A stretch of 64,000 bases of DNA from Verrucomicrobiales bacterium (GTDB taxonomy: Bacteria > Verrucomicrobiota > Verrucomicrobiia > Verrucomicrobiales > DEV007): contig JARGNI010000001.1 in NCBI GenBank assembly GCA_029213195.1, positions 186,001 through 250,000 on the forward strand. The letters are read 5' to 3'. This document shows, one piece after another, positions 1 through 64,000 of this stretch. Every line of letters starts with the position of its first letter. Position 1 is the stretch's first letter. The notes under the pieces were generated by a model. It ran no database searches and was not told where the DNA came from. It saw only the letters and a program-made list of their open reading frames with translations. The position numbers and the translations under genes were made by a program.

Positions 1-3000
1 ACGGAGGTGGAAACCTGATCATCACCGATATCAACGGGGGAACATCCGATGACGAACTTTTCATCGAGGAGGTCGATGTCGCGGGAGTTGCCTACTACCA
101 GGTTCGCGATCTTGGCGGATTGCCGCTGACAACGAGTGAGAACGCTGCCGACTTCATTCGGGTCGACGCGAATACGATTCAGATTCGGAAAAGCATCGTG
201 ACTGGCGGGTTGACCGTGAATACCCTCGGGGAGACCACCAGCGATGCGGTGACCCTTGGGGGAACTGTGCCCTTTTCGTTTGCAGGACCTGTGGTGGTCA
301 ATGGAGAGTCGATTACCCTGTTCCAGGATGTGACCGCCGACGCTGCGGGAACTCCGCAGGACGTTACTTTGAATGGTGCGGTGACTCTCAGCACTGCTGT
401 TGCGGTTACGGGAGCGGATGTCGTCTTTGAATCCACGGTCGACTTCTCTACCTTCGACCTCACTGTAGACACGACGGGTGCCAACAGTGAGATCAAGGGA
501 GCGATCGCCGGATCCGGTGTTCTCATCAAGCAAGGCCTCGGAACGCTCCGCATGAGTGGAGGTTCCGCGAACAGCACAGGGGCAACCACGGTCGAGGCCG
601 GTGTTCTGGAATGGGGTGCCAATGATGCGCTTGGCAGTGGCACGGTCACGGTCGAGGCCGGTGCCACCGTGGATGTCTCGTCTCTTAGCGGAAGTAACAA
701 TGGCGCTACCGGCACCAATGGCAGCCAGCGAGACTACGTCCTCGCCGGAACCGGATCAGCTGGGCAAGGTGCTCTCATCAACTCGACGGGATCCCTCGGC
801 GGGAACTCCGCAGTGCGCAGTCTCACTCTTACCGACAACACCACGATCACGACAGGTGCTCGTCTCGATGTAGGCTCCGGAGGAACGATTGACTTGGCTG
901 GTTTCACCCTGACGAAAGAGGGAGCCAATGTCCTGCCGTTCCGTGCCGCAGTGAACGATGCATCGGCCAGCCTGGTCATCAACGCGGGTGGAGTCTACAC
1001 CGAGAATTTCGATCTCACTCTCGACACAGTGGCCCTGAAAGACGGGACTAGCTTCGGAATCTACTCCTACAACGGAACTCCAGGTCAGACCGTGACAGCC
1101 GATATCACGATCGATGGAAACGCCAGACTTCGACATGGTTCCAATAATGGAGCTGGAGGCGCTGGGACGGGTGTTCCGTCTTCCGCGAACAAGTGGGAAG
1201 GAACTCTCACGATCAATGGGGGAACGGCGACTCTTCAGAATGCAGGGTTCAACGCCAACACTTCGAATGTCGAGTTTAACAGTGTCATCTCCGGAACGGG
1301 AACGATTGTGCTTGATGGGAACCGGGCAGATCGCTCGATCACCTTCGGCAGCGCGAATGATTTCTCCGGAACCGTCCAGCAGATCGATCAAGGCACCTTC
1401 ACTCTTGCCAACGGTCTTGCGCTTCAAGATGCGACCCTGGATACTCGGACCACGGCAGTGGGAGACTTGGATTTCGGATCGCTGACTGCGGCTACCTTTG
1501 GAGCGTTGACAGGATCAAATGATCTTGTCCTCGAGAATGGAACCTCTTCTGCGGTGGCTCTCTCGGTGGGGAACAATGATGCCAACTCCACCTATTCCGG
1601 AGAGCTCTCCGGAACTGGTTCCCTTGAGAAGATTGGCACAGGCACTCTTACTTTCGAGAATGATCAGACCTTTACCGGTACGACTACCATCACCGACGGA
1701 ACACTTGCGCTCAGCAAGGGGGCGGGAACGAGTGAAAACGTGCTCGCTGGTTCTTCCGCGATCACCGTGACTACCGGTGCGACGCTGGATGTAACTGCGC
1801 AGGAAAATGGCGTGATCTCCCTGGCCAACGGTCAGATTCTTCGAGGCGAAGGAACTGTAGTTGGAACGATTGATGGGGAGAATGGATCTGTTCTCTCACC
1901 AGGTGAAGGAGGGGTCGGCGATCCAGGGATTCTTTCTACGGGCAATCTCGATTTCATCTCCGGGGCTTCGGTCATTATCGACCTCGGAGGAACGACGGCA
2001 GGAACGGAGCACGATCAGATCAATGTGACAGGATTGGTCGAAATTGGCGGTGCAACTCTGGACCTCCGTCTCAGTGATACTCCTGCGGTTGGTGATTCCT
2101 ATCAGATCATCAAGAATGACGACACGGATGCGACCGAACTCTTCGCTGCGTTCCCTGAGGGTCACGTGTTTGATCTAACCTCGACGGCGGATGGCAAGAA
2201 CTACACGTTCTCCATCACCTATGCTGGCGATACTGGAAACGATGTCGTCATCACCAGTGCCGGGCTTGCCGAGACGAGTGTCACTCTTGATGGCTCGAAC
2301 AATCTCGTCATTACCGATATCGAAAGCGATAGCTCCGACGACCTCACGATCGTCGATGACGGTGCGGGGAACTATTTGATCTCGGATGCCAACCTCGCGC
2401 TGACTACCAACATTGCCGGAGCAGTCCGTGTCGATGCGAAAACGATTCGAGTGCCGAAGGCGGGAGTGGCAGGCTTGATCGTCACGACTGCCAATGGTGC
2501 GGATACCGGGACCGATACGGTCACTTTCGCCGGAGCCGCCCCAGTTGATTTCGCCGGAGCCGTTCAGGTGAATGCGGAAGCCATCGTGCTGTCGCAAGAT
2601 ATCGATGCAGCAGGTCAGGATGTAACTTTCAATGGGGCCGTGACAGTGGGTGATGATGTATCTGTGATAGGATCCGATATCCTTTTCCAGGACACCACAG
2701 ATCTGGGCACCAACGAATTGACAGTCAATACTACAGGGACGACTTCCGAGTTTCAAGGGGTGGTCAGTGGTGCCGGCTCAGTGGTCAAAGATGGAACGGG
2801 CGAGTTGATTCTCTCTCAGGAGAACCTCTTCAGTGGAGGGCTGACCATCAACGATGGCATCCTGCGGGCTGAAGATAACCTGGGGAGCGGAACCACGACC
2901 GCCATGGGAACGGGTTCTGTAACTCTCACCGGAGGTGAGTTGGAACTGGCTTCCAATCTTTCGAATACGCTTTTTGACAACGACACGACGGTGAGTGGAG

Positions 3001-6000
3001 ATGCTACGATCAAGGTCAGTCGCAATGGGGGCACGGGAACAGGCATGGTTCTTGACCTGAAGAGTCTCACTGTTGGTGCGCAGACCCTTGTAGTAATTCC
3101 CGGCGATGGATTCACCGGGGGAACCGCGAATCTCGATGCAAACGGAGGCACTCTCACGGGTGATGCGACCTTCCAGGTCATCAATCAGTTCTCTGGAAAC
3201 GCGGCTAACGCTCTACTCCGATTCCGCGGTCTCGAAGGAGCCTTCGGTTTCACAAAGATTGGAAGTGGAATCGTGGACCTTACGGGGTCCGGTATCTCGG
3301 GAGTTACGGCTCCGTATACCTACAACAACGCAACCGTCAATGGGGGGCAGCTCCGAGCCTCTGCGACGGATGTGCTTCAAGGAACGACAACCGTCGAATC
3401 CGGAAGTATCGATCTTCGGAACAACCTGAACGGAGCTCGTGTTTCCGACTTGGTATTCAATGAGAACGGAGCGTTGTTCCTGACTCGAAATGACGCGGGG
3501 ACCTTCGACATCAAGTCGATCGATGTTGCAGATGGCAAGCAGCTGACTTTCCAGTCCAGAACCTCAAATGGCGCGGTGAACGATCTCACTCACACCGCCA
3601 ACGTGACGGGTGGAATTACGACGGGGGGCAATTCGATTCTACGAGTGACCGACAACAATTCTTCCTTTGATACGCGAGTCCAGGGAATAATCACCATGGG
3701 TGGAGACCTGACTCTGAATACAGGTGATTCCCAGGTCACTGCGACTTTCAATCGTCCGATCGATGATGGGGCGAACGACTTCAATGTCACGCAGACAGGA
3801 ACAGGAAGAATCGTTCTGGATGCGGCAAACACGTTCAGTGGGACGACTACGGTGAATAACGGCCGTATGGTTCTTGCTGCGGCGAATGCCCTCGGTGGAA
3901 CGACTGCGATCAACGTGAACACCAACGGTGATCTCGATGTCGAGGACCAGGGTGGAAGCAGCACAATCAATGACTCTGCGGTCCTGACAGTCAATGGCAG
4001 TGCCATCGTCTCTTTCGATCAGAACGAGACCATGGGAGGACTTGCAGGAGATGGAATGCTTCGAGCCCAGGACCTGGGCAGTGGCGTGGCTCCCGTGACT
4101 CTCACCGTAGGTGGTGGAGACGTTTCGAGTTCCTTCGCTGGAGATTTGCTCGACGGCGATCAGGCTCTAGCCTTGGCCAAGGTAGGGGATGGAACGTTCA
4201 CGATCACAGGCAATGCCAACATCTACTCTGGTGGTACGACGATCAGTGGTGGGATTTTCGAGGCCAACAACACAGGCGGCTCTGCGACAGGAAGCGGCGG
4301 GGTGACCGTGAACTCGGGGGGAACTCTCTCCGGGACTGGATCTATCAGTGGTGCAGTCGCTGCGGCGGGTGGAACCATCAATCCTGGAGTGACTACTGGA
4401 GATCTCGCGACTGGAAACCTTTCCCTCGATGCCGCAAGCACCCTGGCCATCGAATTGGGAGGAACCGGAACCGGCGACGGAGCGGGAACTTATGACCAGC
4501 TCGTGGTAACCGGGGCCGTGGATCTGAACGATGGAGCCGCCGGAGCAGGCGCGAAGCTGGACATCACTTACACCGGCGGGTTCACTCCTACGGCAGGGCA
4601 GAAATTCACCATCGTTGTGAATGACGACGATGGAGATACCGTCACCGATATTCTGCGCGTCGATGATGAGGCTCTGGGCACGATCGACCTCACCGAAGGA
4701 AAAGTATTCACGGTGAACGGAGATGTTTTCAGCATCAGCTATGTTGCTGGTGGGGGCGGCGCCAACGATGTCGAACTGACCTTCCTCGGAGCCGCCGAAA
4801 CGAACGTCACTCTCGATGGGGCAACGCTGGTTATCGAAGACATCAATGGAGCAGACTCTGATGATGATCTGACCATCAGTGACGATGGCACCCATTACAT
4901 CATCACCGATTCAAGTCTGACTCTTACGACCGATATCGGAACCGCCACGCGGGTCAATGCAACGACGATCCGGGTAGCAAAAGGGGATGTCACTGGCGGC
5001 ATTCGCGTCGACTCACTCGACGGAAACGACACCATTACGATTGGCGATCTCAGCGGGCTCACCGGGAACTTCACCGTGAATGGTGGCGATGGTGCGACCG
5101 ACCGTGTAGTTGTGGCAGGAATTGCGAATGCGGGAGCAAATGATTTCCTCATCGGAAACGGAGACGACATTGAGTCGATCGAATTTACCACGGGACGTCT
5201 CGTGACTTCTGGAACGGTTCAGCTTGTGACGAGTGGCTCCGTGACCGGCGGTGCCGGGGCAGGGGTGGATATTTCGGCCACGAACCTGCAGATCGATGCG
5301 GATGGTGGGATCGGATCCGTGGGCACTCCGCTGCAGACCGCTGTGGCGAATCTGGAAGCCCAGGCAGGTGTCGCGGGAGTATTCGTTGCCAATGCCGGAG
5401 ATCTCACGATTGGAGGTCTTACTGCCCTCGACGGGATTCAGACTCCTGGTGATGTCGTGATTTCCAGTGCCACGGGCAGTATCCTGGATGGCGGCGACAC
5501 AAGCGCTGACCTTACTGCCAACAGGGTTGCCTTGATTGCTCAACAGGGTTCAATCGGAGCCTCGGGAGATGCGATCTCGGTATCGGCGACAGAGATCGCC
5601 ACGGACACCTCGACCAGTAATGGAGCCCAATTCCTTACTGCGGTTGGAAATATCGCGATCAACGGGATTGATGCCGGAAATGGAACGGTGACGCTGGAAG
5701 GCGGCGAGTTTGATATTCCGACTGGCGGTGTGGTTGCCGACGACACCCTGATCGCTGTGGCGAACGGAGCCGTCCTCGACGTGGATGCGGTGGAGACTCT
5801 TGCTGGGGTTTCCGTTCTCAATGGGGGAATTCTCAAGGGAGATGGTGACGTCGATGCCGATGTGGTCGTCGAGAGTGGGGGCGAGTTGACCCCGGGAGAT
5901 GGTTCGGTTGTGACTCTCGATACGGAGGATCTGACCTTGGAAAGTGGCAGTGAGATCACGATCGAAGTCGATGCTGCCGGCGTGTCGGATGTAGTCTCCG

Positions 6001-9000
6001 TGAATGGAGCACTCGACCTGACGGGAGCCACGCTGACTCTCATCGCCGATGTTGGACTCAGTGTAGCGACAGCTCCTCAGACGATCACCATCATCGAAAA
6101 CGATGGAAGCGATCTCATTTCGGGTGAGTTCAACGGACTGACTTCGGGAGACCCCGTCAGTCTCAATGGAATTGTTTACAGCATTTTCTACGGCTTCGGA
6201 GGCAGCAATGATGTGGTTCTTCGTCAGCCAGACACCTCGGTCGGCCGCGACATCAATGGAAACCTGGTGATCACGGATACTGCGGGAGGAGACTCTGATG
6301 ACGATCTCACGATCCGTGAGGACGTCGTCGCAGGCGTGCCTGTCTACGTGGTCTCTGATCCAAATCTGACGCTGGGACGGGATCCAAATCTCCTGGGCGC
6401 TACCACCGAACTCGGGACCGGGAATATCATTGTTCCTAAATCCAGTGTGACCGGATTGATCGTCGATACCATTACTGGAAACGATAGGGTGACGCTGGAG
6501 TCAGCCGATGGAAATCTCGACTTCGATGGGCCGATCACTGTTAATGCGGACACGATCAGTCTGGATGCCGGCCTCCTCGCGAGTGGCGGCTCGAACATCA
6601 CACTCAACGGAGCGGTGGACATGACGAGTGGAGATCGGACCCTGATCGGGAACGAGATTCGCCTGGAATCGACCCTCGATGTGGGAGCCAACCGGATCAC
6701 GATTGCCTCGACCGGCGACAGTGAAATCGTCGGCGACATGACCGGCGCGGGCAATGCGATCGCCGGAGGACTGCTCAAGCAGGGACCCGGCGAGCTGACC
6801 ATCAGCGGAGACGGTTCTGCCTTTACCGGGGCGAGCCTCCTCCAGGGCGGCAGCCTGATTGTCAACGGAAGCGTCGGAGGCGACGTCCGAGCGACCAACA
6901 ACAGCGTGGTCGGGGGCGAGGGAACCATCTTCGGAGACGTCATTCTTTCCGGAGCCGGGGACATCAACCCGGGTGACAGTGGGAATGGGAAAGGCACCCT
7001 CACCGTATCCGACACCAGTGATCTCGACACCGAAGTGCGTTTCACCGCGAACTCCACCTTCACCGTGGATCTCACGGGTGCCGCCGGAGTGGGCACCGAA
7101 GTGGCGGGCACCCATTACGACCAGTTGCGAGTGTTGACCCCGGTCTTCACCAGTACCGTGGACCTTGCCGGAGCGACCCTCGAGCTCAACGTGGATCCGA
7201 GCGACCTCGACAAGGGAGACACCTTCACCATCCTCGACCTCGCATCGGGAACCGTGAGTGGAACCTTTGCGGGACTGGCCGACGACACCTCGTTCATCGA
7301 TGCGGCGACCAACCAGAGCTTCACCATCAACTACAACGGAGGAGACGGAAACGACGTGGTCCTGACCGCGAACGGAACCGTGGAAACCCTCGTGAGCTTC
7401 GATGGAGCCGGCAACCTGGTGGTGGAAGATATCTCCAGTGAAACGGCCGACAACCTGCAGATCAGCCAGAACTTCAGCCGGATCATCATCAAGGATGTGA
7501 CGCCGGGAACCGCCGTGGTGCTGGGAACCAGCATTGCCGGAGCGACGATGCCCGATCCGAACACCGTGATCATCGACCTCCTCGATCCGGACATCCAGAG
7601 TCAGTTCACGGGGAACACCATCGTGGTGAAGACCGAGAACGCTGGTGGCGATCCAAGTGCCGATGACACCCTGACGGTGGACTACACCACCGGGTTCATT
7701 TCCAAGATCATCGATCTGGATGGAGGAGGGGAAGACACCGCGGGCGATCAACTCATCATCGCCAACGGGAACTTCGTGGACGTGACCCACAACATGACCG
7801 GAGCGGGAAGCGGAAGCCTGGACTTCGGACCCGTGACCCAGGACGTGACCTACAGCGGACTGGAGCTGCAGCCCGTGGACCTGAGCACGAGCAGCACCGA
7901 GGACGTGACCCTGAACCTGCCCAATGGAGTGACCAACGAAGCCGAGCTCGTGGAACTGGGCGGAGGCCTCGCCGAGCTGCGAAGCACGAGCTCACCGGCA
8001 ACCTTCCTCAATACGCGGATCCAGATCCCGCCAGCGGGACAGACCCTGGCGATCATTGGAGGAAGCGGGACCGACACCGTGACCGTGTCGAGTGGAGCGG
8101 GACTGGTACTCAACGGGCACCTCGAAGTGACCGCCGAGAACATCGAGTTGGCCGGAGACGTGAACACCGGAAACAGCGGAAACCAGACCTACAACGGAGA
8201 AGTGACCGTGTCGGGAACGACGACGCTGAGTGGGCAGGACGTGTTGCTCAACGGCAACGTCGTGCTGCAGGATGACCTGAGCGTAAGCGTGAGCAACACC
8301 GGCCTGGGCGGCGAAGCCAGCGGCGACATCAGCTCCGACATAGGAGTCGACCGGACGTTCACGAAACTGGGAACCGGAGAATTTACCCTTTCGGGGACCA
8401 ACAGCTTCCCCGGAAGCGTGGTCGTCGACGAGGGAACCCTGACCGTGGAAGACTCCGCCGCGATCGCGAACACCGTGGCGGTGACCCTGAACAGCCCGGG
8501 CACCCTGAAAGTATCGGCGCGCGAGCGGATTGGCTCGCTGAGCGGAGACGGGCAGCTGAACCTGGTGAACTTCCTCGAGACCGGAGATGCGAACGACACG
8601 ACCTTCAGTGGCCGGATCTTTGGATCGGGCGGGTTAGTGAAGCTGGGCAGCGGAACCTTTACGCTGACAGGAGACACCAACACCTACACCGGCGACACCG
8701 ATGTGAACGAGGGAACGTTGCTGGTGAACAACCTGAACCAAAGCGGAACGGGAAGCGGAGACGTGACGGTATCGGCCGGAGCGACGCTGGGCGGAACCGG
8801 AGCGATCGAAGGAGACGTGCAGGTGAATGCCGGAGGAATCCTGGATCCCGGAGAAACGACTGGCGACCTGGAGATCGATGGGACGGTGACGTTCGTGAAC
8901 GGATCGACCTTTGCGGTGCAGCTGGGAGGAACCAGCGGAACGCTTGGGGCGGTGCCGAACGATGGAGCGGGTACCTACGATCAGATCGTGACCGGAGACG

Positions 9001-12000
9001 ATGTCGATCTCGGCAATGCGACTTTGGATGCCTCGATGGTAGCCGGCTACTTGCCGGCGAAGAACGACAACTTCGTCATCGTCGAGAACGGAACAGGGAA
9101 CACGACTTCGGGAACCTTCACCGGATTGCCGGATGGAGCGCTCTTCCGTCTCGAGAACGGCGATCCCGGCGGATTTGCTTTCTACACCATTCACTACAAC
9201 GTAAACGCCAATTCGATCTCCTCCGATCCGACTGATCCCTCGGCCTGGACGGCGGGGAATGATGTCGTCCTCCATTCGCTCGGCGAGGCGGATACGCTCA
9301 TCGAGATCTTGGGAGGAGATCTCATCATCACCGATGTAAACAGTGACTCGGCCGATGAGATCACCGTCTCCTATGACGGGGGAACGAACGAGTATGTGAT
9401 CACCGATCCGAATCTTTTCCTGACGACGACGTTGACGGCGGGTCAGTTCGACCAGCCTGACCTGAACACAATCCGAGTCGATGCTGATCTCGTGACGGGT
9501 GGCGTTACCGTGCAGACGGCCAATGGTGATATCAGTCCTGACATTGTCACGATCGATAGTCTCCGGGGTGCTCTTGGTGGCGGCCTTTCGGTTACGGCAG
9601 AAACGATTCGACTCAATACGAGCGTGGATACGGGAGGCGCAGATCAGACTTTTGACGGTGCCGTCACCTTGTTGGACGATGTCACCCTGGATGGGCGCGA
9701 TGTTAGTTTTATTTCAACGATCGATGGGTCTCAAGCTCTTCAGGTCAATGCCTCGCGCGCGACTGATTTCTCCGGTGCCATTGGAGCAACGACCGAACTG
9801 ACGTCTCTTACAACTGATACCCAGGGAACGACCCTGATCGGTGGGAATGTTTCAACGACGGGTGATCAGTCTTTCGGGAATGCGATTACGTTGAATCAGG
9901 ATGCGGTCTTCTCCGGAGAGAATCTCACTTTTGACACGACGGTGGACGGGGCGCAGGCCTTGACTGCCAATTCTGCCAACGGTGGAGTGACAACTTTTGG
10001 TGATACCTTCGGTGGAACGACTGCATTGCTCTCGGTGACCACCAATGCCGACGGAACCCTTGAGATTGGTGCCAATGTTTCGACCAGTGGGAATCAAAGT
10101 TACGGAGAAGCGATCACCTTGACGGACGATGTGATTCTCGGATCGACTTCGGGTGTGATTACTTTTGAAGATACGGTTGCTACCGATGGAACGGACCGTG
10201 ACCTGACGGTCGCAGGGGTATCGGTGATCAACGGGGGCTCGGTCACGACCGGAGCGACTGGTGATCAGACTTTCAGCGGTGCGGTCACTCTCGGCGCGGA
10301 CACGACGCTCTCAGGAGAGGATATTTCTCTGAACGCGCCGGTCGCGATGGGAGCCAATGATCTGACGGTGGAAGTCACAGGCGCAACTGGGCAGTCCACA
10401 GGAGCGATTTCGGGTTCGGGACAATTGATCAAGCAGGGAGTCGGAACATTTACCCTGAACGGTTCCGGAGGCAATAACACCTACAATGGGCTCACCCATG
10501 TCATGGCCGGAGAACTGGTCGTGGGAGGTTCCTTCGGCGGTGATGGAGCGATTCGCGGGGATGTCGAGATCGACAACGGGGCCACCTTCCGCTTCACCCA
10601 GTCGAACATCGTCAACAACGGATCCGACTTCACCATCAACGGAACCCTCGATATGGGCGGGGTTACCGATGTTATCGGCAACTTCGCAGGAACCGGCAAC
10701 ATCGTGAACAACACGAATGGCACGGGGATCATTCTGGATGATCTCAATGCGGTTCATACCTTTTCCGGGGATATCCTTGGAAACGGTGGGCTGTTCATTC
10801 GAAGCAACATTTCTGCGTCAGGGACGCTGGAGTTGTCCGGAGGAACCGTCTCGCTGACCAACTTCCGAGTTGGCGATGGCACCGTAACGATCACGGATGA
10901 TGCGACGGTCAACGTCGTAGGTGAGACTGTGGTCGCTTCAAACCGTGGCGATATCCCTGGAATCACCAATCGGACCGTGACCGCCACGCTCAATATCGAG
11001 TCGGGCTCCCTGACAACCCGTGGAATCGAAGCGGGCAACTGGGTCGGGAATACAGTCAATGGGCTCATCCGTCAGACGGGAGGAACGGTCACGACCACCG
11101 GTGATGCCGGTGAAGGAAACGGGGTTCGACTTGGGCATTGGCCCGGTTCCTCGATCGTCTACGAACTGGTGGATGGAACCTTGGATATCCAGAACGGGTT
11201 CGATCTCAGTACGGCGACTGATGGCACGGGGCGCTTCACGCAGACCGGGGGTGTTCTCAATGTCGACGGTGTCGACGTGAACAGCCGTGGAGGCGGCGGT
11301 GGAAACGGAACGTTCGAATTGCTTGGGGGAACCTTGAATCTCGGAGACAAGGGCATCACCAACGATTCCAGTGACAACGTTGCGACGGTGAATCTCGGGG
11401 GAACCGGCGCGATGATCGTGGCGACCGCTGCCTCGAGTTCGACGTCCAACTTCAATCTTGTGGGAGTGGGAGCGGATGCACTCATCGTGGACTCCAATGG
11501 GTTCGATCTCGATTTCGATGGGGTTCTTTCCGGAATCGGAGGACTTGAGAAAGTCGGCGCAGGCAGCCTGACTCTGACTGCTGCCAATACTTACACTGGT
11601 TCCACCATGGTGACCGCTGGGGAGTTGATCGTGGAAGGTTCGCTCGAAGCAACGCTTGTCACGGACTATCGAGACAATTTCCAAGGTCCGAACCCGGCGA
11701 CGGGATGGCAGTATCTCTGGAATGCGCCGGCGGACTGGACCGGGACTTCCTCTTTGGATGGATCGACAGGTGGTCTCGGAAATCCGGTGACTCTTTCCGA
11801 AATCGACAACTTTGAGCCGCTCGTCTGGAATGGGTCGCGGTATACGGCGGATGGCGACACGAACAATGGAAACGGAACGCCAGCTAACTTCCTGCAACTC
11901 ACCCCGACGGGTGGACACCCGGGGCGGGGATCGGGACAGGCAGTAGGAATCGGAAACGCTGAGGACCGCTACGCCATTGCTGCTTTCACGGTTTCCGAAG

Positions 12001-15000
12001 ATGGGGAGTATGCGATCGGGAATTCGGTGCTCGACCCACAGGGTGCCGCCGGAAACGGAAACGATCTGCGTGTCTTCGTTGTCTCTGGTGGAAGCGTGCG
12101 CGATCTGCTCACGATCGATACCGACAATGCGATTACGAGCTTTGATGTGGCACTTGGAGAATTGACCGCTGGCGACGTGATCTATGTGGCGACCGGCCCC
12201 AAAACAAGCGACGGGAGTGACGGTTTCGCTTGGGACTTCAGCATCGAGAAGGTCAGCAACGTAACCGTGGCTGCAGGAGCCACTCTCGCAGGTGATGGAT
12301 CGATCGCAGGTGCTGTTGATTCCGCCGGGACGGTGGAACCAGGACTCCTCGGAGGCGGAGACACGACGGACGATCTAGCGGTAGGTGATGTAACGCTGGC
12401 TGCGACGGCTACCGTCGGAATCGAACTGGGAGGAAACACTCCCGGAACGGATTATGACCAATTGGATGTGAGCGGACTCGTCGATCTTGGTGATGCCACT
12501 CTCGATGTTTCGATGGCAGCACCCTTTGCCCCTGCGAATGGAGATGTCTTTGTGATCCTCGAGAATGACGGATCGGACGCGATTACCGGGACCTTTGCAG
12601 GACTCCCGGAGGGGCAGGTATTCCTTGCCGACGGCAACATTTTCCAGATCAGCTACACCTACGATGCAGCGACTGGCACGGAAGGTTCCGGAAATGATAT
12701 CGCGATCGTGAGTGGGGGAGCCGTGGAGACCGAGGTCTCAATCGATCCTGCCGGAAATCTCGTCATCACCGATATCGGTGGAGGCGACACGGACGATTTC
12801 TTGCGAGTCGAGGCCGATGAAGCCAATGGGCGGTATGTGATCACCGACACGACTCGGACCAAGGCGATCACGCTTTCGCCGGGAGTCGACGGAGCCACGG
12901 CTGGTTTTACGGCAGTGGATGGCGCGGTCTCGATCGATCCGTTCACGGTCTGGGTTCCCTTCACGTCTTCTTCGCTCACGGGAACTTCGCAGGTCATTCT
13001 CAATACGCTCTCCGGGGCCGATTCGGTCACGCTCGCCAATCTCGATGGATTCGCTCATGCGGTGGACTATCGGGCGGGAGATGATGGAGGCGCTCCTGCT
13101 GGCGATACGCTCACGATCGACACGGGTGCAGCCAGTGTCGCGGGCGATGTCACCGTGACTCACACCGGGTCCGAAGCGGGAACGATCGATCTCTCGACCA
13201 GCAGTGGAGATGTGACGTTCTCGGATCTGGATGCGGCGATCGACATGACTGCCTCTACGGTCGACAGCCTTGTCTTCAACCTGCCTGCCGGAGCCGGTGG
13301 AGGGCAGTTGACCGATCTTGGGGGGGGAAACCTTCGTCTTTCCAGCACGACCGGAACGGGATTCCAGTCGGTGGACTTCGAAGCGCCGACGGGAGTGGAC
13401 GCGGCCATCACGGTGAATGGCGCGGACAACGATCTGACCGTGACCTCGAATTTCCAACTGGAGTTCGATCTCACCCTGAATGGAGGAGAAATCTCTTTCG
13501 GAAACAACATCCTCGACATCAATGGAAATACCCTGACGGTCTCGGCCGGGGTGGATTCGGTCTGGAGCAACCAGATCGAATCGAGTGCCGGTGGTGGCGA
13601 GATCGTCGTGGAGGCTGGAGCCGGGTCTGTCGAGATCAATGGCGCGACCAATAGTCTCGATGACACTGTGAATCTCCAGGTGAATGCCGGAGCGGAACTC
13701 ATCGTAGATGCGGGATCAGCGGATCTTGCCGATTTCACCGCGAATGGAGGAAAGCTCACGCTCGAGCCAGGTGCTACGGCGACTCCTGATCTGAACGCAG
13801 TCATGGCAGACCTTGCTCTCTGGCTTGATGCGACAGATCTCGACGCGGACGGTGTCGCTGATGCAGCTCTTGCTGAAGGTTCTACCGTCAGTAGTTGGCA
13901 GAACAAGGCCGAATTGGTTACCGACCTGAGTCTTGCTGCAGGATTTGGAGACTTCGACAATGTTCAGGGAACTCCGAGTTACGTGACCAGTGCGGCCACT
14001 ACTGCGTTGACCACCGGATTGCCGGTCATCGATTTTGATGCGGCGACTCTCGATTCGCTGTGGATGAACGAAGAGATGCGGAATCAACTGACGGGCGACT
14101 ACACCATCATGAGTGTGGCCCGGTACACCGATACCTCGGGAAATGGGCGCGTTATTTCCGACAGAACCGGTCACAACTGGCTCTATGGATTTCACAACAA
14201 CGGTACGGGTCGCTGGTATGCCAACGGCTGGATCCAGAACAGCGGACCCAACAATGCCGCATGGCATCAGCACACCGGGACCATGGACGGAGGGTTTGCT
14301 GATCCTCAGGCAGATTTCTGGCGTGATGGTGTCCAACTAACGGACAACGGAACAGGAAGTAATAACAGCTCGGCGAACTACGAGCCGCGTCAGATCCAGC
14401 TTGGCGGATGGCAAACAAACCGCGAGTTTTCGGATGCCCAGGTAGCCGAGTTGATTGTATTCGATCGTGTCCTTTCGGAACCAGAGCGTCTCCTTGTGGA
14501 GTCTTATCTCAATGAGAAGTGGTTTGGAGCAGCCCCCACGGTTGCTGTGGGAGACTTCTCCGAGAACGAAGTGACGGTGACTGAGGATTCGAATCTTCAC
14601 CTGGGTGATGGTCTGGCTGGAGCCGAGATCGGGGCGCTGACCATCGCAGAGGATACGACTCTGAGCGTGACGGCGACCATTCCTGGTGCTGAAGCAAGCT
14701 TTGCGAGCACGACGCTGGATGGGGCCGCAGGGACGACTGGCACGGTAGAGGTGCAGGATACGACAAACGTTTTCCTCAACGATTTGACCGGTGCCGCAGA
14801 TCTCGCGACAACCGGCGACGGTTGTGTCCACCTCGTGACGGACAACACCGGCTTTACGGGAGCGCTTACCATCGGTGGGACCTCTTCGGTGGTTGCTGGG
14901 AACACAAATGCTCTCGGTTCCGGTCCTGCGGCGACGACGGTAGAGTCGGGTGGTGCTCTTGTGCTCGAAGCCAATAATATTGCGGAGAATGTCACTCTCA

Positions 15001-18000
15001 ACGGGGTAGGGAACGCGAAGTTCTCGGCTGCTCTCTATGACAACTCGAGCAGCACGATCGACTTCCTCGGAACCATCGACGTGGCATCCGATGCGAGGAT
15101 TCGAGGCGGTTCAGGCGGCGAGTTCGATCTCAATGGGGCGATCACGATTCAGCCGGGTGCGGACCTCGAGTTCGACACCGACAATCGAGTGGACCTCGAT
15201 ACGACGATCACCGGAGACAACACGACTTCGATCACGATTACGGGCGGAGGAGATCGTCTCGATATCCACCAGAGCCAGCCCAACTTCAGCGGCACGGTCC
15301 GCGTCGAAAGTACGGGTCGATTGGATGTCCACGCGGCCAACGGAATGGGCAGCGGAGATGTCATTGTCACGGGCAATGACGCGGGTGTGATCCTGCGTGG
15401 CAACGACAGGACCTGGACCAACAATTTCTTCATCCAAGGAGATGGACGGGGCACGGAAGGGGCAATTCGGTTCGAAGGTGGAAACGATCACCAGGTTACT
15501 GGTCTCGTGACCTTGTCGGGCAATGCGGACATCTTCGTCAACAATTCGACTGCGACCCTGACGCAGGGGCTTGCTGGTCCGTTTACGCTCACCAAGACGG
15601 GTGCCAACACAACCAGTCGCCTGATCCTCGAGCAGGACAGTGCTGATCTGGCGGGATTCAATCTCGAGCATGGTCAGGTTCGTCTCGAGACCGAGAGAGG
15701 ACTGGGCAATACGACCACGGTCAGCATCGATACCGACCAGGCGATTGAGTTCGATTTTGGTGCGATCGGTCCGGTGACCTACAGCAACAATCCGACCGGA
15801 TTGAATACCTTCAACGTGACGAACGGTACGATCGAAGTCTTGAGCGGGGAAGTGACCCTCGATGCTGGATTTACCCTCAACCAGACCGTATACGGAGATG
15901 TCATTCTCGGCGGTGACGGCACCCTGAACGTTGAGACTTCGTTCGGCAACGGGAATCCTTCCTTTGCGACCGGCCTCGATCACTATGGCTATCACATCAA
16001 TAATGATGGTCTGGCGCTGAATCTCGATGGCAACGGAGGCATGATGGGTGGTGGCGACCCGAAACTCTTCAACAACTTCTACGGGGTTGACTTGCTCACT
16101 GATGGGCCGGGAAATCGCGGACTGGATTTCAACAACGACAACGACTTCATCAATTCGGGAGCGATCGGGCAGATCGACAACTACTCCAATCTCTGGGTAG
16201 GCTACTTCACTCCGGACGCCTCCGGAACCTGGACCTTCCGCAATGCGGGAGACGACGATCGTGCCGGGATCTGGGTGGATCTCGACCAGGATGGTGTCTT
16301 TGAGTCATCGACCCCGGGATTGGGGTCCAATCGCGGAGAGCAGTTGTCATGGGAAGACGGTGGAACCAAGACCGTAAACCTGACCGCAGGAGAAAGCTAC
16401 CTCGTCGCGTTCACCCATCGCGAAGGAGGAGGCGGATCGCGTGCTGATTTCCGAATCAACTACACCGGCGGCGGAGTTTCGACGGTGACAGGGGAACAGA
16501 TCGTCAAACCGACGAATCCAAGCCAAGCTGGTATGTGGTCTCCTTATTCGCTGGGCACGGCTCAGAATGACGTCATCAAGATTGGCGACGGGACAACCAC
16601 CTTCGCGGCTGCCAATACCTACAATGGGGAGACCAAGGTCCAGGACGGAACCCTGGTCGTCGCCTCGGATGCGGCGCTGGGTACGGTCGACGGAGGAACG
16701 ATGGTTTCCCCGGGAGCTTCTCTGCTCTTCGACGGCGGAATCTCCTACACCACCCCGGAGGCCATCACCGTGGCGAGCAACCTCGGTGGAGGAACCGTCG
16801 GCAACTTGAGTGGCACGAACAGCTTCGATGGAACGATCGAGCTTTCTCGCTCCGCCGAACCAGTTTCCGGAAGCTTCACCGGTGGCGATGTCGGCGAGGG
16901 AGATCTCGATCTGACCGGAAATATCGTCTATGCCGTGAACGCTCGTGGACCCGCAGCCACCGTGCAGGGAGTGACCTTCACGGACGAGGCGAGCGAGCGA
17001 GGCGTCGGGATCACAGCCAGATCGAACATCCTCAACTGGCAGAATCCGAATTTCGGAGCGACTGCCGATGATGACGCATTGGAACTGATCATGCAGTCAA
17101 TCCGTCATGGCGGTCTCAATCCGGGAATCGTGACGGTGGACTTCAAGAACCTCACACCGGGTCAGTCCTACAAGGCGCAACTCCTTTCCCTGGAGAACAA
17201 CGCCAATCGAAACACCAGCATTTATTTCGACGATCAATTGCTCGAGAGTGATTTCACCGCGGGTGGTCGCGGAGCCAACGTCGGAGCGGTCTTCACCTAC
17301 GAGTTCGTGGCGACCAACCCCACTCACAGCTTTATTCTCGATGGATCCACATCCACGGTCGGAAGTGATCACAACCCGGTGTTGCAGGCCGTGACCCTGG
17401 AAGAGACTGCTGGTTTTGTCGGCGAGCCGGGAACGGCTTTCCTCAATCTCGTGTCTGGCGAACTGACCCTGAACGGGAATGTGGACATGGGCGTATCCGG
17501 TGTCGAAGTCGTTGGTGATGGCGACTCGATCGTAAACGGAGACGTCAGCGGAACCGGAGCGGGATCGACGATCACGAAGAATGGCGATGGAGTTGTTACT
17601 CTTTCCGGTGACAATACTCACGAAGGCTTGACCGAAGTGAAGGACGGCACCGTCATCGCGACGACGGATACCGCCCTGGGAACGGGTGACGCGGGCACAA
17701 CCGTGTCCGATGGCGCAACTCTCGGACTCACCGGAGGGATTACGATCTCGGACGAGGCTATCACGCTCAACGGAAACGGAGCGGGTGAGGGTGCGCTTGT
17801 GAATCTGAGCGGCGACAATACCATCGCCGCCTCGAGCCCGATCACGGCAGAGCTGGTGAGCCTTGGCCAGGTAGGTATCGGAAGTTCATCGGGGACACTC
17901 ACGATCGATTCGGATATCGATCTCCAGCTATCCAAGCTGAATACCTACGGGGATGGAGACATCACTGTGAACGGCGTCGTCGGGACATCGGTCAGTGGAC

Positions 18001-21000
18001 CGGTCTTTGCTACGGTTCGGGATCAGATATTGGGCGAGGCTGGTCTGACCGGCTTCGATCCACTTGCCTTCTATGAATTCAATGAGGGAACCGGAAACGA
18101 GGTTCTGAACTCGGCGGGCGATGAGGGCGGAGGTAGTTTCAACTCCGCAAACTACACCACGGGCCGTACTGCAGCGCCTGGTGACACTTCGCTCAATTTT
18201 GATAATGGAAATGATGATGTCACGATCGATGTGTCGAGCGGACTTTTCGATGCGATTGGGACCAACAACCAGGTAACCCTTTCGCTCTGGGTCAATGGGG
18301 ATCCAGCGAGCAATCCTCGGACTAACACAACCGTCGGCGGATACAGCGGCGGGGATAGGATTATCTTTACTCACCTGACTTGGAGTGATCGAAGAGTTTA
18401 CTGGGATTCCGGTACTGGTGGTGTCAATGGTGCAAGCCGAGTCAGCTATCTAACCACCAATGACAATCAGTTTGAGGGGCAGTGGAACAATTGGACTTTC
18501 GTGAAAGACGGAGTCAACGATTTCAGCGGAATCTACCGCAATGGACAACTCGTTCAGTCGAGTAATGCCTCGACAGCGGATCTTGCCGGTCTGACGAGTC
18601 TCTTCATCGGACAGGATTATCGAGGACAGATCGACGACGTGGCGATCATGGCCAGTGCGCTCGATGCCGACCAAGTCAACGACATCTATCTTGCGGGAAC
18701 GGACGCCCTTCAACTGGAACAGGACAACAACCTGATGAAGTTCGGTTCGGGCACCCTGACCCTGAACAACACCAATACCTACACCGGTCCGACAACGGTG
18801 ATGGAAGGAACCCTCGATGTCGATGGATCCATCGGCACGACCGCCGCATCCGGTGATACGGTTACGGTGGAAGCGGGTGCCACCCTCACGGGTAGCGGCC
18901 TCGTCGAGGCACCGATCGTTGTCGAGAACGATGGAGTCGGTGGCTTCGGTACCGTCCAACCGGATGGGGATATGACTCTCGGCGACGGTTCTACCGACGC
19001 GTTTGTCAGCAACGGTAAACTGGCCGTAGATGCCGGTCTTACGGTGATTCTCGACGATCCGGACACGGCTCTTCTGGGCGAGTTCAATATCATCGATGGG
19101 ACGCTCGATATCGCTGGCGATACGGTCGAGGTGCAGGACGGTGGAAATCTCTCCGGAGTCGGAACGATCAACGCCGATGTGGTCCTCGGGAATGCCTCCC
19201 TTTCGCCGGGGTCCCTGGCCCCAACTCCGATTGACGGGCAGTTTACGGGATATCTACCCGTGGGCGCTCAGCCTTCCGTCCTCGCGTTCCCGGGTGCGGA
19301 ACTGGCCGATCTTGTCGGAGCGAATGGTGAGCTGAGTGGTGGCTTTGTCAATCCGGACAATGCGGCGGCCGAAGCCTACTTCCTGGAGGTGGACGGGGCG
19401 ATGGCAACGTTCCAGCTCCAGATTTTTCAGGGAGGACACACCAAGGTTGCCAAGATCCAGCTGGAAGAGACGGCTTCTGGAATCGAGGTGCGTCAGCTGT
19501 GGGCCCGATTCCGGCTCAATGGAGATTTTCGCGGTGCCGATTTTGAAACCACTTTCGATGGAAACCCGACCCCGGGATCCAGTAGTTACGGCGTGACCCA
19601 GTTGACCCTGAATTTCGACCTCGACTGCGAGGCCACGAGCGCGGACGAGATCGGGCGTCTCAACATTGTCGGGGATCTGACCTTGAGCACCCCGGGGGTC
19701 TTCGATGTCGATCTCAATGACAATGCAATTCCTGGCACCGGCTACGACCAGGTGGCCGTGACCGGCGAGGTGGATATCGCAGGTGCGACGCTCGACGTCA
19801 GCCTGAACGATTCTCCCGCCGTGGGAGAGCGTTACGTCCTCATCGATAACGATGGGACCACCGACGCTGTCGTCGGTGAATTTGCCGGCTTGCCGGATGG
19901 AAGTCTCGTCGACTTCCTTTCTACCGCTGATGGCAACACCTATACCTTCGAGATCCAGTATGATGTCGAAGCCGACGGAGTCACTCCCGGAAACAACGTT
20001 GTTCTCGTGAACCTGGGTGTGGCGGAAACAGGAGTCACGCTCGATGGCTCCGGAAACCTCGTGATCACGGATATCAGTGGTGGAAACACGAATGACCAGC
20101 TCGAGATCACGGTGGATGCGACGGGATACACCATCACCGATGCGGATCCGAATCTTCTCATCGCGGTAGATGTTCCCGGTGCCGTGAGAATCAGCACGAA
20201 CGAAGTGTTCATTCCTTTTGCCGCTATCGCTGGCGGAGAACTCCAGATCAATACTCTTGCGGGAACCGATATGGTAACGCTCGACCTCGGTCCTGCCGGA
20301 GCGGCCAACCTTCAGCAGAAGGTCATCCTTGCCGGTGGCGACGATGCGGATGAGTTGATCGTCAACGGAACCTTTGCGTCCGTGACTCACGATCTCACTG
20401 ATGGCGCTTCCGGCTCCTTCAATCTCGACGGCGATGCCGATGCCGAGATCGAATACCGCGAGCTCGAGGATCCGATCGACATGACCGGAAGCACCTTGAC
20501 CGATTTTGTCTTCAATCTTCCGGCAGGTGCGGATTCGGTTCAGCTTTCGGATCAGGGAGCCTTTCTTCGCCTCGAGAGCACGGCCGGAACGCCGACTTTC
20601 CGCACAACTGATTTCGTGGCTCCCAGTGGCTCGGTTTCGATCAACGGGGGAACGGGAGACACGGTTGAAGTTTCCACTCCGTTGACTCTGGGATTCGATC
20701 TGTCGATCACAGCCGATACGGTCACAATTCCCAATACCCTCGACATCGCCGACAAGTCACTGACTCTCGATGTATCCCAGGACGGGAGCGTCATCTCCGG
20801 AGCCGTGAACTCCAATGGCGGTGGGCTGACCAAGAACGGTGCTGGAAGTCTCGATGTCACCGGTCAGGTCACGGCAACGAATTTCACTGCAACCCTCAAC
20901 GATGGCGTTGTCGACGTGAGTAACGGAGCGAACACGTTCGATGCTGCCTCGAAATTCTTCGTCAACAATGCCGGAACGGAGCTGATCGGATATACCAGCG

Positions 21001-24000
21001 GTTCCCTCGGGGATGCCGAACTCAATCTCGATGGAGGTCAGTTGACCTGGGCCGCTGGCAACGAGTTCTTCTTCGAGGGACTGACGGAGACCGTTTACCA
21101 GGGACAGAACATCAGTGACCAGTCCGGGCTGACGGTTCTGCAGGCGCCAACGCTTCGGAACAGCATTCGTGCCGGGGAATCCAACTTTGGTGCGGGCACC
21201 GTCGACGGCGGCGCGAGTGGTCCGTGGGCGTATGTTGGAAACAACGAGACGATCAAGTACGAGGGACAGTTCTTCGATGCTGACGGTATCTTCGCTTTCG
21301 GTGAAAACATTGACGATCAGGTTCTTATCAAGATCGACGGGGTGGAAGTGCTTCGAAACACAGCGTGGAACGTGCCTACGACCACATCCAGCGGTTCGAA
21401 TAACACGGCGTCAGCGACCGGGCAATTGGACTTCGGGATGGGGCCCAATGGCGATGGTTGGCACGACGTGGAGTTCATCTTCGGCGGTGGAGGCGGCGGC
21501 AATGGAGCCGTTGGCCAGAATGGATGGGCTTCCAACTTCGGATTTGGTCTGAACGATAATCCGGGTACTGGATTCAACAGCAACCAGGGTGGCGACTACG
21601 CGCCTGCGGTCGAGCCACTCGACGGAACGCCAACCCTGTTCCGATCGATCAATCCCTCGAACACGACCATCACGAACAATGTCAATATCCTGTCGGATTC
21701 CGAGATTGAAGTCGGAACCATCGTGGTGAGCGTGGAGTCTACGGGCACACTGACAATAGCCGAAGGCGTATCGTTGACCGTGGATTCATTTGATGGGGAG
21801 CAGGATCTCGGTTTTGCATCGACCGTAATCCAGGGCGCAGCGGGGACGACCTCGACTGTCACGACATCAGGGATGGCCGACGTCATTTTGAGAGATGTCA
21901 GCGGTGCTGCCGACTTCGATGTGACCGGAGATGGCACTGTCTACCTGCCGACGGACAACTCAGCGGGATACAGTGGTGAGATCCACGTCCAGAACGGATC
22001 AACACTGGAGATCTCCTCGAACGGTGCTCTTGGTGATGTGTCCAACGGGACCATCATCGATGATGGCGCTTCGCTCCGGGTCACCGGAGGGATCAATTAC
22101 TCCCTGGTGGAGGATCTGACCATCGGTGGTGGGGGCAGTCCGAAGTCCGATGGCGCGCTCCAGAGTCTTGGAGACAACACCTTTGCGGGTTCGATTGCTC
22201 TTGGTGGCGACGCTACGGTCCGCAACAGTAGTGGAACGCTCAACCTGACCGGTGGAGTCGATACCAGCGGTACCAATGAACTGGTCTTCGAGAGTGTTGG
22301 CAACACGAACATCCGCACCGTTGGAATCAGTGGTGATGGCAGTGTCAGGAAAGAGGACGATGGAGTCCTCACCCTGGAACTCGACAGCTCCTACACCGGG
22401 TTGACCACGATCAACAACGGGATCGTGGATATCCGAACCGACCTTGGTTTGGGAACCGCCGATGCCGGGACGACGGTGAGTGGAGACGGTACATTGCGAC
22501 TTCGAGGAAATATCACGGTTTCCGACAGCTTCGTGCTCAACGATGGAAACGGCGAAGGCGGTCAAGGCGTCATCTGGAATGATGCTGATGCCAATACCAT
22601 CACCGGTTCTGTCACGATCAATGGCACACCGAGAATCGATGTCGATGGAGGAACGACTCTGACCTTCGATGGAGTCGTCGATGGAGCCGGAAACCTTTCT
22701 CTCAACGACACCGGAGAGTTGGCCCTGAACAATACCAATACCTACACCGGAACTACGACGGTAGAGGATGCGGGAACGCTTACGGTTGGAGCCGACGGAG
22801 CTCTCGGCACGGGCGGTGGCGGCGTTGCCACCGGAACGACCCTGAGTGATGGGGCGACCTTGAATTTCGACCTTCCCGGGGATTACACTGGGGTGGAAGA
22901 TCTCGTGCTTGGAGAAGGAGTTTCGGTCAATAACCTGCAGGGAGATACTGACCTTGCTTCGGCGAATATTACCTTGCTGGGGAATGTGACAATCAATTCC
23001 AGTGTGGCCTCGACTACCTTTGGGACTGGCGCCGCAATCGATGTGGGCAACTTCCTCATTACGGTGACGGGGGATGGTGATACGGATCTCCGCGGAGATA
23101 TTTCCAGCTCTGCCAGCTTCATTTCTGAGACCTATGGCACCTTTGTTCCAGGACTTTCTGAAGTGGTGTATGACCAGCAGAACCTGAACAATCCGAGCGG
23201 AAACATTCTCTCCGATACGATCCAGTCGAGCCCGAGAGCCGGTGAGTTTGGAACGAATCAGGGACCGTGGGGATTTGATGGAACGACCGAGACGATTGTC
23301 TACAAAGGTCAGTTCTTCGACGCCGATGGTATTTTCTCGTTCGCGGAAAATATTGATGATGAAGTCCTCGTGAGAATCGATGGGCAGGAAGTCCTTCGGA
23401 ATTCGAACTGGAATATCGCGACTACGACTGCGATCGACGATGGCATCAACAATGGAGCCCTGAGCGCGGGGGTAAATACTTCTGCTGACGGCCCTGTCGT
23501 TGACTTTGGCATGGGTGCCAACGGTGATGGGTGGCATGACATCGAGATCCGTTTCACGAATGGTAATGGTGGCGAAGGTGGTATCAATCGGGACGGCTAC
23601 AGTCCTGCACGGGGCTTCCTTCTCGCCAATCCAGCAAGTGGGGATCCGAACGACTTGCCTGGAGTCGTCAATGGCGCGCTCGGTGATGGCGGAGCCGATG
23701 TAGGAATCCGAGGATCCAACGCAGCCTGGGAAACGGCTACAGATCCAGGCGACGGAAGCCTCTTCCGAACGGCCGCTCGTGCCGGAATTGTCAAGCTGGG
23801 CACAGGAACTCTGTCCTTGGATGGTAACAATACCTACCCTGGTCTGACTGATATTCGCGAAGGCACCCTCCAGATTGGAGCGGACGGCGAGTCAGAAACC
23901 ATAGCGACTCCCGGTGGACTCGAAGTTGATCCAGCTGCCACTCTCGAGATCAGTATCGACGCAGCGAATGCCGTTGATCTGGTCGACGTGACCGGTTCGG

Positions 24001-27000
24001 TAACCCTGGGCGGAAACCTCAGCCTGGTTGCCGATGCGGCGAACACGATCGCAGAGGGCACGACCGTTACCATTATCCGGAATGATGGCACGGACCCCGT
24101 GAACAGCACTTTCGCCGGATTGGCCGAGGGGGATACGATCACTTCGAATGGCCATACTTTCTCGATCAGTTACCAGGGCGGCGACGGAAACGACGTCGTT
24201 CTCACTGCATTGAATGATGCGCCGATTGCTAACCCGGACACGAATGTGATCACCGAGACTGGCGGCGCTGATACTGGAGAAACGGCGACTACGACCGGAA
24301 ATGTGATGGGAGGAGCCGGCGCTCACCTCGGAGCAACCACCGCCGATGTCGCCGATACAGACTCGGATCCCGACGATAATCCTGCTTCGAATCCTCACGA
24401 TGGAAGCGTGGTGGTTTCGAGAGTCTCCTATACAGGAATCGATCCCGCTTTCCAGAATGTGAACCAGGGAGGTGCTGTCTCGGGGCCGACCTTGGTAGAC
24501 GGTCGATTTGGAACCCTCACCATCAATCCTGATGGAACTTATACCTATGCTCTCAACGACGCTGCGGTTGATTCCCTCGATACGGGAGATGTCGAGTTTG
24601 ATGAATTCACTTACACGATTGTTGATGGACCACTGGATCCGGCGGCCTGGGATTTCACTGGCACTGGGGCTACCAATGATCTCCAGGACTGGACGGTTCT
24701 CAGTGGCTTCGGTTACACGGGGACGGCAAATGGAAGTGACGGACTCGCTGCGGGAACTTCAGGAGGAGGTCACTCCTACGATGACTCTGGAGATGTGAAC
24801 CCACCATTCCTCGGTGCTTCTCCAGATGTCATTTTCGATCCGAGCCTGGCGGCGGGCGATATCGCCTTTTCCGTGGATTTTGCGGGTGGTGACGGGGATC
24901 AGAGTGGAACTGGAACTGCTCCTAATCCGAATCGTGGCCAGATTTACGACACTCCAAACGAGGTCATCAATGCCTTCGGGGGATCGACGCAGAATACGGG
25001 ACAGAAAGGTCTCGCGATTTATGATGTGGAAACGGGGGAGTATGTCACAACTTTCTTCCGAGATGGAAACAGCTCGGCAACTCAGACGATTACTGCGACA
25101 AGGGGAGAGTTGGAAGCTGCCGGGGTGGATTTCGACAGCGGAACCTACCAGCTGCATTTTTTCGACAATGATTCCGGTGGTTGGGGCTGGACCAAACTGC
25201 GCCAAGTCTCGATCAGTGGAACCAAGACAGCGGAACCTTCGTCCTCGGCAACGCTGACGATCACGGTGAATGGAACCAACGATGATCCGATTGCCAATGA
25301 TGACGCGAATTTCGCCGTTGAGAACAGTGGGGATCGGAACGGGACCGTCACCGTTGGCGGTGATGGTGTCACCGGAGGCGGCACCACTGGAAATGTGATC
25401 GGTGCCCTCGGCGGTGGCGCTGTGGGGACGAACCCCGGAGATCAGGCGGACATCGATGTCGATGCCAACGATCAACTCTATGTGGTCAGCGTTACCTTTG
25501 ATGGTCAGACCTATACGGTTCCAAGTGGTGGATCCGTCGACATCGAAACGCGCTTTGGCACATTGACGATGAATTCGACGGGGGAGTATACCTACCTTCT
25601 CGACGATGCGGAGACGGATCCGCTCAATGAGGGCGATATCGAGATTGAGTCCTTTGGCTACACGATCGTAGACGCCGACCTCTCATTGGGAACAACCGTT
25701 TCTGCTCTTACTGGGACCGGTGACCTCGATCTCAGCGGGAGCTTCAAGTATGCAGTGAATGTCGGAAACGACGCTCATACCCCGACGATTGGAGATGCAG
25801 TCTTCACAGCGGATTCTGCCACTCCTGGGGTGACCGTAAACGCCGATAACGTCGTGACCGATTGGGGGCCCGGACGTGCCAATTTTGACGGGGACGGGAA
25901 TCCCCTCACCGGAGCCGAATCCGATCTCGAGCGCCTGTTGCGTTCGATTCGGTGGGAAAACACCGGTGCTGTGGATACGCCGAACACTCTCCAGGTGACC
26001 TTGGACGACTTGACGGCAGGGAGCATCTACAAGCTGCAGCTCTTGATTGCTGACTCAAGTGGTGGCAGTCGCGATTTCGACATTCTTCAGGATGGCGTCA
26101 CGATTGTCGATAATTTCGAATCCCGGACCGGTGACGCGACCCAGGCGAGACTCGTTACCTATACATTCACGGCGAGCAGCACTTCGACCGTGTTTGAATT
26201 CAATGGAGCCACGGGTGCTCCGGGAGGAGACCAGAATCCAATTCTCAACGCCTTTACGCTGGAAGAATTGGATGCTGAGCCATCCAGCGGTGCCTTGACG
26301 ATCACCGTTAACGGGAAGAATGACAATCCGACAGCCAATGATGATGTGGGATATTCCGTCAGCGAGGACAACGTGCTGAACAACCCTGCAACGGCGATCA
26401 ACCTCGGGAATCTGACCACTCTTGGAACCGGGATCCACAGCATCACGGCTGATGGGCAAACCTTTGACGCTTACGTCGATAATGACACCAACGAAGGTTG
26501 GCTCTTGATCGGTCGAGGCCGCGAAGGCTGGCAGTTTGATACGGATGGGCAAGGCAATATTGCCGATGTCAGCCAAGGATTGGGAACGACCGATGGGTTT
26601 GCTCCTGCTGCCTACAGCGATGCAATCATCAATGATCTCCTCGCTCAGTCCGGCTTGACGATGGACGACGTGGAAATCCGGATCAAGCGGGCGGCCGATA
26701 CGACGGGAACCGAGTATCAGGAAGTTCGATGGACCGACTTTACCGGGAATGGCGATGCCTTCACTTTCAATATCGAGGACAGTCAGTATGGGGTGACCCA
26801 AACGACCCTGAATGCACCGGCTGGATTGCCTGGTGCAGAGATTGAGAGCGTGGCGGGGCGGAACACGAGGGACAGTTTCAATAATGGAACGATTGGAAAC
26901 GATGCGGACCGCATTTTTACCTGGGCTTGGGGAGGGCACGCCAACCAGGCGGGTTTTGCCTACGGCTCGGCAGTGGCCAATGGTTCGAACGACCCAAGCA

Positions 27001-30000
27001 ATTTCCTCTGGGAGAGTGGCAATGAGAATCACGCGATTCCTTATGCCGAGGTCTATATCCGGGTTCTCAACGATGAGCCCGTCGCTTTGCAAAACGCTAC
27101 GGCAGTTCGTTCGCAGAACACTTTCGATGCATCGGAGATGCTCGATGGAAATACCGCACAGGATTCGGGATGGGCGAACAGTGCACTCGGCGAGAATACC
27201 GCGGTCTTTGAAACGGTCACCGATCTGAATCCGAATGGAGTGCCGACGGAACTGACCTTCACGATGCAGTCCGGTGGATTTACCAACCACGTGCTCGGTA
27301 AATTCCGGATCTCCGTGACCACCGACGACCGTTCCACGTTTGCCGATGGCTTGCAGAATGGTGGCGATGTGGATGCGAACTGGATCGAGCTGACTCCGGA
27401 TTCGATCACTACGGATGGCCAGGCGACCTTTACGATCAATGGCGACAATTCAATCCTGGCGTCCGGACCGGTCAACAACTTCGAGACCTTCACGATCAAG
27501 GCGACAACGAGCCTGACGAATATCACCGGCTTCCGCCTCGAGGCGCTCGAGGATCCGAGTTTCTCCAATAACGGGCCAGGAATGTCCGCGAATGGAAACT
27601 TCGTTGTTCAGGAATTCGGGGTCAGTGCACCTCGGACCCTGACTCGTGGGTTGCTCGAGAATGATTTCGATGTCGACGACGGGGACACCATCCAGTTGGC
27701 AAGTGCTGACACGACCAGTGCTCTAGGCGCATCGGTCACCGTGAATGCTGACGGTAGCTTCAGCTACGATCCAACCAATGCGGCGAATCTCCAGGATCTC
27801 GACGAGGGGCAGTCTGTGATCGATACCTTTACCTACACCATCACGGATGCGACGACTCCGCCAGATGGATTGTTGAACGTCCAACTCGTGAATACGGGAG
27901 GACCAAATCCGGGAACCTCGACTGACAACTGGAAAGCTCTCTTTGATGCTCTGGATATTGCGGGAGCAGGAACCACCGGCACCGTCGCGGGATACAATGT
28001 CCTGAATAATGTGACGGACACCGAAACGGTCTTTGACTACGCCGGAAACGGCGAGGACTTTGGCGTGAACAATACGATTGGTTCAATCGCTGGGGATGGC
28101 CCCGGTGGCGGTCCCGGTCCGTTTGATCCTGCCGGAGCAGCAGGAGTGAACTACGCGATTCGGACCACGACCTTCATGCGTTTCGAAAACGCCGGAACCT
28201 ACACCATCGCGATGGGAAGTGACGATGGTCGTCGGATCGAGTTGACCGATAGGACGACTGGGGGCAGCTCTGCTTTCACCGGTTTCGAGACACGGGCAGG
28301 TCAGGTCAATGGAGCGTTTGCGGCCGGGGACAACGTGATCGGATATACTGGAGGCACGGCTCATCGCTGGACTTATGGAACCTTTACGGTGGCTGCGGGA
28401 GATGTGCTCGCGCTCGACGCCTTCTACTATGAAGGTGGCGGAGGTGACTCCGGTGAAATCGTGATCGCTAATGGGACTCCTCCCAACAGCCAGACCGATC
28501 CGTCCGCGGAGTATTCTCTCCTGCAGAATGGCGTTCTTGGAATCGGACTGGAGTCTACGGATCCATCGAGATTCGACGTAACCACGAGTACGGCGACGGT
28601 TTCCATCCTTGTGACCGGTGCCAACGATCAGATCGATGCGGTCAACGATCTCTACGAGATCAATGAGGACGATGTTCTCACCGGTCAGAACGTGACCTCG
28701 AACGACACGGATCCGGATAGCAATCCACCGGTCGTTCCGGGAGTGAATCCAGGTGGTGACGACGATGATCCGAAGAACATCATCGCGGTCGACGGAAACG
28801 CCGCCGGAGTTGGGGCGCCGGTCACTCTCGCGAGTGGAGCGGTCGTCACGATGAACGCGGATGGCACCTTCACCTACAATCCGAGTGGGGCCTTTGACTA
28901 CCTCTCCACGGGAGAGCGTACCACAGACTCATTCACTTATACCGTCAACGATGATCGTGGCGACGGAACGGCGGTAACGCAGGACACGGCGACCGTGACC
29001 ATCGAGATCACCGGCCAGAATGACGGCAATACGGCTGTTGATGATGGCGGCTATGAGGTCTCGGAGGATGGTGTGCTCACGGTGAGCGATCCTGCGAACG
29101 GTCTTCTCAACAACGATTCGGACACGGATGCGAGTGACGCGATCTTTGTGCAGAGCATCGATACCAGCGCCACCCAGGGAACCGTTACTTTTGATACGAC
29201 TAGTGGAAAGAACGGTGGTCTTCTCGGATCCTTCTTCGATCTGAACAACGGTTTTGGCGAAGGAGAAGACATCGGTCTGCCCTCGGCTCGGACGTGGGTG
29301 CTCGAGCAGGTTCAGGCAGACGAGTTTGTCGTGATGCAGGCGCTTCAGCGTCTCGGTCTGACTTCGGCGGCGACGGTGATCACACCACGAATCGATTTTG
29401 GTGTCGGAACGGACGTGACCCAGGGTGACGGCTCAGTCCTCGATCGAGGCGGATACAATAGCGGTAGCGTTCCTCCCTGGCAGGGGCTTTTCAACGATGT
29501 CGGGGAAACCGCGGACATGGATGGCGACCAGATTGCCGCGGTCTTCAGCGGGCAGCTCGAAATCACCACTGCGGGAACCTACGACTTCACGACACGGAGT
29601 GACGATGGCAGCGTGGTCTTCATCAATGGGGAACCCGTAACCACTCTCAACCGCGATGGCGGGATGGTGAACCGAACCGGATCCGTCACCTTGGATGCGG
29701 GAATGCACGATATCTGGGTCGGCTTCTTCGAAGGAGCTGGTGGAGCAGGCGTCCAGGTTTCCTACTCTGGAGCCGACACCGGAAACACCCGGGTGATCAT
29801 TCCACCTGCGGTTCTCTACAACGACGTCGCCACGCCGGGAACCTTTGTTTCCGGGGGACTGAAAGGTGAGTTTTACGACCTGAACAACGGTGCCAACAAT
29901 GACATCGCAGGCAGTGGAAGCCCGTATCTCCTTTACGAGATCCCGGACGACGCAAACATTCTCCTCGAAGCGCTGCCTTCTCAGGCTCCTGATACGGACA

Positions 30001-32108
30001 TCTTCACTCGCTGGATCGACTTCGGAGCCGGAACCGAAGAGGCAACCGGCATGGGAACCACTCTTGCACGTGGAGGATCGCTCGGGAACACCTTCGGAGG
30101 ACTGCTCCAGACAGAGCCGGGTGCCCAGGTCGATAACGACCAGGTGGCTGCCCTCTTCCGAGGATACATCAACGTGCCGGCCGATGGAGACTACACCTTC
30201 ACCGGGCGCGCCGACGACGGCTTCACCATCGTGGTGGACGGCGACGTGGTTGCCAGCCGAATCGGGTTTGGCGGCATGGCCGATATCTCGGGTGCTCCCG
30301 TGACCCTGACGGCAGGCCTGCATGAGATCGTGATCGGCCACTTCGAAGGCGGCGGTGGCGCTGGACTCCAGGTCAGTTGGGAAGGTCCCGGCACGAACGG
30401 TCGCGAGATCCTCGGGCCCCAGGTTCTCTCCAGTGTGAACACGGGAGTGGGCGATGGCACCTTCACCTATGATCCGAATGGCCAGTTCGACTACCTGGCA
30501 GCAGGGGAGTCGGCAACGGACACATTCACCTACACCATTTCTGACAAGGATGGTGAGACCAGCACTGCTACGGTGACGGTAACGATCAATGGGGAAAGCG
30601 ATGCACCGGTCTTCTTTGTCGACGGAACCGATACCGATTCGATCGAGGAAGGCGTCACGGAGGCCGACGGAACGCTCACAACGGGTGGAAAAGTCAGCCT
30701 GACGGATGCGGATACGAGCGAGACGGTTTCCGTGGAAGTCACTGGGGTGACCGCCGCAGGAGAGGTTGCCGGATTGCCATACACGAATGCGCAACTCCAG
30801 GCGATGCTTTCGATCAGTCCAGCCAACCCTGCCAATGCCATCGGCGCTGGCGTCAACGACGCAGACATCGATTGGACCTTCAACAGCAATGGAGAGACCT
30901 TCGACTACCTGGCCGCGGGGGAAACGGTCGACATTGTCTTCACCCTTACGGCGACGGACAGTGGCGGAAACTCGGGCACGCAGACAATCACGGTTCGAGT
31001 CACGGGAACCAATGACGCTCCAGAACTCACTGCTGACACCTCCACCGCCTATGAGGGTGGATCCGGCGGCCCGGCGAACCCTGCGGGCAATGTTCTCATC
31101 AACGATACGGATAAGGACTTCACCGATGCTCCGGTCGTCTCCGAGATCAGATACGGTGGAACGGACTACGACGGAAACGTCAATCCGACCGGCCAGCCAA
31201 CGACAGGCAATCCTGCTCAGATCAAGGGGGCCTACGGTGACCTCGTGATCGATGAGAACGGCAACTTCATCTACTCCGTGAACAATGGACTGGCTGATGT
31301 CCAGGCGCTTCGTGCGGGGGATACCCTCACGGAGGTCTTCACCTATGAAGTGAATGATGGAAACGGAGGCGTGGTCACGGAAACGATCGAGGTGACGATC
31401 CAGGGTGCCGATGGAGCATCGATCAACGGAGTTTTCCTGACTGGTGGCTCTCGCATCCTCGAAGGCTTCCGCTTTGCCGAGTCTGCTGGATTTGATCAGC
31501 GTGATGAGGAAGGAAACTCCACGGGAACTCCAATCCTGACCTTGATCCCGAGTTACTCGGGATCGGCTTCGCCTGGATCCGTGATTACGATCAGCGTGCT
31601 GGGCCGGAATGGGGAACTCCTCTCGGGAGGTCAGCTCACGGTGGTGGCGGATATCGCGGGTAACTGGATCGCGAACTTCAATACCTTGATTCTGGGTGAC
31701 TCTCCATATGTGGTTCAGATCTACACCCAGGCTCCAGCCTTCCTGTCATCGACGCCTGGAGTGTTCGAGACGTTCTATGCGCCTTCGATCAATCCGACAT
31801 TCAGTGAGTCCGAGGGTCTCTCGGTGAACTCGATCTTCGGTCGACGGCTTTCTGGAGTCGGGATGAAGGAGCTCAACGAAGCCAACCGGAATCCCGGCGG
31901 AAACTCGGGGGCGCGCCTGCTCAACTCAAGCCATCTGCCTGCGGATCTGCAGAACATGATCCCGCCAGGTGTGGATGAGAATGGTGGGTCCGGTCAAGGA
32001 AACGACGACGAAGCCGAGGAAGAGGAGAAGCCGGAAGAGAATTCCCAGGGCAATCCCAACGGCGGGAATCCCAACGCTCAGCCCGGAGAACCTGGCGGGA
32101 ACCAGTAG
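1..32108 (+). CDS. Giant modular surface/secreted protein (PATR plus VCBS/cadherin-like repeats), 5' truncated
   Basis: One uninterrupted frame is open from base 3 to the TAG at 32106-32108, giving at least 10,701 residues. The first in-frame TTG (120) is not the start, because upstream codons read GGGNLIITDINGG, a module that recurs seven more times. From about 0.5 to 24.2 kb there are some 16 autotransporter-associated beta-strand repeats (pattern G.GTLTL...NTYTG.TTV..GTL), eight closing modules (ELGG..YDQL..G..DLG.ATLD) and eight openers (GNLVITDI). From 24.2 to 31.4 kb it is VCBS/cadherin-like (NDAP...DG.FTYDP....FTYT..D), interrupted by PA14-like and other inserts. I noticed only two cysteines. 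The C terminus is an acidic Gly/Pro/Asn-rich tail. Known families of this kind are extracellular and often adhesive; an adhesin, surface fibre or matrix role here is inference. The secretion route is unknown because the N terminus is missing and no C-terminal beta-barrel is visible. Neighbouring guaB is unrelated. Confidence 0.93.
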   Translation, partial: GGGNLIITDINGGTSDDELFIEEVDVAGVAYYQVRDLGGLPLTTSENAADFIRVDANTIQIRKSIVTGGLTVNTLGETTSDAVTLGGTVPFSFAGPVVVNGESITLFQDVTADAAGTPQDVTLNGAVTLSTAVAVTGADVVFESTVDFSTFDLTVDTTGANSEIKGAIAGSGVLIKQGLGTLRMSGGSANSTGATTVEAGVLEWGANDALGSGTVTVEAGATVDVSSLSGSNNGATGTNGSQRDYVLAGTGSAGQGALINSTGSLGGNSAVRSLTLTDNTTITTGARLDVGSGGTIDLAGFTLTKEGANVLPFRAAVNDASASLVINAGGVYTENFDLTLDTVALKDGTSFGIYSYNGTPGQTVTADITIDGNARLRHGSNNGAGGAGTGVPSSANKWEGTLTINGGTATLQNAGFNANTSNVEFNSVISGTGTIVLDGNRADRSITFGSANDFSGTVQQIDQGTFTLANGLALQDATLDTRTTAVGDLDFGSLTAATFGALTGSNDLVLENGTSSAVALSVGNNDANSTYSGELSGTGSLEKIGTGTLTFENDQTFTGTTTITDGTLALSKGAGTSENVLAGSSAITVTTGATLDVTAQENGVISLANGQILRGEGTVVGTIDGENGSVLSPGEGGVGDPGILSTGNLDFISGASVIIDLGGTTAGTEHDQINVTGLVEIGGATLDLRLSDTPAVGDSYQIIKNDDTDATELFAAFPEGHVFDLTSTADGKNYTFSITYAGDTGNDVVITSAGLAETSVTLDGSNNLVITDIESDSSDDLTIVDDGAGNYLISDANLALTTNIAGAVRVDAKTIRVPKAGVAGLIVTTANGADTGTDTVTFAGAAPVDFAGAVQVNAEAIVLSQDIDAAGQDVTFNGAVTVGDDVSVIGSDILFQDTTDLGTNELTVNTTGTTSEFQGVVSGAGSVVKDGTGELILSQENLFSGGLTINDGILRAEDNLGSGTTTAMGTGSVTLTGGELELASNLSNTLFDNDTTVSGDATIKVSRNGGTGTGMVLDLKSLTVGAQTLVVIPGDGFTGGTANLDANGGTLTGDATFQVINQFSGNAANALLRFRGLEGAFGFTKIGSGIVDLTGSGISGVTAPYTYNNATVNGGQLRASATDVLQGTTTVESGSIDLRNNLNGARVSDLVFNENGALFLTRNDAGTFDIKSIDVADGKQLTFQSRTSNGAVNDLTHTANVTGGITTGGNSILRVTDNNSSFDTRVQGIITMGGDLTLNTGDSQVTATFNRPIDDGANDFNVTQTGTGRIVLDAANTFSGTTTVNNGRMVLAAANALGGTTAINVNTNGDLDVEDQGGSSTINDSAVLTVNGSAIVSFDQNETMGGLAGDGMLRAQDLGSGVAPVTLTVGGGDVSSSFAGDLLDGDQALALAKVGDGTFTITGNANIYSGGTTISGGIFEANNTGGSATGSGGVTVNSGGTLSGTGSISGAVAAAGGTINPGVTTGDLATGNLSLDAASTLAIELGGTGTGDGAGTYDQLVVTGAVDLNDGAAGAGAKLDITYTGGFTPTAGQKFTIVVNDDDGDTVTDILRVDDEALGTIDLTEGKVFTVNGDVFSISYVAGGGGANDVELTFLGAAETNVTLDGATLVIEDINGADSDDDLTISDDGTHYIITDSSLTLTTDIGTATRVNATTIRVAKGDVTGGIRVDSLDGNDTITIGDLSGLTGNFTVNGGDGATDRVVVAGIANAGANDFLIGNGDDIESIEFTTGRLVTSGTVQLVTSGSVTGGAGAGVDISATNLQIDADGGIGSVGTPLQTAVANLEAQAGVAGVFVANAGDLTIGGLTALDGIQTPGDVVISSATGSILDGGDTSADLTANRVALIAQQGSIGASGDAISVSATEIATDTSTSNGAQFLTAVGNIAINGIDAGNGTVTLEGGEFDIPTGGVVADDTLIAVANGAVLDVDAVETLAGVSVLNGGILKGDGDVDADVVVESGGELTPGDGSVVTLDTEDLTLESGSEITIEVDAAGVSDVVSVNGALDLTGATLTLIADVGLSVATAPQTITIIENDGSDLISGEFNGLTSGDPVSLNGIVYSIFYGFGGSNDVVLRQPDTSVGRDINGNLVITDTAGGDSDDDLTIREDVVAGVPVYVVSDPNLTLGRDPNLLGATTELGTGNIIVPKSSVTGLIVDTITGNDRVTLESADGNLDFDGPITVNADTISLDAGLLASGGSNITLNGAVDMTSGDRTLIGNEIRLESTLDVGANRITIASTGDSEIVGDMTGAGNAIAGGLLKQGPGELTISGDGSAFTGASLLQGGSLIVNGSVGGDVRATNNSVVGGEGTIFGDVILSGAGDINPGDSGNGKGTLTVSDTSDLDTEVRFTANSTFTVDLTGAAGVGTEVAGTHYDQLRVLTPVFTSTVDLAGATLELNVDPSDLDKGDTFTILDLASGTVSGTFAGLADDTSFIDAATNQSFTINYNGGDGNDVVLTANGTVETLVSFDGAGNLVVEDISSETADNLQISQNFSRIIIKDVTPGTAVVLGTSIAGATMPDPNTVIIDLLDPDIQSQFTGNTIVVKTENAGGDPSADDTLTVDYTTGFISKIIDLDGGGEDTAGDQLIIANGNFVDVTHNMTGAGSGSLDFGPVTQDVTYSGLELQPVDLSTSSTEDVTLNLPNGVTNEAELVELGGGLAELRSTSSPATFLNTRIQIPPAGQTLAIIGGSGTDTVTVSSGAGLVLNGHLEVTAENIELAGDVNTGNSGNQTYNGEVTVSGTTTLSGQDVLLNGNVVLQDDLSVSVSNTGLGGEASGDISSDIGVDRTFTKLGTGEFTLSGTNSFPGSVVVDEGTLTVEDSAAIANTVAVTLNSPGTLKVSARERIGSLSGDGQLNLVNFLETGDANDTTFSGRIFGSGGLVKLGSGTFTLTGDTNTYTGDTDVNEGTLLVNNLNQSGTGSGDVTVSAGATLGGTGAIEGDVQVNAGGILDPGETTGDLEIDGTVTFVNGSTFAVQLGGTSGTLGAVPNDGAGTYDQIVTGDDVDLGNATLDASMVAGYLPAKNDNFVIVENGTGNTTSGTFTGLPDGALFRLENGDPGGFAFYTIHYNVNANSISSDPTDPSAWTAGNDVVLHSLGEADTLIEILGGDLIITDVNSDSADEITVSYDGGTNEYVITDPNLFLTTTLTAGQFDQPDLNTIRVDADLVTGGVTVQTANGDISPDIVTIDSLRGALGGGLSVTAETIRLNTSVDTGGADQTFDGAVTLLDDVTLDGRDVSFISTIDGSQALQVNASRATDFSGAIGATTELTSLTTDTQGTTLIGGNVSTTGDQSFGNAITLNQDAVFSGENLTFDTTVDGAQALTANSANGGVTTFGDTFGGTTALLSVTTNADGTLEIGANVSTSGNQSYGEAITLTDDVILGSTSGVITFEDTVATDGTDRDLTVAGVSVINGGSVTTGATGDQTFSGAVTLGADTTLSGEDISLNAPVAMGANDLTVEVTGATGQSTGAISGSGQLIKQGVGTFTLNGSGGNNTYNGLTHVMAGELVVGGSFGGDGAIRGDVEIDNGATFRFTQSNIVNNGSDFTINGTLDMGGVTDVIGNFAGTGNIVNNTNGTGIILDDLNAVHTFSGDILGNGGLFIRSNISASGTLELSGGTVSLTNFRVGDGTVTITDDATVNVVGETVVASNRGDIPGITNRTVTATLNIESGSLTTRGIEAGNWVGNTVNGLIRQTGGTVTTTGDAGEGNGVRLGHWPGSSIVYELVDGTLDIQNGFDLSTATDGTGRFTQTGGVLNVDGVDVNSRGGGGGNGTFELLGGTLNLGDKGITNDSSDNVATVNLGGTGAMIVATAASSSTSNFNLVGVGADALIVDSNGFDLDFDGVLSGIGGLEKVGAGSLTLTAANTYTGSTMVTAGELIVEGSLEATLVTDYRDNFQGPNPATGWQYLWNAPADWTGTSSLDGSTGGLGNPVTLSEIDNFEPLVWNGSRYTADGDTNNGNGTPANFLQLTPTGGHPGRGSGQAVGIGNAEDRYAIAAFTVSEDGEYAIGNSVLDPQGAAGNGNDLRVFVVSGGSVRDLLTIDTDNAITSFDVALGELTAGDVIYVATGPKTSDGSDGFAWDFSIEKVSNVTVAAGATLAGDGSIAGAVDSAGTVEPGLLGGGDTTDDLAVGDVTLAATATVGIELGGNTPGTDYDQLDVSGLVDLGDATLDVSMAAPFAPANGDVFVILENDGSDAITGTFAGLPEGQVFLADGNIFQISYTYDAATGTEGSGNDIAIVSGGAVETEVSIDPAGNLVITDIGGGDTDDFLRVEADEANGRYVITDTTRTKAITLSPGVDGATAGFTAVDGAVSIDPFTVWVPFTSSSLTGTSQVILNTLSGADSVTLANLDGFAHAVDYRAGDDGGAPAGDTLTIDTGAASVAGDVTVTHTGSEAGTIDLSTSSGDVTFSDLDAAIDMTASTVDSLVFNLPAGAGGGQLTDLGGGNLRLSSTTGTGFQSVDFEAPTGVDAAITVNGADNDLTVTSNFQLEFDLTLNGGEISFGNNILDINGNTLTVSAGVDSVWSNQIESSAGGGEIVVEAGAGSVEINGATNSLDDTVNLQVNAGAELIVDAGSADLADFTANGGKLTLEPGATATPDLNAVMADLALWLDATDLDADGVADAALAEGSTVSSWQNKAELVTDLSLAAGFGDFDNVQGTPSYVTSAATTALTTGLPVIDFDAATLDSLWMNEEMRNQLTGDYTIMSVARYTDTSGNGRVISDRTGHNWLYGFHNNGTGRWYANGWIQNSGPNNAAWHQHTGTMDGGFADPQADFWRDGVQLTDNGTGSNNSSANYEPRQIQLGGWQTNREFSDAQVAELIVFDRVLSEPERLLVESYLNEKWFGAAPTVAVGDFSENEVTVTEDSNLHLGDGLAGAEIGALTIAEDTTLSVTATIPGAEASFASTTLDGAAGTTGTVEVQDTTNVFLNDLTGAADLATTGDGCVHLVTDNTGFTGALTIGGTSSVVAGNTNALGSGPAATTVESGGALVLEANNIAENVTLNGVGNAKFSAALYDNSSSTIDFLGTIDVASDARIRGGSGGEFDLNGAITIQPGADLEFDTDNRVDLDTTITGDNTTSITITGGGDRLDIHQSQPNFSGTVRVESTGRLDVHAANGMGSGDVIVTGNDAGVILRGNDRTWTNNFFIQGDGRGTEGAIRFEGGNDHQVTGLVTLSGNADIFVNNSTATLTQGLAGPFTLTKTGANTTSRLILEQDSADLAGFNLEHGQVRLETERGLGNTTTVSIDTDQAIEFDFGAIGPVTYSNNPTGLNTFNVTNGTIEVLSGEVTLDAGFTLNQTVYGDVILGGDGTLNVETSFGNGNPSFATGLDHYGYHINNDGLALNLDGNGGMMGGGDPKLFNNFYGVDLLTDGPGNRGLDFNNDNDFINSGAIGQIDNYSNLWVGYFTPDASGTWTFRNAGDDDRAGIWVDLDQDGVFESSTPGLGSNRGEQLSWEDGGTKTVNLTAGESYLVAFTHREGGGGSRADFRINYTGGGVSTVTGEQIVKPTNPSQAGMWSPYSLGTAQNDVIKIGDGTTTFAAANTYNGETKVQDGTLVVASDAALGTVDGGTMVSPGASLLFDGGISYTTPEAITVASNLGGGTVGNLSGTNSFDGTIELSRSAEPVSGSFTGGDVGEGDLDLTGNIVYAVNARGPAATVQGVTFTDEASERGVGITARSNILNWQNPNFGATADDDALELIMQSIRHGGLNPGIVTVDFKNLTPGQSYKAQLLSLENNANRNTSIYFDDQLLESDFTAGGRGANVGAVFTYEFVATNPTHSFILDGSTSTVGSDHNPVLQAVTLEETAGFVGEPGTAFLNLVSGELTLNGNVDMGVSGVEVVGDGDSIVNGDVSGTGAGSTITKNGDGVVTLSGDNTHEGLTEVKDGTVIATTDTALGTGDAGTTVSDGATLGLTGGITISDEAITLNGNGAGEGALVNLSGDNTIAASSPITAELVSLGQVGIGSSSGTLTIDSDIDLQLSKLNTYGDGDITVNGVVGTSVSGPVFATVRDQILGEAGLTGFDPLAFYEFNEGTGNEVLNSAGDEGGGSFNSANYTTGRTAAPGDTSLNFDNGNDDVTIDVSSGLFDAIGTNNQVTLSLWVNGDPASNPRTNTTVGGYSGGDRIIFTHLTWSDRRVYWDSGTGGVNGASRVSYLTTNDNQFEGQWNNWTFVKDGVNDFSGIYRNGQLVQSSNASTADLAGLTSLFIGQDYRGQIDDVAIMASALDADQVNDIYLAGTDALQLEQDNNLMKFGSGTLTLNNTNTYTGPTTVMEGTLDVDGSIGTTAASGDTVTVEAGATLTGSGLVEAPIVVENDGVGGFGTVQPDGDMTLGDGSTDAFVSNGKLAVDAGLTVILDDPDTALLGEFNIIDGTLDIAGDTVEVQDGGNLSGVGTINADVVLGNASLSPGSLAPTPIDGQFTGYLPVGAQPSVLAFPGAELADLVGANGELSGGFVNPDNAAAEAYFLEVDGAMATFQLQIFQGGHTKVAKIQLEETASGIEVRQLWARFRLNGDFRGADFETTFDGNPTPGSSSYGVTQLTLNFDLDCEATSADEIGRLNIVGDLTLSTPGVFDVDLNDNAIPGTGYDQVAVTGEVDIAGATLDVSLNDSPAVGERYVLIDNDGTTDAVVGEFAGLPDGSLVDFLSTADGNTYTFEIQYDVEADGVTPGNNVVLVNLGVAETGVTLDGSGNLVITDISGGNTNDQLEITVDATGYTITDADPNLLIAVDVPGAVRISTNEVFIPFAAIAGGELQINTLAGTDMVTLDLGPAGAANLQQKVILAGGDDADELIVNGTFASVTHDLTDGASGSFNLDGDADAEIEYRELEDPIDMTGSTLTDFVFNLPAGADSVQLSDQGAFLRLESTAGTPTFRTTDFVAPSGSVSINGGTGDTVEVSTPLTLGFDLSITADTVTIPNTLDIADKSLTLDVSQDGSVISGAVNSNGGGLTKNGAGSLDVTGQVTATNFTATLNDGVVDVSNGANTFDAASKFFVNNAGTELIGYTSGSLGDAELNLDGGQLTWAAGNEFFFEGLTETVYQGQNISDQSGLTVLQAPTLRNSIRAGESNFGAGTVDGGASGPWAYVGNNETIKYEGQFFDADGIFAFGENIDDQVLIKIDGVEVLRNTAWNVPTTTSSGSNNTASATGQLDFGMGPNGDGWHDVEFIFGGGGGGNGAVGQNGWASNFGFGLNDNPGTGFNSNQGGDYAPAVEPLDGTPTLFRSINPSNTTITNNVNILSDSEIEVGTIVVSVESTGTLTIAEGVSLTVDSFDGEQDLGFASTVIQGAAGTTSTVTTSGMADVILRDVSGAADFDVTGDGTVYLPTDNSAGYSGEIHVQNGSTLEISSNGALGDVSNGTIIDDGASLRVTGGINYSLVEDLTIGGGGSPKSDGALQSLGDNTFAGSIALGGDATVRNSSGTLNLTGGVDTSGTNELVFESVGNTNIRTVGISGDGSVRKEDDGVLTLELDSSYTGLTTINNGIVDIRTDLGLGTADAGTTVSGDGTLRLRGNITVSDSFVLNDGNGEGGQGVIWNDADANTITGSVTINGTPRIDVDGGTTLTFDGVVDGAGNLSLNDTGELALNNTNTYTGTTTVEDAGTLTVGADGALGTGGGGVATGTTLSDGATLNFDLPGDYTGVEDLVLGEGVSVNNLQGDTDLASANITLLGNVTINSSVASTTFGTGAAIDVGNFLITVTGDGDTDLRGDISSSASFISETYGTFVPGLSEVVYDQQNLNNPSGNILSDTIQSSPRAGEFGTNQGPWGFDGTTETIVYKGQFFDADGIFSFAENIDDEVLVRIDGQEVLRNSNWNIATTTAIDDGINNGALSAGVNTSADGPVVDFGMGANGDGWHDIEIRFTNGNGGEGGINRDGYSPARGFLLANPASGDPNDLPGVVNGALGDGGADVGIRGSNAAWETATDPGDGSLFRTAARAGIVKLGTGTLSLDGNNTYPGLTDIREGTLQIGADGESETIATPGGLEVDPAATLEISIDAANAVDLVDVTGSVTLGGNLSLVADAANTIAEGTTVTIIRNDGTDPVNSTFAGLAEGDTITSNGHTFSISYQGGDGNDVVLTALNDAPIANPDTNVITETGGADTGETATTTGNVMGGAGAHLGATTADVADTDSDPDDNPASNPHDGSVVVSRVSYTGIDPAFQNVNQGGAVSGPTLVDGRFGTLTINPDGTYTYALNDAAVDSLDTGDVEFDEFTYTIVDGPLDPAAWDFTGTGATNDLQDWTVLSGFGYTGTANGSDGLAAGTSGGGHSYDDSGDVNPPFLGASPDVIFDPSLAAGDIAFSVDFAGGDGDQSGTGTAPNPNRGQIYDTPNEVINAFGGSTQNTGQKGLAIYDVETGEYVTTFFRDGNSSATQTITATRGELEAAGVDFDSGTYQLHFFDNDSGGWGWTKLRQVSISGTKTAEPSSSATLTITVNGTNDDPIANDDANFAVENSGDRNGTVTVGGDGVTGGGTTGNVIGALGGGAVGTNPGDQADIDVDANDQLYVVSVTFDGQTYTVPSGGSVDIETRFGTLTMNSTGEYTYLLDDAETDPLNEGDIEIESFGYTIVDADLSLGTTVSALTGTGDLDLSGSFKYAVNVGNDAHTPTIGDAVFTADSATPGVTVNADNVVTDWGPGRANFDGDGNPLTGAESDLERLLRSIRWENTGAVDTPNTLQVTLDDLTAGSIYKLQLLIADSSGGSRDFDILQDGVTIVDNFESRTGDATQARLVTYTFTASSTSTVFEFNGATGAPGGDQNPILNAFTLEELDAEPSSGALTITVNGKNDNPTANDDVGYSVSEDNVLNNPATAINLGNLTTLGTGIHSITADGQTFDAYVDNDTNEGWLLIGRGREGWQFDTDGQGNIADVSQGLGTTDGFAPAAYSDAIINDLLAQSGLTMDDVEIRIKRAADTTGTEYQEVRWTDFTGNGDAFTFNIEDSQYGVTQTTLNAPAGLPGAEIESVAGRNTRDSFNNGTIGNDADRIFTWAWGGHANQAGFAYGSAVANGSNDPSNFLWESGNENHAIPYAEVYIRVLNDEPVALQNATAVRSQNTFDASEMLDGNTAQDSGWANSALGENTAVFETVTDLNPNGVPTELTFTMQSGGFTNHVLGKFRISVTTDDRSTFADGLQNGGDVDANWIELTPDSITTDGQATFTINGDNSILASGPVNNFETFTIKATTSLTNITGFRLEALEDPSFSNNGPGMSANGNFVVQEFGVSAPRTLTRGLLENDFDVDDGDTIQLASADTTSALGASVTVNADGSFSYDPTNAANLQDLDEGQSVIDTFTYTITDATTPPDGLLNVQLVNTGGPNPGTSTDNWKALFDALDIAGAGTTGTVAGYNVLNNVTDTETVFDYAGNGEDFGVNNTIGSIAGDGPGGGPGPFDPAGAAGVNYAIRTTTFMRFENAGTYTIAMGSDDGRRIELTDRTTGGSSAFTGFETRAGQVNGAFAAGDNVIGYTGGTAHRWTYGTFTVAAGDVLALDAFYYEGGGGDSGEIVIANGTPPNSQTDPSAEYSLLQNGVLGIGLESTDPSRFDVTTSTATVSILVTGANDQIDAVNDLYEINEDDVLTGQNVTSNDTDPDSNPPVVPGVNPGGDDDDPKNIIAVDGNAAGVGAPVTLASGAVVTMNADGTFTYNPSGAFDYLSTGERTTDSFTYTVNDDRGDGTAVTQDTATVTIEITGQNDGNTAVDDGGYEVSEDGVLTVSDPANGLLNNDSDTDASDAIFVQSIDTSATQGTVTFDTTSGKNGGLLGSFFDLNNGFGEGEDIGLPSARTWVLEQVQADEFVVMQALQRLGLTSAATVITPRIDFGVGTDVTQGDGSVLDRGGYNSGSVPPWQGLFNDVGETADMDGDQIAAVFSGQLEITTAGTYDFTTRSDDGSVVFINGEPVTTLNRDGGMVNRTGSVTLDAGMHDIWVGFFEGAGGAGVQVSYSGADTGNTRVIIPPAVLYNDVATPGTFVSGGLKGEFYDLNNGANNDIAGSGSPYLLYEIPDDANILLEALPSQAPDTDIFTRWIDFGAGTEEATGMGTTLARGGSLGNTFGGLLQTEPGAQVDNDQVAALFRGYINVPADGDYTFTGRADDGFTIVVDGDVVASRIGFGGMADISGAPVTLTAGLHEIVIGHFEGGGGAGLQVSWEGPGTNGREILGPQVLSSVNTGVGDGTFTYDPNGQFDYLAAGESATDTFTYTISDKDGETSTATVTVTINGESDAPVFFVDGTDTDSIEEGVTEADGTLTTGGKVSLTDADTSETVSVEVTGVTAAGEVAGLPYTNAQLQAMLSISPANPANAIGAGVNDADIDWTFNSNGETFDYLAAGETVDIVFTLTATDSGGNSGTQTITVRVTGTNDAPELTADTSTAYEGGSGGPANPAGNVLINDTDKDFTDAPVVSEIRYGGTDYDGNVNPTGQPTTGNPAQIKGAYGDLVIDENGNFIYSVNNGLADVQALRAGDTLTEVFTYEVNDGNGGVVTETIEVTIQGADGASINGVFLTGGSRILEGFRFAESAGFDQRDEEGNSTGTPILTLIPSYSGSASPGSVITISVLGRNGELLSGGQLTVVADIAGNWIANFNTLILGDSPYVVQIYTQAPAFLSSTPGVFETFYAPSINPTFSESEGLSVNSIFGRRLSGVGMKELNEANRNPGGNSGARLLNSSHLPADLQNMIPPGVDENGGSGQGNDDEAEEEEKPEENSQGNPNGGNPNAQPGEPGGNQ
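11661..12260 (+). other. Unrecognised domain inserted within a PATR segment of the giant protein
   Basis: About 200 residues starting TDYRDNFQGPNP and ending FSIEKVSN. They lie between GELIVEGSL and VTVAAGATLAGDG, two halves that are contiguous in other PATR segments of this protein (for example near 10500-10565). It contains Trp-rich and GNDLRVFVVSGG-like strands and resembles a beta-sandwich. The family was not recognised; insertion is inferred from the split flanks. Confidence 0.5.
13807..14529 (+). other. LamG/concanavalin-like domain (copy 1) in the giant protein
   Basis: The segment begins with LALWLDATDLD, contains SSWQNKA, a YTIMSVARY strand and GRVISDRTGHNW, and ends VAELIVFDRVLSEPERLLVE followed by SYLNEKW. 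That order (ALWLDA, W.N, ..V.LI.FDR.LS..ER..VE.YL..KW) is the usual signature of concanavalin A-like lectin/glucanase domains in large Planctomycetes and Verrucomicrobia proteins. Carbohydrate binding is inference. Confidence 0.65.
15960..16550 (+). other. PA14-like domain in the giant protein
   Basis: The segment contains LWVGYFTPDASGTWTFR, then AGDDDRAGIWVDLDQDG and YLVAFTHREGGG..ADFRI. These match the G.YTF...SDD...++.D and HREGGG order of PA14-type beta-barrels. It lies between two PATR signatures (about 15590 and 16571). PA14 domains often bind glycans; no specificity can be read. Confidence 0.6.
16893..17409 (+). other. Inserted domain, pair II copy 1
   Basis: Starts GDLDLTGNIVYAVNARG and ends NPVLQAVTLEE. 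The middle reads LTPGQSYKAQLLSLE and FTYEFVATNPTHSFILDGST. The same order recurs at 25720-26280 (GDLDLSGSFKYAVNVG, LTAGSIYKLQLLIADS, QNPILNAFTLEE), so this is a mobile module within the protein. The family was not recognised. Confidence 0.55.
18051..18710 (+). other. LamG-like domain (copy 2) in the giant protein
   Basis: Begins FDPLAFYEFNEGTGNEVLNS and continues with LNFDNGNDDVTID, VTLSLWVNGD, WNNWTFVKDG, YRNGQLVQS and GQIDDVAIMASALDADQVN. This is the classic LamG/laminin-G strand order (YEF.EG.G, V...SG, SLWV, W...Y/F.KDG, YVNG, G.IDDV.I...AL....I). Confidence is high for the fold; the ligand is unknown. Confidence 0.75.
21079..21650 (+). other. Inserted domain, pair I copy 1
   Basis: Runs from GLTETVYQGQNISDQ through FFDADGIFAFGENIDDQVLI, KIDGVEVLRNT, FGMGPNGDGWHDVEFIFG and ends near PTLFRS. 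It is paralogous to 23149-23785, sharing the FDADGIF-F-ENIDD core and the GMG-NGDGWHD motif. The layout (DDQVL.KIDG...NT.W) resembles PA14-like carbohydrate-binding folds, but the family is not certain. Confidence 0.55.
23149..23785 (+). other. Inserted domain, pair I copy 2
   Basis: Paralogue of 21079-21650: PGLSEVVYDQQNLNNPSG, FFDADGIFSFAENIDDEVLV, RIDGQEVLRNSNWN, FGMGANGDGWHDIEIRF. It is followed directly by the last recognisable PATR signature (KLGTGTLSLDGNNTYPG). Presence of the same core twice within 2.1 kb suggests internal duplication. Confidence 0.55.
25720..26280 (+). other. Inserted domain, pair II copy 2
   Basis: Paralogue of the module at 16893-17409, here inside a VCBS repeat. 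It follows FGYTIVDADL and is followed by AEPSSGALTITVNGKNDNP, the normal last strand and linker. The core includes GDLDLSGSFKYAVNVG, ANFDGDGNPLTGAESDLERL and LTAGSIYKLQLLIADSSGG. The family was not recognised. Confidence 0.55.
26394..27645 (+). other. Two inserted domains (fibrinogen-like? and discoidin-like) in a VCBS repeat
   Basis: The first part (about 26394-27069) has DNDTNEGWLLIGRGREGWQF and ends WESGNENHAIPYAEVYIR, faintly like bacterial fibrinogen C-terminal-type domains. The second (about 27076-27645) begins ATAVRSQNTFDASEMLDGNT and has LGKFRISVTTD, which fits an F5/8-type-C (discoidin)-like domain. They separate SVSEDNVLN from GLLENDFDVDD, the two halves of a cadherin-like repeat. 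Names are tentative. Confidence 0.4.
27866..28586 (+). other. PA14-like insert in a VCBS repeat
   Basis: Contains TTTFMRFENAGTYTIAMGSD followed by DGRRIELTD and, later, LALDAFYYEGGGGDSGEIV. This matches the PA14 strand order (G.YTF...SDDG..+.ID ... HYE.GG). It splits a VCBS module between TYTITDA and TATVSILVTGANDQ. Confidence 0.55.
29214..29823 (+). other. PA14 domain (tandem copy 1)
   Basis: Begins GLLGSFFDLNNG and contains VFSGQLEITTAGTYDFTTRS followed by DDGSVVFINGEPV, then GMHDIWVGFFEGAGGAGVQV. This is a textbook PA14 pattern (F.G.l.ip..G.YtF...SDDGs.lyidG...v...G.h.i.i.yfe..g.a...l.w). It is paralogous to the next domain at 29860-30430. Confidence 0.75.
29860..30430 (+). other. PA14 domain (tandem copy 2)
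   Basis: Begins GLKGEFYDLNNG, then LFRGYINVPADGDYTFTGRA, DDGFTIVVDGDVV and GLHEIVIGHFEGGGGAGLQV. Both tandem copies open with G-L-x-G-x-F-x-D-L-N-N-G. Together they sit in a VCBS repeat split between TVTFDTTSGKN and GDGTFTYDPNGQFDYLAAG. Confidence 0.75.
31420..32105 (+). other. C-terminal segment and acidic tail of the giant protein
   Basis: The last 229 or so residues include an Ig-like stretch (ITISVLGRNGELLSGGQLTV), a segment ending FETFYAPSINPTFSESEGLS, and then a hydrophilic tail (DDEAEEEEKPEENSQ, then GNPNGGNPNAQPGEPGG). No transmembrane helix, beta-barrel, LPXTG, PEP-CTERM or recognised type I or type IX sorting signal is visible. Confidence 0.6.
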
Positions 32109-32123
32109 TCCAGAGATTTCGAG

Positions 32124-32151
32124 TCGGATCCGGGGATCTTCCCGGATCCGA
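32124..32151 (+). terminator. Hairpin after the giant gene
   Basis: A perfect 11-bp stem (TCGGATCCGGG / CCCGGATCCGA) with a 6-nt loop lies 15 nt after the stop of the giant gene. No U-tract follows, so it is a stabilising or Rho-assisted 3' end rather than a standard intrinsic terminator. Confidence 0.55.
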
Positions 32152-32270
32152 TGAGATCCCACACCCAGGGCGTTTAGCTCGCGATTGGGAGGACTCGTTC
32201 TGCGGCGACTTTTCTCTCCTGTTCGGAAACTTTCGCTTGATCCTTGGGGAGTCGCTCCTAAACATTATCT

Positions 32271-33725
32271 ATGGGTGAACTACCTCTTGGTCTTAGTTTC
32301 GATGATGTTCTCTTGATCCCGCAGCGAAGCGGGGTTTTACCGGCAGAGGTCGATATATCCACACGACTCACCGCGGACATCTCCCTGAAGATTCCGGTCG
32401 TCTCCTCGGCGATGGATACGGTCACGGAGGACGGCCTCGCGATTGCGCTTGCCCGGGAGGGAGGAATCGGTGTCATCCATCGGAACATGCCGATCGAGGA
32501 TCAGGCCGATATGGTGGCCAAGGTAAAACGGTCCGAGAATACCGTCATCACCGATCCGTTTACGATTTCGGCCGATGTCTCCCTGGCCCGGCTCCAGGAG
32601 GTGATGAATGAAAGGGGGGTCAATGGATTTCCCGTTATCGATGAAAATCGAGTGCTCATCGGTATGGTTACGAGTCGGGACATCTGGTATATCGAAGATG
32701 AAAACGCTCCCGTTTCCGCGGTGATGACTCCCAAGGATCGACTCGTCATCGCCAAGGCCTCGACGGGATTGGAGGAAGCGCGGCGTCTCTTGCAACAAAG
32801 TCGGATTGAGAAGTTGCCCTTGGTGGACGAAGAGGGGCGCCTTGCCGGGCTCATCACCGCTCAGGATATCGAGAAAAGGGATATGTATCTCAACTCCGCC
32901 AAGGATGATATGGGCCGCCTTCGGGTGGGTGCTGCGATCGGCGTGGGCGAGGATTGCTTCGAACGAGCCGAGGGCGTCATTGCTGCCGGGGCGGACGCTG
33001 TTTTCATCGATGCGGCGACGGGACATACCGAGCGAGTGCTGTCCGTGATCGAGAAGTTGCGAAGTGATCACGGTATCGCCGTGGTCGCAGGAAATGTGGT
33101 CACCGCAGATGGGGCCGCCGATTTGATTTCTGCAGGTGCTTCCGCTGTGAAGGTCGGGGTCGGTCCCGGATCGATTTGCACGACTCGTGTCATCGCAGGA
33201 GTGGGAACGCCTCAGTTCAGTGCGATTCAGAACGTCGCGCCCGTGTGTCGGGATGCAGGAGTTCCGGTGATTGCGGACGGGGGAATCCGTTACTCGGGAG
33301 ATGTCGTCAAGGCGATTGCGGCAGGAGCGGATCTCGTCATGCTGGGATCCCTCCTCGCAGGTTGTCGGGAAAGTCCCGGAGAAATGGTCAACTACCAGGG
33401 ACGAACCTGGAAGGAATATCGAGGCATGGGGTCGCTCAAGGCCATGAGGAAAGGGTCCGGGGATCGCTACGGACAGAATTCCTCCGGCAAACTGGTTGCC
33501 GAGGGGGTCGAAGCTCGTGTTCCGTATCGGGGGCCCCTTTCCGATACCGTTTTTCAACTGCTCGGAGGTCTCCGGAGCGGAATGGGATACGTCGGTGCGG
33601 AAAACCTGCGCTATCTCCGAGAGCGAGCCAAGTTCGTGCGGATCACCCCTGGTGGACTCAAAGAGAGCCATGCTCATGACATCACCATCACCGAAGAGCC
33701 GGTGAACTACCAGTCAGCAGGCTGA
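32271..33725 (+). CDS. guaB: Inosine-5'-monophosphate dehydrogenase
   Basis: 484 residues, the usual length for bacterial GuaB. It oxidises IMP to XMP with NAD+ in the cytoplasm, the committed step to guanine nucleotides. Visible features are the N-terminal [13 protein letters not shown], a CBS pair around residues 95-205, the catalytic loop GPGSICTTR, the phosphate-binding DGGIRYSGD and the flap [10 protein letters not shown]. The usual D(S/T)(A/S)HGHS segment reads [11 protein letters not shown] at 32271 is chosen because [13 protein letters not shown] matches the family N terminus; no Shine-Dalgarno is placed at normal spacing. guaA follows after 35 nt, so the pair likely forms one unit making GMP. 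Identity is very secure. Confidence 0.97.
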
Positions 33726-33760
33726 TTGCTCGACGCTTTTTCTTTTTTTCTTTTCCTCCC

Positions 33761-35281
33761 ATGGAGCATCCTATTGCCGTCATCGATTTTGGTTCTCAGT
33801 ATACCCAACTGATTGTTCGTCGAATCCGTGAGCTCGGGTATTTTTCCCGTCTCTATCAACCTTCTGAATTGCGAGAAACCGGGAATCCCGCTGCCGTGAT
33901 TCTTTCGGGCGGTCCCCGGTCGACTCTCGAAGAGGGGGCGCCCGACATCGACTTCGACTATCTCGTGGAGCTCGGAGTTCCCGTCCTCGGCGTCTGCTAC
34001 GGAATGCAGCTGTTGAACAGGAAGTTCGGCGGTGAGGTCGCCCCGGGGAACACCCGTGAATACGGCCCGGCGACCCTGCTCGTTTCGGAAGGGGTCGATG
34101 GTATCTTCAACGATCTCGAAGGCCATTCCCAGATCTGGATGAGCCACTCCGATACGGTGAGCCAGCTTCCAGATGGCTGTGAGGTCATGGGAACGAATCT
34201 CGATGGCATTCCGGTCGCGCTGCGATGGAACGAGCGATTCTTCGGGATCCAGTTCCATCCGGAAGTTTCCCACACCACCGAGGGGACCGAGATTCTCAAA
34301 TCTTTCCTCGGTCGGGCGACGGATTTGCCCGTGTTCAAGATCGCGTCGTTCAAGGATGAGTTGGTCGAGAAGGTGCAAGCCCAGGTCGGCGATCGGAAGA
34401 TTGTCTGTGGTGTGTCGGGTGGGGTCGATTCGTCGGTTCTCGCCGCCCTGCTTCACGAAGCCAAGGTTGATACCCGGAATATTTTTGTCGATACGGGACT
34501 GCTTCGAAAGAACGAAGCGGAGGAAGTCGTTTCCCTCTTCGAAGAGGTCGGGATCGAGATCGAAACGATCGACGCTTCCGAGCGTTTCCTGACTGCCTTG
34601 AAAGGAGAGACCGATCCTGAGGAGAAGCGGCGCATCATTGGCCGCCTCTTCGTGGAGGTGTTTTTCGATGCGGTGGGAGATGATGTCGAGCTACTCGCCC
34701 AGGGGACCTTGTATCCGGATGTGATCGAGAGCGCGACCAGTGGGTCGATTGCTTCGACGATCAAGACACATCACAATCGTGTCGATCGGATCATGGAACT
34801 CAAGGCCGAGGGCCGGGTTGTCGAGCCTCTCGATGAACTCTTCAAGGACGAGGTTCGGGAATTGGGGCGTGTCCTCGGTTTGCCCGAGCGCGTTGTCGGT
34901 CGGCATCCTTTTCCAGGGCCCGGTCTTGCCGTCCGTTGTCCCGGAGAGATTACGGAGGAGAAACTTCGGATCATCCAGGACGCGGACGACATCTACATCG
35001 GACTGCTCCGCGAGAAGCACTGGTATGATTCCGTATGGCAGGCCTACGCCGCGCTGATTCCGACCAAGACGGTGGGAGTGAAAGGAGACGAGCGAAGTTA
35101 CGAGTATGCGCTCAGCATCCGAGCGGTCACCAGTGAAGATGCCATGACTGCCGAGTGGGTGCATCTGCCCTATGAATTGCTCGGAGAGATCTCGAATCGG
35201 ATTCTCAACGAGGTTCCCGGCGTCAATCGAGTCCTTTACGACATCTCGACCAAGCCTCCTGCGAGCATCGAGTGGGAGTAG
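33761..35281 (+). CDS. guaA: GMP synthase (glutamine-hydrolysing)
   Basis: 506 residues, converting XMP to GMP with ATP and glutamine. The class I amidotransferase domain (about 1-190) shows the nucleophile motif GVCYGMQLL and the HPEVSHT His/Glu pair. The ATP-pyrophosphatase domain shows the P-loop SGGVDSSV, and the C-terminal dimerisation domain ends KPPASIEWE as usual. It lies 35 nt after guaB. The leader is pyrimidine-rich (TTTTTCTTTTTTTCTTTTCC) with no Shine-Dalgarno. The last G of its TAG is also the first base of the REPIN array that follows. Confidence 0.97.
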   Translation: MEHPIAVIDFGSQYTQLIVRRIRELGYFSRLYQPSELRETGNPAAVILSGGPRSTLEEGAPDIDFDYLVELGVPVLGVCYGMQLLNRKFGGEVAPGNTREYGPATLLVSEGVDGIFNDLEGHSQIWMSHSDTVSQLPDGCEVMGTNLDGIPVALRWNERFFGIQFHPEVSHTTEGTEILKSFLGRATDLPVFKIASFKDELVEKVQAQVGDRKIVCGVSGGVDSSVLAALLHEAKVDTRNIFVDTGLLRKNEAEEVVSLFEEVGIEIETIDASERFLTALKGETDPEEKRRIIGRLFVEVFFDAVGDDVELLAQGTLYPDVIESATSGSIASTIKTHHNRVDRIMELKAEGRVVEPLDELFKDEVRELGRVLGLPERVVGRHPFPGPGLAVRCPGEITEEKLRIIQDADDIYIGLLREKHWYDSVWQAYAALIPTKTVGVKGDERSYEYALSIRAVTSEDAMTAEWVHLPYELLGEISNRILNEVPGVNRVLYDISTKPPASIEWE

Positions 35282-35595
35282 GAGGGACATCGTCCCCGAT
35301 GTCCAAGGGTGGAAGGGAATACGTGGTGCCCAGGCCGAGGCAGCGGACCACGAGGACGTGGTCCCTCCGGCGGGAAAGGGAGGGACACCGTCCCTGATGT
35401 CCGAGGGTGGAAGGGAATACGTGGTGCCCAGACCGAGGCAGCGAACCACGAGGACGTGGTCCCTCCGGCAGAAAGGGAGGGACATCGTCCCCGATGTCCA
35501 AGGGTGGAAGGGAATACGTGGTGCCCAGGCCGAGGCAGCGGACCACGAGGACGTGGTCCCTCCGCAGAAAGGGAGGGACATCGTCCCCGATGTCC
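35281..35595 (+). repeat. REPIN-like tandem array, left side of the RAYT gene
   Basis: Three full units (35281-35368, 35379-35466, 35476-35563) and one left half-unit (35572-35595), with period 97-98. Each unit is an outer inverted repeat GGAGGGAC...GTCCCTCC enclosing two hairpins: GGACATCG-TCCC-CGATGTCC, and GGACCACG-AGGA-CGTGGTCC, which has a matching tetraloop layout. About 40 nt separate the two hairpins. This is REP-doublet (REPIN) structure. The array starts within the guaA stop codon and ends 4 nt before the RAYT stop. Confidence 0.85.
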
Positions 35596-35598
35596 GGA

Positions 35599-36081
35599 TT
35601 ATCGATACCAATTCAGAAAATAGACTTCTCCTTGAAGCGGCCAATCGCCAGCGTTCTCAATGAGACCGTGACGAACGGGATTGTTCCTGACGTAGGCGAC
35701 TTTTTCCGCATAGGAGTCAGAACTGCGCAGCAACCGGTCCCAGGCATGACGTTGCCACAAAGGATTGTCAGCGGTATGCCCAAGAGAGCGACTCACGATC
35801 CGCTTCCAGTAGCGAATCCATTGACGAACCGAGGACGGATTTGAAACACCGGGGGAGGCGAAGAAATGCAAGTGGTCGGGGAGAATCGTGTAGTAACCAG
35901 GTCTCCAATCGGTCGCCTTTTCCCATGAATCGAGGAGAGCTTGGTGAAATGACTCGTTGGCAAAGAGGTGTTTCCGCTGAAATGCGCAAACGGTAACGAA
36001 AACGATCTGTGGCTGACCCGTTTCTGGGCTTCGGTTCAGGACGTAGGGGCTCTTTCGACTCGGAAGAGAAAAAGTGCTCAT
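35599..36081 (-). CDS. REP-associated tyrosine transposase (RAYT, IS200-like Y1 family)
   Basis: 160 residues from the ATG at 36081. A longer reading of the frame to 36369 would add 96 residues encoded by the REPIN array, so it is rejected. The fold is a Y1 HUH transposase: HxH motif HLH at about residues 70-72 (LPDHLHFFASPG), catalytic Tyr about 130 (EKVAYVRNNPVRHGLI), and the family ending W-P-x-x-G-E. RAYTs nick and join single-stranded REP hairpins and are normally domesticated single-copy genes flanked by their REPs. This copy is flanked on both sides by such repeats. It lies alone between guaA and secDF. The gene looks intact. Confidence 0.85.
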   Translation of the reverse strand: MSTFSLPSRKSPYVLNRSPETGQPQIVFVTVCAFQRKHLFANESFHQALLDSWEKATDWRPGYYTILPDHLHFFASPGVSNPSSVRQWIRYWKRIVSRSLGHTADNPLWQRHAWDRLLRSSDSYAEKVAYVRNNPVRHGLIENAGDWPLQGEVYFLNWYR

Positions 36082-36128
36082 GTGAACATATTTTCGGTTT
36101 TGCGGAGCAGAAAAACAAGTCAAAAAGT

Positions 36129-36409
36129 GGAGGGACATCGTCCCCGATGTTCGGAGAGTGGAAAGGGATACGCCGGGCCCAAATCGAAAAGCGGACCACG
36201 AGGACGTGGTCCCTCCGGCAGAAAGGAGGGACATCGTCCCCGATATCCGAGGGTGGAAAAGGATACGCCGGGCCCAAACCGAAAAGCGGACCACGAGGAC
36301 GCGGTCCCTCCGGCAGGAAGGGAGGGACATCGTCCCCGATGTCCGACGATTGGGGGAAAAGTGAGCCAACCGATCCAGACCGAAAAGCGGACCACGAGGA
36401 CGCGGTCCG
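36129..36409 (+). repeat. REPIN-like tandem array, right side of the RAYT gene
   Basis: Three units (36129-36216, 36225-36311, 36321-36409) with the same outer GGAGGGAC/GTCCCTCC arms and double hairpins as the left array. The inter-hairpin spacer differs by side: right units carry GGATACGCCGGGCCCAAA, left units GAATACGTGGTGCCCAG. Compensatory or drift changes appear (CGTGGTCC to CGCGGTCC), and the last unit has a diverged spacer and lacks the outer CTCC. It ends 6 nt before the secDF stop. Confidence 0.85.
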
Positions 36410-36415
36410 ATCGCT

Positions 36416-39022
36416 CTACGCCTGCTGCGGGCCGCCCATGGCTTCGATCTTGGATTGCTCGGTGTCGAGAACCTCGCGACGAAGATTGGTTCCAGATCTG
36501 CGAGCCCACCAGAGAACGATTGGGGCAGCGATGAAAATCGAGGAGTAGGTTCCGATCATGACTCCGACAATCAGGGTGAGAGCGAAGTTCCGCAGTCCCG
36601 GGCCTCCGAAGAGGAAGAGGACGATCACGGTGATCAAGGTCGTCACACTGGTGAGCAAGGTCCGGGCAAGGGTCTTGTTCAGTGCATAGTTCATGATGTC
36701 TTTGACATCTCCTCGCTTCGTGGCAAGGCCCTCTCGAACCCGGTCGAAGACAACAATGGTATCGTTGATCGAGTAGCCAGCAATAGTCAGAAAGGCACCC
36801 ACGGTGATAAGAGTGAACTCCTGGCCCAGTAGTGTCGTGATCCCGGCCACGACAATAAGATCGTGGAAAAGGGCGGCAATCGCACCGAGGGCAAAGGCAA
36901 ACTCGAACCGGATCGTGACATAGATCAGGATCGCACCGATACCGATGAGGAGGGCGATGCCAGAGGAAATGAGCATGGATTTGCCGACTGCAGAACCGAC
37001 GGAACTGACCGTAGTGTCTTTCAGCTCGACCCCGAGATCTTTCTCAATTTCAGCCTCGATCTGTTGGGCGGTGTTGTCGGGAGAGCGAATCAGGAAAAAC
37101 TCGCCGGGAGCTCCGACCGGACGCTGCACCTGAACGAGTGGAGTTCCTCCGAGATCGAGGTCGGCGAGGGATTCGTTGATGTTCTCCTTGGTAAGCCCGT
37201 CCGTGGTTTGAATAGTGAGAGAGTCACCGCCCTTGAGCTCGACACCACGCGGATCCATCGAGGGAACGATGATGAGCGAGGCAACGAGAGCGACAATCGA
37301 GGCGATGAGGCAAATCTTGCGCTTTCCGAGGAAGTCGATCACCTGGTCAGGCACGAGATTCATGAAGCTGAGCTTCCTGACGAGGTTGAGCTCGAGTCCC
37401 CAGCTGAAGCAGACTCTTGTCACCAGCAGCGAACAGAACAGGGTCGCGAAAATACCAATGATGAGAGTGATCGCGAAGCCCTTGACCGTTCCCGCAGCGA
37501 CGGCATAGAGGATGATCGCAGTGATCAGTGTCGTGATGTTGGCGTCGATGATCGCGGAGAAGGCTTTCTCATACGCCGTATCGATGGCAGGCTTGAGCGA
37601 CTTGCCGGCCGCCAATTCCTCTCGCAATCGTTCGTAGATGAGTACGTTGGCATCGATCGCGACACCGATCGTGAGAATGATTCCAGCGATACCAGGCAGT
37701 GTCAGGGTGAACTGGAAGAGAGACATCGCTCCGAAGATGATCGCAATACTGAGGCAGAGGCCGATGAGGGCGAGGATTCCGGCAAAGCGGTAGTAGATCA
37801 GGATGAAGAGCAACGTCAGGGCGAGACCGGCGACACCGGCGTAGATGCCCTGATTGACCGTGGCCTGTCCCATCGTCGGAGTGATGAAGTTCGAATACTC
37901 GATCTCGATGGGGTTTTTGAGGGGGTTCTCCAGTGCCGAGGCGAGCTGGAGTGCCTCGTCTTGCGAGAAGTCTCCGGTGATCGAAAACTGGCTTGTAAGA
38001 ACATCCTGAATGACGGGGGAGGAAAGGATGACGTCATCCATGATAATTGCCATGGGCTGCTTGATGTTCTCCGCAGAGAGAGGGCCCATGATCTTGGCTC
38101 CGTCGCCGGTCAAATCGACGGAAATGGAGTGTCCCGATTGACCATAGAAGTATCCTGCCTTGTTGACGTATTCCCCTTCCATGTCGCGCTTGATCTTGAC
38201 GAGACCGTAGCGGGTAGGGAGCTTGTTGCCGTCATCGTCGAAGCTTTCCTTGTAGGGGAGCGCCTCGTAGCCCGGAACGACATCGGCTCCTCCGGCGACC
38301 CGGCTGGCAAGTCCCATGCTCTGGGGGTGGAGAATGGAGAATTCGAGACGGGCGACCTGCTCGAGCGTTTCCTCGATTTCCTTGAGGGTCTCTTCCCCGA
38401 CTCCAGGCATCTGGAGGAAGATCCCGTCTTCACCGGAAGGAGCGAGAATGACCTCACCGGTTCCCAGCTTGTTGAGTCGTCCTTCGAGAACCTGGATTGC
38501 CTGCTGCTGAGCCGCTTCGCTGACTTCCTGCCCAGGGTTCGGAATGATACGGATCTCCATCGAAACACCACCTTGGAGCTCGATTCCCTCCTTCATTCCC
38601 ACGGTTGAATAGAGCCAGACGCAGAGGGCTCCCACGAAGACCGTGAGGATTGATCCCACGATGCGCTTCCGTCGGGCCGTTTCCGTGGCGAAGTAGTAGA
38701 TAAAGAGTGCCAGCAGGCCAAGTCCAAGGAGGAAGACCATCTGGGAGGAAACCGCATTGCTGGCGGTTTCGATGACGTCGGCGACTCCACTGGTGGCATC
38801 GAGCGCGGCGTCAGCGGCCTCCGGCGTTTCGGCGGCTCCTTCAGCAGCACCCGTCTTGGCATTGAGAAGCGCATCGACAGCGGCATCTACCGCTTCCTGT
38901 GTTTCGGCCGAAACTTCGGCGGAAATGGGAGCGGCATCAGCGGCGGGTTCGGTGGTGGCTGTAGATTCTGCGGGAGTGGCAGGAGCATCAGCGGCGGGGG
39001 TCTCTGCGTCTTGAGCTTGCAT
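36416..39022 (-). CDS. secDF: Protein translocase SecD/SecF fusion
   Basis: 868 residues: SecD (about 120-560) fused to SecF (about 563-868). It uses proton motive force to help pull proteins through SecYEG. SecD shows the periplasmic P1 region after IELQGGVSMEI and the TM motif GVAIDANVLIYERLREEL. SecF shows VELKGGDSL and GYSINDTIVVFDRVREGL. Unusual is the N terminus: about 92 Ala/Glu/Thr/Pro-rich acidic residues, then an extra hydrophobic helix (about 95-111) and a basic loop (ETARRKR) before the canonical SecD TM1 (about 121-139). Order tgt-yajC-secDF is the classical operon. No clear Shine-Dalgarno precedes the ATG. Confidence 0.96.
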   Translation of the reverse strand: MQAQDAETPAADAPATPAESTATTEPAADAAPISAEVSAETQEAVDAAVDALLNAKTGAAEGAAETPEAADAALDATSGVADVIETASNAVSSQMVFLLGLGLLALFIYYFATETARRKRIVGSILTVFVGALCVWLYSTVGMKEGIELQGGVSMEIRIIPNPGQEVSEAAQQQAIQVLEGRLNKLGTGEVILAPSGEDGIFLQMPGVGEETLKEIEETLEQVARLEFSILHPQSMGLASRVAGGADVVPGYEALPYKESFDDDGNKLPTRYGLVKIKRDMEGEYVNKAGYFYGQSGHSISVDLTGDGAKIMGPLSAENIKQPMAIIMDDVILSSPVIQDVLTSQFSITGDFSQDEALQLASALENPLKNPIEIEYSNFITPTMGQATVNQGIYAGVAGLALTLLFILIYYRFAGILALIGLCLSIAIIFGAMSLFQFTLTLPGIAGIILTIGVAIDANVLIYERLREELAAGKSLKPAIDTAYEKAFSAIIDANITTLITAIILYAVAAGTVKGFAITLIIGIFATLFCSLLVTRVCFSWGLELNLVRKLSFMNLVPDQVIDFLGKRKICLIASIVALVASLIIVPSMDPRGVELKGGDSLTIQTTDGLTKENINESLADLDLGGTPLVQVQRPVGAPGEFFLIRSPDNTAQQIEAEIEKDLGVELKDTTVSSVGSAVGKSMLISSGIALLIGIGAILIYVTIRFEFAFALGAIAALFHDLIVVAGITTLLGQEFTLITVGAFLTIAGYSINDTIVVFDRVREGLATKRGDVKDIMNYALNKTLARTLLTSVTTLITVIVLFLFGGPGLRNFALTLIVGVMIGTYSSIFIAAPIVLWWARRSGTNLRREVLDTEQSKIEAMGGPQQA

Positions 39023-39195
39023 AGGAAAAACGTAGGAAATTGGGGGAGAAACCGTGACTCGTTGGAGGAACTGGAGAAATGAAATCCCGGAGGGAAATCA
39101 ACAGGGATGGGTGAAAGAACGAACAGGGTGAAATCGGGGACTCAACAGAGTTGAGCTGGTGAGGAAAGAGGGTTGAATCCTTCGCGGAGGGGAAT

Positions 39196-39567
39196 CTATC
39201 CCTGTTTCTCGTCGGTCTCCTCTTCTTTTTCGTCGGAAGAGTCGCCTCCTTTGCCCTTGCTCTCAACCGAGGCAATGGCGCTGCGATCGAACTTGATGCT
39301 GAGCCCGTCCGCAATTTTCACGGATACGGTTTTGTCCGTCATCCCGGAAACGAGACCGTGGATCCCGCCGATGGAGACGACTTTGTCGCCGACCCGGACA
39401 TTTTTTCTCATTTCTTCCTGGGCTTTCTGCTGCTTCCGCTGGGGGCGGATGAGGATGAAATAGAACATCACCATGATGAGGATCATGGGGACGAACATGC
39501 CAAGACCTCCACCAGGGGCGGCGGTAGGAGCGGCTTCAGCGAGGATGAGAAGGTGGGTTGGGTTCAT
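39196..39567 (-). CDS. yajC: Preprotein translocase subunit YajC
   Basis: 123 residues. A single TM helix (about 24-42, FVPMILIMVMFYFILIRPQ) leads into the family signature RPQRKQQKAQEEMRKNVRVG and a small cytoplasmic domain (VGDKVVSIGGIHGLV). A charged tail rich in Asp/Glu/Lys/Ser follows. YajC associates with SecDF. It lies between tgt and secDF on the same strand, 173 nt upstream of secDF. Confidence 0.95.
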   Translation of the reverse strand: MNPTHLLILAEAAPTAAPGGGLGMFVPMILIMVMFYFILIRPQRKQQKAQEEMRKNVRVGDKVVSIGGIHGLVSGMTDKTVSVKIADGLSIKFDRSAIASVESKGKGGDSSDEKEEETDEKQG

Positions 39568-39599
39568 TGCTTTCTAGAAATGGAGATGTGATCAGACAC

Positions 39600-39625
39600 A
39601 AAAAGACGCCTGACGTTCAGGCGTC
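39600..39625 (-). terminator. Hairpin with T-run overlapping the tgt stop codon
   Basis: On the - strand, GACGCCTGA-ACG-TCAGGCGTC (9-bp perfect stem) is followed by TTTTT, a good intrinsic terminator. The TGA of tgt (39617-39619) lies inside the stem. It sits between tgt and yajC, so it may terminate or attenuate reading into yajC-secDF. A T-run on the other side makes it potentially bidirectional. Confidence 0.75.
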
Positions 39626-40750
39626 GATTTTTTCGCCACGATACTGGCAGATAAAATCTGCCTTAAAATCGGCAAACGTGCCGGCGTCTATAGCACGACG
39701 AGCCTCTTTCATCAAGTGGAGATAAAAAGTGACGTTGTGGAGCGTCAATAGCCGCAAGCCGAGAATTTCGTCGTTTTTGATGAGGTGTCGGAGGTAACCA
39801 CGGGTGAATCCCTCGCAAAGGGGGTGGGTTTGACCGTCGGGTGCGAGCAATTCCTGGCTTTTTTCCCACTGGGCATTCTTCAGATTGATCTTCCCGGTGG
39901 CCGTGTATGCGGTGCCGTTTCTCGCCACGCGAGTGGGAAGGACACAGTCGAACATATCGATCCCCCGGCTGATGAGTTCGAGGAGTTGATCGGGCTGCCC
40001 TAGGCCCATGGCGTAGCGGGGCTTGTTTTCGGGAAGGATCGGGGCCGCAACGTCGACGGCTTTGAGCATTTCTGGCACAGGTTCTCCCACCGACAATCCT
40101 CCGATTGCGTAGCCATCGAAATCGAGATCGACGAGGTCGCGAGCTGCTTTCTCGCGGAGATCGCCGTAGCAGGCACCCTGGACGATGCCGAAATAGTTCT
40201 GTCCGGGAGGGCGATGTTTCTCGATCCAGTCGCGAGCCCGCTCCGCCCAGCGTTGGGTCAAGGCGAGGGAATTGGTTGCGTAGTCCTTCTCGCAGGGATA
40301 GGGCGGGCACTCATCGAGGATCATGCAGATATCGCTCCCGATGGACTGCTGGATTTCGAGGACGGACTCGGGGGTGAGAAAGAGAGGGCTACCGTCGATG
40401 TGACTCTGAAAGCGTACGCCCTCTTCGGAAATTTTTCGAAGCTTCGAGAGCGAGAACACCTGGTAACCGCCGGAATCGGTGAGAATGGGTCGATCCCAGC
40501 GCATGAACTCGTGGAGCCCGCCGAATTCATCGAGGACCTCGGTGCCGGGTCGGAGGTAGAGGTGATAGGTGTTCCCGAGAATGATTCGACAGTCGAGAGC
40601 CGGGTCGATCAGCTCTTGCGGATGGACCGATTTCACGGTGCCGCGGGTCCCGACCGGCATGAAAGTCGGGGTTTCCACTTCTCCATGAGCGAGGCTCATG
40701 CGACCGCGGCGCGCTGCGGTCTGGGAATCGGTTTTGAGAAGGGTAAACAT
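39617..40750 (-). CDS. tgt: tRNA-guanine transglycosylase (queuine tRNA-ribosyltransferase)
   Basis: 377 residues. It exchanges guanine 34 for a queuine precursor in GUN-anticodon tRNAs. Catalytic motifs are ILTDSGGYQVFSL (first Asp), IGGLSVGEP, and MFDCVLPTRVARNGTAYT (second Asp). The C-terminal zinc site, normally CxCxxC plus a His, is altered: the aligned segment reads QTHPLC then EGFTRGYLRHL, so Cys1 is Gln and Cys2 is His, while Cys3 and the later LHN His remain. The DNA supports this reading. It is first in the tgt-yajC-secDF cluster, and its stop lies in a terminator stem. Confidence 0.95.
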   Translation of the reverse strand: MFTLLKTDSQTAARRGRMSLAHGEVETPTFMPVGTRGTVKSVHPQELIDPALDCRIILGNTYHLYLRPGTEVLDEFGGLHEFMRWDRPILTDSGGYQVFSLSKLRKISEEGVRFQSHIDGSPLFLTPESVLEIQQSIGSDICMILDECPPYPCEKDYATNSLALTQRWAERARDWIEKHRPPGQNYFGIVQGACYGDLREKAARDLVDLDFDGYAIGGLSVGEPVPEMLKAVDVAAPILPENKPRYAMGLGQPDQLLELISRGIDMFDCVLPTRVARNGTAYTATGKINLKNAQWEKSQELLAPDGQTHPLCEGFTRGYLRHLIKNDEILGLRLLTLHNVTFYLHLMKEARRAIDAGTFADFKADFICQYRGEKIDA

Positions 40751-40890
40751 GGAGAGCGGAATGAGTACTCCGGAATCCCTGATTTTTCCAGTCTCCTCTA
40801 GTGGGGCGGGAACAAAATAGGCACGAGAAATCTTGGGATCTGGTCCATCCTAGCGCTCGACAACCGGTAGAGGACAGCTAGGTTTTTTAC

Positions 40891-42687
40891 ATGTCATCCG
40901 CGCCAACGAATCACGCCGGGCTGCTCGCCTGGGTCGAAGAAATCCGGGAACTCTGTCAGCCGCGCGACGTGGTCTGGTGCGATGGGAGCGACGAGGAGTG
41001 GCACCGGCTTTGTGGGGAACTGGTCGATGCGGGGACTTTCCTGAAGCTCAATCCGGAGAAACGTCCCGACAGTTATCTTGCCTGGTCGGATCCGAAAGAC
41101 GTGGCACGGGTCGAGGATCGCACCTTTATTTGCAGCCGTCGCCAGTCCGATTCTGGCCCAACCAATCGATGGGTCGCGCCAGCGGAGATGAGAGAGACGC
41201 TCGGCGATCTCTTTCGCGGCTCGATGTGGCGAAGAACGATGTATGTCATCCCTTTCTGCATGGGGCCGATCGACTCGGATATGGCGATCTTCGGCGTTGA
41301 GATTACCGATTCTGCCTATGTCGCGGTAAACATGAAGTTGATGACGAGAATGGGGCAGCCCGTTCTCGACAAGCTCGGCGAGAATGGGGACTTCGTCCCC
41401 TGTGTCCACTCGGTCGGCGCCCCTCTGATGCCCGACGAGGAGGATGTGCCTTGGCCGTGCAACGAGGAGAAATACATCGTGCACTTTCCTGAAGATCGGG
41501 AGATCTGGTCGTATGGCAGTGGCTACGGGGGGAACGCTCTCCTCGGGAAAAAATGCCTCGCTCTCCGTATCGCGAGCGTCATGGCGCGGGACGACGGCTG
41601 GATGGCCGAGCACATGCTCATCAGCGGAGTGGAAAACCCCGACGGCGAAAAACGGTATGTCGCCGCGGCGTTTCCCAGTGCCTGCGGAAAGACGAACTTT
41701 GCCATGCTCGTACCTCCCAAGGTCTACCGCGAGAAAGGGTGGAAGGTCACGACGGTGGGAGACGATATCGCCTGGCTCAAACCGGATGAGAATGGAAAGC
41801 TCCGTGCGATCAATCCCGAGGCCGGTTACTTTGGCGTCGCCCCCGGTACATCCGAGGATTCGAATCCCAATGCGATGGCCTCACTGAGAGGCAACACGAT
41901 TTTTACCAACGTCGCTCTGACCGAGGATGGCGATGTCTGGTGGGAGGGGATGACGAAAGAACCTCCCGCAAAGCTTACAGACTGGAAGGGCAATCCCTGG
42001 ACTCCGGAATCCGAGACGCCTGCTGCGCATCCCAATTCGCGATTTACCGCTCCCGCTTCCCAATGTCCTGCGATCGATCCGGACTGGGAGAATCCGAGAG
42101 GAGTGCCCATCGATGCGATCATCTTCGGAGGGCGCCGTGCCACGACGATGCCGCTGGTGTTTCAGGCTTTCAACTGGGTCCATGGAGTCTTCCTCGGCGC
42201 CAATCTCGGCTCCGAGATGACCGCTGCGGCGGAGGGCGCGATCGGGAAGATCCGTCATGACCCTTTCGCGATGCTGCCGTTCTGCGGTTACAACATGGGC
42301 GACTACTTCGCGCACTGGCTCGAGATGAGAAAGAAAATTGGAGATCTGCCTCGAATCTTTCACGTGAACTGGTTTCGAAAGGGTGCCGATGGAAAGTTTC
42401 TCTGGCCAGGATTTGGAGAAAATATGCGAGTCCTCGAGTGGATTTTTGATCGGGTTCGTGGACAGGGCAGGGGGCACGAGGCCGAGCTCGGATGGGTGCC
42501 GCATTACGACGAATTGAATTTCGAGGGACTCGATTTTTCGGAGGAGCAGTTCGAGCAGTTGATGTCGGTGAGTCCCGAAGAGTTCCGAGGGGAATTGCTT
42601 TCGGAAGCGGATCTCTATCTCGACCTCTATGATCACCTTCCCAAGGAGCTGATCTTTCAGCGGGAGCTTCTTGCAGGGAGAATGTAG
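40891..42687 (+). CDS. pckG: Phosphoenolpyruvate carboxykinase (GTP)
   Basis: 598 residues, typical of the GTP-dependent family. It interconverts oxaloacetate and PEP using GTP and a divalent metal, for gluconeogenesis. Motifs: kinase-1a loop [12 protein letters not shown], kinase-2 GDDIAWLKP, substrate loop around [12 protein letters not shown], and the guanine-binding FNWVHGVF. The start ATG at 40891 gives [17 protein letters not shown], which fits the family. An AGG lies about 9 nt upstream. It is transcribed divergently from tgt (140 nt between). Confidence 0.96.
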
Positions 42688-42812
42688 TTGGTTGGATGAT
42701 ATGGCGGGACCGCGTCTCGCCGTTCCGAGAGCCTTGTTTCCGCTCGCTCCTTCTTCTCAAAATCAAACCATTCGGGTTTGACACCGTCTCTGCTCACTCC
42801 TTTCATCTTTGC

Positions 42813-44015
42813 ATGCTCGAAGAGTCTGAGGCCCGCCAACGCATTCTCGATACCGTAGAGGCAGGCGCAGTCACCTGGGTGCCGCTCGAACTCGCTCTGG
42901 ACCAGGTTCTCGCTCAGGACATGACGGGGGCAATCGATTCTCCGCCCTTTGACAACTCTAGCATGGATGGCTATGCGGTCCGAGCTGAGGAAGCCCAGGC
43001 CGGGAGCGCCCTGCGAGTCCGCGACGAAGAACAACCTGCAGGGCTCGATCTTTCCCTCGCTTGCGAGTCGGGCGAAGCGATTCGCATTTTCACCGGGGCT
43101 CCGATCCCACGTGGTGCCGATGCGGTGATCATGCAGGAGGACGTGATCCGAGAGGGGAACCAGGTCACGATCAGCGAAGGGGTTCAGGTGGGAGAGAATA
43201 TTCGGCGTCGCGGTGGTGATGTCTGTGCCGGACAGACGCTCTTGAAGCGGGGGGATCTCGTTACTCCCGCTCGGATCGGATTGCTGGCCTCCCAGGGCGT
43301 TCCCGAGATTCCGGTCCATGCCCGGCCCCTCATCCAGATCATCACGACCGGGGACGAACTGGTCGATCCGGGAGCCCCCTTGATTCCGGGGGAAATCTAC
43401 AACAGCAATTCTCCCATGCTCCAGGCTCTGGTCAGCCGGAGCGGAGGGATCGCGGCGACCAGTCATGCTCTCGACGACCCAACCCATCTTCGCGAGACGA
43501 TGGAGCGTGCTTTTGCCGCTTCAGACCTTGTTGTGATAGCCGGAGGAGTGTCGGTTGGGGATCGCGACTACGTCAAAGAAGTGCTCGGAGAGCTGGGCGT
43601 CGAGTTGAACTTCTGGCGAGTCAAACTGAAGCCTGGCAAACCGTTTCTCTTCGGGCGCCATCCCGAGGGCACGCATGTCTTCGGCTTGCCGGGAAATCCC
43701 GTCTCCGCTTTTGTGACTTTCTCTCTTTTTGTCCGACCCGTGATTCGACGGCTGCTCGGAATACCCGCTGTCGAACTGGTCGAAGGTCTCGAGAAAGCCG
43801 TTGCCGCTGAAGATCTTTCGAATCGAGGAAACCGCCCTCACTACCTGCGAGGAATCTGGGAAGGCGGACGAGTTCGTCTCTCCGGGACCCAGCAGTCCCA
43901 TGCCATCTTCGGACTCAGCAAAGCGAACTGCCTCATCCGGCTGGAACCGGAGGAGAGGGTGTCCGCGGGAGAAACCGTCCTCGTTCGCAAAGATGAGGTT
44001 GGAGGAAGACGTTAG
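42813..44015 (+). CDS. moeA: Molybdopterin molybdotransferase MoeA
   Basis: About 400 residues from the ATG at 42813 (MLEESEARQRILDTV). The frame extends 39 codons further upstream, but that stretch lacks family similarity. MoeA inserts molybdate into adenylylated molybdopterin. Motifs: PPFDNSSMDGYAVR, TGAPIPRGADAVIMQED, TTGDELVDPG, GGVSVGDRDYVKEVL and FGLPGNPVSAFVTF. No other molybdenum cofactor genes are next to it. Its TAG overlaps the TAA of the convergent gene (shared TTAG at 44012-44015). Confidence 0.93.
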   Translation: MLEESEARQRILDTVEAGAVTWVPLELALDQVLAQDMTGAIDSPPFDNSSMDGYAVRAEEAQAGSALRVRDEEQPAGLDLSLACESGEAIRIFTGAPIPRGADAVIMQEDVIREGNQVTISEGVQVGENIRRRGGDVCAGQTLLKRGDLVTPARIGLLASQGVPEIPVHARPLIQIITTGDELVDPGAPLIPGEIYNSNSPMLQALVSRSGGIAATSHALDDPTHLRETMERAFAASDLVVIAGGVSVGDRDYVKEVLGELGVELNFWRVKLKPGKPFLFGRHPEGTHVFGLPGNPVSAFVTFSLFVRPVIRRLLGIPAVELVEGLEKAVAAEDLSNRGNRPHYLRGIWEGGRVRLSGTQQSHAIFGLSKANCLIRLEPEERVSAGETVLVRKDEVGGRR

Positions 44016-44653
44016 AAAGGGTGGTTTCCAGCTGCCGCTGCTCCATCGCAGAAGGGACAGGATTTCCAGTCCTTGTAATGCTCGGTGAAGATATCTCCCG
44101 GTTCCCTTTCCTGGAAGGTTTGTAACAGTTCTTCTCCCTTGTTTTTCATTTCTGTCAGGTTTTCTGAAATCTCGGATCGCTTCTCTTCAGTCAGGTCCAT
44201 CCTTTCCAGTCTTAGCGATATCCAGGACTCGATAAGGCTGCGAATCGCTTTTCGACGAATCTCGGGAGTGTCCTGCAACTTCGACAGAGTCTCGTCGTCG
44301 AGGCCGGGGCCAAAGGTGTTGTAGTGGGTTGCTTTCTGACCGTAGAAAGTCTTTCGAGAGTGATAGAGTCGAAGCGCATCGAATGCAGGAGTACAGATGG
44401 GGCAGGCATACACGAAGTTGGTTCGTTCCGGCTTTCCTTCGACCCACATTCCCTCCGGGTTGGGGATCAGCAGTTCGAGAGCTTCTCCTGTCACACCGGT
44501 CTCATAGAGCCCCTCGAGTACGCTGAAAAAAATGAGCCGCTGCTCGAAGGGGTATCGGCTTGGCCGGTCCGGATTTTCGGAAGAAGGCTCTGCGGCGGAA
44601 CCGAGCGAGACAAGGAAAGGAATGGAGAGGATGCCGAGGAGGAAACGATGCAT
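44012..44653 (-). CDS. Secreted protein with two CPxC motifs, function unknown
   Basis: 213 residues. A signal peptide is visible (MHRFLLGILSIPFLVSLGSA, likely cut before AEPSS). The mature part has CPIC at about 84-87 and CPFC at about 199-202 in the C-terminal KDWKSCPFCDG, separated by a charged helical stretch (about 130-185). Four Cys in two CPxC pairs could bind a metal or form a redox pair; neither is proven. No family was recognised. It is convergent with moeA and ends in the same four bases. Confidence 0.75.
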   Translation of the reverse strand: MHRFLLGILSIPFLVSLGSAAEPSSENPDRPSRYPFEQRLIFFSVLEGLYETGVTGEALELLIPNPEGMWVEGKPERTNFVYACPICTPAFDALRLYHSRKTFYGQKATHYNTFGPGLDDETLSKLQDTPEIRRKAIRSLIESWISLRLERMDLTEEKRSEISENLTEMKNKGEELLQTFQEREPGDIFTEHYKDWKSCPFCDGAAAAGNHPF

Positions 44654-44790
44654 CCGCGGATTCTATCAGGAGAGGGAATCGATGTTGTCACAAAGATGTC
44701 ATTTTTTTCGGATGGGAGGGTCAGGGGAACCAACGGGTTTCCCGAGGCGATCCTTGACAGAATCGCGGGTCCCGACGACTCCTATCCGAT

Positions 44791-45837
44791 ATGACGACCC
44801 AGGTCTCCGATCGCAATGTGGCTTTCAATGTCCCTCTCCCGGCTCCCGCGCTTCTCGCCCATGAGCAGCCCCGGACCGAGGAGCAGGCGCGCACTGTTCT
44901 TTCTTCAAGAAAGAGAATCGAGGATATTCTTCATGGAAGGTCGGATCGATTTATCGTGATCGTCGGACCGTGCTCGATTCATGACCCCGCCCAGGGGATC
45001 GAGTATGCCCACAAGCTGGCGGGGCTCTCTCGGGAGGTCGAAGACCAGATCGAGATCGTGATGCGGGTCTACTTCGAGAAGCCTCGAACTTCGATCGGTT
45101 GGAAGGGGCTCATCATGGATCCCGATCTCGATGGTACGGCCAATCTCGCCGAAGGCTTGCGGCTCGCCCGAAAGCTACTGGGCGAGGTCATTGATATCGG
45201 CTTGCCGACAGCGACGGAATTTCTCGATCCCATCACGCCGCAATACATTGCGGACCTGATTTGCTGGGCGGCGATTGGCGCCCGAACGGTCGAGTCCCAG
45301 ACGCATCGCCAGATGGCTTCGGGTCTCTCCATGCCGGTGGGATTCAAAAATGCGACCTTCGGTGGAATGGGCGTGGTCGTGAATGCGCTCAAGGCGGCTG
45401 TCGCTCCGCAGACCTTCTTCGGAATCAGCCCGGAAGGCGTCGCCTCTATGGTCAGCACGAAGGGGAATGCGAATTGCCATACCGTGCTGCGTGGAGGAGA
45501 TGACGGTCCCAACTACGGAGCCGATGCGGTGGCGAGTGCGAAGTCAGTGCTCGAGGCGGGAGGGGTTTCTCCTGCCATTGTCATCGACGCGAGCCACGCG
45601 AACTGCTCCAAGGATTTCGAGAAGATGCCTGCCGTCTTCGAAGATGTCGTGGCGCAGCGAGTCGGTGGAAATGCCGCGGTTGTTGGTGCGATGCTCGAGA
45701 GCAACCTCGTGGAGGGCAACCAGAAGATTCTTGAGAATCCCGAGGAAATGACCTGGGGGCAATCGGTGACCGATCCTTGCATCGGCTGGGACGTCACCGA
45801 GCGAATCATCAGGGAAGCGGCGGAAAAGCTGAGTTGA
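44791..45837 (+). CDS. aroG: 3-deoxy-7-phosphoheptulonate synthase (DAHP synthase, class I)
   Basis: 348 residues, colinear with E. coli AroF/G/H. It condenses PEP and erythrose 4-phosphate, the first step of the shikimate pathway. Motifs: metal Cys in VIVGPCSIHDP, MRVYFEKPRTSIGWKGLIMD, GARTVESQTHR, and the metal His in IDASHANCSKD. The N-terminal extension of about 45 residues carries the regulatory region in this family; which aromatic amino acid inhibits it cannot be read. Symbol aroG is by similarity class only (could equally be aroF or aroH). The next gene begins 17 nt later. Confidence 0.93.
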   Translation: MTTQVSDRNVAFNVPLPAPALLAHEQPRTEEQARTVLSSRKRIEDILHGRSDRFIVIVGPCSIHDPAQGIEYAHKLAGLSREVEDQIEIVMRVYFEKPRTSIGWKGLIMDPDLDGTANLAEGLRLARKLLGEVIDIGLPTATEFLDPITPQYIADLICWAAIGARTVESQTHRQMASGLSMPVGFKNATFGGMGVVVNALKAAVAPQTFFGISPEGVASMVSTKGNANCHTVLRGGDDGPNYGADAVASAKSVLEAGGVSPAIVIDASHANCSKDFEKMPAVFEDVVAQRVGGNAAVVGAMLESNLVEGNQKILENPEEMTWGQSVTDPCIGWDVTERIIREAAEKLS

Positions 45838-45853
45838 TCAACCGGCAGGATTT

Positions 45854-46789
45854 GTGGACGCGCAGCACCAGGCGATTCTGAAGGACGTCTCACGATCCTT
45901 CTACCTGAGCATCCGCTTTCTCCCGGGCCCGATGCGGGAGACTGTTGCCTTGGGGTATCTTATTGCGAGATTGACCGATACGGTGGCCGATTCGACGGCG
46001 CTGTCGGAGGACATTCGGACAGAATGGCTCGATCGGATTCGGAAACGTCTTCAGGGCGACCTCTCGGCATTCGAAGCGCTCCCGGAATCGATGGTCGATT
46101 CCATCCCTCATCCGGGAGAACAGATTCTCGCGATGAGAGCCCCGGAACTTTTCGCCTGGTTGGAGAGTCTCGGTCCGGTCGAAAGAGCCCATCTCGATGA
46201 AGTTCTCCTGACCATCGTCCATGGACAGATCTGGGATACGACGTTTTTCAGCGAACACCAGCGATCCTGTCGTGACGAGGGAGATCTCCTGCGCTACACC
46301 TACTGGGTGGCGGGTTGTGTGGGTGAGTTCTGGACCAAGGTGGGTTTCACGACCTTGGAAAGAGGCTTCTCCGATCCGGACAACGCCAGCGAGATGCTGG
46401 TGTCCGGTCGACGATTGGGCCAGGCACTGCAGTTGATCAATATCCTCCGAGATCTGCATGAAGACCTTCCGGCAGGGCGCTGCTATCTACCCGAAGATGA
46501 GTTGAAGGCTGCGGGGTGGTCGGGAGAGGAAATGCCTCGCGGACCAGAGCTCGAGCCGGTGTTCGAGGAATGGCTCACGCGATGCGAGACCTATCTGGAA
46601 GACGCGGAAGGCTATGTTCAGAAGATCCGGAACTCCCGGGTTCGGTTCTGTACGCGTCTCCCCATGTTGCTGGCGCGAGCCACCGTGGAGGAAATCCGAA
46701 TGGTCGGGCTTGAGCGGGTCCTCCGGGAAAAGGTCAGGATTTCCCGAGCCACCGTCTGGAAAGAAATGCTTCGAGCGATCTTCTTCTAG
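45854..46789 (+). CDS. Squalene/phytoene synthase family protein
   Basis: 311 residues from a GTG (45854) with GGCAGGA about 5 nt upstream. The family joins two prenyl diphosphates head to head. First Asp-rich motif: DTVAD in ARLTDTVADSTAL. Second: NILRDLHED in ALQLINILRDLHEDLPAGR. The N-terminal VSRSFYLSIRFLPGPMRETV resembles squalene synthases more than CrtB, so squalene (hopanoid or sterol precursor) is a reasonable guess, but product assignment is not certain. It follows the DAHP synthase by 17 nt and is convergent with the small membrane gene at 46816. Confidence 0.85.
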   Translation: MDAQHQAILKDVSRSFYLSIRFLPGPMRETVALGYLIARLTDTVADSTALSEDIRTEWLDRIRKRLQGDLSAFEALPESMVDSIPHPGEQILAMRAPELFAWLESLGPVERAHLDEVLLTIVHGQIWDTTFFSEHQRSCRDEGDLLRYTYWVAGCVGEFWTKVGFTTLERGFSDPDNASEMLVSGRRLGQALQLINILRDLHEDLPAGRCYLPEDELKAAGWSGEEMPRGPELEPVFEEWLTRCETYLEDAEGYVQKIRNSRVRFCTRLPMLLARATVEEIRMVGLERVLREKVRISRATVWKEMLRAIFF

Positions 46790-46815
46790 AGCCTATCGGC
46801 TCCGCGGCGAATGCG

Positions 46816-46962
46816 TCATCCTTTCTTCACCAGTCCCATGACGCCGATGACGATGAGGTAGACGGCGATGACGGTCTTGGCGAGTTCAGCGGAGACGAAA
46901 AAGAGAATGACTCCTGCTACCAGGGCGATGACGGGATCTGCTTTCTTCATGCGATTCAGCAT
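46816..46962 (-). CDS. Small DUF3096-like membrane protein
   Basis: 48 residues: MLNRMKKADPVIALVAGVIL continuing into FFVSAELAKTVIAVYLIVIG and ending VMGLVKKG. Two hydrophobic helices separated by SAELAK and basic ends fit the DUF3096 pattern (about 50 residues, PLIALIAGIL...IVAIYLIIVGLLGL). It has one of the clearest Shine-Dalgarno sites in the window: AAGGAG ends about 10 nt before the ATG and overlaps the TAA of the NfeD-like gene, so the two are probably translationally linked. An in-frame ATG at 46950 is an alternative start. Function unknown. Confidence 0.75.
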   Translation of the reverse strand: MLNRMKKADPVIALVAGVILFFVSAELAKTVIAVYLIVIGVMGLVKKG

Positions 46963-46976
46963 GCGGAGAAAACTCC

Positions 46977-47444
46977 TTACTCGTCAAGCTTTCGAACGAT
47001 AAGACTGGGGCCTCTTTCGGCAACGACCTCGATTTTCGCATCCTTGGGGATGGATTCTGCTTCGGCCATGACGTCGTATTTTTCATCGTCGATGAGCGCG
47101 TGACCCGAGGGGAAGAGATCGGTCAGGGTGGTTCCGATTCTTCCGATGAGCGATTCCGAGCCTGCGCCGGGATCTTCCTTTCCAGACTCGCTCTTCAGGA
47201 TGAGTTTGCGAGTCAGGGGGAGGCGATGAAAGGACTTCATCCACCACCCCAGGGTGAGGAGAAAAAAGGCAAAGAGAATGACGACGGATATCGTCCCTGC
47301 CGTCGGTCCGAATTCGACGAAGGTCAGGATGACGGCAGTGATGAGACAGAGCGCACCGAGGATGCCGAGGATCCCTCCCGGAAGCACAAGCTCGGCGAGA
47401 ATGATTGCGATACCGAGAGCAGAGAGGATGAGGATCGCAGTCAT
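46977..47444 (-). CDS. NfeD-like membrane protein
   Basis: 155 residues. N-terminal hydrophobic segments (about 1-72, starting MTAILILSALGIAIILAELV) and the LPGGILGILGALCL glycine-rich turn are followed by a C-terminal OB-like domain: LIGRIGTTLTDLFPSGHALI and AKIEVVAERGPSLIVRKL. This is the NfeD core; full-length NfeD proteins also carry a ClpP-class protease domain, absent here. NfeD-like proteins often pair with stomatins or SPFH proteins; none is adjacent. It lies downstream of secA on the same strand and is followed by the DUF3096-like gene. Confidence 0.85.
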   Translation of the reverse strand: MTAILILSALGIAIILAELVLPGGILGILGALCLITAVILTFVEFGPTAGTISVVILFAFFLLTLGWWMKSFHRLPLTRKLILKSESGKEDPGAGSESLIGRIGTTLTDLFPSGHALIDDEKYDVMAEAESIPKDAKIEVVAERGPSLIVRKLDE

Positions 47445-47531
47445 GGGAAAACGAAAAGACGTTCAGGATTCCTTACGCCTGGAAGTCGGAGTTGGGGTTC
47501 GCATTGTGACTTCCGGAGGCAGAGATCCCGG

Positions 47532-50500
47532 TCAGGCTTTTCCGCAGCATTGCTTGAATTTCTTGCCACTCCCGCAAGGGCAGGGATCGTTTCGTCCAAC
47601 CTTGGGAGCTTCGCGTTTCACGGTTTTGGGAATCTCGATCTTGGGCCGATCGTCTTCCTGGGCGATTCCGCTCGAATCTCCGGCGGCGAGTTCTGAAAGG
47701 ACATCGGGACGACTGGTCTGGATCCCCCGGAGGACGTTGCCGTAGTTGTCGGGACGGGTCGTCGTCCGGAAGAGATTCCCAAGGACCTCGATCTTGATTC
47801 GATCCATCAGTCCCACGAAGATCTCATAGGCCGCGTGCTTGTATTCGACGAGCGGGTCTTTCTGCGCGTAGCGGTAGTTTCCGATCGACTCCCGCAGGCT
47901 GTCCATCTCGTAGAGGTGCTCCTGCCAGAGCTGGTCAATGCTGTGGAGAATGACAAAACGCTCGAGCCCTTCGACTCGTTCGGGATCTTCGTGAGCGGTC
48001 TTGATCTCGTAAGCCGCTTTGACTTGTGAGATGAAGAAATCGAGATTTTCCTCATCGGAACGGGAACCCATCTGGGCATCGCTTTCCGTCAGTCCAAGAG
48101 GGAAGTGCGTGTTGAAGGCGTTCAGCGCGGCATGATGATCGAGCTCGTTGGTCTCGGGATCGAAGCAATCGTCGAGAATCGCCGGCATCGCATCTTCGAT
48201 GAGGTCATTGATGAGCGCGTGCGGGTCTTCGGTATTGAGCACCTCGTTGCGATAGCCGTAGACCACCGAACGCTGGTTGTTCATGACGTCGTCGTATTCG
48301 AGGATGTGTTTCCGCGAGAGGTAGTCTCGCTGCTCGACTTTTTTCTGGGCATTCTCGACGGACTTGTTCAGCCAGGGGTGTTCCAACTCCTGTCCTTCCT
48401 CGAGACCAAAGCGATCCATCATTTTGGTCATGCGCTCGGCGGCACCGAATTGCATCATGAGGTCGTCCTCGAAACTGACGTAAAAGACGGACATCCCCGG
48501 GTCACCTTGACGCGAACAACGACCACGAAGCTGACGGTCGACACGGCGGCTGCGGTGACGCTCGGTCGCAACAACAAAGAGTCCACCCTTATCGGATACT
48601 CCATCCCCCAGCTTGATGTCGGTGCCTCGACCGGCCATGTTGGTGGCAACCGTCACGGATCCGGGCTGACCGGCGCGGGCGACGATCTCCGCCTCCTGCA
48701 TGTGGAACTTGGCGTTGAGGACGGAGTGGGGGATCTTCTCCCGCTTGAGCATGCGGGCGAGCACTTCCGAGGATTCGACACTCGCGGTTCCGAGCAGGAC
48801 AGGCTGTCCTTCGGCGTGTTTCTCACGAACGAGTTCGATAACCGCTTTGAACTTCTCGCGCTGCGTCTTGAAAATCTTGTCGTTGAGGTCGATCCGGGCG
48901 ATGGGTCGGTTCGTCGGGACGACGAGGACATCGAGTTTGTAGATGTCGTGGAATTCTGCCGCTTCCGTTTCCGCGGTTCCGGTCATTCCTCCGAGCTTCT
49001 CGTAGAGACGGAAGTAGTTCTGGATCGTGATCGTCGCGTAAGTCTGGGTTTCGCCCTCGATCTTCACGCCTTCTTTTGCCTCCACCGCCTGGTGGAGTCC
49101 ATCGGACCAACGACGTCCCGCCATTTTTCGGCCGGTGTTCTCGTCGACGATCATGACACGATTGTCTTCGACCACGTAGTGTACGTCCCGCTCGTAGAGG
49201 GTGTAGGCTCGCATCAACTGAGAGATGGTGTGCATCTTCTCGGCCTGGGTAGCCATCTTCTGCTGGAGATCGGTCTTCTGCTGCGCTTTCTGGTTTTCGG
49301 AGAGGGACTCGTTGCCATCGATCTCGGAAAAGGCGTCCGAGAGATCCGGAAGAACAAAAGCCTGGGGATCGTCGGGACTGAGAAACTGGCGACCCTGCTC
49401 AGTGAGCTCGGCTTCGTGCTGTTTCGGATCGAGAGTGAAATAGAGTTCCTCCTTCAGTTCGAAGAGAGCCGTCTTTTGAGGATCGCGAAAAAACTCGAGC
49501 TCCGCCTTCTCCATGGCTCGGCGCACTTCGGCATCCTCCATGGCCCGGAGAAGTGCACGGTTGCGAGGCATGCCAAGCTTGACCTTGTAATAGATCGTTC
49601 CGGCTTCGGAAAGGTTTCCAGCTTCCAGCTCCTTTTTCGCCTGTTGGGCGAGGTCGTTGCAGAGGTTGGTCTGCTTGCGGTAGAGGTTCTGGATCGCTCC
49701 CTTGTATTGATCGAATTGCTGATCCTGGCGGACCGTGACCGGTCCGGAGATGATGAGCGGGGTTCTCGCTTCATCGACGAGGACGGAGTCGACCTCATCG
49801 ATGAGAGCAAAGTAGTGATTCCGCTGCACCTGCTGCTCGGCGTCTTGCGCCATGCCGTTGTCCCGGAGGTAGTCGAATCCGAATTCACTTGCCGTCCCGT
49901 AGGTGATGTCGCGGCTGTACATGTCCTTCCGCTGAGTGGGATCCTGTCCGTTCTGGATGCAGCCCACGGAGAGTCCGAGCCATTCGAAAAGATATCCCAT
50001 CCACTCCGAGTCCCGTCGAGCGAGGTAGTCGTTCACGGTGATGACATGCACGCCCATTCCGGTAAGGGCATTCAAAAAGACAGGAAGGGTCGCGACGAGG
50101 GTTTTTCCCTCACCCGTGGCCATCTCCGCAATCATACCCCGGTGAAGACCGATGCCGCCGATCAGCTGGACGTCGAAGTGCACCATCTCCCATTTGACGG
50201 GCTGATCACAGACATTCCACTCCTGGCCGCAAAGACGACGTGCCGTGTTTTTCACTACCGCATAGGCTTCGGGCAGAATTTCGTCGAGGTAGGCCGCCCG
50301 AGCCGCAGGAAACTCCTCTTTCAGATCTGCAAACTTGCGCTGCGCTTCCAGGATTTTCTTGGCGAGGGCCTCGTTGTCCAAGGAGCCGATTTCATCGACT
50401 CGAATAAAGCCGGAGGCGTCGCGAAACTCGTCGGCGAGTTGGTAGAAGCGTTCGGACCAGCCTGTCAGGGTGGCACGATTCTCTTCCAGGCTGCGGGTTT

Positions 50501-50708
50501 GAAGAATCCGTTCGCTGTAGGCTTCGACGCGGAGATCATAACGGGAGAGATGATCCTTCCAGGCTGCGACCTTTTGTTTCAGCACCTCGTCCGACTCTTT
50601 CTGGAGTCCTTCCTCGATCTGATTGATTTGCTCGACGATGGGCGAGATCTTGCGGATGACGCGATGATTTCGACTACCGACGATGAGTTTCAGGATCCAC
50701 TTGAGCAT
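47532..50708 (-). CDS. secA: Preprotein translocase ATPase SecA
   Basis: 1058 residues, longer than the usual 850-900. It is the ATPase motor that pushes preproteins through SecYEG. Motifs: Walker A ATGEGKT at about 197-203 (about 102 in E. coli), Walker B-type DEVDSVLVDEARTPLIISG, motif GRGTDIKLGDG, and a C-terminal zinc finger CPCGSGKKFKQCC. The extra length is mainly an N-terminal insertion of about 75-95 residues between the first helix (MLKWILKLIVGSRNHR) and LPEAYAVVKNTARRL. It starts with ATG; no Shine-Dalgarno. parA precedes it by 104 nt on the same strand. Confidence 0.97.
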   Translation of the reverse strand: MLKWILKLIVGSRNHRVIRKISPIVEQINQIEEGLQKESDEVLKQKVAAWKDHLSRYDLRVEAYSERILQTRSLEENRATLTGWSERFYQLADEFRDASGFIRVDEIGSLDNEALAKKILEAQRKFADLKEEFPAARAAYLDEILPEAYAVVKNTARRLCGQEWNVCDQPVKWEMVHFDVQLIGGIGLHRGMIAEMATGEGKTLVATLPVFLNALTGMGVHVITVNDYLARRDSEWMGYLFEWLGLSVGCIQNGQDPTQRKDMYSRDITYGTASEFGFDYLRDNGMAQDAEQQVQRNHYFALIDEVDSVLVDEARTPLIISGPVTVRQDQQFDQYKGAIQNLYRKQTNLCNDLAQQAKKELEAGNLSEAGTIYYKVKLGMPRNRALLRAMEDAEVRRAMEKAELEFFRDPQKTALFELKEELYFTLDPKQHEAELTEQGRQFLSPDDPQAFVLPDLSDAFSEIDGNESLSENQKAQQKTDLQQKMATQAEKMHTISQLMRAYTLYERDVHYVVEDNRVMIVDENTGRKMAGRRWSDGLHQAVEAKEGVKIEGETQTYATITIQNYFRLYEKLGGMTGTAETEAAEFHDIYKLDVLVVPTNRPIARIDLNDKIFKTQREKFKAVIELVREKHAEGQPVLLGTASVESSEVLARMLKREKIPHSVLNAKFHMQEAEIVARAGQPGSVTVATNMAGRGTDIKLGDGVSDKGGLFVVATERHRSRRVDRQLRGRCSRQGDPGMSVFYVSFEDDLMMQFGAAERMTKMMDRFGLEEGQELEHPWLNKSVENAQKKVEQRDYLSRKHILEYDDVMNNQRSVVYGYRNEVLNTEDPHALINDLIEDAMPAILDDCFDPETNELDHHAALNAFNTHFPLGLTESDAQMGSRSDEENLDFFISQVKAAYEIKTAHEDPERVEGLERFVILHSIDQLWQEHLYEMDSLRESIGNYRYAQKDPLVEYKHAAYEIFVGLMDRIKIEVLGNLFRTTTRPDNYGNVLRGIQTSRPDVLSELAAGDSSGIAQEDDRPKIEIPKTVKREAPKVGRNDPCPCGSGKKFKQCCGKA

Positions 50709-50812
50709 GGTCTATAATTGTAAGAAAAATAAGGAAAGGTGAACTATACGCTATCCGTCCGGCTTTTCAGGCTCTTTTCCACGAAGAAAACGGAAGATGG
50801 AGAGCGGGAGCG

Positions 50813-51580
50813 TCAAGGGTGGCGACGAAGAAATTCATCGGCCAGGGCGCGATAGGCGACGGATCCTGAGCAGGAAGGCGCGTAGTCGATAATGGTCTGG
50901 CCGTAGCTGGGTGCTTCTCCAAGGCGAATGTTTCGCGGGATGATCGTTTCGTAAGTGACTTCGGGGAAATATTCCCGAACATCATTGATGACCATGGTGG
51001 ACAGATTGGTCCGGCTGTCGGCCATGGTCATGACGATTCCTTCGAGCACCACTTCCGGATTGGCACCCGATTCCTTGATCTGCTGGTGCACACCGACGAT
51101 TTTGGAGAGTCCTTCGAGACCGAAATACTCGCACTGAAGCGGGACGATCAACTCATCCGCTGCCGCGAGGGCGGAGGTCATGAGGACTCCGAGAGACGGC
51201 GGGCAATCCATGAGGATGTAGTCCGCTATCCCGGTATTCTTGAAAGGGGCTAGAAGGTTCTTGAGTCGGACCAGGTGATCATCCTCGCGCGCCATCTCGA
51301 TTTCGCAGCCCGCCAAATCCATGTCGCAGGGGATGATGGAGAGATTCTCGTATTTCGTGGGGAGAACCAGTTCGGAGACATCGCCTCCGCCAATCAGGTG
51401 CTGGTAGATGCTGGGGTGATCACCGGGGACGAGATCGAGGGCACTCGTCGAGTTGGCTTGCGGATCGAGGTCGAGGACGATCACTTTTACCCCTCGTTCG
51501 GCGAGGCAGGCGCCCAGATTGACCGAGGTCGTGGTTTTTCCGACGCCCCCTTTCTGGTTGGCAATAGCGATGGTTTTCAT
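50813..51580 (-). CDS. ParA/Soj family chromosome-partitioning ATPase
   Basis: 255 residues from the ATG at 51580 (MKTIAIANQKGGVGKTTTSV). A frame extension upstream to 51763 is unlike the family. It has the deviant Walker A KGGVGKTT, the A' motif VLDLDPQANST, and Walker B YILMDCPPSLGVLM. ParA works with a DNA-bound ParB to move chromosome origins. No parB lies next to it in this window; downstream is secA. Because ParA and MinD-like families overlap, the exact partner is uncertain, but DLDPQ and CPPSLG are Soj-like. Confidence 0.88.
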   Translation of the reverse strand: MKTIAIANQKGGVGKTTTSVNLGACLAERGVKVIVLDLDPQANSTSALDLVPGDHPSIYQHLIGGGDVSELVLPTKYENLSIIPCDMDLAGCEIEMAREDDHLVRLKNLLAPFKNTGIADYILMDCPPSLGVLMTSALAAADELIVPLQCEYFGLEGLSKIVGVHQQIKESGANPEVVLEGIVMTMADSRTNLSTMVINDVREYFPEVTYETIIPRNIRLGEAPSYGQTIIDYAPSCSGSVAYRALADEFLRRHP

Positions 51581-51756
51581 GAAAAAATGCAGTGAGATAC
51601 GGTGGGCGGGAAACTTGCCCGATCTTGGAACGTGCGAAAGCGAAATTCTTGCCGGTTCGGAAAAGAGTTCGATCCGGCAGGGGAACCATGGCGAGAAATT
51701 CCCTCCTTGCAATTCACGTCCTTGTTTGATGTATTCGTTGAGTGTGTGATCTCTCG

Positions 51757-52974
51757 ATGACAAGGCTCATGGGACCTCGGATCCATCTTCTGCAATGGGT
51801 GCTGATTCTCGCAGCATTCAGCACGTTTCCACCTGCTTTTTCACAGGAAGAGGGAGACGCAACGTCTTCGCTGACGGTGGAAGAGGCATCGCAGAGTATT
51901 CTTGTCGAGAGTGACTCGGAAGCCTCTTCGAACGATGCCGATGAGAAGTCCTCCGAGAAGATGCGGGAGGAGATGCTGGAGCGTCTCGCCGATCAGTTGT
52001 CCAAGCGGATGCGAACACTCAAGGAGCGAGAATCCGCCCTTTCGGCTCGAGAGCAGTCCCTGGTGGAGAGGGAGAAGGCCGCCAAAGAGCGGGAGGAGAT
52101 GCTCGGTTCGATGGAGGAGCTGATGCAGCTGAGGGAAGAGGTGGTCAAGCGCCGGGAGAAACTGCCACCAGCCCAGTCCTGGAACGGGCCCGCTGCCCCG
52201 GGAATTTACGGAAAATATGCCGCCGTATTGGATGGAACCACGATGCAGTTTTTCTACAAGAAGGCTGCTCACGAGAGAGTGCCCGTCGCGAGCACCCAAA
52301 AACTGGTAACTGCGCTGGTCGTTTGCCAGGAGGGGAATCTGGATCGCATGGTGGAAGTCCCCAAGGAGGTCTACGAGGTCGAGCCCACCGTCGTCGGGGT
52401 GAAGCCCGGCGAGACATACAGTCGGAGACAGCTCTTGACCGCTCTCCTCGTCAAAAGCGGGAATGACATCGCGGCCACCCTGGCGATCGATAATGCGGGA
52501 TCGGTTGAAGCGTTTGCCGAGAAAATGAATACCTTTGCCCGCTATATCGGCATGACGGATTCGAATTTCATCAATCCTCATGGTCTGCCTGCCAAGGGAC
52601 AGTATTCAACGGCCCGAGACATCGCTATCGCTGCGTTCGAGGCTTACCAGGTCAAAGATATCCGAGAGATGATCATCAAAAAGTCCTATGATTTTGTGTT
52701 CAACGACGGTCGCGTCTACACACTCCCGAATACCAACCGCGTTCTGGGTAGTTTCGAGGGATGCAATGGAATGAAAACGGGTTTCACCTACGCGGCAGGC
52801 AATTGCCTTGTCTCCAGTGCCCGTGTCGATGGGAAGGACCGAATTTCTGTCGTGTTGAAAAGCGCGCGACTCCAGGTCTGGGAAGATAGCAAAAAGCTTC
52901 TCCAATGGTCGCTGGAGCTGGAGATGGGAGGCACGGGGATCCCCGCTGCATTCGGCGTGGTCGCGACTCCGTGA
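51757..52974 (+). CDS. D-alanyl-D-alanine carboxypeptidase (peptidase S11) with N-terminal coiled coil
   Basis: About 405 residues. ATG 51757 (MTRLMGPRIHLLQWVLILAA) gives a signal peptide ending near PPAFS; a GTG at 51742 or ATG at 51769 is possible. An acidic linker and a long charged coiled coil (about 65-135) precede the catalytic domain. Active-site motifs are S-T-Q-K (about 179-182), S-G-N (about 234-236) and K-T-G (about 340-342). Such enzymes trim the terminal D-Ala of peptidoglycan stem peptides in the periplasm. The usual C-terminal membrane-anchoring domain is absent; the coiled coil may anchor or oligomerise it instead (inference). It is divergent from parA. Confidence 0.9.
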   Translation: MTRLMGPRIHLLQWVLILAAFSTFPPAFSQEEGDATSSLTVEEASQSILVESDSEASSNDADEKSSEKMREEMLERLADQLSKRMRTLKERESALSAREQSLVEREKAAKEREEMLGSMEELMQLREEVVKRREKLPPAQSWNGPAAPGIYGKYAAVLDGTTMQFFYKKAAHERVPVASTQKLVTALVVCQEGNLDRMVEVPKEVYEVEPTVVGVKPGETYSRRQLLTALLVKSGNDIAATLAIDNAGSVEAFAEKMNTFARYIGMTDSNFINPHGLPAKGQYSTARDIAIAAFEAYQVKDIREMIIKKSYDFVFNDGRVYTLPNTNRVLGSFEGCNGMKTGFTYAAGNCLVSSARVDGKDRISVVLKSARLQVWEDSKKLLQWSLELEMGGTGIPAAFGVVATP

Positions 52975-53019
52975 CGGGAGGCGCGGAAGACCTTGTTGCG
53001 GGGAGTTCCTTTCCGAAAT

Positions 53020-53046
53020 CCACACCGTTTGAAAAGAACGGTGGGG
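53020..53046. terminator. Hairpin between convergent carboxypeptidase and histidine-kinase genes
   Basis: CACCGTT-TGAAAAG-AACGGTG, a 7-bp perfect stem with two further G:C pairs after a mismatch, lies between the two convergent stop codons and ends 1 nt before the kinase stop. No T-run follows on either strand, so termination is only inferred. Confidence 0.4.
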
Positions 53047-55539
53047 TCAGAAGGTCGGCTGCGCGGAGTTGGCGGCTTCCACTGCTTCCGAGATCGAGGT
53101 CCGAACATCATCGACTGAGATTGGCTTCGCGACGAAACCGTTCATTCCTCCGGCGAGACAGCTGTCTCGGACGCCAGCGAGGGCATGTCCCGTCATCGCA
53201 ATGATAACGGGCTGCCGGGGGAGGTTGAAATTCTTCCGAATCATCTCGGTGGCTTCGAGGCCTCCCATAACGGGCATCTGGAGATCCATGAGGACAAGAT
53301 CGATATCGCCTTGCGCGACTCGTTCGACGCCCTTGGCGCCGTTGTTGGCGAATTCGATTCCGATGTATCCCAGTTTCTCGAGGACCATTCCGGCGATCTT
53401 CTGATTCATGAGGACGTCTTCCACGATCAGGATTTTCGCAGGGAATTTCTTCGCGAAGTCCTGTCCGGTGGGCATGGTGTCGGAGGAGGATTCGAAGCGG
53501 GAGTCCTCGACTTCAATCCCACGGCCTCGCTGGACCATGGCGACCGAGTTGCGTAGGAGTTTGAGCTCCGAGATGGGTTTGTAGAGGGTTCGAACAAGAG
53601 GGTATTTTTGCTCGTCGACTCGGATGCTGCTTTCCCCGATGGCAGAGAGCAGGATGGAAGGAATGGCTGCTGCCACGAGCGTATTTACGAATTGCCACAT
53701 TTCTTCTTCATCGCCTATCGCCATCGGGTCGGCGATGACGAAATCGGGCTTCCGCTCTGCAATTTGTGCGGCGAGAGATGGCGTGTATTGCCGAGCAATC
53801 ATGACCTGGACTTGCCAGCTTTCCAGGTAGGTCTTGATCAATGCGTTGAGCGGCTCGTTCCGCGTCAGGAGAATGCAGTTCGTGTTGTGAAGAGGCTTCT
53901 GGTTCTCGATCTGGTGTTGAGGTTTGATGGCCCCTTGTTGAGGCACTTCTCGGAAGGGAAGATCGAAATAGAACTCGGAACCTTCTCCCAGCTCACTCTG
54001 GACACCGAGCTGGCCGCCGAAAAAGCTGCAGAGTTTTTTGCTGATCGCTAGACCCAGTCCAGTTCCGCCAAATTTCCGAGTCGTGGAAGCATCGGCCTGC
54101 GTGAAAGCTTCGAAGATTTTCTCCTGGTTCTCGGGGGCGATTCCAATTCCCGAATCCTTGACCGAAATTCGAATCATGGGTTCGGTTCCAGTCTTGGTCT
54201 CCCGGGACGTCACCTTTGCCATGATGATGACTTCACCCTCATTGGTGAATTTCATTGCGTTTCCGACCAGGTTCACAAGGACCTGCTTGAGACGTTCGTA
54301 GTCCCCGAAGATCGAGCTGGGGACTCTCTTTTCCACGAAGTAGATGAGCTCGAGGCCGCTCTCGGCGGCATAGTAGGCAAACATCTCGATGGTTTCCTCG
54401 ATCAGCGCCACGAGGTCGACGGGTTCGCTCTCGGTTTTCATCTTCTCGGATTCGAGCTTGGAGAAGTCGAGCACATCGTTGATGAGGTGAACCAGCGATT
54501 GACCGCTGGTCCTCATGATCTGGACGAGCTCTTTCTGCTGGCTGGAGAGAGTGGTCTCCATGAGTAGACTGGTCGTCCCAATGATCCCGTTCATTGGAGT
54601 GCGGATCTCGTGGCTCATGTTCGCGAGGAAGTCCGACTTGGCCTCCTTGGCCACCTCGGCTTGTCGCTTCGCAATCTGGATCTCCTCGATGGATTCGTGA
54701 AACTGATCGGTCGTGCGCCGGAGACTCTCCGCCATCGAGTTGAAGCTTTCGTGAATCTTGGCAATTTCAGGAGGTCCGTTCTCTTTCAAAAGATAGTCAT
54801 AGCGTCCCTCCGTGACCGTATTCATTCCCTCCGCCAGTCCTTGGAGTCGCTTGGAGAACCAGCTTCCCATGAAGATGAGTGAAACAAGAAGGGGCACGAT
54901 CCCGAGGAGGGGGAAAAGATGGCGGATCTCGAGGACACTTGTCAGTCTCAGGACATCCGGGCTGACCCGAGCCTCGGTGGTAAAGAAGGTGGGGGTGCCG
55001 TTGAGGACAGCCGGAAAAACGGCTCGCATATACGTCGGTTTCGCATTGGCATTCCCAAGACTTGCTCGCAGCCCATTGGTTGCATTGTGAATTGACTCTA
55101 CCTCGTTGGAAAAAGTCCGGATCAGGGGGCGATTCGTGCTGATGACATCGAGCAGCATTTCAGGAATCGCGGTGGGTTCGTCCGAGATGAACTCGGGACT
55201 GGATGATACAAAGATTTCGACTGGAGAAGCGCTTTCGGAGGGCTTCTGGTAGATCGCGATTCGAGCCTGCGGTCTGTTGGAAAGGGTATAGTTGAGGGAG
55301 GAAAGAAGATTTCGAATCTCTGCGGACGCGGCTTCTTCTTCCTCGATCAATCGCTCCATCATTCCCGGCGTAAACCTTTGCGCAAAAGCCGCCGCTTTGG
55401 AGGAAAAGTCGGAACTCAGGTTACGCTTCTCATTCTTGGCCTCATGAAGATAGGTGATGGCGAGACCCAGGCACGCACCTACTGCAGCCATGAACAGGCT
55501 GGCGCAGAGTAGAGAGAATCCGAGAGAAGGTCTTCGCAT
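53047..55539 (-). CDS. Membrane hybrid sensor histidine kinase with two receiver domains (one degenerate)
   Basis: About 830 residues from the ATG at 55539 ([11 protein letters not shown]); a TTG 12 nt upstream is possible. Order: TM1 (about 8-31), a periplasmic sensor of about 170 residues, TM2 (about 208-227), HAMP, coiled linker, HisKA with [11 protein letters not shown] (His about 310), HATPase ([26 protein letters not shown]), a degenerate receiver (about 555-670), and a canonical C-terminal receiver ([14 protein letters not shown] with Asp about 752, MTGHA, FVAKP). The first receiver keeps an Asp (VIAD) and a Lys (LYKP) but lacks the acidic pair. The signal and the partner regulator are unknown; no regulator gene is adjacent. 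Confidence 0.93.
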
Positions 55540-55580
55540 AGAACTTCCCAAAATGTCGCCCCGTCTCCTGTTAATTCAAT

Positions 55581-55652
55581 CAAAAAACCATAAATATCAT
55601 ACTTTGAATGTTTCATGATTTGCTTGAAGACTGAAATCGATGCCCCTATGTT
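55581..55652 (+). promoter_or_regulatory. Sigma-70-type promoter of tRNA-Val, with A/T-rich upstream region
   Basis: TTGAAG (55624-55629), exactly 17 nt, TATGTT (55647-55652), with the predicted start about 10 nt before the tRNA. An A/T-rich stretch at 55581-55620 could act as an UP element. Placement is consistent with a stand-alone tRNA promoter; not verified experimentally. Confidence 0.6.
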
Positions 55653-55669
55653 CGCTCTCCCTATCCAAA

Positions 55670-55741
55670 GCGCGATTAGCTCAGGGGTAGAGCACCTGCT
55701 TCACACGCAGGTTGTCGCAGGTTCAAATCCTGCATCGCGCA
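55670..55741 (+). tRNA. tRNA-Val (anticodon CAC)
   Basis: A 72-nt cloverleaf: acceptor GCGCGAT / ATCGCGC, D stem GCTC/GAGC, anticodon stem CCTGC/GCAGG with loop TTCACAC (anticodon CAC, reading GUG), T stem GCAGG/CCTGC with loop TTCAAAT, and discriminator A. CCA is not encoded. It stands alone between the kinase gene and rnr. Confidence 0.95.
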
Positions 55742-55869
55742 CTTCTTGGGGTTCACGTGAACGAAGTTTCCCCTCTCGCCGAAGGAAATCCGGTCATGAG
55801 GGCGCTGGGATTCGTCCAACGCGCGTTGCTGCGATGAAACGGCTCCTGACTGAGTTCTGGGCGGGTCCG

Positions 55870-58326
55870 TTACCCCTGATTCGAGTTCCCGTTGCGGGAC
55901 TTCGATCGATTCGAAGACCGTCGACGATTTGATCTCTTTCGGGTAGAAGATCTCTTCTTGGTCGTTTCTTGAGGTTTTTTTCGCGGAGTGGATTGGCCGG
56001 TGTCCCCTTGGGAGGAGGGCGTCTGCTTCTTCGAAGAGCGAGACGATGACCCTTTGCCCTGGGAGGAAGGGCGTGGCGAGCGTTTCTTCCGAGATCGATT
56101 CGGTTTTTGCGCGGAATCTTCGTGGGAGGACCGTGATCGTGAGGAGCGTTTCCGGGAGGAGGATTTCTTCGAAGAAGATTTGTTTCCTCCTCTTCCCCGT
56201 CCAGAGCGGGTTTGCTTACCGCCGCGCGATCGCACCCAGCGAAAGTCGATCTCCTTTTTGAAGGTGTCGACCTTTTCAACCTGAACCTCGATGAGGTCTC
56301 CCAACTTGATGATGCGTCCACTTCGACGCCCGATGAGCTGGACGCGGGTCGAGTCGAACTCGTAGAAGTCGTCGTCGATTCCCGAAAGCGGCACCACACC
56401 GCGGACTCCGATATCGGGGACGTCGATGAAGAGTCCAAAGTTCCGCACATCGGTGATCAACGCCTGATAGGTATGCGGAGATTCGGAATCCAACTGCTGT
56501 TTCAGATAGGCATACATTTTGACGTCCTTGCTGTCGCGTTCGGCATCGGCCGAATTTCGCTCGGTCGTCGAGATATGTTCTGCGGTCTGGATGAGCTGCG
56601 GGATTCTCATCTTCTTGTCGTCAAAAAGACTGCGATGAACGATGAGGTCGGCATACCGTCTGATTGGGGAGGTGAAGTGACAGTATTTTTCCTTGGCCAG
56701 TCCGTAGTGTCCGAGGGGTTCGACCGCGTAGCGGGCGCGCATCAAGGAGCGGAGAAAGCCGATCTTCAGGGCTGCCCCGATCGCGAGCGTGCCAAGGCGT
56801 TTGAGCAGCTTCTGCACTTCAGTTGTTTTCTCGAGATTTCCGCAGGGGAGATCGTGACTGAGAATTTCTTCTCGATAGTCCTGCAGTCGCTGGGGGTCGG
56901 GGCTCTCGTGAACACGATAGATCGTGGGTTTCCGCACCTTCATGAGCCGTCCTGCGACCGCCTCATTGGCGAGAAGCATGAATTCTTCGATGAGTTGATG
57001 AGATTCGTCGTTGTCGACTTGTTCGATGCGGGAGACGCGTCCTTTGTCATCGAGTCGGATCTTGGTCTCCGGGAAATCGAGATCGAGCGAACCGTTCGCG
57101 AAACGCCGCTGGCGAATCTTCATTGCGATCGCGCCAGCGTCTTTCAGCATCTGCTCGGTTTCATCCTTTGCGGCGCTTTTGGATTGAAGCACTTCGAAGG
57201 CCTCCTCGTAGCTGTAGCGTCGCTTCGAGTGAATGACAGCAGGGTAAAACTTGGAGCGAAGGATCTTGCCGCTGTCATCGATGAGAAACTCGACACATTT
57301 GGAAAGTCGGTCGACGTGCGGCTTGAGCGAGCAAAGCTCGTTGCTCAGAGCTTCCGGAAGCATGGGAATGACTCGATCGACGAGGTAGGTCGAGTTTCCT
57401 CGGTGATGAGCCTCCTGGTCCAGGGCAGAGCCGGGTTTCACATAGTGCGAGACGTCGGCGATGTGCACCCAGAGTTTCCATCGATTCTTGGGCGCACGGG
57501 TCAGGGAAAAGGCATCGTCGAAATCCTTGGCATCCGCTGGGTCGATCGTGATGACGTCGTGGTCTCGACAGTCGATCCGACCCTCCCGATCCTGGGCGGT
57601 TACCTCTTTGCCATATTTCTTCACCTCTTGGAGGACGGGCCGTGGAAACTTCAGCGGGAGATCGTATTGGCGAAGCACGGCAAGCATGTCGACGCCTTCC
57701 GCGGTGGGCGGTCCGAGAACTTCGGTGATCACTCCCTCGGGATTGACGTGTCGAGATTCCCAACCGGTCAGCTCGACCACGACCTTGTCACCGACTCGGG
57801 CCGGTCGGCCGGTGTCTTTTGCCGGAGGGACGTAGATGTCCTCCTGGAGACGGGGATCGTCGGGAATGACGTAGAGAAATTGCTTACTCTTTTTCAGCGT
57901 GCCGACGAACTGGGTGCGCCGGCGCTCAAGGACGCGGACGACTTCGCCTCGCTGGTTTTCTTCTTTTTGCTTCCGTTTCCCCTGAGGTTTTCGTTCGAGA
58001 CGAACGAGGACGCGGTCATCGTACATCGCGGTGCCGGTCTTGTTGGCCGCGATGGAGACTTCTCCCTGTCCCGGGGCATCCGGGAGGAGAAATCCGCGGC
58101 CACCCCGGGTGATCTGGATTCGTCCTGGAACGAGATCGGCCTCCCTGGGCAGGATATAGCGATTTCCCTTGATGCGTGCGACCTGGCCGGTGCGCTCGAG
58201 TTCTTTGAGAATGGATTGGAGTTCCTGTTGCTGGCTGCTCTCGAGACGGAGCTGTTTCAGAAATTCAGGAATGTTGGAGGGCAGATATCGTTTCCGCCCC
58301 ATCAGTCGTAGGATTTTTTCTTCCAT
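55870..58326 (-). CDS. rnr: Ribonuclease R (RNB-family 3'-5' exoribonuclease)
   Basis: 818 residues. N-terminal winged-helix/cold-shock part (about 1-225), RNB catalytic domain with TIDPADAKDFDDAFSL (Asp cluster) and WVHIADVSHYV, AHHRGNSTYLVDRVIPMLPE, and HYTSPIRRYADL-type segment HFTSPIRRYADLIVHR, then an S1 domain (about 610-690). The last 118 or so residues form a Ser/Arg/Lys-rich tail, as in many RNase R proteins but longer. It degrades structured RNA in the cytoplasm. It lies 231 nt after the rtcB-like gene, with its own likely promoter and a hairpin in its leader. Confidence 0.95.
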   Translation of the reverse strand: MEEKILRLMGRKRYLPSNIPEFLKQLRLESSQQQELQSILKELERTGQVARIKGNRYILPREADLVPGRIQITRGGRGFLLPDAPGQGEVSIAANKTGTAMYDDRVLVRLERKPQGKRKQKEENQRGEVVRVLERRRTQFVGTLKKSKQFLYVIPDDPRLQEDIYVPPAKDTGRPARVGDKVVVELTGWESRHVNPEGVITEVLGPPTAEGVDMLAVLRQYDLPLKFPRPVLQEVKKYGKEVTAQDREGRIDCRDHDVITIDPADAKDFDDAFSLTRAPKNRWKLWVHIADVSHYVKPGSALDQEAHHRGNSTYLVDRVIPMLPEALSNELCSLKPHVDRLSKCVEFLIDDSGKILRSKFYPAVIHSKRRYSYEEAFEVLQSKSAAKDETEQMLKDAGAIAMKIRQRRFANGSLDLDFPETKIRLDDKGRVSRIEQVDNDESHQLIEEFMLLANEAVAGRLMKVRKPTIYRVHESPDPQRLQDYREEILSHDLPCGNLEKTTEVQKLLKRLGTLAIGAALKIGFLRSLMRARYAVEPLGHYGLAKEKYCHFTSPIRRYADLIVHRSLFDDKKMRIPQLIQTAEHISTTERNSADAERDSKDVKMYAYLKQQLDSESPHTYQALITDVRNFGLFIDVPDIGVRGVVPLSGIDDDFYEFDSTRVQLIGRRSGRIIKLGDLIEVQVEKVDTFKKEIDFRWVRSRGGKQTRSGRGRGGNKSSSKKSSSRKRSSRSRSSHEDSAQKPNRSRKKRSPRPSSQGKGSSSRSSKKQTPSSQGDTGQSTPRKKPQETTKKRSSTRKRSNRRRSSNRSKSRNGNSNQG

Positions 58327-58432
58327 GGATGTGGATCAGTGCTGCGGGGGATCGTCTTCCGCGAGCCGTTGGGATAACGCTTTCAAAATCGAGTGAGAGA
58401 AGCGTGGGGTCGGTGACCAGGGTCATAGACCT

Positions 58433-58452
58433 GAGAAGCAGACGAGCTTCTC
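58433..58452 (-). promoter_or_regulatory. Leader hairpin upstream of rnr
   Basis: GAGAAGC-(6)-GCTTCTC, a perfect 7-bp stem, lies in the predicted untranslated leader of rnr, about 107 nt before the ATG. Regulatory meaning is unknown; no known riboswitch was recognised. Confidence 0.35.
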
Positions 58453-58494
58453 TGCGGGCGGGGGAATGAACCTGATGTCGCCAGCACTGGAGTA

Positions 58495-58503
58495 TTTATA
58501 GCA
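58495..58503 (-). promoter_or_regulatory. Extended -10 promoter candidate for rnr
   Basis: On the - strand TGC-TATAAA matches the extended -10 form TGnTATAAT. No good -35 is present, as expected for an extended -10 promoter. A start about 7 nt downstream would give a leader of about 160 nt before the rnr ATG. Confidence 0.45.
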
Positions 58504-58557
58504 CAAACCAGCCAAAAGTCTGCTCCGAATTGAACCAGGTGTTTCGGGAATGCCGTC

Positions 58558-60183
58558 TTAGATCATCTCGTCATCATCCAAGCTCTCCCAGTTCCGGGTC
58601 GCTTGGCGGGTCTTGCGGCGGTCTGCGCGATGCCCGATCTGGCGCTTCTGCTTGGGGGTGAGGTAGTCGTCTCTCTGCCAGGGACGGGGGCCCGAATCTC
58701 CCGCCATGATGCAACCGAGAGGGGTGATTTCCGCTGCGATATCAGCGAGTTCGAACTTTTCGATCTGCTGGCGCACCTGTTCGGCGGGTTTATAGCCGAT
58801 CGGGCTCTCACTGAGATCGCCCTTCCCATAATACCAGCGAATGTCGAGACCCTCAGTTGCGTTTGCGATGGTTTGCTGAATCGAGCGATCATCGAGATCA
58901 CCATTGGATTTTCGGAACTGGCGGATCGTCGCAGTACGGCTCTGATTTCTTCCCGCTCCATGGGGAGCGAAACTGAGAAACTCGGAGTTATCGCGACCGA
59001 GAGTCACCAGAATCGGTGCCGCCATGTTCAGCGGAATGAGTCCCAGCAGCGGTCGTCCGCTATCATCTTTCCAGGCGGGTGTCGCTCCTTTTCCGTGGAG
59101 GAAAAGGGCACTCTCGGACTCCGTGTCCGTGGGCTGACGCCAGACGAAATTGTGTTCATTGCCAAACGCGGTGATGAAGTCTCCCTCGATTCGGTCGAGG
59201 AAGCGCTGATGGATGGACTCGTGGTTGGCCTTGGTCCAGCGTCCCACGTAGCCGAGGGCCGCCCAGTAGTCCCGCCCGACCTCGGTGCGAGTATCGAGCC
59301 AGGCGGCGGCTTTTGGAATACCTGCTGCGATTTTCGAGGTTTCCTTGATGGCTGCCTTGTGACCGCGCTTGTAGACATGAGCACCGAGTCCACGGGAGCC
59401 GTGATGAGTCACGAGGGTGTGAAAGGTGACCCCGTCCGGATCCGAAATTCGAGAACCCATCCGATCGCGCAAGGCGCGAGCGATTTCGTCGTGACCGCTC
59501 TCGCCAAGGGCATGGAGAAACGGAGTGGTTACACGGATTCGACCGAGATAAGCGAAGTGATTGCCATCTCCCTGGTCCGCAAGATGCATAGCAGCATATT
59601 CCTCAAGTCCTTTCAGAAAAGGATTGGACCAGACCGACTCTTCGAGGACGGGATGAGCGACTTGGTCCTCTGGTTTTCGTCCCCCAAAGCCAAACCGGGT
59701 CGATTCTGTCAGGGAGTCGAGCATATCAGGGGTCGATTCCCCGGTCTCGAAAAGCGTCGCATACATCGAGCAGCAGATGTCGGAGCTATGAGCAGCGGGG
59801 AGGATGGCGTCGCGAACTCCGATCGCTCCTCCGACCGGAATGGTGGCTTCGGCGGATCCGGCCGGGCAGGAGTCTGGCATGATGGATCCCGACTCGATCA
59901 CCGGAGTGCGAAGAAGCTGATTCATATGGCGACGAACCGCATCGATATTCTTTTCATCGAGAGGGCAGGTCGCTTCGATCGCCTCCGAGAAGGGGATCGG
60001 AGTCTCCCGCATCCGAATCGTGGTGTCTTCCTTCGAGAAATCCCGTTCAAGGAGCTTGAGAAGGTATCGAGGGTCCTGGATCCCGCGCGACTCGAGCTCG
60101 GCAGCGGCTTCGAGAATCGCTGGGAAATCCGGGCCCGGACTCCATCCAGCCTCGACCAGGTCCTTTCCAGAGATGAGAGGCAT
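58558..60183 (-). CDS. Divergent RtcB-family RNA ligase-like protein
   Basis: About 541 residues from the ATG at 60183; a GTG at 60237 would add 18. RtcB ligates 2',3'-cyclic phosphate or 3'-P RNA ends to 5'-OH ends via a GMP-His intermediate. The family frame is clear: metal Asp and Cys in SSDICCSM (usually DIGCGM), GDGNHF, HHGSRGLG (usually HSGSRG), EHNFVW, HGKGATPA (usually HRKGATRA), and the guanylation motif APHGAGRNQSR. An N-terminal extension of about 90 residues (GKDLVEAGWSPGPDFPAIL) and a basic C-terminal tail are extra. The substitutions leave the ligand residues in place but suggest a distinct subfamily. It is adjacent to the halogenase on the same strand. Confidence 0.85.
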   Translation of the reverse strand: MPLISGKDLVEAGWSPGPDFPAILEAAAELESRGIQDPRYLLKLLERDFSKEDTTIRMRETPIPFSEAIEATCPLDEKNIDAVRRHMNQLLRTPVIESGSIMPDSCPAGSAEATIPVGGAIGVRDAILPAAHSSDICCSMYATLFETGESTPDMLDSLTESTRFGFGGRKPEDQVAHPVLEESVWSNPFLKGLEEYAAMHLADQGDGNHFAYLGRIRVTTPFLHALGESGHDEIARALRDRMGSRISDPDGVTFHTLVTHHGSRGLGAHVYKRGHKAAIKETSKIAAGIPKAAAWLDTRTEVGRDYWAALGYVGRWTKANHESIHQRFLDRIEGDFITAFGNEHNFVWRQPTDTESESALFLHGKGATPAWKDDSGRPLLGLIPLNMAAPILVTLGRDNSEFLSFAPHGAGRNQSRTATIRQFRKSNGDLDDRSIQQTIANATEGLDIRWYYGKGDLSESPIGYKPAEQVRQQIEKFELADIAAEITPLGCIMAGDSGPRPWQRDDYLTPKQKRQIGHRADRRKTRQATRNWESLDDDEMI

Positions 60184-60276
60184 GAGGCAAGGTGCGGTTC
60201 CCTGCCTCGAATTCAATAGCCAAATCCCACTTCTCACTCTGCAGGTCGCGGGGGGCTTCTCTCAAGTCGGAGAGTG

Positions 60277-61812
60277 TCAGACGGTCTTGATCTCGGTCCA
60301 GGCCTGGCGGAAAAACTCGAAATTCCACTGCCAGTCCGGAGCCTCGACCTTCTCCAGCCCAGTGGCGCAGTCGTAGGAGCGCAGGGCGTTGCGATGATTT
60401 GCCGCATTGATGCGTCGCCAGATTTCCATCTCCGCCTTGGGCGGCTCGTAGCGATTGCGGTGAGGAACCTGCTGGCCGATCATCATCGCGAGATATCCAT
60501 CGAGATTGAATTGATCGAAGCGGTCGATCAGGGTGGGGCGAAAAAGCGTGTTCGGTCCATTTTCCTCGTAGTATTCGACAAATTCTGCGGCTCCTGCGAT
60601 ATCGACGTCGTTTCTCGCCGCTTTCCAGAACGGAGTGTCGAGGCGCTTGTTGAAGCGATAGTGAATCGCGAGGAACTGTCGAATATTCTCCCACGAACGC
60701 CGGAACCGATGGTTGTGCTGCTTGGCCATGGTATGGCTGATCCGGTAGTCACTTTCCGCTAGGATCTCGGCGATGCTTTGGGCGTCCTGAGCGATCTGTC
60801 CAAGAGCCGTTGCTTCCAGAGGCTCGACGAAACCGCTCGCGTTTCCTACCGCGACGGCATTTTTCGTCCAGGGATTCTCGAGGATACCCGACCGAAAGTT
60901 GACCGTTCGGGTATCGGTCACCTTGGGGTTCTTCGATCGGAATTCCACTTCGGCATCGTCGTCGGAGAGGAATTCGGTGCTGTAAACATATCCGCGGTTG
61001 ATCCGCTCTCGATGCTCGATCTGCCAGCACCACCCCGCGTCCATCGTTTCCGCTGTCGTATAGGGCTTGAGCACTTCGTCTTCACGGGTCCATCCTCCCA
61101 CGATCGCTTTGTTGCAGAGGAGTGAGGAGTCGTAGGAGCGAAAAGAATTGCCGAGATGCTTCTCCACGAGCAGACTGCGAAAGCCGGAACAGTCGACGTA
61201 GAGGCCCGCGGTTTCCGTCACGCCCGAAGCAAGCCTCAATCCCGCGATTCCATTCTCGTCTGTGAGGACTTCTTCGACTTCATCGTCGTGGAACTCGACC
61301 CCGGATTGTTTCGCGTAGCTTTCGAGAAAGGTGACGAATTCGTGGTTCTCCACGTGATAGGCATGGTCGCGATCGATAACGGGATTCCCTTTCTCGTCGT
61401 GGAGAACCGCTCGATCGAGCTCCATCATTGCCGTCGCGATGTCGGGATAGCCGATTTCAGGTTCGCAGTAGTATCCGGTGGACTTGGAGAGCATCTTGAA
61501 CCGGGAATCGAACTGGGTGCGAAAGGTATACTGAAATCCGTTGGGCCGAGAGCCCCAGAGATAACGGATTCCCAGTTTCCAGGTCGGACGAACTTCCCGA
61601 TAGAAGTCGGCAGGATTGATCCCGAGATAGCCATGGAGAAATTTCGTGAGGTGGGGGAAACTTCCCTCCCCGACCTGGATGATACCGATCTGGGGCGAGC
61701 GCACGATCTTGACCTCGAGTTGCGGGTTGCGAATCTTGATTGCAAGAGCAGACATCAGCCCGGCGCTTCCAGAACCGAGAACGAGGACTTTTTGAATTGC
61801 GGATGAGGTCAT
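60277..61812 (-). CDS. FAD-dependent tryptophan halogenase family protein
   Basis: 511 residues, the family length. FAD-binding GSGSAG at 13-18. Lys at position 79 (RPTWKLGIRY) matches the catalytic Lys79 of PrnA/RebH-type enzymes. WCWQI at 261-265 matches the WxWxIP motif except that the final Pro is Glu-type context (QIEH). The GNASGFVEPLEATAL segment (about 323-337) carries the conserved Glu region. These enzymes use FADH2, O2 and halide to halogenate an aromatic substrate. No flavin reductase, transporter or biosynthetic cluster is next to it, so its substrate is unknown. It lies 93 nt upstream of the RtcB-like gene. Confidence 0.9.
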   Translation of the reverse strand: MTSSAIQKVLVLGSGSAGLMSALAIKIRNPQLEVKIVRSPQIGIIQVGEGSFPHLTKFLHGYLGINPADFYREVRPTWKLGIRYLWGSRPNGFQYTFRTQFDSRFKMLSKSTGYYCEPEIGYPDIATAMMELDRAVLHDEKGNPVIDRDHAYHVENHEFVTFLESYAKQSGVEFHDDEVEEVLTDENGIAGLRLASGVTETAGLYVDCSGFRSLLVEKHLGNSFRSYDSSLLCNKAIVGGWTREDEVLKPYTTAETMDAGWCWQIEHRERINRGYVYSTEFLSDDDAEVEFRSKNPKVTDTRTVNFRSGILENPWTKNAVAVGNASGFVEPLEATALGQIAQDAQSIAEILAESDYRISHTMAKQHNHRFRRSWENIRQFLAIHYRFNKRLDTPFWKAARNDVDIAGAAEFVEYYEENGPNTLFRPTLIDRFDQFNLDGYLAMMIGQQVPHRNRYEPPKAEMEIWRRINAANHRNALRSYDCATGLEKVEAPDWQWNFEFFRQAWTEIKTV

Positions 61813-61985
61813 GAATCAGGATGGAATGGGAGAAGATTTTGTCGGCTCCTGGTTCGCCATTCGCTGACGACGATCCAATCTGAGCGGGGCAGGGCCAGCA
61901 GGATTGAAAAGTATGGCAGGAAAGACAAGCGGGAAGCGGCAAAATGAGTCGGGGCAAAACCTGTCTGCAGGGGCGAAATTTCTGC

Positions 61986-62014
61986 TTGCCTGAACAGGTC
62001 ATCGCGTCTACTTT
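61986..62014 (+). promoter_or_regulatory. Sigma-70-type promoter candidate for rpmE
   Basis: TTGCCT (61986-61991), 17-nt spacer, TACTTT (62009-62014), giving a leader of about 20 nt before the ATG at 62041. Both boxes are moderate matches. Confidence 0.45.
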
Positions 62015-62040
62015 CCGCCCCCTCAGAATTTACGACGGCT

Positions 62041-62286
62041 ATGAAAGCGGATATCCACCCGGAATACAACGAAGCAACGATCCAGTGCACGTGTGGCAAT
62101 GTGATCCAGACGAGATCGACGGTCCAGGATCTCCACATCGGTATCTGCTCTGCATGCCACCCATTCTTTACGGGCGAGCAGCGTTTCGTCGATACTGCGG
62201 GTCGAGTCGACAAGTTCCAGAAGCGTTTCGGTGAGTCCGGCGGAGCTGGAAAGCGTCGCAAGAAGCCCAAGCTTTCCGATCTCTAG
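62041..62286 (+). CDS. rpmE: 50S ribosomal protein L31
   Basis: 81 residues, the zinc-binding (C+) form: [20 protein letters not shown] then [20 protein letters not shown], with four Cys as CxC...CxxC. The family signature HPFFTG..+..DT.GRV.KF is complete. A Lys/Arg-rich C-terminal tail ([12 protein letters not shown]) follows. It precedes prfA by 114 nt, the common rpmE-prfA arrangement. Confidence 0.97.
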
Positions 62287-62296
62287 ATCAATTCTT

Positions 62297-62357
62297 GACG
62301 GTTTTCCGTCTTTGCAAAACGGTGATGATGCCCGGATGGGTGTTGTCGCCGTTTTTT
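62297..62357 (+). terminator. Terminator region after rpmE
   Basis: Two candidates: a small hairpin GACGG-TTTT-CCGTC followed by TTT (62297-62313), and a larger stem AAAACGG (62316-62322) with CCGTTTT (62349-62355) followed by T residues. The second has a long loop. Either could end rpmE transcripts before prfA. Confidence 0.4.
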
Positions 62358-62400
62358 CATGTCAGCCCGACATTCCTCATCTCACTAACGCTTCATTCTC

Positions 62401-63480
62401 TTGGACTACGCTGCTCTTATTGAAAAGAAAAGACTCCGCCTGCCGGAGTTGGAGTCTTTCATGGCTCAGGAGGGGTTCTTCGATGATCCCCGCGCTGCCG
62501 CCGAACTGACCAAGGAATACAATCGGACCAAGGAACTCCTCGAAAACTGGGAGAAACTGGAAAAATCCCGGGAAGAGCTCGAGGAAAACCGCGAATTGGC
62601 CAAGACGGATGACGCCGAGATGGCGGAAATGGCAGCGGAGGAGATTCCTGTCCTGGAGGCGACGATCGAAGACCTCGAGGCGAAGGTGCAGTATGCTCTC
62701 TTGCCTCACGATCCAACCGAGGATCGGGACGCCATCGTCGAGATTCGTGCCGGCACCGGAGGAGATGAAGCTTCGCTTTTCGCCGGAGATCTCTATCGGA
62801 TGTATCAGCGGTATGCGGAGACCCGGGGATGGAAGACCGAATCAGTGGAGGCGAGCCCCTCCGAGGTAGGTGGATTCAAGGAAGTGGTTTTCAAGGTGTC
62901 CGGGGATGAGGTCTTTCGTTTCCTCAAGTATGAGAGCGGAGTGCACCGCGTCCAGCGCGTCCCCGACACCGAGACGCAGGGGCGGATTCATACTTCGACG
63001 GCCACCGTCGCAGTTCTTCCGGAGGCGGAAGAAGTGGATGTTGAGTTGAAACCCGATGAACTGCACATCCAGGCCACTCGTGCGGGCGGTCCCGGTGGAC
63101 AGCACGTCAACACTACTGATTCCGCCGTCCAGGTCACCCACCTGCCTACCGGAATCATGGTGAAATGCCAGGATGGTCGAAGCCAGGGAAAGAACAAGGA
63201 GAAGGCCTTGCAGATTCTGCGGGCAAAGCTCCTGGAGGCCAAGATTCGTGAAGAGCATGAGAAATATTCGGCCCATCGGAAAAACCTCATCGGCTCAGGA
63301 GGTCGAGAAGAGAAGATTCGGACATATAACTTTCCTCAGAATCGACTGACCGATCACCGAGTCAACATGACCCTCTACAACCTCGATCAGGTCATGACTG
63401 GTGACCTGGAAGAGACGATCAGCACGCTTCAGACGGCAGAGATGGCCGACAGGCTTGCCGAATTGGAAGCGAGTGCGTAG
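62401..63480 (+). CDS. prfA: Peptide chain release factor 1
   Basis: 359 residues from a TTG (MDYAALIEKKRLRLPELE), no earlier ATG giving a family N terminus. RF1 reads UAA and UAG and triggers peptide release. The GGQ loop RAGGPGGQHVNTTDSAV and the domain with AGTGGDEASLFAGDL are intact. The stop-codon-reading PxT position reads PDT (RVPDTETQGRIHTS) rather than PAT or PVT. No prmC-type methyltransferase gene follows within the window. Confidence 0.95.
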   Translation: MDYAALIEKKRLRLPELESFMAQEGFFDDPRAAAELTKEYNRTKELLENWEKLEKSREELEENRELAKTDDAEMAEMAAEEIPVLEATIEDLEAKVQYALLPHDPTEDRDAIVEIRAGTGGDEASLFAGDLYRMYQRYAETRGWKTESVEASPSEVGGFKEVVFKVSGDEVFRFLKYESGVHRVQRVPDTETQGRIHTSTATVAVLPEAEEVDVELKPDELHIQATRAGGPGGQHVNTTDSAVQVTHLPTGIMVKCQDGRSQGKNKEKALQILRAKLLEAKIREEHEKYSAHRKNLIGSGGREEKIRTYNFPQNRLTDHRVNMTLYNLDQVMTGDLEETISTLQTAEMADRLAELEASA

Positions 63481-63565
63481 GCGGATTCACTCTCCTGAGA
63501 GACTCCGGGCCCGTCGCGCGCGACACCTGTATCCGAGTCGCCTTCCGAGAGCGAACGGCGACTAC

Positions 63566-64000
63566 TTATCTCTGATAGATCGGCAGGAGCTGCAGGGATG
63601 GGGTCAATGCGATGATCGCCATCGAGGTCGAATAGGTCTGTCCGTAGAGTGCGGCGGAACCGTCCGGGCGCCATAGGCCGTTGCTCTGCTGGTTTCTCAA
63701 GAGATACTCCGCAGTCTCTCCCATGCAGGTGACCCAGACCTGACCTCCTACCTGGATCGAGGCCTGGGTGACATAGTAGCAGGCGTAGTAGGGCCAGCGA
63801 CGTCCCCCCCCGCTTCGGAAGGATTCCCTGTTGTCTGCGTTGAAACGGGAGAGGATTCTTGCGGCTTTCAAGGTCTCCGGGTCCTCGTGTTTCCCCGCGA
63901 GGGCAAGACAGAGCGTGCCGGCTGCCGTCAGGGTAATCGTGCTGTAGTCGTCCGTCGAAGCGTAGCCGAAGCCACCGTCGCTATTCTGATTCCGGACGAC
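63566..64000 (-). CDS. Prenyltransferase/squalene-cyclase-repeat protein, C-terminal part (5' end beyond the window)
   Basis: The frame is open to the window edge, reading VVRNQNSDGGFGYASTDDY at the far end. Repeats of the (L/V)xNQ..DG.(F/W)GY type recur (NQNSDGGFGY, NQQSNGLWRPDG), the QW-like motif of terpene cyclase and prenyltransferase alpha-barrels. It ends LLPIYQR. Such proteins include squalene-hopene cyclases and many uncharacterised large Verrucomicrobia/Planctomycetes proteins; the visible 144 residues do not decide. It is convergent with prfA (85-nt gap). Confidence 0.7.
   Translation of the reverse strand, partial: VVRNQNSDGGFGYASTDDYSTITLTAAGTLCLALAGKHEDPETLKAARILSRFNADNRESFRSGGGRRWPYYACYYVTQASIQVGGQVWVTCMGETAEYLLRNQQSNGLWRPDGSAALYGQTYSTSMAIIALTPSLQLLPIYQR

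What the first reader, a model, noticed from the sequence alone, without database searches (positions are those of the whole stretch)
1..32108. A single frame of more than 10,700 residues that starts before the window
Half the window is one uninterrupted gene. The codons before the first possible start (TTG at 120) read as a module that recurs seven more times, so the real protein is larger still. A protein of well over 1 MDa is rare, and its biosynthetic cost implies a structural or surface role.
Basis: seen in the sequence. Interest (0 to 1): 0.7.

Follow-up and report, generated by a model that had tools for sequence, protein, structure and literature searches.

The report
Tandem giant protease-headed surface protein genes
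The open frame is the last two thirds of a real 16,800-residue bacterial protein, one of two neighbouring relatives (the other has 18,539 residues) that share a metalloprotease-like head and a common tail around a very long, variable, repeat-built middle; giant bacterial proteins are known, but this protease-headed, tandemly duplicated family is little described.

Summary
Confirmed and extended. The frame 3-32108 is uninterrupted. Its start lies 18.3 kb upstream of the window (ATG at contig C57:167706), giving a complete 16,800-aa, 1.70-MDa, pI 4.05 protein ("B"). Directly upstream is a paralogue, "A" (C57:111564-167183, 18,539 aa, 1.88 MDa). They share an N-terminal (82% identity) and a C-terminal (75%) cap, both under purifying selection, around divergent β-helix, β-strand-repeat, cadherin-like, PA14 and LamG repeats. 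The N-cap holds a LEPR-XLL motif and an unannotated matrixin-like metzincin domain with intact HExxHxxGxxD and Met-turn. There is no Sec signal, membrane helix or recognised β-barrel. Cap relatives occur in 13 of 34 genomes of the same Verrucomicrobiales genus, up to 17 matches per genome, some in tandem arrays. One array adjoins a complete ABC/HlyD/TolC exporter; the window's genome has a type I exporter elsewhere. Best reading: type-I-secreted extracellular giant, adhesive or matrix-forming, with a protease head; activity, export and function are inferred. The size is not a record. Caveat: A and B share an identical 2,438-nt block (window 6585-9022), either gene conversion or an assembly artefact; reads were not available.

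The parts
1..32108 (+). In-window part (residues ~6100-16800) of giant protein B; the gene starts at ATG C57:167706, i.e. window -18294, outside the window
1..314 (+). Recurrent ~199-aa module, copy straddling the window start (residues 5969-6203)
1995..2585 (+). ~199-aa module copy (residues 6764-6960)
4476..5084 (+). ~199-aa module copy (residues 7591-7793)
5970..6557 (+). ~199-aa module copy (residues 8089-8284)
7101..7700 (+). ~199-aa module copy (residues 8466-8665), inside the identical block
8961..9608 (+). ~199-aa module copy (residues 9086-9301)
12444..13052 (+). ~199-aa module copy (residues 10247-10449)
19740..20294 (+). ~199-aa module copy (residues 12679-12863)
23958..24314 (+). 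~199-aa module, partial copy (residues 14085-14203)
6585..9022 (+). 2,438-nt block identical to paralogue A (C57:138219-140656), same frame; identity falls abruptly to ~50-67% on both sides
16194..16457 (+). GLEYA/PA14-like domain (GLEYA E 7e-5, PA14 E 0.002, both below the Pfam gathering score)
28593..28877 (+). Best of 7 Cadherin_4 repeats in the C-terminal cadherin/VCBS-like region
30111..30407 (+). PA14 domain (one of two in this stretch; E 1e-19 for the stretch)
31215..31424 (+). Best of 6 VCBS repeats
31389..32105 (+). Conserved C-terminal cap: GGSxILEGFRFAE motif, Ig-like core, GRRL motif, acidic Asn/Gly-rich tail; 75% identical in paralogue A and found in relatives

Best explanation
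The frame is a real gene for a 1.70-MDa exported protein, one of two tandem paralogues of a family found so far, within this order, only in one uncultured Verrucomicrobiales genus. Anatomy (shown): basic N-terminal helix; LEPR-XLL motif; metzincin (matrixin-like) domain with complete zinc-site residues; thousands of residues of right-handed beta-helix, beta-strand repeats, LamG, PA14 and cadherin/VCBS-like repeats; a conserved Ig-like C-cap with an acidic tail. Mechanism (inferred): the chain has no Sec signal, membrane helix or recognised beta-barrel and is threaded C-terminus first through a type I (ABC/HlyD/TolC) exporter. It folds outside into an acidic, very long stalk on or around the cell that binds glycans and surfaces. 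The metzincin head, which would emerge last, is an active zinc protease that acts on targets or neighbours or trims the giant itself. Tandem duplication plus exchange between copies keeps the two caps and varies the middle.
For: Complete gene and start; paralogue A; caps 82%/75% identical with dN/dS 0.06-0.10; LEPR-XLL over NCBI cut-off; repeats. Metzincin: H, E, H, G invariant in 42 relatives, third ligand Asp in 38 and His in 4, Met-turn in 40 of 42; profile hits karilysin 5e-6 and snapalysin 2e-4; AF2 model of a 58%-identical relative has pLDDT ~93-98 in the domain core and aligns to karilysin at Z 9.7, 2.6 A, 101 residues. Export: no signal peptide or TM; LssB-type T1SS ABC near a TolC in the own genome; in relative G030 a C39-type ABC and HlyD lie just downstream of two tandem LEPR giants, with a TolC between; N-cap and LssB-type ABC co-occur in the genus (8 both, 5 N-cap only, 5 LssB only, 16 neither; Fisher p 0.033).
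Against: No exporter gene adjoins A or B. The own LssB-type ABC is cut by a contig end and sits beside a different LapA-like adhesin. Four or five N-cap-positive congeners lack an LssB hit at 1e-100, and LssB-linked adhesins in three relatives have unrelated C-termini without LEPR. The own genome lacks the C39-type ABC at 1e-8. The metzincin is below the Pfam gathering score (16.2 vs 24). Few RTX motifs. The C-cap model is poor (pLDDT 53). No expression data; the co-occurrence test is not corrected for shared ancestry.
Confidence: 0.6

Rival explanations
1. A giant type V (autotransporter-like) or Sec-exported surface protein: the beta-helix and the passenger-associated (PATR) beta-strand repeats are a passenger that crosses the outer membrane through a barrel.
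For: PATR/TIGR02601 repeats and two beta-helix regions dominate; a basic N-terminal extension precedes the putative signal region.
Against: No hydrophobic core in the first 100 residues, no window of 19 residues above 1.6 anywhere; no barrel domain in Pfam scans; the C-terminus is a conserved cap with an Ig-like core and an acidic tail.
Confidence: 0.12
2. A substantial part of the size is an assembly artefact: the identical 2,438-nt blocks in A and B mark a repeat at which a short-read assembly was joined or duplicated wrongly.
For: Blocks exactly identical while synonymous sites elsewhere between A and B are near saturation; the genome is in 115 contigs with a 100-N gap elsewhere on this contig.
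Against: With two direct copies the linear order x-R-y-R-z is the only linear path through the graph; frames agree at all four junctions; no other exact repeat of 33 nt or more between the two genes; congener G025 has an independently assembled homologous frame of at least 10,241 aa, 68% identical to A over 2,935 aa; one gene's C-cap abuts the next N-cap in several other assemblies.
Confidence: 0.12
3. The metzincin domain is a decayed or structural remnant and the protein is purely a passive adhesin or matrix fibre.
For: No activity data; Peptidase_M10 score under the gathering threshold; some family members with LEPR lack a recognisable HExxHxxG in the stretch read (L096, L117, L127).
Against: Ligand and Met-turn positions kept in nearly all of 42 sequences from several phyla; dN/dS 0.06 in the domain between the paralogues.
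Confidence: 0.2

Closest known systems
LEPR-XLL domain giant proteins (NCBIfam NF012209, 'LEPR-8K')
   Same: N-terminal LEPRVLFSG motif over the cut-off, followed by a very long repeat protein
   Different: Here the motif is followed by a metzincin domain and the gene is one of a tandem pair with genus-restricted N- and C-caps; a full-text search for the motif name found only two papers with one mention each, not read
Matrixin-like bacterial metzincins (karilysin) and snapalysin
   Same: HExxHxxGxx(D/H), Met-turn, predicted fold (Z 9.7 to karilysin 4in9)
   Different: Third zinc ligand usually Asp as in snapalysin; almost no cysteine (A has 0, B 5 in the whole chain); fused to >16,000 residues; below the Pfam gathering score
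BapA/LapA-type large adhesins of type I secretion
   Same: Size, acidic pI, VCBS/cadherin-like repeats, no Sec signal; LssB-type exporter in the same genome
   Different: No RTX array, no linked exporter, NF045619 score 63.9 against cut-off 180, different caps
Giant proteins of Omnitrophota (39,678 aa in V. archaeovorus; PMC10066038) and Planctomycetes (PMC11573180)
   Same: Giant repeat-built proteins of PVC bacteria, some with LamG and cadherin-like domains

Membership tests
LEPR-XLL giants (NF012209) | LEPR-XLL motif near the N-terminus | tested here: met
   18.9 bits, cut-off 17, residues 47-62; conserved across relatives
LEPR-XLL giants (NF012209) | Very long repeat-containing protein | tested here: met
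   16,800 aa
Metzincin metallopeptidases | HExxHxxGxx(H/D) zinc site | tested here: met
   H/E/H/G in 42 of 42; D 38, H 4; B residues 205-215
Metzincin metallopeptidases | Met-turn | tested here: met
   M in 40 of 42
Metzincin metallopeptidases | Metzincin fold | tested here: met
   Model of relative L060 (58% identical), Z 9.7 to karilysin, 2.6 A, 101 residues; B's own N-cap lies outside the window and was not modelled
Pfam Peptidase_M10 (PF00413) | Score over the curated gathering score | tested here: not met
   16.2 bits against 24
Metzincin metallopeptidases | Proteolytic activity | not testable with these tools
   needs an assay
BapA/LapA-type T1SS adhesins | RTX repeats near the C-terminus | tested here: not met
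   only 4 GGxGxD motifs in 16,800 aa, no HemolysinCabind hit
BapA/LapA-type T1SS adhesins | NF045619 adhesin C-terminal family score | tested here: not met
   63.9 bits against 180
BapA/LapA-type T1SS adhesins | Linked T1SS exporter genes | tested here: not met
   absent around A/B; present on other contig C5 and next to relatives in G030
Autotransporters (type V) | Passenger beta-strand repeats (PATR) | tested here: met
   PATR/TIGR02601 in four of five stretches of B
Autotransporters (type V) | Sec signal peptide | tested here: not met
   best 19-mer hydropathy in the N-terminus 0.66
Autotransporters (type V) | C-terminal beta-barrel | tested here: inconclusive
   no barrel family in Pfam; C-cap model too poor to exclude by fold

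The most novel reading that the evidence does not exclude
The metzincin head is a built-in release or maturation protease: the conserved basic helix plus LEPR-XLL holds the last-secreted N-terminus in the exporter or envelope, and the adjacent metzincin cuts in cis or between neighbours to release or remodel the giant, doing in one chain what LapG does in trans for LapA; exchange between tandem copies shuffles the exposed middle. None of this was tested; it is compatible with the conserved order helix, LEPR-XLL, metzincin.
Probability: 0.1. Interest if true: 0.8.

Novelty: new variant of a known kind. Interest (0 to 1): 0.5.

Why it matters
Giant bacterial proteins are usually reported one at a time, with few annotated domains and unknown function. 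Here two adjacent giants, with relatives in 12 further genomes of the genus, give fixed caps around a variable middle, so conserved parts can be separated from freely evolving ones. An unannotated, apparently intact metzincin behind LEPR-XLL offers a concrete biochemical handle on a motif class that marks giant exoproteins, and the domain is also found in large proteins of planctomycetes and proteobacteria. If the identical block is real, the genes show how giants of this size can diversify, by tandem duplication and exchange.

Tried and rejected
Self-BLAST of the whole protein returned only the self match, so a module profile was built instead. C-cap structure: model too poor for a fold search, not searched. 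LEPR-XLL as a C39-peptidase leader: rejected as a general rule, since six N-cap-positive genomes including the own one have no C39 domain at 1e-8. LssB exporter as dedicated partner: not supported by the C-termini of the adhesins beside it in three relatives. Fusion of two smaller giants: no internal copy of either cap in A or B. TIGR01843 (HlyD) in the own genome: no hit over cut-off, possibly because the contig ends within the ABC gene. Literature search for LEPR-XLL found two papers with one mention each, not read. The 441-aa LapA-like ORF was noted, not pursued.

Full report
What was checked. The frame 3-32108 is open. The window is G000:C57:186001-250000 of a 5.91-Mb, 115-contig genome, 95% complete.

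A second giant. The region upstream is another open frame, A, C57:111564-167183, 18,539 aa, 1.88 MDa, no Cys. Only 522 nt separate A from B. Their first 243 residues are 82% identical and their last 238 residues 75% identical, with dN/dS of about 0.07 and 0.10 and near-saturated synonymous sites. The middles are mostly divergent. Neither cap occurs elsewhere in the genome or inside A or B. Together the pair occupies 106 kb.

An identical block. A 2,438-nt stretch is identical in A (138219-140656) and B (192585-195022, window 6585-9022), in the same frame; flanks drop to about 50-67% identity within 100 nt. This is what recent gene conversion would leave. A consensus copied into two places by an assembler would look the same, and I cannot separate these without reads. 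The linear order of the contig does not depend on it. Inference: recombination between the blocks would delete or duplicate a 54,366-nt unit and leave in-frame hybrids. In relative G006 two giants share an exact 247-nt stretch.

Domains. B: NF012209 LEPR-XLL at 47-62; two beta-helix regions, each followed by a choice-of-anchor Q domain; Big_9/cadherin-like domains; PA14; LamG_3; many PATR/TIGR02601 beta-strand repeats; a C-terminal series of Cadherin_4, VCBS and PA14. Pfam gives only a sub-threshold Peptidase_M10 hit (16.2 bits against 24) at the N-terminus. Other evidence supports it: across 42 relatives H, E, H and G are invariant, the third ligand is Asp (38) or His (4), and the Met-turn is kept in 40. 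The profile finds karilysin (5e-6), MMPs and snapalysin (2e-4). B's own N-cap lies outside the window, so I modelled a 58%-identical relative (L060): pLDDT is about 93-98 in the domain core, lower in loops, and it aligns to karilysin at Z 9.7, 2.6 A over 101 residues. The C-cap model is poor (mean pLDDT 53), with an Ig-like core at about 84.

Relatives. N-cap matches occur in 13 of 34 genomes of the genus (own included) and in none of 23 genomes from other genera of the family and order; up to 17 matches per genome, open frames to 10.3 kaa outside the own genome. C-cap matches occur in 10. Tandem arrays are seen in G006:C80, beside what read by eye as the same cysteine synthase and glycerate kinase genes as on the own contig, and in eight loci where one gene's C-cap precedes the next N-cap. 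Named records are uncultured Verrucomicrobiales MAGs; the metzincin domain alone also occurs in large proteins of planctomycetes and proteobacteria, sometimes near the C-terminus. G025, assembled independently, has a frame of at least 10,241 aa, 68% identical to A over 2,935 aa.

Export. There is no signal peptide, TM segment or C-terminal sorting anchor (one LPSTG string in the whole chain). Type I export is the most likely route. For: an LssB-type ABC near a TolC in the own genome, cut by a contig end; in G030 a C39-type ABC and HlyD follow two tandem LEPR giants on the same strand, with TolC in between on the other; co-occurrence of N-cap and LssB hit in the genus, 8 both, 5 N-cap only, 5 LssB only, 16 neither, one-sided Fisher p 0.033 (G001's weak ABC hit counted as absent, the partial hit of G018 as present; relatedness of genomes not corrected). 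Against: no linkage to A/B, no RTX array, and LssB-linked adhesins of three relatives have different C-termini.

Known context. Huge proteins are enriched in PVC bacteria (PMC11573180). Omnitrophota have a 39,678-aa giant with 42 TM helices (PMC10066038), and up to 85,800 aa is cited (PMC12057145). So size is not new. What I did not find described in the searches made is the paired-cap, metzincin-headed tandem family; the held library lacks most subscription papers and all preprints, so this is weak evidence of novelty.

Verdict. Observation confirmed; surface role plausible, not shown. New variant of a known kind.

Noticed in passing
window 35281-36408: Two arrays of ~97-nt units with palindromic ends flank an ORF (35599-36369, -) close to REP-associated tyrosine transposases (79.2 bits, cut-off 80): looks like a REP/RAYT unit.
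   Followed up: partly
window 60277-61812 (-); L177:1843-3420; L169:7734-9311: Tryptophan-halogenase-like genes in the window and directly beside giants in G025 and G006, there with a sulfatase.
   Followed up: partly
L146:6516-16011 (G000:C5): TolC, LapA-like adhesin fragment (441 aa), two TPR proteins and an LssB-type ABC that runs off the contig end.
   Followed up: partly
G000:C57:99896-100600: Tandem 167-nt repeat with exact matches up to 535 nt.
   Followed up: no
L086-L129: The same metzincin domain near the C-terminus of large proteins in several planctomycetes and other phyla, often without LEPR in the stretch read.
   Followed up: no
window 36416-39567 and 47532-50708: secDF, a YajC-like ORF (by eye) and secA lie downstream of the giant; ordinary housekeeping neighbours.
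   Followed up: no

Follow-up and report, generated by a model that had tools for sequence, protein, structure and literature searches.

Degenerate zinc sites in the tRNA-guanine transglycosylases of Verrucomicrobiota

Can tRNA-guanine transglycosylase (Tgt) do without its zinc site? Passages of two papers present this site as a hallmark of the enzyme (PMC6165067, PMC3660597), and part of another says that TGT cannot be active without zinc (PMC9508795). The question is raised by the window, by which we mean the whole stretch of 64,000 nucleotides that we analyzed: it encodes a protein that is Tgt by every other test made, and whose zinc motif is degenerate. Chong 1995 reportedly treated E. coli TGT as a zinc enzyme and sought the ligands by mutagenesis. 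We found no description of a zinc-less Tgt in the open-licence literature, which was the scope of our search. Below, "zinc-type" Tgts have the CxCxxC motif and "zinc-less" Tgts do not.

The tgt gene and its zinc motif

The protein scores 486.5 bits against the TIGR00430 profile (the curated cut-off is 306.75), and its best sequence match in the PDB is 10fb_A. It is like the TGT of Z. mobilis (such as 1PUD) along its full length, with the same TIM-barrel fold and 46-48% identity in the fold alignment. The AlphaFold2 model has a mean pLDDT of 90.7 (88-96 over residues 301-350, the zinc subdomain), and it has the TIM-barrel fold of the solved TGTs, with a Foldseek TM of 0.94 to 1ozm and an rmsd of 1.5-1.7 Å to the best chains from Z. 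mobilis. Superposing this predicted structure tells us no more than that the sequence is compatible with the fold. AlphaFold2 leaves metals out of its models, which makes this one weak evidence as to whether zinc is bound.

The two frames downstream of tgt are, we presume by inspection, YajC-like and SecDF-like (Table 1); tgt-yajC-secDF is an ordinary gene order. Beyond the SecDF-like gene lies an intergenic array of ~95-base units with palindromic cores, which possibly belong to a genome-wide repeat family.

Table 1. Features of the window, and queuosine genes elsewhere in its genome
Feature	Position	Strand	Basis
tgt, tRNA-guanine(34) transglycosylase, 377 aa, zinc site degenerate	39617..40750	-	ORF; TIGR00430; PF01702; PDB sequence and fold matches
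Degenerate zinc motif Q307-T-H309-P-L-C312 instead of CxCxxC	39815..39832	-	DNA read; alignment; genus sequences
Q307 codon	39830-39832		DNA read
H309 codon	39824-39826		DNA read
C312 codon	39815-39817		DNA read
His338 codon (LHN), counterpart of the fourth zinc ligand of zinc-type Tgt	39737..39739	-	DNA; alignment; 28/28 genus sequences
Neighbor downstream of tgt, 123 aa	39196..39567	-	ORF
Neighbor downstream of tgt, 868 aa	36416..39022	-	ORF
598-aa frame upstream of tgt	40891-42687	opposite to tgt	ORF
Repeat array	35501-36422		
Repeat array, 2.9 copies, 87% match	36129-36408		
Repeat array, more copies	near 35501-35609		
Zinc-type L31	about 62041-62232		
QueA	C36:30508-31488		
QueH	C79:33424-33948		

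The initial annotation had reported Q-T-H-P-L-C where Tgt has CxCxxC, with the third Cys and the His of a downstream LHN retained. Both observations are borne out: the DNA reads G306-Q307-T308-H309-P310-L311-C312, and in a MAFFT alignment, the three zinc Cys of zinc-type Tgt line up with Q307, H309, and C312, and the zinc His with H338. The three-Cys-one-His ligand set of zinc-type Tgt is thus replaced by Q307/H309/C312/H338. Put another way, the protein differs from the Z. mobilis enzyme and other bacterial Tgts in that two of the three zinc Cys have become Gln and His.

The motif is fixed in the genus. Among 33 genomes of the genus, 29 (the window's included) gave a match; 28 of these sequences cover the motif, and the remaining one covers residues 1-108 only. 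All 28 have xTHPLC and His338. Position 307 is E in 16 of them, Q in 3, K in 3, S in 3, A in 2, and G in 1. (The full-length sequences from the genus are 76-91% identical.)

We also asked if another cluster of cysteines might serve as the zinc site. The window's Tgt has Cys at positions 54, 142, 148, 153, 194, 269, 312, and 368, and these form no cluster. Only Cys148 and Cys269 occur in nearly all of the sequences, and they are just as widespread in zinc-type Tgt, so we rejected this idea.

Losses of the motif in Verrucomicrobiota and Bacteroidota

Across 251 readable single-domain Tgts from Verrucomicrobiota, 144 are zinc-less and 107 have CxCxxC, in a sample in which the window's genus is over-represented (28 sequences), the genomes were a selection from larger groups, and a subset of the genomes with matches was read. 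All readable sequences are zinc-less in families f2 (28/28), f3 (33/33), f4 (6/6), and f6 (18/18), as are both sequences in each of f10, f11, f13, f14, and f69 (one of those from f11, L325, was classed by eye, as the script had left it unclassified). In the window's own family, f1, 48 of 61 sequences are zinc-less, and in f68, 1 of 6. The 48 other sampled families keep CxCxxC in 89 of 89 sequences. (Labels such as Akkermansiaceae-like, for f2, are our presumption, in part from likeness to named contigs L035 and L036.) Of the 80 named genome contigs that best match the window's protein, which are not a random sample and were split into phyla by their titles, 27 are zinc-less: 5 from Verrucomicrobiota, 21 of the 24 with Bacteroidota titles, and the only one from Balneolaceae.

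Decay of the zinc site is graded. Intermediate motifs are found in many groups: SxSxxC in f1g6, DTHPLC in f3 and several f1 genera, TAPSC in f1g3 and f1g13, DTHPTV in f69, SHPHV in f2, and LDNYTC and NYTT in the Opitutales-like families. The Tgts of f2 and of the Opitutales-like families (f4, f6, f10, f11, and f13) are like the window's in that the motif is degenerate and the active site is kept, but they differ in that Cys312 is also lost in 28/28 sequences from f2 and 10/18 from f6. The ligand positions drift. Position 307 can hold D, E, S, T, N, Q, L, M, V, I, or G; position 309 usually has H in Verrucomicrobiales, but N in Opitutales-like families and S or T in Bacteroidota; C, V, L, T, and S are all seen at position 312; and position 338 is Gln in Akkermansia-like sequences. 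In f2g19, which is Akkermansia-like, all four ligand positions have changed (GHPHV, with FQN for LHN) in 3/3 sequences (L206, L275, and L276). A separate oddity is f1g5 (L111, L113, and L114), where CxCxxC is kept and LHN reads LCN, so that the His ligand has become Cys; these Tgts could possibly have a four-Cys site.

How often was the motif lost? Our best tree (173 sequences including Bacteroidota, built with a quick method and with the motif columns left out) has eight zinc-less groups and at least eight changes; only four independent comparisons lie on well-supported branches. The firm part is that losses were separate in Verrucomicrobiales, the Opitutales-like families, f14, and Bacteroidota. 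The LDNYTC motif of the Opitutales-like families is a separate loss on the tree, unlike the window's THP type. The Tgts of Flavobacteria and Sphingobacteria, like the window's, lack CxCxxC and keep the LHN His, but all three Cys are gone, there is no THP, and the tree again makes this a separate loss. We are unsure of the number of losses within Verrucomicrobiales. The AU test does not reject a single THP-type origin there (p 0.14, 52 sequences against 22), nor does it show one; that these sequences have the THP letters in common speaks for one origin.

The f14 sequences (L328 and L329, from genomes G204 and G282) stand apart. These Tgts have no Cys and a branch length of 1.7, and no match to QueA, QueG, or QueH was found in the two genomes. 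They may have another role, or another end product.

Does the C-terminal subdomain still bind metal?

We think that the window encodes a working, single-copy queuosine Tgt that probably no longer binds the structural zinc; both the activity and the absence of the metal are judged from the comparison of sequences. The enzyme would use the usual Asp-nucleophile chemistry to swap guanine-34 of GUN tRNAs for preQ1. The C-terminal subdomain would have given up its zinc and would be held in its fold, the loop included, presumably by protein contacts alone, and Cys312 and His338 would either be left over from the site or serve the structure in another way. After the loss of one or two Cys, the other ligands would have drifted. 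H309, C312, and H338 are each lost in some related zinc-less lineage, with the active-site residues kept there.

The initial annotation had left two options: ligands of Gln/His/Cys/His, or loss of the metal. The second fits the comparison best. The first does not stand as worded, because position 307 varies (E/Q/K/S/A/G) within the genus, so Gln307 is not a conserved ligand. The retained His of LHN says little about zinc, because it is kept in 9/9 aligned sequences from Bacteroidota and Balneolaceae that have none of the three Cys.

The foremost alternative is a remodeled site, in which His309, Cys312, and His338, along with water or residue 307, would still hold zinc or a different metal, at a changed affinity. 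We consider this doubtful. These three residues are invariant in the 28 sequences from the genus, as they would also be if a weaker site with three ligands had survived in it. Also, among the 56 zinc-less sequences from Verrucomicrobiales, H309 is found in 50 and Pro310 in all 56, and residue 307 is often acidic (D in 26 and E in 7). But 9/28 sequences from the genus have K, S, A, or G at position 307, and the Opitutales-like and Bacteroidota sequences have no H309 at all. Moreover, the HP motif persists where Cys312 has become Val or Leu (f2 and f69) and where H338 has become Gln (Akkermansia-like), so His309 is not kept solely together with the other ligands.

Part of one study reports that the zinc subdomain of the Z. 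mobilis enzyme supplies hot-spot residues of the dimer interface, Trp326, Tyr330, and His333 (PMC5395182). By alignment, their counterparts in the window's Tgt are F315, Y319, and H322, which are all invariant in the genus. We also looked for compensating residues that are shared by zinc-less groups. F342 is found in 93/93 zinc-less sequences vs. 36/80 zinc-type sequences, but this is not evidence, because the supported branches of the tree yield no more than 4 independent pairs. For all of the candidates (F342, N292, L346, L257, A350, I260, and N289), 4 or fewer independent comparisons gave no significance, and we dropped them, as the raw enrichments fail once relatedness is counted.

Another explanation is zinc sparing: the zinc-less Tgt might be one of a genome-wide set of zinc-free proteins that was selected in zinc-poor habitats. 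Part of one paper links queuosine genes to zinc limitation (PMC9508795). Zinc-less L36 is found in 9/19 genomes with zinc-less Tgt vs. 2/10 genomes with zinc-type Tgt, although the genomes are related and these counts are not independent, and five genomes (G097, G324, G444, G051, and G083) have only zinc-less L31. On the other side, 10 of the 19 genomes with zinc-less Tgt keep zinc-type L36, and the window's genome and two congeners keep the zinc-type forms of both L31 and L36, so that we rejected genome-wide zinc sparing for the window's genome. We therefore view zinc sparing as unlikely to explain this Tgt; it may contribute elsewhere, and not visibly in the window's genome. (The L31 readings leave out G245, G164, and G195, and a search of G361 for L31 gave no match.) As to the forms themselves, several genomes with zinc-less Tgt have a zinc-less long-form L31 and a zinc-less L36 (L406-L409 and L412), and G139 carries both forms of L31.

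Active site, queuosine genes, and what the losses mean

The claim that the rest of the active site is intact also held up: the catalytic and base-binding residues are identical to those of zinc-type sequences in the alignment. The active-site and core residues 92, 93, 94, 97, 146, 191, 217, 218, 248, 265, 268, 274, and 277 are invariant in the zinc-less sequences from Verrucomicrobiales (56/56), Opitutales-like families (26/26), and Bacteroidota and Balneolaceae (9/9); the two f14 sequences deviate at residue 248. By our own mapping, the catalytic Asp92, Asp146, and Asp268 are present as in the Z. mobilis enzyme. Part of the assignment of roles to catalytic and base-binding residues is our presumption. 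For the rest, passages of PMC3660597 and PMC6165067 describe these roles.

The genomic context is also that of a queuosine enzyme. Like other bacterial Tgts (TIGR00430, PF01702), the window's shares the catalytic Asp and is a single copy that occurs with QueA and QueH. The window's genome has just one match to TIGR00430, and a search of it for a second Tgt found none; a search of it for QueG gave no match. Of 40 genomes tested, 38 (including the window's) have QueA together with QueG or QueH, and the two exceptions are the f14 genomes. QueG is above the cut-off in 22/40 genomes and QueH in 17/40, with both in one (G374), so that QueG and QueH swap patchily within one order.

Some genomes with a zinc-less Tgt (G259, G361, and others) also carry a zinc-type fused Tgt, which the window's genome lacks, and because of this second enzyme they are weaker evidence for a working zinc-less Tgt. 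More broadly, a second, longer Tgt is found in many Verrucomicrobiota (L209-L219, such as L209:1480-3498, with frames of ~575-810 aa), with second matches in G118, G158, G161, G175, G213, and G233 as well. The longer Tgt is zinc-type in 11 of the 11 that we read. The C-terminus of L209, which is the one that we scanned, matches Methyltransf_30 (MnmD-like, PF05430, E = 8.9e-13), so L209 is a predicted fusion of two wobble-base enzymes. We searched the open-licence papers and found none on a Tgt-MnmD fusion.

Could the window's Tgt be a decaying or non-functional pseudo-enzyme, or have been recruited to another function? It lacks residues that E. coli TGT reportedly uses, and the zinc-less f14 Tgts are on a long branch in genomes without matches to QueA, QueG, or QueH. 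Nevertheless, we consider this very improbable: the frames are open and full-length, the active-site residues are kept, identity among full-length sequences from the genus remains high, and QueA with QueG or QueH accompanies Tgt in nearly all of the genomes tested. Finally, an assembly or sequencing error has next to no chance of explaining the motif, since, although the source genome is a draft in 115 contigs, 27/27 other assemblies from the genus that cover the site have the same motif, which completes the 28/28, and related motifs recur across families.

A precedent comes from another enzyme. Part of a study of GluRS reports that one of its domains works with or without zinc (PMC4381286). 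As with Tgt, the same fold occurs with or without the zinc motif across bacteria; the difference is that for GluRS, the dispensability of zinc was tested at the bench.

Overall, we somewhat favor the view that the structural zinc of Tgt was lost again and again, some four to eight times among the sampled lineages, and that the enzyme would be fully active without metal in many Verrucomicrobiota and Bacteroidota. Zinc would then be an ancestral and dispensable staple of the fold. With zinc-less Tgts, the stated need of TGT for zinc can be put to the test, and they bear on the links that have been reported between metal limitation and queuosine. They are also relevant to inhibitor work on the dimer interface, which the zinc subdomain helps to form. 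The families whose only Tgts lack the zinc site are a natural experiment on the role of the metal.
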